A DNA stretch of 34,023 bases from an uncultured Oscillospiraceae bacterium (GTDB lineage: Bacteria > Bacillota > Clostridia > Oscillospirales > Oscillospiraceae): positions 1 through 34,023 of the forward strand of contig CALWXH010000108.1 in assembly GCA_944385465.1 (NCBI GenBank), written 5' to 3'. The translations under genes were made by a program, and so were the position numbers. Of the stretch, positions 1 through 34,023 are shown piece after piece. Within the stretch, counting starts at the first letter, position 1. Each line of letters starts with the position of its first letter. The notes beneath the pieces are model-generated. The model was not told the origin of the DNA. It saw only the letters and a program-made list of their open reading frames with translations, and searched no databases.

Positions 1-1
1 G

Positions 2-274
2 GCCCTGGCGGGGTACAACGACCTGGCCACCCTCTACCCGGAGCTGGCCGCCCAGTGGCACCCCACCCTCAACGGCAACCTGACCCCGGCCATGGTCACC
101 CCCGGCAGCCACAAGCGGGTGTGGTGGCAGTGTTCGGAGGGCCACGTGTGGCGGGCGGTGATTTACCCAAGAACGGGGAAAAGACAGTGCGGCTGCCCGG
201 TGTGCGCCGGGACGGCCAAGACGGCCCGGGCGCTACCGGGGCCGGAAGAAATGGACAGGAGGAGTTTGCAATGA
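2..274 (+). CDS. Zinc-ribbon (DUF4379-type) protein, C-terminal part
   Basis: The reading frame is open from the left edge, so only the last 90 codons are visible and the N-terminus lies outside the window. The visible part has the signature of the probable zinc-ribbon family (DUF4379, PF14311): a DLATLYPELAAQW segment, then S-x-K-x-VWWQC, GHVW, and a closing CPVC. The two cysteine/histidine pairs (CSEGH and CPVC) would bind one zinc. Family members usually carry several such modules in a row and have no established function. The stop codon overlaps the ATG of the next gene (ATGA at 271-274), so the two are probably translationally coupled. Why a zinc-ribbon protein should be coupled to a secreted SLH protein is unclear. 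Confidence is high for the domain and low for any role. Confidence 0.75.
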   Translation, partial: ALAGYNDLATLYPELAAQWHPTLNGNLTPAMVTPGSHKRVWWQCSEGHVWRAVIYPRTGKRQCGCPVCAGTAKTARALPGPEEMDRRSLQ

Positions 275-3200
275 AGAAAAATTTTTTGCCCTGCTGTTGG
301 CGCTGGCCATGAGCTTTGGCCTGCTGCCAAGCGCGGCTTTTGCCAGTGATCCGGATGGCGGCCAGGACAACAGTGGAGCGGAAACGCCCCCGGACAACGC
401 GGTGACCCTCACTGTAAACGGAGCAACCTATAATTCGTTTGAAGAGGCTCTCTATGCGGCTTCCGATATGAAGTATCCAGACGGAACGGAGGATGCCGAT
501 TTGACGGAGGGCTCGGATGCGCCAGAGGCCCGTAGCGGGGAGCCGCTGACCTTCAAGCTGGAGCACGATATTACAGGTACGGTGACCCTGACAAACGGTT
601 TCACTGGATATACCATCCAGCAGGGCAAAGAAGTTGTGCTGGACCTGAATGGGCATAAGATTGAGATTAAGGATCAGGTTCCATTCGATAAAAATTTTGT
701 GCTGTTCTTAAACGAGGGAACTTTTACGGTCAAGGACAGCAAACCTGGCACTGGGGAAAATAATGGTGGAAAAATTCTGGTTTCTAATGGGAAAGCCATT
801 CCGAATAGTTATTCCACGGCAACTGTAATTATCCGCAGTACTGTAAATGATATTCCCACTAAAAAAACAGCTGTAAATATTCAAGGCGGCCATTTAGAAA
901 TCGACTCTAATTATCTGACCACGGATGGAGCAGGCAACAGCGGCTATATTGCTAATTTAGCTTATGTGATTGATGCTTTTGAAAATGCCGACGTGACAAT
1001 GTCAGGAGGAACCTTAAAAAGTGACTATCACCCGGTTCGCCTGTTTATTGAAAATGCAAAGGGTGACATTACTTTCAACATGACTGGCGGAACGATCGAA
1101 CAAGGCAGAAGAATGCCGCTTTTTGGCCTTCAGGGTGTGGCATATTCCATAAAAGCAGACAATGTGTGGCAGACATTTGAGATTGATATTAGCGGCGGGG
1201 AACTCTACTGCCCTGAGAGCCCGCTCTTTTATCATTATGGAATTGAGGAACAAAAATCAGATATTACAATTACGGGGAACACTACAATTAGATCTCCCGG
1301 AGTTTGGGATACCTACGTGTATTACTTTGACCCCAATGCCACGGGGACAGCTCCGACGACTGAAGAAAGACCAGATAAAATTCACATTGATGCGTCGGTG
1401 ACGATTGATCCAGACTATGTAACCCATTACCGTGGGGATGATGACCTGATTGACGCCGATGCCGGCGGTGCTGTTTATGCAACAAATGAAGTCCCGGGAA
1501 TTGACTTAATGTTTGAATACTACTCCTATGCCTACCCTGATGAATACGAAAACTACTATGCAGGCAATCTCTACTTTGTCAAGCCCGCAGAAGATACAAC
1601 GTCTTTCCCGGACGTCTATGTATTTCTTCAGATCCCCGAGGAAGATGAACTATCAGAGCTGGAACAATGGTATCTGGAAGAGGTGCTGGGCCTTCAGGCG
1701 AACAGCGTAACAAATAAGTGGTATACCGTGGGAAAACTCCCAAATGTAAGTATTCCTCAAGCGGATGAAAAGTACAAGGAAGGAAACTATTATTCCGCAT
1801 ACGAAACGGCGATTCAGCAGGCTCTGTCTTCTGGGAAGATTGAGAGCCATGAAGATGTAAATGGAGAGGCGGCGGAGTTAGTTGAGCTGATGGAGTGGAC
1901 AAAACTTCACACAGATAAAGGAGCTGCGGGGTACAACGATAAGCTGGATATAAATCAGTACTACTGGCACCTGAACGGTACTTTGAACCCCGACTTCCTC
2001 TCCGACCTCACCATGACCATCCAGCCCGCCGATATCACCATTTACACCGGCGGCGAGGGCTATAAGGGCGCTACCGATGAAAACGGGCAGGAACTGACCA
2101 CCGATCACGGCCTGCCCGAGCCGGGCTTCCACATCACCCTGCCCGAAGCATTGGACGAGTGGGTGCGGAAGCAGGCGGAGGCGGATGGCGAAGACACCGC
2201 CGCTAACCTGAGCGACTATCTGACCTTCACTTATGAGGTGGATGGAACAACCACCCGCGAATGGACACTGAAGTACCAGGGCGTCTATTCCACCGATGAA
2301 GACGGCAACCCGGAAAAGTACGTCTACTCCCTGGAGCCCGCAGAAGAGCAGGACCCCATCAGCATGCTGTATTTTGAGGATGCAGATGAAGACGGCGAAC
2401 TGGGTGAGGGTGAGGAAGCCATTGACACCGATGTCATCAACATGGCCGACGCCCCCAGCAAGGACTATGCCATGGCCATCAACCCCAACGGCCTGAAGTT
2501 GGAAAACGTCATCGCCCATTTCCAGATGGGAGACGGCGAAACTGAGACGCTGGAGCTGAAGGTGGAAACCAAGGCCGGGAAGCTCACCGTCAAGAGCGTG
2601 GCAGACCCGGACACCAACCCCATTGTAGACAATGAGGGGACTGTGGACGCTGAAGCCCCCACCGCCGTGGCTGATGATGTAAAATTCTACGTCAATGAAA
2701 CCCAGGTTGAGATTGAGGACACCACCCGCGTGGGCCTGCTGGTGGACAGCGTGTCCAACGACGATACTTTCAACCAGAACATGGAGACTGACGCCATCAG
2801 GGAGGTTCGGGAAGACAATGCTTCTCTTGCCAGTGACGCCCAGGCCCAGTCCTACTACCTGGATCTGGTGGACACCCAGAACGGCAACACCGTGGTCACC
2901 ATGGGCAAGGATGACAAGCTGACCATCCACTGGCCCATGCCCGAGGACGCCGATCCCAATGGCAAGTTCTATGTGGTTCACTACGATGGGATGAACCGTG
3001 AGAGCGTCGTGAATGGGGAGGATCTGAGCAGTCAGAGAAATCACCAGGAAACCGCTAAAATTTCTGACGATGGCAAGTACATCATCTTCGAGACTTCCAC
3101 CTTCTCCCCCTTCGTGCTGGTGTATGAGAAGCAGACCTACACCATCACCGCCAGCGCCGGAACGGGCGGCACCATCGCCCCGGATGGAGTTACCACGGTG

Positions 3201-4172
3201 ACCAAGGGCGGCAGCCAGACCTATACCATCACCGCCAACGGCGGCAACTGGTACATCTCCGACGTGCTGGTGGACGGCGTGAGTGTGGGAGCGAAGAGCA
3301 CCTACACCTTCAGCAATGTGGATGCCAACCACACCATCGAGGCAAAGTTTGTGTACATCCCGCCCTACATTCCCCCCACGGAGGACCCCGACCCCGAGCC
3401 CACGCCGGAACCCGACCCCGACCTGGACTATGTCCCCGACGGCCTGAACACCACGGATCACGTGGCCTACCTCATCGGCTACGAGGACGGCACCATCCGG
3501 CCCGAGGCGGACATCACCCGGGCGGAAGTTGCCACCATCTTCTTCCGCCTGCTGGAGGACGAGGTGCGGGACGCCAACTGGAGCACCGACAGCGGCTTCC
3601 CCGACGTAAACCAGGGCGACTGGTTCAACACCGCCGTGTCCACCCTCACCGGCATGGACATCATCATCGGCTACGAGGACGGCACCTTCCGGCCCAACGA
3701 GCCCATCACCCGTGCCGAGTTCGTCACCATCGCCACCCGGTTCTACGACTACACTGCCGAGTACGAGCCCGGCGGCTTCACCGACGTGGACGAGGACGCC
3801 TGGTACGCCGACTACATCCAGGCGGCGGTGGACATGGATCTGATCCTGGGTCACGGCGACGGCACCTTCGGCCCGGAGAACCCCATCACCCGGGCCGAGG
3901 CGGCGGCCATCGTGAACCGGATGCTGGGCCGGCGGCCCCATGAGGACCATCTGCTCAGCGAGGAAGTCATGGACACCTGGGTGGACAACTCCAACCAGGA
4001 TATGTGGTACTACGAGGACATCCAGGAGGCCACCAACACCCACACCTACGAGTGGATCGTGGTGAAGGACGAGCCCGACGAGGACTACCGCACCGTGGAG
4101 TGCTGGCAGTCCAAACTGCCCGACCCGGACTGGGTTGAAATCGAGCAGGGCTGGGCGGCAGCCAAGGGGTAA
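271..4172 (+). CDS. Secreted SLH-domain surface protein 1 (start and body in different frames)
   Basis: A large exported cell-wall protein. The best start is ATG 271, with AGGAGG at 257-262 and an 8-base spacer. Read straight, that frame stops at 310. The long frame is open through 276-4172, and its first part (FFALLLALAMSFGLLPSAAFA, then SD) is a signal peptide core lacking its Met-Lys-Lys. A one-base correction or a -1 slip at the A5T6 run (277-287) joins the two. The other option is an internal TTG at 297 without a ribosome binding site. After the signal peptide come beta-helix-like segments, an InlB-type bacterial repeat (about 3127-3355), a Pro/Glu/Asp-rich linker, three SLH modules (about 3437-3930) with canonical ITRAE motifs, and an 80-residue acidic tail. 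Bases 700-1900 are clearly AT-richer than the rest, suggesting a mosaic. SLH modules anchor proteins to pyruvylated wall polymers. The ligand of the outer part is unknown. Confidence 0.85.
277..287 (+). other. A5T6 homopolymer junction at the frame break of SLH protein 1
   Basis: Five A then six T lie six bases after the ATG. In the start frame the codons are AAG AAA AAT TTT TTG. Bases 279-285 read A AAT TTT, which has the X XXY YYZ form of a -1 slippery heptamer. A -1 slip here gives MKKNFF continuing directly into the hydrophobic signal core. A missing A in the assembly or slippage in the run would have a similar effect. Confidence 0.6.
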
Positions 4173-4203
4173 ACAAGTCAGAAAAGACGAGCCCGAACTG
4201 AAA

Positions 4204-4241
4204 GCGGCGGCGGGGACCGGAGTTCCGGTCCCCGCCGCTGC
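4204..4241 (+). terminator. Strong GC hairpin after SLH gene 1
   Basis: The 14-bp perfect arms 4207-4220 and 4225-4238 (GCGGCGGGGACCGG type) enclose a 4-base loop, and the stem extends three more pairs with one G-T. It lies 32 bases after the stop. No T-run follows, so it may be a transcript-stabilising hairpin or a factor-dependent terminator rather than a classic intrinsic one. Confidence 0.6.
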
Positions 4242-4290
4242 CCTACGCGCTTCCAGAGAAATGGTTTCCCGGTTTTGCGGGCGGTTTTCA

Positions 4291-4319
4291 TTGCATGGGG
4301 CCGGAAAGTCTGGTATGAT
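4291..4319 (+). promoter_or_regulatory. Sigma-A promoter of SLH gene 2
   Basis: TTGCAT (4291-4296), a 17-bp spacer, then TATGAT (4314-4319). The start of transcription would be near 4326, leaving a leader of about 120 bases before the ATG. The same -35 hexamer and spacer length recur before SLH gene 3. Confidence 0.75.
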
Positions 4320-4334
4320 AAAGGGGACAGAACA

Positions 4335-4406
4335 GCCGGCCCGGGGCCGGCACCCAGGGCGGTGCGGAAACGGTCATGACCGTTTCTCTGTGAGGTACCT
4401 CACAGA
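4335..4406 (+). promoter_or_regulatory. Stacked palindromes in the leader of SLH gene 2
   Basis: Three inverted repeats stand in a row between the promoter and the ribosome binding site. The first is 4335-4351 (GCCGGCCC / GGGCCGGC). The second is a perfect 20-bp palindrome at 4367-4386 (GAAACGGTCATGACCGTTTC). The third is a second perfect 20-bp palindrome at 4387-4406 (TCTGTGAGGTACCTCACAGA). The last two abut with no base between them. They could be protein-binding sites downstream of the start point, or RNA hairpins that control translation. The sequences themselves are directly visible; the function is inferred. Confidence 0.7.
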
Positions 4407-4445
4407 AGGGAAGCTGCCCGCCGGAGAGGAAAGGAATTGCTTACG

Positions 4446-7400
4446 ATGAAGCACACACGAAGGGGAAGAACGCTGGCCGCCGCCCTGTTGGCCCTGGCCC
4501 TGTGCGTGGGCCTGCTGCCCACGGCGGCATTGGCGGCGGAGGAGGGTGTGACGTACATTGAATATTCCTGGAACGAGGATACGCAGGAGCTTTCGTCCAA
4601 AACAGAATCCACCAGTGAATATACCGTCATCAGCGAAAGCGACGCTCCCACCACCTGGGGTGAAACAGGTCAAACCAAATGGTACGTTGTCCAAGACAAT
4701 GTGACCATCAGCACCCGCGTCACCGTCACCGGCGACGTACACCTGATTTTGGCGGACAACTGCACCCTTACCGTCAATGGGGGCATCCAGGTGGCGGATA
4801 ATGACAATGTCCCCCAAACCCCCAGCCCCAACAGCCTCACCATTTATGGGCAGACCGCGGGCACCGGTACACTCGTTGCCAAGGCCAACACTACCGGCTG
4901 CGCAGGGATCGGCGGCGGCAGCGGCGGCGATGGCGGTACGATTACCATCTATGGCGGCACGGTGAGCGCTACCAGCAGCAACACCGGCGCGGGGATCGGC
5001 GGCGGCAGCGGCGGCGATGGCGGTACGATTACCATCTATGGCGGCACGGTGAGCGCTACCAGCAGCAACACCGGCGCGGGGATCGGCGGCGGCAGCCGCG
5101 GCGATGGCAGTACGATTACCATCTATGGCGGCACGGTGAGCGCTACCAGCATCAACACCGGCGCGGGGATCGGCGGCGGCAGCACCGGCGGCTCGGGCTC
5201 CTTCTCCACCGGCGAAAACGGCACCGTTGGCAACGCGGTGATTTTTGCCAGCAGCAAAAATGGCAGCAGCATCAGCGACCAGAGTGGAAAAGAAAGCTGG
5301 AGCGGCGTGATTTTTGAGGGGAACGAGGGCAAGGTCTATGGCAACAGCATCACCCCCGTCGAGGACTTTTCCATCCCCAAGGACAAGAAGCTGACCATTG
5401 AGAAAGGCAAGACCCTCACCATTCAGGAGGGCGTGACCCTGACCAACGAGGGTACCATCAACAATTACGGCACCATTACCAACAACGGCTCGATCCTGTT
5501 GCAGGGCGGCACGTTCACGAACAACGGCACTGTCACCGGCAACCAGCCCTGCTACCCCACCACGGTAGAAGTGAGCGCCAGTCCGACCCCCACCTGGGGC
5601 GGAACCGTCACCCTGACGGCCACCGTCAAAATGCCCAGCGGCGCGGGTGTGACGCTCCCGAGCACTTTGGGCACGGTGTCGTTCTCTGTGGGCAACACCA
5701 CATTGAATAACGGAACCGGTGTTAATGTGGAGGCGAACTCGGACGGCACCTATACCGCCAAGCTGGAAAATGTGAATGTGACTGCCGAAAACGGCTTTGC
5801 CGTGGGCGACAACACCATCACCGCCACATACAGCGGCGTAACGAGCACCAGCGGCTACGGCCTTGCGGAGAGCACCGGCACCGCCACGCTGACGGTTAGC
5901 AAGGCGGCGCAGACGGCCCCCAACGCGCCCACTGTGAGCACGGAGACACCGCCTACCGCCAACAGTATCACGCTGAATGCCGTCACCGGCGGCTCCGGCC
6001 AGGGCGGTGTGGAGTACGGTTATACCACGGGCGGCGGTTCGGCCAGCGAGATTACCAACTGGCAGGACGAGACCACATTTAACGGCTTGACGGCGGCCAC
6101 GGCCTATACGTTCTATGCCCGCTATGCCGGGAATGAAAATTATGAGTCGTCCGACCCCAGCGCTGGTACCCCGATCTACACCGCCCATGCCGCCCCCGTC
6201 GCTGGTGAGGAATACTCCATCGACTACGAGGCGGAGACGATTACCGTAAACAGTGGCTATGAGGTCAACACAGCGGCGAACTTCAACGGAACGGCCATCC
6301 AAAGCGGCGCGTCCCTGTCCGATTACACCGGCCAGACCCTCTACATCCGACACACGGGAACGCAGGGCGGCGCGCCGGCCAGCGCGGCGGTTGTCCTCAC
6401 CATTCCCGCCCGCCCCGCTGCCCCCACCGGCATCACCGGCGGCAACAACCAGATCAGCGGATTGACCGATGAGATGGAGTACAGCACGGACGGGGAGAGC
6501 TGGACAGAGGTCAACGCGGCTGACCTGAGCAACGGCGTGCTCTCCAACCTGGAGGCAGGGGAGTACCAGGTGCGGTTTGCCGCTACGGATAGCGCCTTTG
6601 TCAGCGAATCCGCCGCCGTCACAGTGAATGACCTCTACATCCCCCCCAACCCCAGCTACCTGGTTTCCGTGAACCAGGCCCAGGGCGGCAAAATCACCGC
6701 CAATCCCGCCGCCGCCAAGAAGGGCGACACCGTCACCCTGACGGTCACCCCCGAGGACGGCTATGAGCTGGCCTCCATCACCGTCACCGACTTCTGGGGC
6801 AAGGACGTGGCCCTCACCGCCAACGGCGACGGCACCTACACCTTCACCATGCCCGGCTCCCAGGTGGAGATCGAGGCCGCCTTCACCCAGGCTGAGAAGC
6901 CCGATCTGCCCTTCACCGACGTCACCGAGGCCGACTGGTTCTACGACGAGGTGTACTACGTCTGGGCCAACGGTCTCATGATCGGCGACTCTGACACCAC
7001 CTTCGGCCCCAACGGCACCACCACCCGTGCCCAGGTGGTCACCATTCTGTACCGTCTGGAAGGCGAGCCCGATCTGTCCGGCGAGAATCTGGGCTATCCC
7101 TACGAGGACGTTCCTGCCGACACCTGGTACACCGACGCAGTGTACTGGGCCCGGCTGAACGGCATTGTCTACGGAAATTCCGATACCCAGTTTGACCCGG
7201 ATGACCCCATCACCCGGGAGCAGCTGGCGGCCATGCTGTATCGGTATGCCGAATACAAGGGCTATGACGTGACCGCCTCCGGCGACCTGTCCGGCTTTGC
7301 CGACGCGGACACCGTGTCCGACTGGGCGCAGGAGGCCATGCGCTGGAGCGTGGGCGCGGGCCTCATCCAGGGGGATGAGAACGGACTGACTCCCACCGCC

Positions 7401-7463
7401 ACCGCCATCCGGGCCCAGATCGCGGCCATCCTCATGCGCTTCTGCGAGAACGTGGCCGGGTGA
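4446..7463 (+). CDS. Secreted SLH-domain surface protein 2 with 29-residue Gly-rich repeats
   Basis: A secreted protein of 1005 residues. ATG 4446 is preferred over the in-frame TTG at 4437, because AAAGGA (4430-4435) is about ten bases from the ATG and overlaps the TTG context too closely. Residues 1-31 are a signal peptide (MKHTRRGR, hydrophobic stretch, ALAAEE). Residues about 152-245 are three perfect or near-perfect copies of a 29-residue unit (AGIGGGSGGDGG, then TITIYGGTV), the pattern of a glycine-rich beta-helix. Then follow Asn/Thr-rich short repeats, an Ig-like segment (about 371-485), a fibronectin-III-like segment, an InlB-type repeat (about 733-815) and three SLH modules (about 820-1003). 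The SLH motifs are degenerate (TTTRAQ, PITREQ, TAIRAQ) compared with the ITRAE of SLH protein 1. It is probably an adhesin or matrix protein; the ligand is not readable. Confidence 0.9.
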   Translation: MKHTRRGRTLAAALLALALCVGLLPTAALAAEEGVTYIEYSWNEDTQELSSKTESTSEYTVISESDAPTTWGETGQTKWYVVQDNVTISTRVTVTGDVHLILADNCTLTVNGGIQVADNDNVPQTPSPNSLTIYGQTAGTGTLVAKANTTGCAGIGGGSGGDGGTITIYGGTVSATSSNTGAGIGGGSGGDGGTITIYGGTVSATSSNTGAGIGGGSRGDGSTITIYGGTVSATSINTGAGIGGGSTGGSGSFSTGENGTVGNAVIFASSKNGSSISDQSGKESWSGVIFEGNEGKVYGNSITPVEDFSIPKDKKLTIEKGKTLTIQEGVTLTNEGTINNYGTITNNGSILLQGGTFTNNGTVTGNQPCYPTTVEVSASPTPTWGGTVTLTATVKMPSGAGVTLPSTLGTVSFSVGNTTLNNGTGVNVEANSDGTYTAKLENVNVTAENGFAVGDNTITATYSGVTSTSGYGLAESTGTATLTVSKAAQTAPNAPTVSTETPPTANSITLNAVTGGSGQGGVEYGYTTGGGSASEITNWQDETTFNGLTAATAYTFYARYAGNENYESSDPSAGTPIYTAHAAPVAGEEYSIDYEAETITVNSGYEVNTAANFNGTAIQSGASLSDYTGQTLYIRHTGTQGGAPASAAVVLTIPARPAAPTGITGGNNQISGLTDEMEYSTDGESWTEVNAADLSNGVLSNLEAGEYQVRFAATDSAFVSESAAVTVNDLYIPPNPSYLVSVNQAQGGKITANPAAAKKGDTVTLTVTPEDGYELASITVTDFWGKDVALTANGDGTYTFTMPGSQVEIEAAFTQAEKPDLPFTDVTEADWFYDEVYYVWANGLMIGDSDTTFGPNGTTTRAQVVTILYRLEGEPDLSGENLGYPYEDVPADTWYTDAVYWARLNGIVYGNSDTQFDPDDPITREQLAAMLYRYAEYKGYDVTASGDLSGFADADTVSDWAQEAMRWSVGAGLIQGDENGLTPTATAIRAQIAAILMRFCENVAG
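4905..5182 (+). repeat. 87-bp in-frame tandem repeat, three copies plus a partial fourth
   Basis: Units begin with GGGATCGGCGGCGGCAGC at 4905, 4992, 5079 and (partial) 5166, exactly 87 bases apart. Copies 1 and 2 are nearly identical; copy 3 carries a few changes (Gly to Arg, Gly to Ser, Ser to Ile). The unit encodes 29 residues, so gain or loss of copies keeps the reading frame. Confidence 0.95.
6645..7027 (+). repeat. Duplicated block A, copy in SLH gene 2
   Basis: Matches 11026-11414 in SLH gene 3 at nucleotide level with few changes and one 6-base length difference. It encodes the InlB-type repeat and the first SLH module. A second shared block follows at 7281-7460 (matching 11602-11781), while the part between the blocks is clearly different. 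Confidence 0.85.
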
Positions 7464-7488
7464 TCTGAGCAAAACTGCATAGAACGTC

Positions 7489-7530
7489 AAAGCGGCGGAG
7501 GGTTCCAACCGGAACCCTCCGCCGCTTTTT
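7489..7530 (+). terminator. Intrinsic terminator of SLH gene 2
   Basis: The arms 7489-7506 and 7511-7528 (AAAGCGGCGGAGGGTTCC and its complement) pair over 18 bases around the loop AACC, and the stem ends in a run of T. It lies 25 bases after the stop codon. Confidence 0.92.
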
Positions 7531-7563
7531 GCCCCACGGGAAGAAATTTTACAATCCGACGCA

Positions 7564-7592
7564 TTGCATTTTGCCCGGGGAGAGACTATAAT
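7564..7592 (+). promoter_or_regulatory. Sigma-A promoter of SLH gene 3
   Basis: TTGCAT (7564-7569), 17-bp spacer, TATAAT (7587-7592). The -10 is perfect. Same -35 and spacing as the promoter at 4291-4319. Confidence 0.85.
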
Positions 7593-7614
7593 TTTTCTGT
7601 ATCAATAAACGGCG

Positions 7615-7656
7615 GCAATACGCGTATTGCTTTGGCTGTTCCAAAGCTGGAACAGC
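7615..7656 (+). promoter_or_regulatory. Paired inverted repeats in the leader of SLH gene 3
   Basis: A perfect 16-bp palindrome (GCAATACGCGTATTGC, 7615-7630) is followed four bases later by a hairpin with 9-bp arms (7635-7643 and 7648-7656, GCTGTTCCA type). They sit between the promoter and the ribosome binding site, the same place as the paired palindromes of SLH gene 2, but with different sequence. Confidence 0.65.
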
Positions 7657-7695
7657 ATCTGCACCTGTCTGCCGGAAAAATGAGGAGGAATCTCG

Positions 7696-10600
7696 GTGAA
7701 AAAGCGATTGTGGACCATTGTTTTTGCGATAGCAATGGCGTTGAGTCTGGTGACAGTGACGGCGTTGGCGGCGGATGAGGGCATTGCCGGCGACGGTGAG
7801 ACCTATGTCGCCCAGATCGGCGCCCAGAAGTATGAGACGCTGGCGGCGGCGGTGGCGGATGTGCCCACCAGTGGTGTGGAGACCACTATCACACTGACGG
7901 GCGACATTGTCATGACCACCGCTGATATCGTAACAATCGGCGCGGGACAGAACATTGTCCTGGACATGGCCAAGCACAGCATTACGGTTGATAAAGATGA
8001 TTTCTCCGGCCGGCCTATTGTGAACAACGGCACGCTGACCATCACAGGTGAGGGTACCATTGACAGTTCGATGGCGGCGGATGGTCGCGGGTCTGTCAAC
8101 AATTATGGAGAACTGACCATTGAAAACGGGACGTTCCAGGGCAATTTGCAGAATGGGTACGCGAACGTCTGGAACGCAGGAACCGCTTATTTCAAGAACG
8201 GTACCTATGATACCAGTGCTCTGGCGATTGGTACAACGGCAGGTTCGACCACAACGATCAGCGGCGGCACCTACAAGAGCTCTTGGTCTCCCACCATCGA
8301 AAACCGCGGCAAAATGACCATTACCGGTGGCGAGTTCGAGAATCGCTCCTGCAGCTCCTGTGACAAGGACCATTGGGGTTATACAATCCGCAGCGGCTAT
8401 GATACTGCAAACGCCTATCTGGAAATCAACGGCTCCGCTGCGGACAGCGTGCAGGTAACAGGCGTTCAGGGCGGAGTAGCAGTGATCGATGGTAGTGCCA
8501 AAATTTATAACGGAGTGTTTAAAACAGTTGCTTGCGCGACCCACGGCGCAAGCGCCGCCTTCTATCCGCTCTATGTTGCCGGAGAGTCTGGCGAAGTCGT
8601 GTGTGAGGTCTATGGCGGTACCTATACTGCTGCTTACAGAGAAGCGATTTGGGTCGGAAACAGCGGCAGCGACGGCGGGGCGGGAAAAACCGCGGTCCTG
8701 CAGGTCTATGGCGGTTCCTTTACCGGCGGGGAAGGTGTTACCGAGGCAGTAAAGGTGGATGAAGAAGTCGGCGGGTTGAGAGTAGAAGGCGGTGACTTCT
8801 CCAGCGACGTGAGCGAATACGTCCCCGATGACTATGCTCAGGGCGCGGACGGCGTTGTCGGCCCGCTGGGCGCGGAAAACGCCACGGCCCAGGTGGGTGC
8901 TGATTACTTCAAGACGCTGGCCGCCGCCATTGAGGCCGCCGGGGACGGCCAGACCGTGAAGCTGCTGCGAGATGCCTCTGTTGACAGCATCATTGAAATC
9001 AATCAAAATCTGACCCTGAACCTGAACGGCCATACGATTACCAACAACGTGACTGGAGAGCGTCCCTTCCACGTTACCGAGGCGGTTACCTTCACCGTGG
9101 ACGGAACAGCTGGCGGCGGGATGACGATTCCTGAGTCCAACACCGATAGCTTTGGCTTTATCAAGATCATCGCGCCCGCCACTGTTACGCTCAACGGCGG
9201 GACTTATACTGGGGTTACAGATAAGGGCGCCTTTATTAAACCGTTTAACCGCGCTGAGGTTGGCAATGCCTCCGGCTGTACTGTCAACCTGAATGATGTA
9301 ACGGCGACAACGAACATGTGGGTAATCTCAACCGATACGCTGAGCACAATGACGTTGAACGTCACCGGCGGTTCGTACACTTCCACCGCGAAAGTCACCG
9401 ACAGCAATTCTACATACAGCGTATTTGGTTTGGATTGCACTGCGCTGGATGCACCGTTTACATTTAATCAGGTGACGGTCAAAAGCCAGGGCGGTGCCTG
9501 CATAGAGGGGTGCGGTGGCACCAGCACATTCACCGACTGTAATTTCTCTGTAGAGAGCACAAGCACGCCTGGATTTACTGCCAGTGCGGTTGCCGTTAGT
9601 TATAAGGGAACTGCCAACATTTACAGCGGTACCTATGGTTCTGCTGGATACGGCGCGTATGTGTACAGCAGTGGTGGTACCATCAATATAATGGGTGGAA
9701 CGGTTTCCGGCGGCACTGCAGCTGTCAGATCGGACGTTGATGAAGCAACTTACGGCAACCCGGCCACCGTCAATATTTCCGGCGGCACGATCACGGGTGC
9801 CCTACAAACTAACGAGGACGCCAAAGCCACCATCTCCGTCTCCGGCGGCACCTTCTCCAGCGCGGTTCCCATGGAATACTGCGCCCCCGGTTTTGAACCG
9901 GCGACCGATGAAAACGGAAAGTACACTGTCCAGCTGGATACAGATAAAGAATATGCCGCCCAGGTCAAGAATGAGGCCGGGCAGATCACAGGGGCCTATG
10001 AGACCCTTGCCGACGCCCTGACCGACGCAAAGAGCGGTGACACCATCGTGCTGCTGGCGAATGCCGATTTGAACACGGATGTTGTCATCAGCGGGAACAT
10101 CACCATTGACGGACAGGACCAGTATACGATTGAAATGGAACCTGTCAGCCACGCGATCACTGTCTCTGCCAATGCCGCGCTGACCCTGAATCATGTGACC
10201 CTGAAGATCACCGGGGAGAGCGGATATGGCATCGATGTGCGGTATGATGGTGCTCTGACGCTGAACCACTCTACTCTGGACATCTCCGGTGTCAGCAACG
10301 CCACCATCTCTGCCGAGACTGATGGTGCGTCCAATTCTGAGCCCGGTAAGTTCACCCTGACCAACGGCTCCACCATCATTGCTTCCAATATCGGCGGGAA
10401 CTTCTCCAACGGCGGCACCTGGAGCCTTGAGGATGGTTCCAAAATCGACATCAACGGCTGCACCAGCCATGGCCTGAGCTGTGACTCCATCACCGTGGAC
10501 GGCTCCACTGTGGAAATTTCCGGGACCGGCCTGCTGGGCTTGACCGCCAGAGAGGTCGAACTGGTCAACGGCGGCCAGGTGACGGTGGAGAATTGTGGAA

Positions 10601-11784
10601 CAGGGTTGCCGAAGAAATCTTCGTGGTCGACGGATGGAGAGAGCTACAAATATCCTGTGGAAATCAAGAAGACCGGCACTGTGACTGTGGATGAAACTTC
10701 TTTCTTCGAGCTGACGAATAATGCCGAGGGCAATGACACCATTTACCTGGTGGAGGCTACACTGGACAATGATGGTGTTGTGAAGGCCGAAGTGGTGACC
10801 AAGGCCCCTGCTGGATCTGTTGCCATTATTGTAATAGATCGGGGCAATACGCTTTCGTCGGAGACAATTACCACCGGCCAGTACACCCTCCCCGCTGCCC
10901 CCACCCGTCCCGGCTATGTGTTCGACGGCTGGCAGAGCGACGACGGCACCATCTATGACGCTGGCGATTCTGTGAAGATTGAGAAGAACACCACCTTCAC
11001 CGCCCAGTGGAGCGTCTATGTGGCCCCCAACCCCAGCTACCTGGTTTCCGTGAACCAGGCCCAGGGCGGCAAAGTCACCGCCAATCCCACCGCCGCCAAG
11101 AAGGGCGACACCGTCACCCTGACGGTTGATCCCGAGGACGGCTATGAGCTGGCGGAACTCACCGTCACCGACTTCTGGGGCAAGGACGTGGCTTTCACCG
11201 ACAACGGAGATGGCACCTATACCTTCACCATGCCCGGCTCCCAGGTGGAGATCGAGGCTTCCTTCACCCAGACCGGCGAGCCCGAGCCCGAGCTGCCCTT
11301 CACCGACGTCACCGAGGCCGACTGGTTCTACGACGAGGTGTACTACGTCTGGGCCAACGGTCTCATGATCGGCGACTCTGACACCACCTTCGGCCCCAAC
11401 GGCACCACCACCCGGGCCATGGTGTGGACGATTTTGGCCCGTATGGACGGGGAGACCATCACCGGCTCCACCTGGGTGGAGGACGCCCGGGCCTGGGCCA
11501 TGGAGAACGAGGTGTCCGACGGCACCGGCGCCGACGATGCGGTGACCCGGGAGCAGCTGGTGACTATGCTCTGGCGCTACGTGGGTGAGCCCCAGGGCAC
11601 CGGCGACCTGTCCGGCTTTGCCGACGCAGACACCGTGTCCGGCTGGGCTGAGGAAGCCATGAGCTGGAGTGTGGGCACGGGCCTCATCGTCGGCGATGAG
11701 AACGGCCTGACCCCCACCGCCACCGCCATCCGGGCCCAGATCGCGGCCATCCTCATGCGCTTCTGCGAGGGCGTGGCCAAGTAA
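7696..11784 (+). CDS. Secreted SLH-domain surface protein 3, beta-helix adhesin-like
   Basis: A 1362-residue exported protein. The start is GTG 7696, with AGGAGG at 7683-7688 and a 7-base spacer. A signal peptide (MKKRLWTIVFAIAMALSLV, ending ALAADEG) follows. Residues about 30-1050 are a long series of segments of the type GGTYxS, GGTFS and LTLNGHTI, as in right-handed beta-helix surface proteins. Two or three larger modules each open with a QxGAxxYxTLAAA motif (near residues 36, 397 and 765). Then come a Listeria-Bacteroides InlB repeat (about 1062-1108, PTRPGYVFDGW), a second InlB-type repeat (about 1113-1193) and three SLH modules to the end. The first and third SLH modules nearly equal those of SLH protein 2; the middle one differs. 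Its likely role is surface attachment or polymer binding; there are no catalytic residues I can point to. Confidence 0.9.
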   Translation: MKKRLWTIVFAIAMALSLVTVTALAADEGIAGDGETYVAQIGAQKYETLAAAVADVPTSGVETTITLTGDIVMTTADIVTIGAGQNIVLDMAKHSITVDKDDFSGRPIVNNGTLTITGEGTIDSSMAADGRGSVNNYGELTIENGTFQGNLQNGYANVWNAGTAYFKNGTYDTSALAIGTTAGSTTTISGGTYKSSWSPTIENRGKMTITGGEFENRSCSSCDKDHWGYTIRSGYDTANAYLEINGSAADSVQVTGVQGGVAVIDGSAKIYNGVFKTVACATHGASAAFYPLYVAGESGEVVCEVYGGTYTAAYREAIWVGNSGSDGGAGKTAVLQVYGGSFTGGEGVTEAVKVDEEVGGLRVEGGDFSSDVSEYVPDDYAQGADGVVGPLGAENATAQVGADYFKTLAAAIEAAGDGQTVKLLRDASVDSIIEINQNLTLNLNGHTITNNVTGERPFHVTEAVTFTVDGTAGGGMTIPESNTDSFGFIKIIAPATVTLNGGTYTGVTDKGAFIKPFNRAEVGNASGCTVNLNDVTATTNMWVISTDTLSTMTLNVTGGSYTSTAKVTDSNSTYSVFGLDCTALDAPFTFNQVTVKSQGGACIEGCGGTSTFTDCNFSVESTSTPGFTASAVAVSYKGTANIYSGTYGSAGYGAYVYSSGGTINIMGGTVSGGTAAVRSDVDEATYGNPATVNISGGTITGALQTNEDAKATISVSGGTFSSAVPMEYCAPGFEPATDENGKYTVQLDTDKEYAAQVKNEAGQITGAYETLADALTDAKSGDTIVLLANADLNTDVVISGNITIDGQDQYTIEMEPVSHAITVSANAALTLNHVTLKITGESGYGIDVRYDGALTLNHSTLDISGVSNATISAETDGASNSEPGKFTLTNGSTIIASNIGGNFSNGGTWSLEDGSKIDINGCTSHGLSCDSITVDGSTVEISGTGLLGLTAREVELVNGGQVTVENCGTGLPKKSSWSTDGESYKYPVEIKKTGTVTVDETSFFELTNNAEGNDTIYLVEATLDNDGVVKAEVVTKAPAGSVAIIVIDRGNTLSSETITTGQYTLPAAPTRPGYVFDGWQSDDGTIYDAGDSVKIEKNTTFTAQWSVYVAPNPSYLVSVNQAQGGKVTANPTAAKKGDTVTLTVDPEDGYELAELTVTDFWGKDVAFTDNGDGTYTFTMPGSQVEIEASFTQTGEPEPELPFTDVTEADWFYDEVYYVWANGLMIGDSDTTFGPNGTTTRAMVWTILARMDGETITGSTWVEDARAWAMENEVSDGTGADDAVTREQLVTMLWRYVGEPQGTGDLSGFADADTVSGWAEEAMSWSVGTGLIVGDENGLTPTATAIRAQIAAILMRFCEGVAK
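11026..11414 (+). repeat. Duplicated block A, copy in SLH gene 3
   Basis: Partner of 6645-7027. The alignment offset is 4381 bases before the PEPE insertion and 4387 after it. The companion 3' block is 11602-11781. Confidence 0.85.
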
Positions 11785-11807
11785 GCAAAAAGCAAAGATA
11801 GACACAG

Positions 11808-11845
11808 TAACAGCGGGAGGAGCCGTTCGGCTCCTCCCGCTGTTA
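11808..11845 (+). terminator. Hairpin after SLH gene 3
   Basis: 17-bp perfect arms (11808-11824 and 11829-11845, TAACAGCGGGAGGAGCC type) enclose GTTC. There is no T-run on either strand. It lies between converging genes and may serve both. Confidence 0.7.
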
Positions 11846-11913
11846 TGTCAGAATCGTACTTGCTGTCAACGTTGTGGCAGAGGTCGATGATCACAATCAC
11901 GCACCATGCCGCT

Positions 11914-13401
11914 TTACTCCTTTTGGCCTATGACTACCCACAAGCCGTTTCTGGAGGTTCCCTCGCGCCGCAGTTTCCCGCTCTTTTGAAGTTCGCTCAT
12001 GATGCGCTTTACTGTCCTCAAGGGAATACCGGTTTTCGTACAAATATCTTTCTGCGTTATCTTTGGGCTGCCTTGGATTACTTGCACGATTGCCGTCTCG
12101 TTGGCATCAAGTTTGTGCTCAGGACCAATTTCATTGGTGCCAATTTTGGTGCCATTGGTGCCAACTTTGGTGCCATTGGTGTCACGCTCTTTGGGATCAA
12201 TGACACCATTCTGATCGGTAGCCGCGTCTTTCCGATAAAGATTGATGCGGAAATCGCTGCCCATATCGATCAGCTCCGGCTCACGAAGGCCATATTCCTT
12301 GGCTTCCCGGAACATTTTCGGGATGCCGCTGCCCCATGCCTCCACAATATTCATATAGGAAAAAGCGGCTGCAATGCCACGGTTGCGGATCTTTGAGAGG
12401 CCGGATTTCATCTTTTCGATGGTGATTTCGCTGTCCAGCATACCCGGGGAGGTGACTTCCAGCCGGTCATCGAAGAGCGCCACCTGGATTTTCCCCGGTG
12501 ACAGGTAGCTGCGATGGCAGACGGCATTGGAAATCATCTCGCGGATGGTCTTGACCGGCAGCTCATAGTAGTCCTGACGGGCAATGCCCTCAATGCGGGA
12601 GCCGAGGTCGATGTGCTGCAACACGAAGTTGTAGGCATCCTCAATCTGCTCGTAGATCGCGCCGGTGAACTCCTTGCGGGTGATGAAAATATCCCGCACA
12701 GTCCCCTTGAATACCGCGCACTGGATGACGGCATCGGGGAACTCAGCCGTATCTCCGTTCAAAAGCAGATACCCATTGGTGGGGTGGTAGGCTCCGTCAC
12801 GCTCCGCCAGCAGCTTCCATGAGAGCAACTGATTTTTACCGACCTTCTGAATCTGTTCCCGTGCCGTATCGCTTTCCGCCAGCTTGAGGGCGTGCTGGTA
12901 CAGCTTCTCGCAGAAGGCTGCGATCTCTTCCTCGGAAACCGTCTGCTCACGCTCCATCTGGTCAAAGGAGCGGTTGGTCCCCTCCAGGATGAGTTCCTGC
13001 ACACGGTAGCGCTCGGCATGGCGGGTCGTGCCCGCGACACGGATGTAGGTGCCGTCCATGATGCCCTGACTCTTGATATAGTAGGGGCGCTGCATACCAG
13101 GGATGATCTCTACAACGATGATTGCCTTCCCGTCGATTTCCTGCACCGCGATGTTCGGGGTGATCTTGGGTTCGCAGCTATCAAAAATGGCGTTGGTGAT
13201 CGCGTCCATCTTCTGAAAGACTTCCTCTTTGGAAAAGCCGGTGACAGCCCATGTGCCGTTTTCCACACCGAAGACCAGCTTGCCGCCCTTGCCGTTGGCA
13301 AAGGCCACCACGGTCTTCATGTAGTTCTCGCTTTTGGCAGGAATCTCGCTCTTGAACTTGATATGCTCGGATTCACCGGCGAAAATCTCTTTTGCGGTCA
13401 T
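11914..13401 (-). CDS. AlbA_2/Schlafen-type ATP-binding transcriptional regulator (COG2865-like)
   Basis: A 495-residue protein. The start is ATG at 13401, with AAGGAGG upstream at a 7-9 base spacing; an open extension upstream has no ribosome binding site. Residues about 8-125 match the AlbA_2 (Schlafen-like) domain: GESEHIKFKSE, then FANGKGGKLVFGVEN. The middle to residue about 400 resembles the C-terminal GHKL-like ATP-binding domain of this group (N-A-V-C-H-R-S-Y, then EAWGSGIPKM). The last 60 residues form a winged helix (QKDICTKTGIPLRTVKRIMSEL). Such proteins are common in mobile and accessory regions of Firmicutes. Their function is mostly untested, with proposed roles in transcription control or defence. 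A Thr-Asn-Gly-Thr-Lys heptad repeat joins the ATP-binding part and the winged helix. It stands alone and faces SLH gene 3. Confidence 0.88.
   Translation of the reverse strand: MTAKEIFAGESEHIKFKSEIPAKSENYMKTVVAFANGKGGKLVFGVENGTWAVTGFSKEEVFQKMDAITNAIFDSCEPKITPNIAVQEIDGKAIIVVEIIPGMQRPYYIKSQGIMDGTYIRVAGTTRHAERYRVQELILEGTNRSFDQMEREQTVSEEEIAAFCEKLYQHALKLAESDTAREQIQKVGKNQLLSWKLLAERDGAYHPTNGYLLLNGDTAEFPDAVIQCAVFKGTVRDIFITRKEFTGAIYEQIEDAYNFVLQHIDLGSRIEGIARQDYYELPVKTIREMISNAVCHRSYLSPGKIQVALFDDRLEVTSPGMLDSEITIEKMKSGLSKIRNRGIAAAFSYMNIVEAWGSGIPKMFREAKEYGLREPELIDMGSDFRINLYRKDAATDQNGVIDPKERDTNGTKVGTNGTKIGTNEIGPEHKLDANETAIVQVIQGSPKITQKDICTKTGIPLRTVKRIMSELQKSGKLRREGTSRNGLWVVIGQKE
12133..12181 (-). repeat. 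21-bp tandem repeat inside the AlbA_2 gene
   Basis: Two full units (12133-12153, 12154-12174) and a third partial one of ATTGGTGCCAAYTTTGGTGCC. On the coding strand it encodes TNGTK(V/I)G heptads in the linker before the winged helix. Copy change keeps frame. Confidence 0.85.
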
Positions 13402-13746
13402 CTCGACCACCTCCTTCACGGTCTTGTGTGCCCGATCATGATATAGGCAATGTAAATATTCCTCTTGATCTTGTAGGTATCGTGTATTTACAAAATTGCA
13501 ACCCATATTATAGCAGAAATAATAGGCAGCCTCAACGTGTTTTTCTGCACATTTGGGGTATCTGCAAACCAAACAATAAACAGCGCACCCGAATGATAAA
13601 GGGTGGTGTTGTTCCATACCGTGAAGCAACCCCTAATGCCAGAGCAATCCCGCGCAGGGCGCTTTCCAATGGAGGCCACAAGTTCGGCGAAGGCAGGAAT
13701 TTCGCCAAATCCATGCACAAAGAAATAAAAAACCCCCAAAAAAGTA
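13402..13746. other. AT-rich intergenic stretch, no gene seen
   Basis: The region upstream of the AlbA_2 gene is AT-rich and holds inverted 8-mers TGTAAATA (13451-13458) and TATTTACA (13485-13492), 26 bases apart. They could be an operator for the minus-strand gene, but I see no convincing promoter for it. Open frames across this stretch lack ribosome binding sites and family likeness. Confidence 0.4.
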
Positions 13747-13775
13747 TTGCGCACCTCGAACAAAAGTGCTATACT
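13747..13775 (+). promoter_or_regulatory. Sigma-A promoter of the structured leader and the 271-aa gene
   Basis: TTGCGC (13747-13752), 17-bp spacer, TATACT (13770-13775). Transcription would start near 13782, about 275 bases before the next start codon. Confidence 0.7.
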
Positions 13776-13781
13776 ACCCTC

Positions 13782-14024
13782 AGAAAACGAAAAAAGTACG
13801 GCAGCATGGAAGAGTTGGCGCTCTCCCATGCCTGCGCAGGTGTCTACCCACCTACACTGCGGATCTCTCCGCGCCGCACCGGGAATAGTATACCCTTTTT
13901 GCAGGTCAAACGCAAGACGGGATTTTCCCATCCGGCGCAGGGGAGCCCCTGTGCTACCCGGAACAGAGGACTTCCAGGGCACAGCCGTGTCAGGTTTTTC
14001 CACCTGCATGGCTGTGCCTTTTTG
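13782..14024 (+). ncRNA. Structured leader RNA or small RNA of unknown class
   Basis: About 240 bases between a good promoter and an intrinsic terminator. Visible hairpins include a stem around 13803-13840 (CATGG pairing with CCATG, inner AGAG with CTCT), GCGGA/TCCGC at about 13859-13873, and a GC-rich CAGGGG/CCCCTG stem near 13937-13951. A gene with its own ribosome binding site begins 33 bases after the terminator T-run. So this may be a regulatory leader (riboswitch or attenuator) or a stand-alone RNA. I compared it with the motifs I know for T-box, TPP, FMN, SAM-I, cobalamin, c-di-GMP-I and THF leaders, and for RNase P, tmRNA and SRP RNA, and found no match. Confidence 0.5.
13978..14023 (+). 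terminator. Intrinsic terminator ahead of the 271-aa gene
   Basis: The outer arms GGCACAGCC (13978-13986) and GGCTGTGCC (14010-14018) pair over 9 bases. An inner CAGGT/ACCTG stem (13991-13995, 14002-14006) stacks inside, and T5 follows at 14019-14023. It is placed where an attenuator would be, before AGGAGG of the next gene. Confidence 0.85.
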
Positions 14025-14056
14025 GTTTTCCAATCAAAAACAGGAGGTTCTTTGAA

Positions 14057-14872
14057 ATGAACAACATCAGAGCGCGACGATCGGAACAGCTGGAGCAGGC
14101 GTCCCAGCGGGCGGGGGAGCTGATGCAGGCGATGCTGGAAGAGGACCAGCCGGAGTGGCTGAGTAAGCACTGCCGGGCGTATCACCGGCTGACAGACGGC
14201 CTGCCCATCCACTTCTTGGCGTGTGTGAGCGACTATCTGGACGGGCTGCTCCAGACGACGCTGCTGGACTGGGCGGCGGACGGCCTGGCCGGCGAGCTCA
14301 CCCTGCCGTGGGTGGAGGCGCTGGAGGAGTGCTACGAGCTGAGCATCCGCTTTCCGGCGAAGGCGCCCCGGGAGCGGGACCGGATGCTGGCCTGCCAGAA
14401 CCTGGGGCGCATCCGCAACGTGGAGGACTACCGGAACCAGCAGGCGCACCTCATGCTCCTGTGGAAGGTGCTGCCCCGGGAGGATCAGGGATACGGCCGG
14501 GAGTGCCTGCTGCAGGGGCTGCGGCGGGCCCTCATCCGGGAGATCTACGCCCGGCGGCGGGACGGGGAGCTGCCCCCTCAGCTGCAGCGGGGCTACAACC
14601 TGTGGCAGCACTTTGAGCGGTGCCGCCGCCAGGGGCTGGAGCGGGTGCCCGCCCACTTCCTCTGGGCCTGGCCAGACGGGACGGTGGAGCTGCTGGTCCC
14701 CTCCTGTCTGGATAAGAAGGGCAGGATGAGCGGGGAGGTGCAGTCCTGGTTCATCGAGTACGTCAACGCCTGGAGCACGGTGAACGGGACACAGTGCCTG
14801 GACAGCTTCATCACCGGCTTCCGGTACGGCGCCCGGTTTGCCCAGGATGTCTTCCGCCCGGAGTTGAACTGA
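14057..14872 (+). CDS. Unknown 271-residue protein
   Basis: A well-formed gene: ATG 14057 follows AGGAGG (14041-14046) at a spacing of about 10, and codon use is GC-rich like the chromosome. The protein is mostly helical, rich in Arg, Leu and Glu, with no signal peptide and no membrane segment. I do not recognise a family. The tail (FITGFRYGARFAQDVF) resembles C-termini I associate with phage- or element-linked Firmicutes proteins of unknown function, but that is weak. It lies downstream of the structured leader and upstream of the excisionase and integrase genes, so it may be cargo of the integrated element, or its expression may depend on read-through of the terminator at 13978-14023. Confidence 0.75.
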   Translation: MNNIRARRSEQLEQASQRAGELMQAMLEEDQPEWLSKHCRAYHRLTDGLPIHFLACVSDYLDGLLQTTLLDWAADGLAGELTLPWVEALEECYELSIRFPAKAPRERDRMLACQNLGRIRNVEDYRNQQAHLMLLWKVLPREDQGYGRECLLQGLRRALIREIYARRRDGELPPQLQRGYNLWQHFERCRRQGLERVPAHFLWAWPDGTVELLVPSCLDKKGRMSGEVQSWFIEYVNAWSTVNGTQCLDSFITGFRYGARFAQDVFRPELN

Positions 14873-14889
14873 GTGAGAGAAAACCTCAG

Positions 14890-14923
14890 CGCCGCCCCGT
14901 TCCCGGTGTGGGAAGGGGCGGCG
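14890..14923 (+). terminator. GC hairpin after the 271-aa gene
   Basis: CGCCGCCCC and TTCCC (14890-14904, one bulged G) pair with GGGAA and GGGGCGGCG (14910-14923). No T-run follows. It starts 17 bases after the stop. Confidence 0.6.
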
Positions 14924-15018
14924 CGCGGGTTGTATGCAGTAATATTCAGATGCGGAGATGGCGCGGGAATCGCCGCGGTTGAGCGCGGGGGAGATATTTC
15001 CAAAGCGCTTGCCGTTTT

Positions 15019-15041
15019 GCCCCTGATGCGGGGCTTTTATT
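15019..15041 (+). terminator. Small hairpin with T-run
   Basis: GCCCC (15019-15023), loop TGATGC, GGGGC (15030-15034), then TTTTATTAT. A modest intrinsic terminator that would separate the 271-aa gene from the excisionase unit. The rest of 14924-15099 holds nothing I can name. Confidence 0.55.
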
Positions 15042-15099
15042 ATAAAAAACACCAATCAAAAAACCAGAAACACAAAAAATCTGATGTTGTGAAAAATTA

Positions 15100-15128
15100 T
15101 TGCGGGGCAATTTCAAAATCGGTAGAAT
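15100..15128 (+). promoter_or_regulatory. Sigma-A promoter of the excisionase/integrase unit
   Basis: TTGCGG (15100-15105), 17-bp spacer, TAGAAT (15123-15128), about 42 bases before the excisionase start. Confidence 0.65.
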
Positions 15129-15169
15129 AAAAGTAACCTAAATTATGAAATACCCCGGAGGGCGTAAAA

Positions 15170-15388
15170 ATGAATAATAATGTGACTGATATTGCTCCGC
15201 AAAAAATTATGGTTACACTGGAGGAGGCAGCGGAAATGCTGTCCATCTCTCGTCCCACGCTGTATCGATGGATGGGGATAAATGGATTTCCGGCGGTCAA
15301 AATCGGTGGATGCGTCCGCATCCCGGTTGAGGAATTGCGGCGCTGGGCTGCGGACCAGGTGCGTGGCGGCGACAAAGGATCTGACTAA
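15170..15388 (+). CDS. Excisionase-like helix-turn-helix protein
   Basis: A 72-residue protein starting at ATG 15170 with GGAGGG seven bases upstream. Residues 15-60 fit the HTH_17/excisionase (MerR-like winged helix) pattern: VTLEEAAEMLSISRPTLYRWM, then FPAVKIGGCVRIPVEELRRW. Such small proteins bind DNA and in integrated elements set the direction of recombination (Xis) or act as repressors. It lies directly before the recombinase gene on the same strand, which supports the excisionase reading. A G9 run follows its stop. Lower GC than its neighbours agrees with acquired DNA. Confidence 0.85.
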   Translation: MNNNVTDIAPQKIMVTLEEAAEMLSISRPTLYRWMGINGFPAVKIGGCVRIPVEELRRWAADQVRGGDKGSD

Positions 15389-15493
15389 GGCGGGGGGGGG
15401 CACCCGCCCCCTGCCTGTCGCAGCCGTGACAGGAGAGGCGCTGATCACGACTGCGCTACCAGTATCAGTAGATGTAGATAAGGAGAGGTATAC

Positions 15494-16675
15494 ATGCCAA
15501 GGAAAAGCAATACCCGGGCCGCCCAGGGGGCCGGGACCATCCGCCAGCGAAAAGACGGGCGGTGGGAGGCCCGGTATACCGTGGGCCGCGACCCCGGGAC
15601 CGGGAAACAGGTGCAGCGGTCGGTTTATGGGGATACCCAGCAAGAAGTGAGAAAGAAACTGGCCCAAATTACCGCCGCGCTGGACGCGGGAACCTACAAA
15701 GATCCCTGCAAGATGACCGTGGGCCAATGGCTGGATATATGGGCGGCGGAGTACCTGGGCGGAGTGAAGCCGGCCACAGCGCTTCTTTACGAGCAGCAGG
15801 CGCGGCTGTATCTGAAACCGGCCCTGGGGGCAGTGAAGCTGGAAGCACTCGCAGCTCCGACCATCCAGCGGCTATATAACACGCTGAGCAAAGAGCGGGA
15901 TGGCAAGCGGACGCTGAGCCCAAAAAGCGTAAAAAACATACACGGTATTCTCCATAAAGCGCTGCAACAGGCGGTTGCCGTGGGCTATCTACGGTTTAAT
16001 CCGGCAGATAATTGTACCTTGCCCAGAATCGAACGGAAAGAGATTCAGCCGCTGGATGACCAGCAGATCAGTGCATTCTTAAAGGTGACAGAAGGGCACA
16101 GACATGAGATCTTATACAAGGTGGCCCTGTTTACTGGAATGCGGGAAGGGGAGCTGCTGGGGCTTACCTGGGACGCTGTGGACTTCAGTAACGGTACATT
16201 GCTTATCAATAAACAGCTTCAAAAAATTCCAGGAGCGCGTGCCGCATTCCGGCTTGTCGACACGAAGAACAGCAAGGGTCGCACGATCACAGCCGCTCCG
16301 TCCATTTTGGCTGCATTGAAAAGACATCGCGACAGGCAAGCCGAGTGGAGGCTTAAGGCGGGGGAGCTGTGGGAGGACTCTAACTTTGTGTTCACGGATG
16401 AATTGGGGCACCATCTCTCTCCCCACACGGTGTATCACAATTACAAAAGAATTGTTGCCTCCATCGGCCTGCCCGATGCCCATTTCCACGACCTCAGGCA
16501 CAGCTATGCGGTTGCGGCCCTGAAAGAAGGGGACGACGTAAAAACCGTTCAGCAGAACCTGGGGCATCACTCAGCGGCCTTCACACTGGATACTTATGCC
16601 CACGCTACAGCGGAAATGAGACGCGAGAGCGCCGCCAGAATGGAACAGTTCATCAAACGGGTTTCAAATGCGTAA
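15494..16675 (+). CDS. Tyrosine recombinase (integrase)
   Basis: A 393-residue phage/ICE-type integrase. ATG 15494 follows AAGGAGAGG. Residues about 10-60 are the AP2-like arm-binding domain (GTIRQRKDGRWEARYTVG), about 72-165 the SAM-like core-binding domain, and 185-385 the catalytic domain. The catalytic set is complete: R217 (FTGMREGE), a Lys at 258 or 261, H332 and R335 (HDLRH), H358 (LGHHS) and nucleophile Y368 (DTYAH). It ends 115 bases from the 3' end of a tRNA-Pro gene on the opposite strand, the usual place for such an element's attachment site. It should therefore be active unless other element parts are lost. No matching second attachment site is visible in the window, so the far end of the element is not defined. 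Confidence 0.95.
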   Translation: MPRKSNTRAAQGAGTIRQRKDGRWEARYTVGRDPGTGKQVQRSVYGDTQQEVRKKLAQITAALDAGTYKDPCKMTVGQWLDIWAAEYLGGVKPATALLYEQQARLYLKPALGAVKLEALAAPTIQRLYNTLSKERDGKRTLSPKSVKNIHGILHKALQQAVAVGYLRFNPADNCTLPRIERKEIQPLDDQQISAFLKVTEGHRHEILYKVALFTGMREGELLGLTWDAVDFSNGTLLINKQLQKIPGARAAFRLVDTKNSKGRTITAAPSILAALKRHRDRQAEWRLKAGELWEDSNFVFTDELGHHLSPHTVYHNYKRIVASIGLPDAHFHDLRHSYAVAALKEGDDVKTVQQNLGHHSAAFTLDTYAHATAEMRRESAARMEQFIKRVSNA

Positions 16676-16754
16676 AGGGTAAAAGAAAGGGTACAAGCCA
16701 AGCCTGCATTTTGCAAACACAATATTTTCCGCCAAAAAACGGCATCAAACATAA

Positions 16755-16791
16755 AAAATCCTCTGCATTTCAAACAAATACAGAGGATTTT
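16755..16791 (-). terminator. Bidirectional terminator between integrase and tRNA-Pro
   Basis: AAAATCCTCTG (16755-16765) and CAGAGGATTTT (16781-16791) pair over 11 bases. Because the stem starts with A and ends with T on both strands, it can stop the tRNA transcript (minus) and the integrase transcript (plus). Confidence 0.85.
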
Positions 16792-16792
16792 C

Positions 16793-16869
16793 TGGTCGGA
16801 GTGCCGGGATTCGAACCCGGGGCCTCTTGGACCCGAACCAAGCGCGATACCAAGCTTCGCCACACCCCG
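16793..16869 (-). tRNA. tRNA-Pro (anticodon CGG)
   Basis: A complete cloverleaf read on the minus strand. The acceptor CGGGGTG pairs with CACTCCG; the anticodon stem CTTGG/CCAAG holds loop TTCGGGT with anticodon CGG (plus 16833-16835); the T-arm is CCGGG TTCGAAT CCCGG. The terminal CCA is encoded (16793-16795). The 3' end faces the integrase, making the T-arm/acceptor end the likely attachment site. The gene is intact. Confidence 0.97.
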
Positions 16870-16883
16870 AAAAGGCAGAGATA

Positions 16884-16912
16884 ATTATAAGAGCAAGCGG
16901 GGCATTTGTCAA
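16884..16912 (-). promoter_or_regulatory. Consensus sigma-A promoter of tRNA-Pro
   Basis: On the minus strand TTGACA (16907-16912), 17-bp spacer, TATAAT (16884-16889). Both hexamers and the spacing are perfect. Transcription would begin about seven bases before the tRNA. Confidence 0.93.
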
Positions 16913-16930
16913 CCCCCAACCCTGGAATGG

Positions 16931-16969
16931 CGGAAGGGGAGACGACCGGCGCATGAAATTCCCCTTCCG
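16931..16969. repeat. Inverted repeat before spoVAC
   Basis: CGGAAGGGGA (16931-16940) and TCCCCTTCCG (16960-16969) are perfect 10-bp arms 19 bases apart. They are 12 bases upstream of the AGGGGAGG ribosome binding site of spoVAC. I see no clear sigma-G or sigma-A promoter there. Confidence 0.5.
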
Positions 16970-16998
16970 GGGCACACTGAAGGGGAGGTGAGAGCGCT

Positions 16999-17442
16999 GT
17001 GGATATGAGCGATCAGCAGTACCAGCAGTATGTGAAGGCCTTGGCCAAACCGTCTCCGCTGGCCAGGGACATGGTCTGGGCGTTTTGCGTGGGCGGCGGC
17101 ATCTGCGCGGGGGGGCAGGGGCTGTCCAACCTGTACCGGCAGCTGGGGCTACCCGGGGAGGACGCGGCGGCCTGGGTGTCCATTACGCTGATTTTCCTGG
17201 CCGCGCTGCTCACGGGGCTGGGGCTGTTTGACGACATCGCCCGGCGGGCCGGAGCGGGAACGCTGGTGCCCATCACGGGCTTTGCCAACGCCATGGTGTC
17301 CCCGGCGCTGGAGTTCAAGCACGAGGGCCTGGTCACCGGCACCGGCGCCAAACTCTTCACCGTGGCCGGTCCGGTGCTGGCTTACGGGATATCCGCCAGC
17401 GTGGTTTACGGAATTGTCCTGTGGATAGTGGGGCAGTTCTGA
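16999..17442 (+). CDS. spoVAC: Stage V sporulation protein AC
   Basis: A 147-residue membrane protein of the SpoVA channel, which moves calcium dipicolinate into the forespore during sporulation and out during germination. GTG 16999 is preferred, 8 bases after AGGGGAGGTG; an ATG at 17005 is the alternative. The family signature is clear: VGGGICAGGQGLSNL near residue 30, a transmembrane stretch, GLFDDIARRAGAGTLVPITGFANAMVSPALEF (about 75-108), and a last membrane segment. The length fits the family (about 150). In most spore formers spoVAC is followed by spoVAD and spoVAE; here the next 700 bases hold no gene, so the partners must be elsewhere or the gene is a separate copy. Good evidence that the host forms spores. 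Confidence 0.9.
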   Translation: MDMSDQQYQQYVKALAKPSPLARDMVWAFCVGGGICAGGQGLSNLYRQLGLPGEDAAAWVSITLIFLAALLTGLGLFDDIARRAGAGTLVPITGFANAMVSPALEFKHEGLVTGTGAKLFTVAGPVLAYGISASVVYGIVLWIVGQF

Positions 17443-17454
17443 CCGGCAGACAGT

Positions 17455-18061
17455 TTCCAGTTTCGCCCGGAAGGGCGAGTTTCTTTCTGCTCGTGCAGAA
17501 AGAAACCAAAGACACGCTCAGAGGGTGCGCCTCCGGTTCGGCTTCGGCCCCAAGGGCGGGCCTCGCTCACAGTCGGCCCACCCCCTAAGAACCCCCGAAA
17601 GGGCTACGGGGGCGTCAGTAGACCTGCCAACCTCGCCTTCCGGCGTGACGAAACCCGCGGCTGCGCCGGTTCCCTCGACGCCCTCCGGGCTTGTGCATCC
17701 GTATGCTTCGGCATCCACACCCCACCGGGGCGCCTGGCCGGGCGGGGCACTTCGGCGCCTGCGCCGTTAGGGGTGCAGACCCGCAGGCTTGAACACCAAG
17801 ATTAGGCGCCCGTAGGCGGGGAACAGGGTAACAGATCACCTGCGCAAAAGGCCGCAGGCCGCCATAGGTGGCAGGGAGTGTCAGCAGGCGCACGCCGGAA
17901 AGAGGACACTGCACCAATTCTGCTCTCCCGTAAACCGGGGGTACATAGGGGGATAAATCCTGGAGGACGACCTTTGTCCGATGGATTTGTCCCCCTATGC
18001 GCGTCTTTGCCTACTTTCTGCGCGTGCAGAAAGTAGGTCGCCCTTCCGGGCGAAACCGGAA
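17455..18061. mobile_element. 607-bp non-coding element with 24-bp terminal inverted repeats
   Basis: The left end 17455-17478 and right end 18038-18061 are inverted copies of TTCC(A/G)GTTTCGCCCGGAAGGGCGA with one mismatch. Just inside each lies a hairpin built around YTTTCTGC-nCGT-GCAGAAAR: 12-bp arms at 17479-17490/17495-17506 and 11-bp arms at 18011-18021/18026-18036. The interior is dense in short GC hairpins with TTCG-type loops and has no credible gene. Open frames crossing it lack ribosome binding sites. This is the structure of a MITE-like element or of a very large folded RNA. No target-site duplication is obvious. The boundaries are visible; mobility is inferred. Confidence 0.6.
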
Positions 18062-18087
18062 GGCCCCCGCCGGAACCGGCGGGGGCC
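18062..18087. repeat. GC hairpin next to the 607-bp element
   Basis: GGCCCCCGCCGG (18062-18073) and CCGGCGGGGGCC (18076-18087) form 12-bp arms around AA. It directly abuts the right inverted repeat. A weaker inverted repeat (TGTGCGGTTG / CAACCACACA) follows at about 18094-18127. Confidence 0.7.
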
Positions 18088-18125
18088 CTGCTGTGCGGTT
18101 GTCTTTGCGCGAGAGCCAACCACAC

Positions 18126-18155
18126 AAAACAGCCGCCCACCCGGGCGGCTGTTTT
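18126..18155 (-). terminator. Terminator of the etfB-etfA-dehydrogenase-HAD operon
   Basis: 13-bp arms AAAACAGCCGCCC (18126-18138) and GGGCGGCTGTTTT (18143-18155) around ACCC. It can work in both directions; on the minus strand it lies 10 bases after the HAD stop codon. Confidence 0.85.
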
Positions 18156-18165
18156 CATAGGAAGA

Positions 18166-18957
18166 TCAGAGCGCCCCGGCCAGCTCCTTCAGGTCCTGAA
18201 AGACGGCGTGGGGCTGGACAGGGGACCCCTTCAGGTCCTCCCGGGTGGTCTCGCCGGAGAGGACCAGCAGGCCCAGCGCCCCGTTGTTGACCCCGGTGGC
18301 GATGTCGGTGTACAGCCGGTCGCCCACAAAGGCCACCTCCTCCCGGGCAAAGCCGGTGGCGGAGAGGATCATATCCACCGTCTCCGGACTGGGCTTGCCC
18401 AGGTATTGGGGCGTGCGGCCGGTGGAACTCTGGATGGCGGCGCAGAAGGCGCCGCAGTCCGGGATGAAGCCGTCGGCGGTGGGGCAGTTGAGGTCCATGT
18501 GGGTGGCCAGGAACCGCGCCCCCCGGCGCAGGAAGGTGCAGGCCCGCTCCAGCTTGTGGTAGGTGAGCTCCGTGTCAAAGGCGGCCACCACAATGTCCGG
18601 CTGCTCCTCCTGCGTCAGCGGGATGCCGGCCTGGAGGAAGCTCTCCCGGAGCGCCTGGGTGCCCATCAGGTAGACCCGCTTTCCGGGACAGTGGGTCTGG
18701 AGATAGCGGATGGTCACATCCCCGCTGGTCATGATCTGGGACCGGGCAATGGGGCAGCCCATGCCGGCCAGCTTGTCCATATAGCGCTCCGGGGTGCGGG
18801 AGGAGTTGTTGGTGAAGAACAGGAACTGCCGGCCGGTGCGCCGCACCGCCTCAATAAAATCCAGGGAGCCGGGGATGATCTGCTCCCCCAGGTAAAAGGT
18901 GCCGTCCATGTCCAGGACGAAGAGCCGGATCTCCTTCAGAAGTGCGCGGGTGTCCAT
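18166..18957 (-). CDS. HAD-IIA family phosphatase (NagD-like)
   Basis: A 263-residue cytoplasmic hydrolase, starting at ATG 18957 with AAGGAG eight bases upstream. All HAD motifs are present: D16-x-D18-G-T (nucleophile and acid), TNNSSR from T49, K188 (GKPSPE) and G212-D213-x-x-x-T-D218. The cap between motifs II and III has the C2A form of the NagD/AraL group. Members hydrolyse small phosphate esters such as nucleoside monophosphates, pyridoxal phosphate, glycerol phosphate and glycolate phosphate. The gene follows the FAD dehydrogenase by 48 bases on the same strand, so it is probably the last gene of the etf operon. That makes it a good candidate to remove the phosphate put on by the neighbouring PTS. 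The substrate is not readable. Confidence 0.92.
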   Translation of the reverse strand: MDTRALLKEIRLFVLDMDGTFYLGEQIIPGSLDFIEAVRRTGRQFLFFTNNSSRTPERYMDKLAGMGCPIARSQIMTSGDVTIRYLQTHCPGKRVYLMGTQALRESFLQAGIPLTQEEQPDIVVAAFDTELTYHKLERACTFLRRGARFLATHMDLNCPTADGFIPDCGAFCAAIQSSTGRTPQYLGKPSPETVDMILSATGFAREEVAFVGDRLYTDIATGVNNGALGLLVLSGETTREDLKGSPVQPHAVFQDLKELAGAL

Positions 18958-19005
18958 AGGCTGATCTCCTTTTCAAAGTAATGAGGGGAACGATGAGGGG
19001 CAGCG

Positions 19006-20475
19006 TCAAGGAAGAAGCGTATCTGGCCCCAGAAGGTGCCGGGGGTCGAAGAATGCTTTGATTTCCGCCATGGCGGACAGTTGCCCGGCAGGGGCTGACT
19101 GGGCGAGCTGAGCGCGGTGGAGTTTGCCAATCCCATTCTCGGACAAGGCCCGGCCGCCCAGCTCAGCAGAATACCTGGCCCAGCGTTCCAGCAAGGACTG
19201 CCCGGTTTGAAGCTGCTGGACAGTCTCAGGCAGCAGATTGACGTGGAGACGTCCAATGGAGGCGTGTCCGAAGATGGCGCCGGAAATTCCGGTGCGCTTG
19301 ATGTCATCCTGATAAGTCTGTACGGCGGGGATGAGTTCTGATACTGGGATCTGAAATGCCCCGCACAGTTTACTCAGTTCCGGCAGCTCCAGCCGGCAGA
19401 GGTCCAGCCGGGTGTTCACCGCTTCCGCAGCGGCATGGCGCAGCAGATGGAGCCGGGCGATTTCAGGCGGAGTGGAGGCGGCCCAGGTGTCAGATTCCAC
19501 GCCTCCGTGGGACGCAAAAGCGGAGAGGCAGGCCAACAGAGCGTCTTGGGGAGGAGCGGGATCGTCAGATTCCAGTTCCACCAGGACGGTGGCACCTGGA
19601 GCTTCCGGAAGGTCTGGCAGGGCACCTAGGGCTGAAGAAGAGGCGCGCAGCTCCCGGATCAAAGCCAGGGTGGCCTGATCCAGAAATTCCACCGTAGTGA
19701 TCCGGACTTCTTGCCAGTGCAGCCGGCACACTTCCTGAGAAAAACGCAGGGACTGCCGCCAGTCAGAGAAGAAAAACAGCAGACACCAGGTTTGGGCAGG
19801 CGCGGCGGTGAGTTGGAGACGGAGACAATCCAGGACAGCCAGCGTGCCCTCACTGCCGCAGAACAGATCCAGCAGATCCATACCTTGATATGGGGCAAAT
19901 CCCCAGCGAGGTTCGCCGCGTTTGGGCAGAGGGGCGGAAAGGGCCAGGTGCCGGCCGTCGGGAAGTGGACAGCCGGAATCATCAAACAGATATTGGCCTC
20001 GCTTTAGTGTCCAGCGCTGCCCATCGGGGAGAAGCGCGTCCATGGCCAGTACGTGGGAGGGCACGTCACCATAATACAGGCAATTGGGCCCGGAGGCGGC
20101 GCAGGCGACAGCGCCGGCAATGGTAGCGCCGCTCTCTGTAGGGTTTGGAGGAAAGACGAGACCAGCCTGCCGGGCGGCAGCTTGGATCTCGCTGAGCCGG
20201 GTACCGCACTGGACGGTGAGTACAGAGCCCTGGAGCTGACAGCCGGACATCTTTTCCACGCAGATCAGCCGCCCGCCGGAAGGAATACCGGCGGCGGCAA
20301 TACCAGTCCGCCCGCCCTGAACAGTGACAGGAATGCCTGCGCGGACGCAGTCTGCCAGAGCCTGTTGAAGCGCCTGTGTGTTTTCGGGGAAAAAGATGGT
20401 ATCACAGTGACCGGACAGGCGGGATTCATCCCGGAGATAGTCTACGCAGCGATCACCGATGCTTTGCCAATTCAT
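19006..20475 (-). CDS. FAD-linked dehydrogenase, GlcD/LctD (lactate/glycolate dehydrogenase) type
   Basis: A 489-residue flavoprotein of the vanillyl-alcohol-oxidase superfamily. Residues about 26-205 form the FAD-binding domain (FAD_binding_4), with the pyrophosphate loop QGGRTGIAAAGIP (53-65) and PPNPTESGATIAGAVACAASG (109-129). The rest is the FAD-oxidase C-terminal domain, closing with SENGIGKLHR and FFDPRHLLGP. Relatives oxidise 2-hydroxy acids (D-lactate, glycolate, 2-hydroxyglutarate). Its ATG overlaps the etfA stop by one base (TGATG at 20473-20477), so the two are translationally coupled. The order etfB-etfA-dehydrogenase matches the electron-confurcating lactate dehydrogenase lctBCD of Acetobacterium. 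No iron-sulfur motif is seen in the protein. Acceptor: the ETF encoded next to it. Substrate: a 2-hydroxy acid or a phosphorylated relative, by inference. Confidence 0.9.
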   Translation of the reverse strand: MNWQSIGDRCVDYLRDESRLSGHCDTIFFPENTQALQQALADCVRAGIPVTVQGGRTGIAAAGIPSGGRLICVEKMSGCQLQGSVLTVQCGTRLSEIQAAARQAGLVFPPNPTESGATIAGAVACAASGPNCLYYGDVPSHVLAMDALLPDGQRWTLKRGQYLFDDSGCPLPDGRHLALSAPLPKRGEPRWGFAPYQGMDLLDLFCGSEGTLAVLDCLRLQLTAAPAQTWCLLFFFSDWRQSLRFSQEVCRLHWQEVRITTVEFLDQATLALIRELRASSSALGALPDLPEAPGATVLVELESDDPAPPQDALLACLSAFASHGGVESDTWAASTPPEIARLHLLRHAAAEAVNTRLDLCRLELPELSKLCGAFQIPVSELIPAVQTYQDDIKRTGISGAIFGHASIGRLHVNLLPETVQQLQTGQSLLERWARYSAELGGRALSENGIGKLHRAQLAQSAPAGQLSAMAEIKAFFDPRHLLGPDTLLP

Positions 20476-21422
20476 CAGCTGTCCTCCTGCTCGGTAAGGG
20501 TCAGCAGCGCATCCAACAGGGCATTGCAGTCTGCCTGAAGGGCGTAATCACACTGAGAAAAAATGGGGGCGCCGCGATCTGTATTGACTGCGCAGATAGT
20601 TTGGCTGCCGGTCAGACCGGCCAGAAGCGCCGCGGAGCCGGAAGCCCCCAGAACCAGACAGAACCGGGGGGCGATGGTGGCAGCTGAGATGCCCACCAGA
20701 CTGGAGAGAGGGGCCAACCCTGAAAAGACCACCGGCCGGGTGGCGCCCACTTGGGCGCCCATACGTCCGGCCAAGCGGTGCAGCTTGTCCACAGCTGTTT
20801 GGGTTCCCATACCCCGGCCGGCGAGGAAAACTACATCCGCGCCAGCGAGAGCACTCAGGTGTTCCGCAGGGTGAAAGGCAGAGATGTGGATTTCCTGCTC
20901 TGGGAGGCGGAGGGATGGAAGGGGGGAAGGGTGCTGGAAACGGCTGGGCACCGCCGGGATTTGAGCGGGGGGAAACAGCGTGAGTACGGCGGGAAAACGG
21001 TCAATGGAAAATTGCGCGTTTTGCTCCAGCGAACACACGCCGCGGACCGCACACAGGCTCCCGCTCTCGGAAGCGTGCAGATCCACAAGGTCGCACAGGC
21101 AGCAGCCTTGAAGCAGAAAGGCCAGGGAGGCGGCCAGAATGTTGTGGTTGGTGCCGGCGGTAAGCAGAATCAGGTCATAGTTGCGCTGAGAGATCCATTG
21201 GGAAATGGCCGGACACAGTATTCCGGGATCAGCCAGACGAGACAGCGGCGGGGCGGGCAGGCGGAATGCGGCATTCACAGATTCGGGCAGGGAGATGGTG
21301 TCATCTCCGCCCAGAATCAACGCATCCGCCGGCCCGCTCAGCCCTGCGGCGCAGAGCCAGGCGGAGAGGGGGAACGCCTGGTCAGACGCCCCTGCGCCCG
21401 AGAGAAGAAGCAGAATGTTCAC
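20475..21422 (-). CDS. etfA: Electron transfer flavoprotein alpha subunit, divergent
   Basis: A 315-residue EtfA. The N-terminal half is the poorly conserved alpha/beta domain. The C-terminal half is the FAD domain: AGRGMG (about residue 200), GATRPVV with the conserved arginine, then APRFCLVLGASGSAALLAGL and AVNTDRGAPIFSQCDYAL. In ordinary EtfA the last motif reads like GISGAIQHLAG; here Gln-His is replaced by Ala-Leu, and the upstream VGQTG is VGISA. Both positions lie at the flavin, so the redox properties may be unusual. There is no ferredoxin domain. It sits between etfB (6-base gap) and the FAD dehydrogenase (1-base overlap). With EtfB it should carry electrons from the dehydrogenase, possibly with NAD-linked bifurcation as in LctBCD. 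Confidence 0.88.
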   Translation of the reverse strand: MNILLLLSGAGASDQAFPLSAWLCAAGLSGPADALILGGDDTISLPESVNAAFRLPAPPLSRLADPGILCPAISQWISQRNYDLILLTAGTNHNILAASLAFLLQGCCLCDLVDLHASESGSLCAVRGVCSLEQNAQFSIDRFPAVLTLFPPAQIPAVPSRFQHPSPLPSLRLPEQEIHISAFHPAEHLSALAGADVVFLAGRGMGTQTAVDKLHRLAGRMGAQVGATRPVVFSGLAPLSSLVGISAATIAPRFCLVLGASGSAALLAGLTGSQTICAVNTDRGAPIFSQCDYALQADCNALLDALLTLTEQEDS

Positions 21423-21428
21423 AGGCCC

Positions 21429-22205
21429 TCACCTTCCTTTCCCCACAGAGGACAAGAGCTTCAGCAGCGACCTGGCCTGCCTGGCGGGAGTTTTCCCTGG
21501 AAGCCAGGTCAGGGTGCGGTGGGAGAGACGGGGGAGGAACTGTTGGGGGGGTATATCCCGGCCTGACGGGACAGAGGAATGCAGCACGACGGGGGCGCGG
21601 CCCAGAGCGGACAGCTTTTCCCGCAGTGTGGCGATGCGCAGATAGGGGTGCTCCGTGTTGCTGAAGGCGCACACACAGGGACCTGGTACCGAGAGAAGGG
21701 CGGCCCCATCCGGAAGGGAGCGGGTGGCCTCAAAGCCGTCAGCGGTGAGGGCCAGATCGGACAGGGGGCCCAGATAGGGCAGGCGCAGGATTCGCGCCAG
21801 ATAGACTCCCATGGTCATATCACAGCTGGCGCTGTCCTGCTGTCCCGTGAGGATGACATTCCAGTTGTACCGGCTCAGAAATTGAGATAGCAGGCCGGCG
21901 GCTGCCTGGGGGGTGAAAGTGATGTCCTGGGGAGGTACCAGAAGAAAGATCTGGTGGATGCCGCAGGCGAAGAGATTTTGCAGGATGAGGTCGGGAATGT
22001 CATCAGAAATGGCGACGGCGGTGATGCGCGCCTCTTTTCCGAAGAGCTTGGCCTGGTCAGACAGGCGCAGAGCATACTCCAATGCCGCCTCGCTGTAGGA
22101 GTCCAGAGTCAAGGGGATCTGGAACGCCTGCTCCAACGGATGAAGTACCCGGGGGGTGAGAGAACCTTCCCTGACGAGAGAAACATACACGGCGATCTCA
22201 TACAT
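21429..22205 (-). CDS. etfB: Electron transfer flavoprotein beta subunit
   Basis: A 258-residue EtfB. ATG 22205 (MYEIAVYVSL) is chosen because it aligns with the usual EtfB start; a GTG four codons upstream is possible but lies too close to the GGAAAGG. Family features are DSYSEAALEYALRLSD (usual N-P-[FY]-D..A-[VL]-E-x-A-L), FACGIHQIFLL, and WNVILTGQQDSASCDMTMGVYLARILRLPYL, the nucleotide-binding stretch. The sequence is clearly divergent from housekeeping EtfB. It is the first gene of the leftward operon, about 33 bases from the promoter at 22245-22273. Confidence 0.87.
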   Translation of the reverse strand: MYEIAVYVSLVREGSLTPRVLHPLEQAFQIPLTLDSYSEAALEYALRLSDQAKLFGKEARITAVAISDDIPDLILQNLFACGIHQIFLLVPPQDITFTPQAAAGLLSQFLSRYNWNVILTGQQDSASCDMTMGVYLARILRLPYLGPLSDLALTADGFEATRSLPDGAALLSVPGPCVCAFSNTEHPYLRIATLREKLSALGRAPVVLHSSVPSGRDIPPQQFLPRLSHRTLTWLPGKTPARQARSLLKLLSSVGKGR

Positions 22206-22244
22206 CGAAATATGCACCTGCCTTTCCTACTGGCCTGTGCTGAT

Positions 22245-22273
22245 ATGATAACAATGCGTGGACGGAAAAGCAA
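22245..22273 (-). promoter_or_regulatory. Sigma-A promoter of the etfBA operon
   Basis: On the minus strand TTGCTT (22268-22273), 17-bp spacer, TATCAT (22245-22250). The start point would be near 22238. The large palindrome at 22289-22327 ends 15 bases upstream of the -35, where an activator would sit. Confidence 0.7.
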
Positions 22274-22288
22274 CCGCGCGAAAATTGT

Positions 22289-22327
22289 CGCTTTCTGTCA
22301 TTTGTACAAAACAAATGACAGAAAGCG
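22289..22327. promoter_or_regulatory. 39-bp palindrome between divergent operons
   Basis: Perfect 17-bp arms (CGCTTTCTGTCATTTGT at 22289-22305 and its complement at 22311-22327) enclose ACAAA. No T-run follows on either strand, so it is not an intrinsic terminator. A second, looser pair of the same inner motif, ACAAAT (22411-22416) and ATTTGT (22427-22432), lies 84 bases to the right. It could be an operator shared by both operons. The rest of 22206-22534 holds only the promoters. Confidence 0.75.
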
Positions 22328-22465
22328 GAAGATGATTGTGCGATCCGTGGAAAGAGGGCGAAATGGAATTGTGCTTGTTTCACAATAAAATGGCATGTTA
22401 ACGCCTGCGAACAAATAAAGTGAACAATTTGTGTTGCGGACAAACTACAAAGTTTGGACTGGCGG

Positions 22466-22493
22466 TTGACCAGGAGTGTTGTCATAATAAGAT
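22466..22493 (+). promoter_or_regulatory. Possible promoter of the PTS operon
   Basis: TTGACC (22466-22471), 16-bp spacer, TAAGAT (22488-22493). The -35 is good and the -10 is weak, which would suit an activated promoter. The start point would be about 22500, before the GGAGG at 22522. Confidence 0.45.
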
Positions 22494-22534
22494 TCAAGAT
22501 AAGCGGAAAAAAGGAATCATCGGAGGTGATAAAT

Positions 22535-22990
22535 TTGTTGTCGCAATTTTTGAACAGCCGGACCATTGCGGTCAGACAGCGGGCATGGGACAAGGCCCAG
22601 GCCATCCGCATTGCGGGGGAGCTGCTGGTAAAGCAGAAGCTGATCGATGAGAAGTATATTGATGAAATGGTGCAGGCTGTGGAAAAGCTGGGGCCGTACA
22701 TTGTTCTGTCGCCGGGGATCGCCTTTGCCCATGCCCGCCCCAGCCAGTTGGTGCAGCGGGATTGTGTCAGTCTGGTGACGCTGGATCCGCCGGTGGCCTT
22801 TGGACATCCGCGCAACGACCCGGTGTCCGTGCTCTTTGTACTGGCAGCCCGGCAGGCCAACCAGCATTTGTCGGTGATGCGGGACCTGGCCAAGCTGATT
22901 ATCCGGCCGGATTTTCTGCCCGCCATGGCCCAGGCGGGCAGTGAAGAAGAACTGCTGAAATACCTCAGAAGCGTGGATGCGCAGAGCTGA
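22535..22990 (+). CDS. PTS EIIA, ascorbate/mannitol class
   Basis: A 151-residue phosphocarrier that takes phosphate from HPr and gives it to EIIB. The start is probably TTG 22535 (eight bases after GGAGG at 22522-22526); TTG 22538 and GTG 22526 are in the same frame. The fold is that of PTS_EIIA_2. The phosphorylated histidine is H66 in PGIAFAHARP, and the AHARP wording is that of UlaC/SgaA-type proteins. It ends ADxAxAGSEEELLKYL-like, as usual for the family. First gene of an eight-gene operon. Use of a TTG start may keep its level low. Confidence 0.9.
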   Translation: MLSQFLNSRTIAVRQRAWDKAQAIRIAGELLVKQKLIDEKYIDEMVQAVEKLGPYIVLSPGIAFAHARPSQLVQRDCVSLVTLDPPVAFGHPRNDPVSVLFVLAARQANQHLSVMRDLAKLIIRPDFLPAMAQAGSEEELLKYLRSVDAQS

Positions 22991-23034
22991 CAGATGAGGT
23001 GAGGCGGAAATAGAGATCAAAGGGGGTGAAACAA

Positions 23035-23334
23035 GTGAGACGTTTGGAAGTGATTTGCGTGTGCGGGTTTGGACTGGGAACCAGCCTGATTCTGAAGATG
23101 CAGCTGGATGATGTGTTCAAGGAGGCCGGAATTGATGCGGAGGTGACCGCATTTGACATTACCGGTGCGGCCGGAATGGATGCGGATCTGTTTTTTACTT
23201 CTGCGGAATTCCATGACCAGCTTCAGGCGGGGACCAGCTCTCCGGTGATCGAGGTTCATGACTTCCTGGACAAACAGACGCTGCGGGATCTGGCTGTCCC
23301 GGCGGCAAAAAAAGTGATGGAGCAATGGCAATAG
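23035..23334 (+). CDS. PTS EIIB, ascorbate (UlaB/SgaB) type
   Basis: A 99-residue protein. GTG 23035 is chosen because AGGGGGTG lies six bases before it; the upstream in-frame GTG at 23026 falls inside that site. The active cysteine is C10 in the phosphate loop C-G-F-G-L-G-T-S. The N-terminal strand LEVICVC and the loop match the lactose/galactitol/ascorbate EIIB fold. It passes phosphate from EIIA H66 to the substrate bound in EIIC. It lies 44 bases after EIIA and 38 before EIIC. Confidence 0.92.
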   Translation: MRRLEVICVCGFGLGTSLILKMQLDDVFKEAGIDAEVTAFDITGAAGMDADLFFTSAEFHDQLQAGTSSPVIEVHDFLDKQTLRDLAVPAAKKVMEQWQ

Positions 23335-23372
23335 GAAAAGCATCATAATTCAATCAAGGGAGGGAACAATCT

Positions 23373-24665
23373 GTGGAAATTTTGCAATCGATCGTAAGCT
23401 ACATCTCTGGGCTGTTCCAGTCGTCGGCTGTATTTCTGGCGCTGATTGCGCTGGTGGGACTGCTGATTCAGAGAAAGTCGTTCAACGATGTGGTGAAGGG
23501 TACCTTCAAGACCATGCTGGGCTGCTTTGTACTGCTCATCGGCGTGGATGTGATGCAGGGTTCCATCGGCCTGCTGGCTTCCGCTTTCGGCTCCATGGTG
23601 CATACCACCGGCGGCGAGTTGGCAGACTATGGTGTGTTCTTGGGCAGCCACGGGGCTGAGATCGGCATGGTCATGGTGATCGGGTTCATCCTGAACTTGG
23701 TCATTGCCCGGTTTACACCGCTGAAGACCGTTTACCTCACCGGGCACATGATGATGTTCTTCGCCATGCTGTGGCTGGGTATGAGCACAGGCTTCGGTCT
23801 GACTGGAGTGCCCCGCATGGCCTTCGCCATTGTGGGTTATCTGCTGTCCATCACCATCACGCCCCAGCTGCTGCTCAAGGACATGAAGTTCCTCACCGGC
23901 AAGCAGGAGTTTACAGTGGGCCATTCGGGCACATTTTGGTGTTTGATTGCCGCCCGGGTGGGACAGCTGAGTAAGAAGCTGAGCAAAAAAGAGAGCCCCA
24001 GCATGGAGCATCTGAAGTTCCCTAAGCAGCTTGACTTCCTGCGGGACACCACGCTGACCACCGGTATCCTGATGGTGATCATCTATGCCATCGTGGCGCT
24101 GATGCTCCCCGCGGACGTCAGAGCGGAGCTCTATGGCGATGACGTATTTACCACTGTGCTGACCCAAGGCATGCGCTTTGGCGCAGGTATTTTGATCCTG
24201 CTCCAGGGCTGCCGCATGATGATGGGCGAGTTGGTGCCGGCTTTCACCGGAATTTCCAACAAGCTGGTGCCTGGCGCGGTGCCCGCGCTGGACATTCCGA
24301 TGATTTATCCCTATGGGCCCACCTCCCTGATGATTGGGTTCCTGGTGGCTCTGGTCAGCAGCCTGGTCACCATGTTCGTCATCAACTTCAGCGGCCTCAG
24401 CGCGTTTGTGTTGGTGCCCATCACCGCAGCGGTTTACTTTGACGTGGCCTCTGGTTCGGTCTTTGCCAACGCCTACGGCGGCCGGCGGGGCGTGATCCTG
24501 TGGGGGATCATTGGCGGCGTTGGGATTATGGTGGTCACTGCGCTGGCCATGCCGCTGGTGGCGAGTACTGTGGGTACCTTCGTTCAGCAGCAGGGCTTTA
24601 CGGAGTGCAGCGTCTGGATTATCATTGTCGGCTATATTGCACGCCTGTTCGGACTTGGCGGGTAG
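23373..24665 (+). CDS. PTS EIIC, ascorbate (UlaA/SgaT) type permease
   Basis: A 430-residue membrane permease starting at GTG 23373, eight bases after GGGAGGG. It has about ten hydrophobic segments and the family N-terminus (FLALIALVGLLIQRKSFNDVVKGTFKTMLG), a middle motif GHMMMFFAMLW, and a late motif with DIPMIYPYGPTSLMIGF. Its class (EIIC of the Ula/SgaT family, PF03611) carries L-ascorbate in E. coli, but the same fold serves other acidic or polyol-like substrates. No UlaD/E/F/G-like enzyme is nearby, so ascorbate is not the obvious substrate. A hairpin of 14-bp arms (24674-24687, 24695-24708) follows before the regulator gene. Confidence 0.93.
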   Translation: MEILQSIVSYISGLFQSSAVFLALIALVGLLIQRKSFNDVVKGTFKTMLGCFVLLIGVDVMQGSIGLLASAFGSMVHTTGGELADYGVFLGSHGAEIGMVMVIGFILNLVIARFTPLKTVYLTGHMMMFFAMLWLGMSTGFGLTGVPRMAFAIVGYLLSITITPQLLLKDMKFLTGKQEFTVGHSGTFWCLIAARVGQLSKKLSKKESPSMEHLKFPKQLDFLRDTTLTTGILMVIIYAIVALMLPADVRAELYGDDVFTTVLTQGMRFGAGILILLQGCRMMMGELVPAFTGISNKLVPGAVPALDIPMIYPYGPTSLMIGFLVALVSSLVTMFVINFSGLSAFVLVPITAAVYFDVASGSVFANAYGGRRGVILWGIIGGVGIMVVTALAMPLVASTVGTFVQQQGFTECSVWIIIVGYIARLFGLGG

Positions 24666-24673
24666 TGCGCGGC

Positions 24674-24708
24674 GTGCCGCACGGCGGGCGGATACCGCCG
24701 TGCGGCAC
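24674..24708 (+). repeat. GC hairpin between EIIC and the PRD regulator
   Basis: GTGCCGCACGGCGG (24674-24687) and CCGCCGTGCGGCAC (24695-24708), loop of seven bases. No T-run follows, so it is more likely an RNA-stability element that lowers expression of the downstream genes than a terminator. Confidence 0.75.
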
Positions 24709-24752
24709 CTCGGCTTCTGGACGAATCGGCGTATCATGGATCGGAGGGTACA

Positions 24753-26840
24753 ATGGAACTGAATTTAATTATGGTTACAACCCTGGAGACCCTCCTGGAT
24801 GCGGGCGGACGGGTGAATATCGCAGACCTGACAGAACGCCTTCGCATCTCCAGGCGTACCTTGAGCTACAACCTGTCCAAGTTGAACTATACGCTGGCCA
24901 AGGATGGGTACGCCCAGATTGTTCAGATGGACAAGCAGCTGTTGCTGGATCAGAACGGGTTGGATCAGCTGCGGGGCTGGCTCAGCAAGCAGCCGCTGAC
25001 CGATTACGTGCTCTCCGCCCAGGAGCGCAGGCTGTTGCTGTTGCTGAGCGCGGGGTTGATGGGAGAGCACACCTCGGTGGACTGGCTTTGCAAATGGATG
25101 AATGTCAGCCGGAATACCGTGTTGGGAGATCTCTCGGAACTGAAACAGAATTTGGGGGAGTATGGGCTGACCTTCTCCAGACAGGGGAGAAGGGGGTATC
25201 AAATCACGGGCGATGAGCTGACCTTGCGTTACTGCCTCTATGAGCACGCCTGTCAGGCGGAGACGGAGTTCATCAGCGCCTTGGTTGACCAAGTTTTTTT
25301 AGAGGCGGTCCGGCTGCATGGCAGCCCGGCCAGTGACCGGGTATCTCTATTTGTCTGGCTGGAGAGCATGATTCAGAAGTCAGAACAGTGCATTGAGGGA
25401 AAGTTCAATAACAATTCCATTACAGAAATCAGCTACTATATCATGATGATTATCTGCCGGGCGGGCAGAGGAATGCTCAGCTTGGACAGTGAAGAGATCA
25501 GGCCTACCCGGGAGTATCAGATGGCGCAGTCCATTGCCGGAATGCTGAAGAAGTGGAACATAGAACTGCCGGAAGAGGAGCGGCTGTACCTGGCCACAGT
25601 GTTGCTGGGAGCCAAGTTGTACAGCTACCATGAAGTGGCGCGGCAGGACAAAGTGGATCTGCGCGCCTTCGCCAACGAGCTGATCGACACGTTTGAGACG
25701 AAAGCATGTGTGCGCTTTAGTAACCGGGAGCAGCTGATCGATCAATTCATCGTCCACCTGCGGCCGCTGTACTACCGGTTGAGGTACCGGGTGAAAGTGC
25801 GCAACAGAATATATGGCGCCATCCGACGGGAATACCAGGGGATCTATGACCTGACTCGTCTGACGGTAAGCACCTTTGAAGACCGGTACGGCCTGAACAT
25901 CCCGGACGAGGAATTGGCCTATATCTCCGTGTACCTGCTTACGTGGTTGAAACGGCAGAATCTGAGCTGGGGGAATGGGGAGAGAACCGTACTCATCCTG
26001 TGTGGGGCCGGAGTGGGTACCTCACTGCTGCTGCGGCAGCAGATTTCAGAGATTCTTGGAATCGGGTACCAGTATGAAATCCATGATGTGAGAGAGCTGC
26101 CCGATTTGAAGCTGGCGATGTATGACCTGGTGGTGACCACAGTGGATCTGCCCACAGATTGTGATCACCTGATCAAAACAGATCCCATCCTGAGTGCGGC
26201 CCAGAAAGAGCAGCTGATGAAATGGAGCTTTTCCAAGCCGGGGAAAAACTCTGTGCAGAGGAAAGTGGAACAGGTGCTCACCGCGGTGGAAGCTCATGGC
26301 GGGGTGCCGGATCGGATGGGGCTGATGATAGACCTATACCGGGCCTTCGAACGTGACAACGATGCGGAACAGGGCCCTGGCCTGTGGGATGTGCTGACGC
26401 CGGATATGGTTCGGGTGAGTATGCGGCGATTTCAAGCGGCGGACGGTCTGCGGTTTGCCTGTGAGCGGCTGGAGGAAAAGGGGCTGGTGGAGCCAGGCTA
26501 TGCCCAGTCGGTTCAGGAGATCATCGAGCAGATGGGACTGTACGCGGAAATCTCTCCAGGTGTGCTTTTGGCTCACGCCAGACCCAGTGCAGGGGTAAAT
26601 GGAGTCGGCCTTGCCCTGACGGTGTTTCGTCAGCCTGTCAATTTTGAAACATGGGGGAAGAGCATCACGGCTATTTTTGCCCTTTGCACCCCGGACAACC
26701 AGTCCCATCTGCGGCTGATGCGGGATTTGATGAAGCTGCTGGACAGTGAGCGCATCCGCAGCATTTTGGTGGACTGCCCCTATCAGAATGCGGAGCGCTT
26801 GTACCGTTTTCTGCGCAAGGCGTTTGAAGGCAAACCATAA
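24753..26840 (+). CDS. PRD-containing transcriptional regulator (BglG/MtlR family)
   Basis: A 695-residue regulator starting at ATG 24753 (GGAGGG upstream). Order: two N-terminal HTH segments (about 8-50, VNIADLTERLRISRRTLSYNL; and about 90-135, TSVDWLCKWMNVSRNTVLGDL), PRD1 (about 190-290), PRD2 (about 300-400), an EIIB-like domain with C417 (LCGAGVGTS), and a C-terminal EIIA domain with H608 (LLAHARP). PTS components phosphorylate such proteins and so report substrate supply. PRD2 keeps H335 (VHLRPLYYRL), but the usual second histidine (AYIALHF type) is Tyr (AYISVYL), and PRD1 shows no clear histidine pair. Control may thus depend on the EIIB and EIIA domains. The EIIA domain resembles the operon's own EIIA. 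It likely activates the divergent promoters at 22245-22493. Confidence 0.93.
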   Translation: MELNLIMVTTLETLLDAGGRVNIADLTERLRISRRTLSYNLSKLNYTLAKDGYAQIVQMDKQLLLDQNGLDQLRGWLSKQPLTDYVLSAQERRLLLLLSAGLMGEHTSVDWLCKWMNVSRNTVLGDLSELKQNLGEYGLTFSRQGRRGYQITGDELTLRYCLYEHACQAETEFISALVDQVFLEAVRLHGSPASDRVSLFVWLESMIQKSEQCIEGKFNNNSITEISYYIMMIICRAGRGMLSLDSEEIRPTREYQMAQSIAGMLKKWNIELPEEERLYLATVLLGAKLYSYHEVARQDKVDLRAFANELIDTFETKACVRFSNREQLIDQFIVHLRPLYYRLRYRVKVRNRIYGAIRREYQGIYDLTRLTVSTFEDRYGLNIPDEELAYISVYLLTWLKRQNLSWGNGERTVLILCGAGVGTSLLLRQQISEILGIGYQYEIHDVRELPDLKLAMYDLVVTTVDLPTDCDHLIKTDPILSAAQKEQLMKWSFSKPGKNSVQRKVEQVLTAVEAHGGVPDRMGLMIDLYRAFERDNDAEQGPGLWDVLTPDMVRVSMRRFQAADGLRFACERLEEKGLVEPGYAQSVQEIIEQMGLYAEISPGVLLAHARPSAGVNGVGLALTVFRQPVNFETWGKSITAIFALCTPDNQSHLRLMRDLMKLLDSERIRSILVDCPYQNAERLYRFLRKAFEGKP

Positions 26841-26855
26841 TTGAGGAGGTACAAC

Positions 26856-28229
26856 ATGGAAAAATCAGTGGTATCCATTGTGAAGGCGCCTAATACCCCA
26901 GACGCAAAAGAAATGGATCAGATGATCCGCAAGGCCATCGATCTGATCGGCGGGATGAAAAAATTTGTCTCGCCTGGGGATACTGTGGTGATTAAGGGCA
27001 ATTTCTTTGCCCCATATCCCCCTCCTGTGATTGTGGACCGTCGGACGGTGGCGGCCCTGGTTCGGCAGCTGTACGAGGCGGGAGCAGGGCAGGTCACCCT
27101 GTGTGAAGCGGTGAGCGTGGGGACAAAACTGGGGCGGGGACAGAGCACAGCCTATGTGCTGGATGAGATGGGAGTCCGGGATGAGGCGGAAAAGGCCGGG
27201 GCCCGGGTGGTTTGCCTGGAAGACGAGGAACGCATCCAGGTGTCCATTCCAGACGGGAAATGCATCGGCCAGGTGGCCTATCCCAAGCTGATGTATGACT
27301 GCGATGTGCTCATTGACCTGCCCTGTATGAAGACGCACGGTATGACCCTGGTCACCCTGGGGATGAAGAACTTCCAGGGCATCCTCAACGACGAGGAAAA
27401 ATATTACGCCCATCGGGATGATTTCGAGCAGAAAATCGTGGATCTCTTCAAAATCCGGAAGCCGGATCTGACCCTGATTGACGGCATTACCGCCATGGAG
27501 GGCAACGGCGCGGGGGAGGGCGGCCTGCCTCACCCCATGAACCTGTATATTGCCAGCGCCGATGTGGTGGCAGCCGACAGCGTGGCCATTGCCTGTATGG
27601 GCATTGAGGATGTTTTCTCTGTGGCGTTTAACCGGATTGCCGACTATGACGCGGTGGGCAACGGGAAGCTGGAGAACATCGATGTGGTGGGCAGCCAAAT
27701 CGATGAGGTGAAAGAGGAGTTCCTGCTGCCAGATGCTTATCGTTATCCCGATGACCGCATGGTGACAGGTACTTATCAGAATATTGATTTCCGGATCGGC
27801 GGGGCCTGTAAGCAGTGCTGGAATATGGCCGGAGGCATGGGGCGTATGCTCTCCAAGATTCCCCAGGAGCGGTTTACGGTGCTGGTGGGCAGCGATCCCA
27901 AGCTTCCCAATGGGATCACAACCCCGCTGGAAAATGTCATTGTGCTGGGAGACTGTGCCTGCGCCGCCACCGGGTGCATCAAGGAGTTGCGCAACAAGAT
28001 GCTCCTGGAGGAAAAGGGCGTCATGGCTCCCGGCTGCCCGCCCTATCGCCCGGCTACCGCGATTGTAGAGAGATATCTCGCCCAGCGCGGTTTGCTGAAC
28101 AAAGAGGCCGGGAAAGCGGGGGCACAGAAGAAGACGCAGCAGTTTTTTGATTACTACAAGAAGATCGACCCCACCTGGAAGCCGAAGAGCGAACAGAAAA
28201 AAACTGAGACTGAGGAGGATGCGACATGA
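26856..28229 (+). CDS. DUF362 protein with a C-terminal cysteine set
   Basis: A 457-residue protein starting at ATG 26856, seven bases after GAGGAGG (an in-frame TTG at 26841 is too early). It is 15 bases after the regulator. The DUF362 core is recognised by DTVVIKGNF, the KTHGMTLVTLGMKNFQG segment (159-175) and ADVVAADSVAIACMG (235-249). The C-terminal 150 residues add C318 and C321 (CKQC), C367, C369, C374 and C394, enough ligands for an iron-sulfur cluster. The last 40 residues are Lys/Glu-rich. DUF362 proteins have no agreed function; some are fused to ferredoxin domains. Its place next to flavoproteins suggests an electron-transfer or redox-maturation role. This is inference. Confidence 0.85.
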   Translation: MEKSVVSIVKAPNTPDAKEMDQMIRKAIDLIGGMKKFVSPGDTVVIKGNFFAPYPPPVIVDRRTVAALVRQLYEAGAGQVTLCEAVSVGTKLGRGQSTAYVLDEMGVRDEAEKAGARVVCLEDEERIQVSIPDGKCIGQVAYPKLMYDCDVLIDLPCMKTHGMTLVTLGMKNFQGILNDEEKYYAHRDDFEQKIVDLFKIRKPDLTLIDGITAMEGNGAGEGGLPHPMNLYIASADVVAADSVAIACMGIEDVFSVAFNRIADYDAVGNGKLENIDVVGSQIDEVKEEFLLPDAYRYPDDRMVTGTYQNIDFRIGGACKQCWNMAGGMGRMLSKIPQERFTVLVGSDPKLPNGITTPLENVIVLGDCACAATGCIKELRNKMLLEEKGVMAPGCPPYRPATAIVERYLAQRGLLNKEAGKAGAQKKTQQFFDYYKKIDPTWKPKSEQKKTETEEDAT

Positions 28230-29656
28230 GTGCGTGTATTCAGGATCTGAAGGCCATGTTGGGCGAGGAGCGCGTGGTGACGGATGAGGCGGTGCTGCGT
28301 CTGTACGACGGCTTCAACCGCAGCTATGAGAAATCCTTCGGCGTGTGTATGACAGTACCTCCGGTGGCCATTGTGTTTGTGGAGAGCACGCAGGAGATAT
28401 CCCAGGTGCTGCGTTACTGCAACGAGCACAGAATCAACGTGATTCCCCGGGCGGGCGCCTCCTCCGCGGAGGGGCTGCTGGAGACCTGGGTGGAAGGTTC
28501 CGTGGTGGTGGACTGCACCCGTATGAACAAGCTGCTGGAACTGGACACCTACAATATGATGGCCACAGTGCAGTGCGGCTATCCCCTGGAGGAGCTGGAA
28601 CGGCAGGCCAATCAGCACAAGCTGACCACCGGGCACAGTCCCCAGTCCCGCCCGCTGGCCATGATGGGGGGACTGGTAGCCACCCGGAGCATTGGACAAT
28701 TTTCTACGTATTATGGCGGCATTGAAGATATGGTGTGCGGCCTGGAGGCTGTAATGGCCGACGGGCGGATCGTGCGCATCCGCAATGTGCCCCGCCGCTC
28801 TGCCGGCCCGGATCTGCGGCACCTGTTTTTGGGCAGCGAAGGCGGCATCGGGCTTATCACAGAGGTCACTGTGAAGCTATTCCCATACTACCCGGAGCAC
28901 ATGTGGATGGGCGGCTATATCGTGGACAACATCGACATTGGTTTTGCGGCCATCCGGGACGTCATGGTGGAGGGATATAAGCCAGCTGTGATCCGCCTGT
29001 ACGACAAATCTGACATGGACCACAACTTCGGCAGCGTCAAACTGAAAGAGCAGGAAGCGTTTATGTTTTTCACCGCCGAAGGGCCCCAGGAGATTTCCCA
29101 GGGGACCGGTGCGGGGATTGACCGCGTCGCCAGACGGCATGGAGCCCGGTACATCGGAACCCAGGCGGTGGAGCACTGGATGGAACACCGCAACGATCTG
29201 TGTAAAACGGTAGGAGCGGAAGAGACAGACCGGAGACATCGGGAGACCCAGGTCTTTTATGCCACACTGGAGATCAGCGCCAGCTGGAGTGACATTGTGA
29301 AGATTTACCGGGATGTGATGGCCAATGTGCCGGGCAAGATTGAGAACCTGGTGATGCTGGGCGGCCATGTGTCCCACAGCTATATCAACGGGACAAACAT
29401 CTACTTCGTCTATCAGCTGAAGATGAATGCGCCTGAGACCTCCGAACAGGAGCAGATGGCCTTGATCCGCGCCATCTGCGACGAGGTGATCAAGTACCCC
29501 ACCGGCGGCGTGGTACACCATCACGGTATGGGCAAGCAGCGTGTGTGCTACGCTCGGCAGGAGCATGGCAGCTCTTACTGCCTGATGGAGGAGTTGAAGC
29601 GTACCTTCGATCCCAACCAGATCCTGAACCGGGGTGTGCTTCTGTCCAAAGAATAA
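28226..29656 (+). CDS. FAD-binding oxidoreductase, alkyl-DHAP-synthase/GlcD superfamily
   Basis: A 476-residue flavoprotein of the vanillyl-alcohol-oxidase superfamily. ATG 28226 overlaps the DUF362 stop (ATGA), so they are coupled. The FAD domain includes PRAGASSAEGLLETWVEGSV, with the phosphate-binding loop at about 73-85, and GHSPQSRPLAMMGGLVATRSIGQ. It then has RRSAGPDLRHLFLGSEGGIGLITEVTVK. Near the C-terminus H431-H432-H433-G-M-G-K is present, the motif of alkyldihydroxyacetonephosphate synthase, followed by FDPNQILNRGVLL. In that enzyme the histidines handle a phosphorylated three-carbon substrate. Ordinary ether-lipid synthesis would not explain a place in a PTS operon, so I propose a role on a phosphorylated, PTS-derived compound. 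A simple dehydrogenase of an unphosphorylated acid is the alternative. Confidence 0.87.
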   Translation: MSACIQDLKAMLGEERVVTDEAVLRLYDGFNRSYEKSFGVCMTVPPVAIVFVESTQEISQVLRYCNEHRINVIPRAGASSAEGLLETWVEGSVVVDCTRMNKLLELDTYNMMATVQCGYPLEELERQANQHKLTTGHSPQSRPLAMMGGLVATRSIGQFSTYYGGIEDMVCGLEAVMADGRIVRIRNVPRRSAGPDLRHLFLGSEGGIGLITEVTVKLFPYYPEHMWMGGYIVDNIDIGFAAIRDVMVEGYKPAVIRLYDKSDMDHNFGSVKLKEQEAFMFFTAEGPQEISQGTGAGIDRVARRHGARYIGTQAVEHWMEHRNDLCKTVGAEETDRRHRETQVFYATLEISASWSDIVKIYRDVMANVPGKIENLVMLGGHVSHSYINGTNIYFVYQLKMNAPETSEQEQMALIRAICDEVIKYPTGGVVHHHGMGKQRVCYARQEHGSSYCLMEELKRTFDPNQILNRGVLLSKE

Positions 29657-29668
29657 GGGGGCGTTCTC

Positions 29669-31369
29669 ATGCGGTTGCAGGGAAAGGCGGTCTCACCTGG
29701 ATACGCGGTGGGCGAGGCCTATTGCTATGAGAGAGCGGTCTTAAAAGCGCCTCAGACATATCTTGAAAGCGGAGAAGCGGAGGCGGCCTGGAAGATTTTT
29801 CTGAGCGGAAGACAGGCCGCGATTCAGGAGCTGGAGCGGCTCAAGGAACAGCCCGGCACAGCGGAGAGCGCCAAGCGCGTGATGGCGGCGCACACAGATA
29901 TCTTAAAGGACCGGGCTTTGGAAAAAGCCATCCGCAAGCGCATAGAGCAGGAACGCAGGAATGCGCTCTGGGCGGTGGAGCTGGTCTATGACCACTACAA
30001 GCAGATCATGGAAAACGCAAAGGATCCGCTGTTTCGGGAACGGGCGGCAGACTTTGAGGATACCAAAGGCAGGCTGCTGCGTTGCTGCCAGGGAATTCCG
30101 GAGCAGGATCTAAGCGCTTTGGGCAAACCGGTGATCCTGGTCTGCGGCGACCTGATGCCCTCTGACACGGCCAACCTGGATCGGGAACATGTGCTGGCCA
30201 TCGTCACGCAAGTGGGGGGCGAGACCTCTCACAGCGCCATTCTGGCCCGCAATTACGGGATTCCCGCCGTGCTGGGGGTGCCTGATGTGATGCGGCAGGT
30301 GTGTTCCGGAGACACCGTTGCGGTGGACGGGGCAGACGGTAGCGTGTTTGTCCGGCCGGATGAACAGATCTGCCAGAACTATCGTCAGAAGCGGGAGCGC
30401 TATCTGGAACAGGTCAAACAGGACGCGGTATGGAAGCACGTGCCGTGCAGAACTGCGGACGGTGCTGAGGTGGAGATCTGCCTGAATATCGCTTCCGATG
30501 ATGCCCTAGACGGGGAGAACCTGGAGGGAATCCACGGAGTGGGATTGCTGCGCACGGAGTTTCTCTATATGCACAGCGATCATCTGCCCACGGAGGAGGA
30601 GCAGATGCGTGCCTATCAGCACGTACTGCAAGCGGCAAAGGGAAAGCCGGTGATTCTGCGCACGCTGGATATCGGCGGAGATAAAACTCTGGACTATTTT
30701 GAACTGCCCCGGGAAAACAACCCTTTCCTGGGGGAGCGCGCCATCCGGCTGTGCCTGCACCATCCGGAGATCTTCCAGACGCAGCTGCGGGCGGCCCTGC
30801 GGGCTTCGGTGAGTGGAGAGCTCTGGCTGATGTTCCCCATGATTGGCAGCATGGAAGATATCCGCACGGTGAAAAAGCAGTTGGAGCAGGCCAGGCACAC
30901 CCTGGAGGAGCGGGGCCAATCCTATGGCGCAAATGTGAAAGTAGGGATCATGATCGAGATTCCATCCATCGCCATCCTGGCAGATCAGGCGGCACAGGAA
31001 GTGGATTTTGCCAGCATTGGATCCAATGATCTGGTACAGTATCTGGAGGCGGCAGACCGGATGAATCCGGCGGTGGCCCGCTACTATGAGAGCTGGAGCC
31101 CGGCGGTCTACCGGCTGATCGGACTGGTGTCCCGGGAGTTTGAAAAGGCGGGGAAAGTTCTGTCGGTGTGCGGTGAGATGGCGGGAGATCCGGAGCAGGC
31201 GCTGATTCTGGCGGGGTTGGGCCTGCGTAAGCTGTCCATGAATCCGGGCATGGTGTCCCAGGTGAAAAAGACGCTGGCGCAGTACCCGTTGTCCCGCCTG
31301 CGGGAACTGGCCCAGGCCGCCTGTCAATGCGGAAGCGCGGAAGAAGTTCATCAATTGTTCCAAGCATAA
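29669..31369 (+). CDS. ptsI: PTS Enzyme I (phosphoenolpyruvate-protein phosphotransferase)
   Basis: A 566-residue EI that starts the phosphorelay by taking phosphate from phosphoenolpyruvate. ATG 29669 follows AAGGGGG by eight bases and lies 12 bases after the flavoprotein. The N-terminal part has H188 in GGETSHSAILARNYGIPA (the phosphorylated histidine). The PEP-binding barrel shows R332 (ILRTLDIGGDK), FLGERAIRLCL, R-A-A-L-R-A-S, MFPMIGSMEDI, GIMIEIPSIAILAD, SIGSNDLVQYLEAADR and catalytic C501 (SVCGEMAGD). The length fits the family (570-575). Finding EI with HPr inside a substrate-specific operon is unusual. Either this is the only general EI of the cell, or a dedicated second copy. Confidence 0.96.
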   Translation: MRLQGKAVSPGYAVGEAYCYERAVLKAPQTYLESGEAEAAWKIFLSGRQAAIQELERLKEQPGTAESAKRVMAAHTDILKDRALEKAIRKRIEQERRNALWAVELVYDHYKQIMENAKDPLFRERAADFEDTKGRLLRCCQGIPEQDLSALGKPVILVCGDLMPSDTANLDREHVLAIVTQVGGETSHSAILARNYGIPAVLGVPDVMRQVCSGDTVAVDGADGSVFVRPDEQICQNYRQKRERYLEQVKQDAVWKHVPCRTADGAEVEICLNIASDDALDGENLEGIHGVGLLRTEFLYMHSDHLPTEEEQMRAYQHVLQAAKGKPVILRTLDIGGDKTLDYFELPRENNPFLGERAIRLCLHHPEIFQTQLRAALRASVSGELWLMFPMIGSMEDIRTVKKQLEQARHTLEERGQSYGANVKVGIMIEIPSIAILADQAAQEVDFASIGSNDLVQYLEAADRMNPAVARYYESWSPAVYRLIGLVSREFEKAGKVLSVCGEMAGDPEQALILAGLGLRKLSMNPGMVSQVKKTLAQYPLSRLRELAQAACQCGSAEEVHQLFQA

Positions 31370-31391
31370 AGGGAAAGGAGCACAGACATCC

Positions 31392-31658
31392 ATGTGCAGC
31401 AAGACGGTGACGATTGTGAATCCATCAGGCCTTCATGCCAGACCGGCCTCGGATTTTGTGGCGAAGGCAGAGAGGTTTGACAGCGAGATCCAGCTGGCTC
31501 GTCCGGGGGAAGATCCTGTGGATGCCAAGTCCATTGTGATGCTGCTCACCTTGGGCCTGTGCCAAGGCGAGCAGGCGATCCTCTCGGCGGAAGGCTCGGA
31601 TGAGGAAAGAGCGGTGGAAGAGCTGTCAGCCATGATTGCCGACGGGTTCGGGGAGTGA
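31392..31658 (+). CDS. ptsH: PTS phosphocarrier protein HPr
   Basis: An 88-residue HPr starting at ATG 31392 after GGAAAGGAG. H15 (GLHARPAS) is the PEP-dependent phosphorylation site. S47 in DAKSIVMLLTLGL corresponds to Ser46, the HPr-kinase site, shifted by one residue because of the loop RPGEDPVDAK. Both sites are intact, so it can carry phosphate and could also take part in catabolite control. It follows EI by 22 bases, ends the operon and is followed by a terminator. Cys2 and the acidic C-terminus are not typical of housekeeping HPr. Confidence 0.95.
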   Translation: MCSKTVTIVNPSGLHARPASDFVAKAERFDSEIQLARPGEDPVDAKSIVMLLTLGLCQGEQAILSAEGSDEERAVEELSAMIADGFGE

Positions 31659-31671
31659 CGCGAGCGACAAA

Positions 31672-31724
31672 AGACCGGGGGGGGAGCGCATAACATCCAG
31701 CGCGAAGCCCCCGGTCTATTTTTA
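31672..31724 (+). terminator. Terminator of the PTS operon
   Basis: AGACCGGGGG (31672-31681) and CCCCCGGTCT (31708-31717) form a 10-bp stem with a large loop, followed by ATTTTTA. It lies 14 bases after the HPr stop. Confidence 0.82.
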
Positions 31725-31750
31725 CTGGCAGTTTGATTGAAACGCCGGCC

Positions 31751-32545
31751 TCACCCCAGCAGCAGCTTGTCGTCCGCCTCGCTGGAGCCGGTGACCTGGC
31801 CGAACTTGGCAAGCAGATCCTCTACGGTGAGCTTTTTCTTCTCCTCGCCGGAGATGTCCAGGGCGATCTGACCCTCGTACATCATGATCAGCCGGTTGCC
31901 GTGGTCGATGGCGTCCCGCATGTTGTGGGTGATCATCAGGGTGGTGAGGTGGTCCCGCTGGACGATCTTCTCCGTGGCCTCCAGCACTTTGGCCGCCGTC
32001 TTGGGATCCAGGGCGGCGGTGTGCTCATCCAGCAGGAGCAGCTTGGGCTTCACCAGGCTGGCCATGAGCAGGGTGAGGGCCTGGCGCTGGCCGCCGGAGA
32101 GCAGGCCCACCTTTGCCGTCAGCCGGTCCTCCAGGCCCAGGTCCAGGATCTTCAGCAGCTCCCGGTACTCCTCCCGCTCGGCCCGGGTGATGCCCCGGCG
32201 CAGGGTGCGGCGGCTGCCCCGGCGCTTTGCCAGGGCCAGGTTCTCCTCGATCTGCATGGTGGCGGCGGTGCCGGTCATGGGGTCCTGGAAGACCCGGCCG
32301 ATGTACTTGGCCCGCTTGTGCTCCGGCAGCCGGGTGACGTCCACCCCGCCGATGGTGATGGACCCCTCGTCGGGGAAGTAGGTGCCCGCCACCGTGTTGA
32401 GCAGAGTGGACTTGCCGGCGCCGTTGCCGCCGATGACGGTGACGAAATCCCCCTCGTCCAGGTGGAGGGACACCCCCCGCAGGGCCGCCTTTTCATTGAC
32501 GGTGCCGGCGTTGAAGGTCTTGTGGATAGCTTGGATGTCAAGCAT
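31751..32545 (-). CDS. ABC transporter ATP-binding protein (COG1101-like)
   Basis: A 264-residue ATPase that powers the membrane permease encoded next to it. ATG 32545 follows GGAGGGG. Walker A is G39-G-N-G-A-G-K-S-T47, the Q-loop is at Q87 (VFQDPMTGTAATM), the signature is LSGGQRQ (149-155), and Walker B is LLLLDEHTAALD with D173/E174. Then comes the H-loop MITHNM. The closest family I recognise is the ATPase of the TrpXYZ-type/COG2984-COG4120-COG1101 transporters, which use a lipoprotein that binds tryptophan or other aromatic and small ligands. Its start overlaps the permease gene by 8 bases. The substrate cannot be read from the ATPase. Confidence 0.92.
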   Translation of the reverse strand: MLDIQAIHKTFNAGTVNEKAALRGVSLHLDEGDFVTVIGGNGAGKSTLLNTVAGTYFPDEGSITIGGVDVTRLPEHKRAKYIGRVFQDPMTGTAATMQIEENLALAKRRGSRRTLRRGITRAEREEYRELLKILDLGLEDRLTAKVGLLSGGQRQALTLLMASLVKPKLLLLDEHTAALDPKTAAKVLEATEKIVQRDHLTTLMITHNMRDAIDHGNRLIMMYEGQIALDISGEEKKKLTVEDLLAKFGQVTGSSEADDKLLLG

Positions 32546-33494
32546 GGCTGGCCCCTCCTTTCCTGGCGTGGCCGTGGCCGGAGAAGTATCTGCCCTTCCA
32601 GAAGGGGATGGCCAGGAAGATGGCCACCACCAGGGCGGTGAGCAGTTTCAGGTCGGTGGACTCCAGGCCCAGGCGGAGCACCAGGGTGATGACCACGTAG
32701 TAGATGATGGCGCCGATGACGGCGGAGAGCAGCTTCAGGGCGAAGTTCTGGAAGACGCGGCTGAGCAGCACCTCGCCGATGATGACGGCGGCCAGGCCGA
32801 TGACGATGGCGCCCCGGCCCATATCGTTGGTGGAGCTGCCCTGGTACTGGGCCAGCAGGGCGCCGGACAGGGCCACCAGGCCGTTGGAGATGACCAGCCC
32901 CAGCACCTTGCCGAAGTTGGTGTTGATGCCCTGGGCCCGGGCCATGGCCTGGTTGGCGCCGGTGGCCCGCAGGGCGCTGCCCAGCTCGGTGCCGAAGAAC
33001 AGGTAGAGCAGGGCGATGACCACCGCGGTGATGATGGCCAGGGGGATCAGGGGGTTGGACAGATCCACGTTGCGCACGAACCGGGAGGAGAGCAGCAGGT
33101 GGTCGTTGTCCACGCTGAGGGCCAGGGTGGCCTTGGTGGTGGCGGTCTCATCCCCGATGGCCATGATGCGCAGGTTGATGGAGTACAGGGCCAGCTGGGT
33201 GAGGATGCCGGCCAGGATGGCGGGGATGCCGCAGGCGGTGTGGAGCAGGCCGGTGACCAGGCCGGCCAGCATGCCGGCCAGGATGGCCATCACCATGGCC
33301 GCCCAGGGGTTCCAGCCCATGGTGATGCACACCGCGCACACCGCGCCGCCGGTGGTGAGCGAGCCGTCCACCGTCAGATCGGCGATGTCCAGAATGCGGT
33401 AGGTGATATATACGCCGATGGCCATGATGCCCCAGATGAGGCCCTGGCCCACCGCATTGGGCAGGGAGTTGAAAAAGGGTAGCAGAAAATCCAT
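32538..33494 (-). CDS. ABC transporter permease (COG4120-like)
   Basis: A 318-residue inner-membrane protein. ATG 33494 is chosen because GGAGGA lies six bases upstream; an ATG two codons earlier is too close to it. It has about eight to nine hydrophobic segments and the LivH-like pattern of the COG4120 family: GQGLIWGIMAIGVYITYRILDIADLTVDGSL at the start and GTELGSALRATGANQAMARAQGIN in the middle, the latter facing the ATPase. It forms an operon with the ATPase. The periplasmic-type binding protein usual in this family is absent: upstream is the divergent polA. It may lie elsewhere in the genome. Confidence 0.9.
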   Translation of the reverse strand: MDFLLPFFNSLPNAVGQGLIWGIMAIGVYITYRILDIADLTVDGSLTTGGAVCAVCITMGWNPWAAMVMAILAGMLAGLVTGLLHTACGIPAILAGILTQLALYSINLRIMAIGDETATTKATLALSVDNDHLLLSSRFVRNVDLSNPLIPLAIITAVVIALLYLFFGTELGSALRATGANQAMARAQGINTNFGKVLGLVISNGLVALSGALLAQYQGSSTNDMGRGAIVIGLAAVIIGEVLLSRVFQNFALKLLSAVIGAIIYYVVITLVLRLGLESTDLKLLTALVVAIFLAIPFWKGRYFSGHGHARKGGASHA

Positions 33495-33539
33495 GAACAT
33501 TCCTCCAACGCTCTAAAGGGACAAAGCGAATGATGTAAC

Positions 33540-33568
33540 AGTATAGCAGAAAAGAACCGAAAAGGGAA
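33540..33568 (-). promoter_or_regulatory. Possible promoter of the ABC operon
   Basis: On the minus strand TTCCCT (33563-33568), 17-bp spacer, TATACT (33540-33545). The -10 is good and the -35 weak. It lies about 45 bases before the permease start. Confidence 0.4.
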
Positions 33569-33627
33569 GAGGGGAAAGGAGATTCGCCGGGGTTTTCCCG
33601 CGCTGGGCCGGAAGCGCCGTTCCACAC

Positions 33628-33656
33628 TTGCCGAAGCGGGCGGGAAATGATATACT
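33628..33656 (+). promoter_or_regulatory. Sigma-A promoter of polA
   Basis: TTGCCG (33628-33633), 17-bp spacer, TATACT (33651-33656), about 85 bases before the polA start codon. Confidence 0.75.
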
Positions 33657-33746
33657 TTCAGTTTGGAAAGAATGACAGCACAGCCGGGGCGGGGGCGGAC
33701 ACGTCCGCCGCCCCGCGGCGAGTTCAGATACAGGCGGGGTGCTTTT

Positions 33747-34023
33747 ATGAAACTCATGGCCATCGACGGCAACTCCATTGTCAACCGGGCCTTCTACGGG
33801 GTGAGCCAGAACCTGTCCACCCGGGACGGGCTGCCCACCAACGCCATCTTCGGCTTTCTCAACATTCTGCTCAAGCTGCTGGACGAGGAGAAGCCGGATG
33901 CCCTGGCGGTGACCTTCGATCTCAAGGCCCCCACCTTCCGCCACCAGGCCTACGAGGGGTACAAGGCCCAGCGCAAGGGCATGCCCGACGAGCTGGCCGC
34001 CCAGCTGCCGGTGATCAAGGACG
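33747..34023 (+). CDS. polA: DNA polymerase I, N-terminal part (cut by the window edge)
   Basis: The first 92 codons of polA are visible; the gene runs off the right edge. ATG 33747 follows GGCGGGG by about eight bases. MKLMAIDGNSIVNRAFYGV matches the start of the 5'-3' exonuclease (PIN-like/FEN) domain, with the metal-binding D7 (IDGNS), and LLDEEKPDALAVTFDLKAPTFRHQAYEGYKAQRKGMPDEL is the typical second block, with catalytic aspartate and the arginine/lysine phosphate contacts. DNA polymerase I fills gaps and removes primers. It is a chromosomal housekeeping gene, so this end of the window is backbone. Confidence 0.97.
   Translation, partial: MKLMAIDGNSIVNRAFYGVSQNLSTRDGLPTNAIFGFLNILLKLLDEEKPDALAVTFDLKAPTFRHQAYEGYKAQRKGMPDELAAQLPVIKD

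Follow-up and report, generated by a model that had tools for sequence, protein, structure and literature searches.

A divergent operon pair joins a phosphotransferase system to an AGPS-like, YgcU-family flavoprotein in an uncultured Oscillospiraceae bacterium

In Escherichia coli, the flavoprotein YgcU is encoded in a gene cluster with the order ygcE-yqcE/ygcW-U-S-R-Q/ygcP-O-N. DNA matches to ygcU were obtained in 4442 of 5426 complete E. coli genomes, and our literature search found no paper announcing a function for the cluster. The related enzyme AGPS acts through a flavin-N5 adduct, and R447 of the AGPS from Dictyostelium is reported to be important (PMC3509576). LarA belongs to the same Pfam clan as DUF362 proteins (PMC11770544); its His174 is catalytic, and its Lys184 and His200 bind the nickel-pincer cofactor (PMC7583248). 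Which protein uses this cofactor in genomes that possess larB, larC and larE and lack larA is a stated open question (PMC11796402).

Here we describe a window, that is, the whole analyzed stretch of 34,023 nucleotides, from a 108-contig draft genome. The key gene of the locus encodes an AGPS-like flavoprotein whose family is widespread, uncharacterised and also contains YgcU. With a probability of about 0.45, the two operons described below may work as a single catabolic unit under common regulation, namely a version of the uncharacterised YgcU module that is fed by a PTS and in which a glyceryl-type substrate would undergo AGPS-like ether cleavage.

Gene content of the two operons

All genes that an earlier note had named from the sequence are open frames in their places with significant family matches (Table 1), and they form a divergent pair of tightly packed operons (intra-operon gaps of -4 to +87 nt in both) flanking a perfect 17-bp inverted repeat. 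Refinement of the starts placed that of EIIA most likely at the TTG at 22535, which is preceded by GGAGG, and that of the DUF362 gene at the ATG at 26856; the EtfBA pair spans 20475-22217. A 15-base piece of the inverted repeat is absent elsewhere in the window, even with up to 3 mismatches allowed, and the repeat might co-regulate both operons. Promoter scanning gave a chance-level result (4 found versus 4.2 expected), and terminator-like sites were slightly more frequent than by chance (16 versus 10.8 expected, sd 3.4). To the left of the operons, at a distance of about 1.3-2.7 kb, lie a tyrosine recombinase gene and a tRNA-Pro.

Table 1. Features of the divergent operons, with positions in the window
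Feature	Position	Strand	Basis or remark
HAD-IIA phosphatase (NagD/YutF/p-nitrophenylphosphatase group)	18166..18957	-	PF13344/PF13242
GlcD/LctD-like FAD dehydrogenase	19006..20475	-	PF01565+PF02913
EtfA (ETF alpha, FAD-binding domain)	20475..21422	-	PF00766
EtfB (ETF beta)	21429..22217	-	PF01012; ATG start possibly 22205
Perfect inverted repeat, candidate shared operator	22289..22327	.	17-nt arms, 5-nt centre
PTS EIIA, UlaC-like	22535..22990	+	PF00359; BLAST to UlaC
PTS EIIB, CGFGLGTS motif	23026..23334	+	PF02302
PTS EIIC, GAT (ascorbate/galactitol) class	23373..24665	+	PF03611, 290 bits
PRD/Mga-type regulator	24753..26840	+	PF00874, PF05043, PF00359
DUF362 protein, LarA clan (probable)	26856..28229	+	PF04015, 156 bits
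AGPS-like/YgcU-family flavoprotein	28226..29656	+	family matches, active-site residues, AlphaFold model
PTS enzyme I (EI)	29669..31369	+	PF02896, PF05524, PF00391
HPr	31392..31658	+	PF00381

The usual phospho-acceptor motifs, in what we take to be their consensus forms, were located in EI, HPr, EIIA and EIIB, and the PRD regulator carries its own C-terminal EIIA domain together with an EIIB-like Cys motif. The description of this PTS as self-contained holds for the locus, but a second EI and two further HPr are encoded elsewhere in the genome; the EIIC-GAT of the window is the sole one found in the genome. EIIA shows 36% identity to UlaC over 116 residues (BLAST) and EIIC 27% identity to UlaA, and the top NCBIfam model for EIIC is that of the ascorbate EIIC, yet the match stays below its cut-off (355 versus 380 bits). 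These similarities would suit an L-ascorbate PTS whose catabolic enzymes are encoded elsewhere in the genome. However, the adjoining genes encode flavoenzymes, and E. coli UlaG and UlaD as protein queries gave no match in the genome in a search that had no positive control and whose empty outcome therefore says little; the earlier note saw no ascorbate catabolic enzyme nearby. The ascorbate pathway was set aside on these searches, and we consider it highly improbable.

For the GlcD-like enzyme, the closest PDB entries are D-lactate dehydrogenase and LctD. Its His404, His411 and Glu446 stand at the metal-site positions of D-2-hydroxy-acid dehydrogenases and are conserved in 22, 20 and 22, respectively, of 23 sequences (window included), and the enzyme with this His/His/Glu site adjoins EtfBA. 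The best PDB match of EtfA is LctC; EtfA is near canonical ETFs, and a search for a second Pfam domain found PF00766 alone. The best PDB match of the HAD-IIA phosphatase is 1vjr (252 bits), and glycerol-3-phosphate phosphatases match too.

The AGPS-like flavoprotein and its genomic neighbours

The flavoprotein is 45.7% identical to E. coli YgcU, 42-47% identical to seven named or same-family relatives and up to 69% identical to homologues in genome contigs; in a quick tree, the window clade has an SH-aLRT of 99. The catalytic Tyr (Y578), Arg (R419) and His loop of AGPS correspond to Y393, R257 and H431-433, which are kept in 82/82 sequences after removal of hits of ≤300 bits or ≤400 aa. When the AlphaFold model of the flavoprotein (pLDDT 91) was used in Foldseek, ranks 1-30 were occupied by AGPS, and D-lactate dehydrogenases came after. 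We take R447 of the Dictyostelium enzyme to be Arg515 of mammalian AGPS; its equivalent is missing, the aligned position being E332 with no Arg in any of the 82 sequences, in a region where the alignment is loose. His381 and His384 are invariant in the flavoprotein family and have no counterpart in AGPS. Because of the absent Arg515 equivalent and these two histidines, the chemistry of the flavoprotein may differ from that of AGPS. The human ether-lipid enzyme AGPS has in this flavoprotein a bacterial cousin that is co-operonic with a sugar-type uptake system.

The genes of family members commonly lie near those for EtfBA and an FGGY kinase. Among 16 other loci of the window clade, FGGY kinases were found in 15, EtfA and/or EtfB in 11, GlpA/G3P-oxidase-like proteins in 7, GlcD-like enzymes in 6, a His phosphatase in 3 and a HAD-IIA phosphatase in 1, and the 63 loci of the sister clade encode FGGY (59), SDR (51), EtfB plus EtfA (47), a G3P antiterminator (39) and, mostly in enterobacteria, FixC/FixX-like proteins (21). 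Fixed bit thresholds were applied in both clades with short contigs retained, and for the window clade edges of ≤60 bits and length ratios ≥2 were dropped. EtfB follows the flavoprotein gene immediately in just 1/16 and 23/63 loci, respectively. With the same references, no match for Etf, FGGY, GlcD, DUF362, HAD-IIA or flavoprotein was obtained in eight control loci, of which six represent a single homologous region. Twelve of 13 clade FGGY kinases tested (one per locus) scored best against GlpK models, and in an added check 10/10 were nearest to GlpK; the kinase of locus L017 is XylB-like, and the GlpK-like kinases of L022 and L025 exceed the GlpK subfamily cut-off and may be ordinary glycerol kinases.

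According to submitters' titles, the cluster family is spread over Enterobacteriaceae, Clostridia, Bacilli, Actinomycetota and Myxococcota among others. One stretch of a same-family genome encodes MFS, flavoprotein, EtfB, EtfA, GlcD-like enzyme, G3P antiterminator, SDR and FGGY, and tblastn combined with annotation revealed SDR-FAD-FGGY sets in Ilyobacter, Vibrio, Priestia and Streptomyces and a FAD-EtfB-EtfA-SDR-FGGY set in Enterococcus. The proposed association of flavoprotein, EtfBA and GlcD-like enzyme is upheld, as the three co-occur in further phyla. DUF362 and HAD-IIA (homologue of 223 bits) co-recur in a single other locus, L017.

No FGGY kinase, SDR or GlpA-like oxidase is among the identified window genes, which include a PTS instead. 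PTS genes occurred in 0/79 other flavoprotein loci, many of them on short contigs that make absences soft; this linkage in the host genome alone counts against the pathway outlined below. Of the steps that the earlier note had proposed, phosphorylation is recurrent through the FGGY kinases and its PTS form is not, and dephosphorylation is matched only in the few loci with phosphatases. Of the genes in the suggested co-occurrence check, flavoprotein and EtfBA recur together, the PTS does not, and DUF362 appears in L017, with a further hit of 24 bits in L034.

The PTS and the flavoprotein/Etf genes might also be unrelated neighbours joined by a mobile insertion. This would fit a gene combination seen in the host genome only, the recombinase and tRNA-Pro to the left, and the absence of the module from six congener stretches around the right-hand ABC genes, where a clean empty insertion site was not readable among unlike neighbours. 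However, the DUF362 and flavoprotein genes are embedded among the PTS genes, ahead of EI and HPr, and the successive gaps there measure 15, -4 and 12 nt. A perfect palindrome separates the divergent operons, and we regard such a joining as quite unlikely.

A plainer role for the flavoprotein, which matches the pathway of the earlier note and is rather an unlikely one in our judgement, would be that of a dehydrogenase acting on a PTS-phosphorylated polyol or sugar acid, which together with the GlcD-like enzyme feeds EtfBA before the HAD phosphatase removes the phosphate, with no ether cleavage. The frequency of Etf genes near the flavoprotein in both clades, the FixC/FixX-like genes, the two extra invariant histidines near the active site and the D-lactate dehydrogenases further down the fold list are consistent with it. 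Its top fold matches are AGPS, however, and its site is of the AGPS type with Tyr, Arg and His loop, not the metal site of GlcD-type dehydrogenases, the His-His-Glu set being kept by the GlcD-like partner instead. Given this AGPS-type site, chemistry at a C-O bond of a dihydroxyacetone-phosphate unit is no less likely than the simple flavin-linked oxidation assumed previously.

The DUF362 protein and the nickel-pincer cofactor

The DUF362 protein matches PF04015 only and not Lar_N (PF09861). In hhalign comparisons, its His161, Lys171 and His186 pair with His174, Lys184 and His200 of LarA, and these positions are invariant in 6/6 DUF362 and 8/8 LarA sequences; by eye, the positions of LarA Asp72, Arg75 and His108 are not conserved in the same alignment. 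Comparison of deep profiles gave a score of 29.1 (357 columns, probability 55%) with the first settings and of 48.1 (138 columns, probability 78%) with default settings, and the highest score in 200 column shuffles was 41.0. The host genome carries larE-larB-larC, and the PF09861 profile found no match in it. From these data, the protein is probably a LarA-clan enzyme.

A second possibility, which we take seriously while leaning against it, is that the protein serves EtfBA as a scaffold or as an iron-sulfur electron carrier and has no relation to nickel-pincer chemistry. The C-terminal part of the window protein is Cys-rich, two relatives inspected by eye have Cys-rich, ferredoxin-like tails, and comparison with a single LarA sequence gave no match. 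Furthermore, DUF362 was located near larC only in Streptomyces NBC_01450 among the neighbourhoods inspected, and annotation and searches showed none in the five others; four of these, from Embleya (two), Pseudosulfitobacter and Paenibacillus, contain a LarA-like gene, and the Lacticaseibacillus stretch lacks larA and has larBCDE flanked by IS elements. Against this stand the profile score beyond all shuffles, the paired His and Lys residues and the larE-larB-larC genes in a genome without a Lar_N match. An AlphaFold model built from two sequences was poor (pLDDT 44).

Across 88 flavoprotein loci, no LarA was detected, and the DUF362 protein of L017 is 66% identical to that of the window. When 394 order-level and 391 class-level genomes were searched, a close DUF362 protein turned up solely in the own genome, which also counts against the pathway, and viral contigs yielded none. 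As a probable LarA-clan member, this protein is a concrete candidate for the user of the nickel-pincer cofactor in larA-lacking genomes with larB, larC and larE. A single PTS-fed glyceryl-ether pathway that would unite the ygcU family with the larEBC genomes, both of them orphans, seems doubtful to us.

Proposed pathway and comparison with known systems

In the PTS-fed pathway that we favor, the compound acted on is probably glyceryl-type. Close gene packing, the palindrome dividing the two operons, the recurrence of the module and the AGPS-type residues kept throughout the family speak for this pathway. The GAT-class EIIC would import a small molecule that ends in a glyceryl-like group (R-O-CH2-CHOH-CH2OH or a close analogue), and the PTS would phosphorylate its terminal hydroxyl, a job that in relatives may be done by a transporter and a glycerol-kinase-like FGGY kinase. 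Oxidation at C2 would give an R-substituted dihydroxyacetone phosphate, a step without a clear enzyme because no SDR or GlpA-like gene is present in the window. The flavoprotein, through a flavin-N5 adduct like that of AGPS, could then cleave the C1-O bond to R-OH and DHAP or, alternatively, cleave oxidatively to an aldehyde with electrons passing to EtfBA. The GlcD-like enzyme might oxidise a D-2-hydroxy acid, with electrons entering the same ETF, the DUF362 protein might interconvert isomers of this acid in a LarA-like manner, and the HAD phosphatase would strip the phosphate. Our literature searches on betaine-lipid catabolism and glyceryl-ether cleavage found nothing on point. The pathway first proposed for the locus thus survives in part, in the form of a YgcU module fed by a PTS. 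Its composition has a described relative in the ygc cluster of E. coli, of which it is a variant and for which the literature found announces no function. The PTS version suggests which step kinase and transporter perform in YgcU-family clusters, thereby restricting the kind of substrate to be considered for E. coli ygcU.

With the L-ascorbate PTS UlaABC, the window shares EII components from the same families, whereas its regulator and neighbours are different and UlaG and UlaD gave no match in the genome in the search without a positive control. Like the NAD+, ferredoxin lactate dehydrogenase LctBCD, it combines a GlcD-like enzyme with EtfBA and keeps the metal-site residues; unlike LctBCD, to which identity is only remote, it shows PF00766 alone in EtfA and has no lactate permease among its identified genes. 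The DUF362 protein has the Pfam clan and the positions of His174, Lys184 and His200 in common with the LarA superfamily, but is PF04015 rather than PF09861 and does not keep those of Asp72, Arg75 and His108. The flavoprotein resembles AGPS in fold, flavin domain, catalytic Tyr, Arg and His loop, and differs in the lacking Arg515 equivalent, the two extra invariant histidines and a gene context of kinase or PTS plus ETF. Finally, the window and the E. coli ygc cluster both encode a homologous AGPS-like flavoprotein with EtfB and EtfA; E. coli adds MFS transporters, an FGGY kinase, an SDR, a G3P-responsive antiterminator and ferredoxin-family and FixC-like genes, whereas the window has a PTS, a PRD regulator, a DUF362 protein, a GlcD-like enzyme and a HAD phosphatase.

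Two divergent operons and their PTS genes

ORF calling, Pfam and NCBIfam bore out all genes and coordinates that the earlier note had listed. The leftward operon has the order EtfB-EtfA-GlcD-like enzyme-HAD phosphatase, with intergenic gaps of 6, -1 and 48 nt, and the rightward operon the order EIIA-EIIB-EIIC-PRD regulator-DUF362-flavoprotein-EI-HPr, with gaps of 35, 38, 87, 15, -4, 12 and 22 nt. In each of EI, HPr, EIIA and EIIB the usual phosphorylation motif was located and is intact. The regulator combines PRD and Mga-type domains with its own EIIA domain and an EIIB-like Cys motif. Since a genome search revealed two EI and three HPr, besides one EIIC-GAT, the PTS first called self-contained is a complete relay at the locus but does not comprise the only general PTS proteins of the genome.

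A 15-base piece of the inverted repeat between the operons had no further match anywhere in the window, and the repeat could be a candidate shared operator of both operons. In 2-kb steps along the window the GC content varies from 0.50 to 0.65, with 0.63 in the leftward and 0.54-0.60 in the rightward operon. The pair of tyrosine recombinase and tRNA genes to the left of the module is likely a mobile-element insertion site. Three further proteins of the window have C-terminal parts resembling S-layer homology repeats.

Coordinates of features in the window and in other records
Feature	Record	Position	Remark
Perfect inverted repeat, 17-nt arms	window	22289-22327	between operons; sole one reported in 22150-22600
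AGPS-like flavoprotein gene	window	28226-29656 (+)	
Tyrosine recombinase gene beside tRNA-Pro (CGG) gene	window	15494-16869	left of module
Three consecutive long, repeat-rich, secreted-looking proteins	window	297-11784	
larE-larB-larC row	host genome G000, contig C26	L106:6693-9605	
DUF362 and PF04199 cyclase-family gene, about 4 kb from larE-larB-larC	Streptomyces sp. NBC_01450 plasmid	L133:10278-18377	
AGPS-like flavoprotein gene in two copies	sister-clade locus	L045:9116-13150	zero end-branch lengths in quick tree

Conservation of the gene set

The flavoprotein scan of genome contigs retained the best 80 of 556 relatives, corresponding to 79 loci, and a quick tree set the window clade (18 rows) apart from the rest with an SH-aLRT of 99. 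When ORFs of its 16 loci besides the window (L016-L031) were clustered and names tested on one member each, an FGGY kinase was found in 15/16 loci, EtfA and/or EtfB in 11/16, a GlpA/G3P-oxidase-like protein in 7/16, a GlcD-like enzyme in 6/16, a MIF-like small protein also in 6/16 (PF01187 at 20.5 bits, where the cut-off is 22), and a histidine phosphatase in 3/16, all among these best 80 of 556 relatives; direct reference hits in the same set gave 14/16 for FGGY and 7/16 for EtfB plus EtfA. GlpK models were best for 12 of the 13 kinases tested, one per locus (351-520 bits), and the XylB model for that of L017. All 13 lie under the TIGR01311 cut-off of 590; two of them, from L022 and L025, exceed the threshold of a model for a GlpK subfamily. 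In the sister set, which comprises 63 loci (L032-L094) among the best 80 of 556 relatives, FGGY is present in 59, SDR in 51, EtfB plus EtfA in 47, an antiterminator in 39 and a GlcD-like enzyme in 16 loci.

PTS genes occur in none of the 79 loci drawn from the best 80 of 556 relatives. The window PTS thus occupies the place held elsewhere by transporter and kinase, and may functionally replace them. Only L017 (Lachnospiraceae) shares both DUF362 (66% identity) and the HAD-IIA phosphatase (223 bits) with the window; it also carries FGGY and a gene read by eye as MFS-like. Eight control loci, a small set in which six represent one homologous region, had no module genes except Ula EIIC and EIIA, as expected, together with a 64-bit SDR and ABC ATPases. 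The finding of the earlier note stands and tells more than its first description did: by gene content, the locus represents a widespread orphan module in a PTS-fed form.

The module is accessory. Counting the host genome, the flavoprotein was detected in 3 of 150 family genomes (1e-40) and 4 of 394 order genomes (1e-90); beyond the host genome no close DUF362 was found at 1e-60 among 394 and 391 genomes, and six stretches from congeners, each covering 15-19 kb around the homologous ABC genes, do not contain the module.

Among the best 80 of 556 relatives, 21/63 sister-clade loci have a transporter gene close to the module, of BCCT type in 16 and OpuC-like ABC in 5 (L033, L035, L037, L038, L040, L043, L044, L045, L047, L048, L055, L065, L066, L067, L075, L076, L079, L081, L085, L088, L092), which suggests that the substrate in those loci is a glyceryl compound with a quaternary ammonium group; one guess is the head group of a betaine lipid.

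Active sites of the flavoenzymes and DUF362

AGPS, alkyldihydroxyacetonephosphate synthase, was the best profile match of the flavoprotein (215 bits). Foldseek with its AlphaFold model (pLDDT 91, built with 34 sequences) placed AGPS at ranks 1-30 and D-lactate dehydrogenases from rank 31. The AGPS residues Tyr578 and Arg419, which carry the mutations of 4bca and 4bc7, correspond to Tyr393 and Arg257 of the flavoprotein, whose His431-433 correspond to the HHH motif of AGPS; all five are invariant in 82/82 sequences. At the position of AGPS Arg515 the alignment is loose and the residue is not Arg, while two other invariant residues, His381 and His384, are extra in comparison with AGPS. A Dictyostelium paper whose figure labels R352, Y508 and R447 proposes that AGPS acts through a flavin-N5 adduct formed at C1 of DHAP (PMC3509576). 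The AGPS-type reaction, if reversed on R-O-DHAP, would release R-OH; alternatively, a hydrolysed adduct could leave reduced flavin for EtfBA. The His, His and Glu that serve metal binding in D-lactate and D-2-hydroxyglutarate dehydrogenases have aligned counterparts in the GlcD-like enzyme; across 23 sequences these are conserved in 22, 20 and 22, respectively. For EtfA of the window, the nearest matches are LctC and canonical ETFs.

Pfam clan CL0471 unites DUF362 with DUF2088/LarA (PMC11770544). LarA relatives use a nickel-pincer nucleotide, contacted by R75, K184 and H200, the catalytic residues of LarA being D72, H108, H174 and K298 (PMC7583248). A profile of six DUF362 proteins matched a profile of eight LarA proteins with a score of 48.1 (probability 78%, E 1.8e-5, 138 columns), compared to at most 19.3 for reversed and unrelated profiles and at most 41.0 for 200 column shuffles; under different settings, a previous run had reached a probability of 55% over 357 columns, and a comparison with one LarA sequence in place of the profile yielded no match. 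In the 357-column alignment, His161, Lys171 and His186 of the window DUF362 sit on LarA His174, Lys184 and His200, invariant in 6/6 DUF362 and 8/8 LarA, whereas LarA Asp72, Arg75 and His108 are not kept. The host LarC (432 bits) is encoded within a larE-larB-larC row, and no Lar_N (LarA) domain was matched in the host genome by a search whose controls matched in 2 of 14 genomes. About 15% of analysed genomes have larB, larE and larC without larA, and non-LarA-like proteins are expected to use the cofactor in larA-less genomes (PMC11796402). Titles and excerpts of papers mentioning DUF362, obtained by full-text search and including PMC11770544 and PMC5742341, propose no nickel role for it. That DUF362 is a nickel-pincer enzyme within a glyceryl-ether pathway appears rather unlikely.

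In the plasmid collection, the window DUF362 matched only four records at 1e-4, one of them the Streptomyces sp. NBC_01450 plasmid. The 30-kb stretch of that plasmid with DUF362 and larE-larB-larC gave no LarA hit, and the strain is absent from the 15 plasmid-collection records with LarA. In Acetoanaerobium, larC and DUF362 are on one record but far apart; other larC neighbourhoods hold LarA-like genes, or neither these nor DUF362. In Tepidibacter LarA itself adjoins EtfB, a parallel to the window, where EtfBA and the GlcD-like enzyme accompany DUF362.

Relatives of the flavoprotein and the E. coli ygc cluster

In tblastn against the plasmid collection, the flavoprotein matched chromosome-sized E. 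coli records (45.7%), Enterococcus, Streptomyces, Ilyobacter, Vibrio and Priestia. The gene set is FAD-EtfB-EtfA-SDR-FGGY in Enterococcus and SDR-FAD-FGGY-MFS-EtfB-EtfA in Ilyobacter, with SDR-FAD-FGGY in Vibrio, Priestia and Streptomyces. On the plasmids of Vibrio pelagius (L011) and Priestia megaterium (L012), the surroundings of that set include an aldehyde dehydrogenase and a gene of a lyase family.

The E. coli homologue is annotated ygcU, and 4442 of 5426 complete E. coli genomes have a DNA match; the three listed hits cover 41% of the query at an identity near 64%. Titles and abstract openings of papers naming ygcU or other ygc genes, retrieved by full-text search, announce no function for them. 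In excerpts, ygcU deletion does not undo the EHEC D-serine effect (PMC13012123), ygcU appears in a table (PMC8228696), and ygcW<>yqcE is listed, under a heading outside the excerpt, in a section that deals with CRP targets from Genomic SELEX (PMC3105977). The E. coli cluster comprises ygcE (FGGY), yqcE (MFS), ygcW (SDR), ygcU, ygcS (MFS), ygcR/ygcQ (EtfB/EtfA), ygcP (G3P-responsive antiterminator), ygcO and ygcN, and a genome of the host's own family (L007) carries MFS, flavoprotein, EtfB, EtfA, GlcD-like enzyme, antiterminator, SDR and FGGY in a single stretch.
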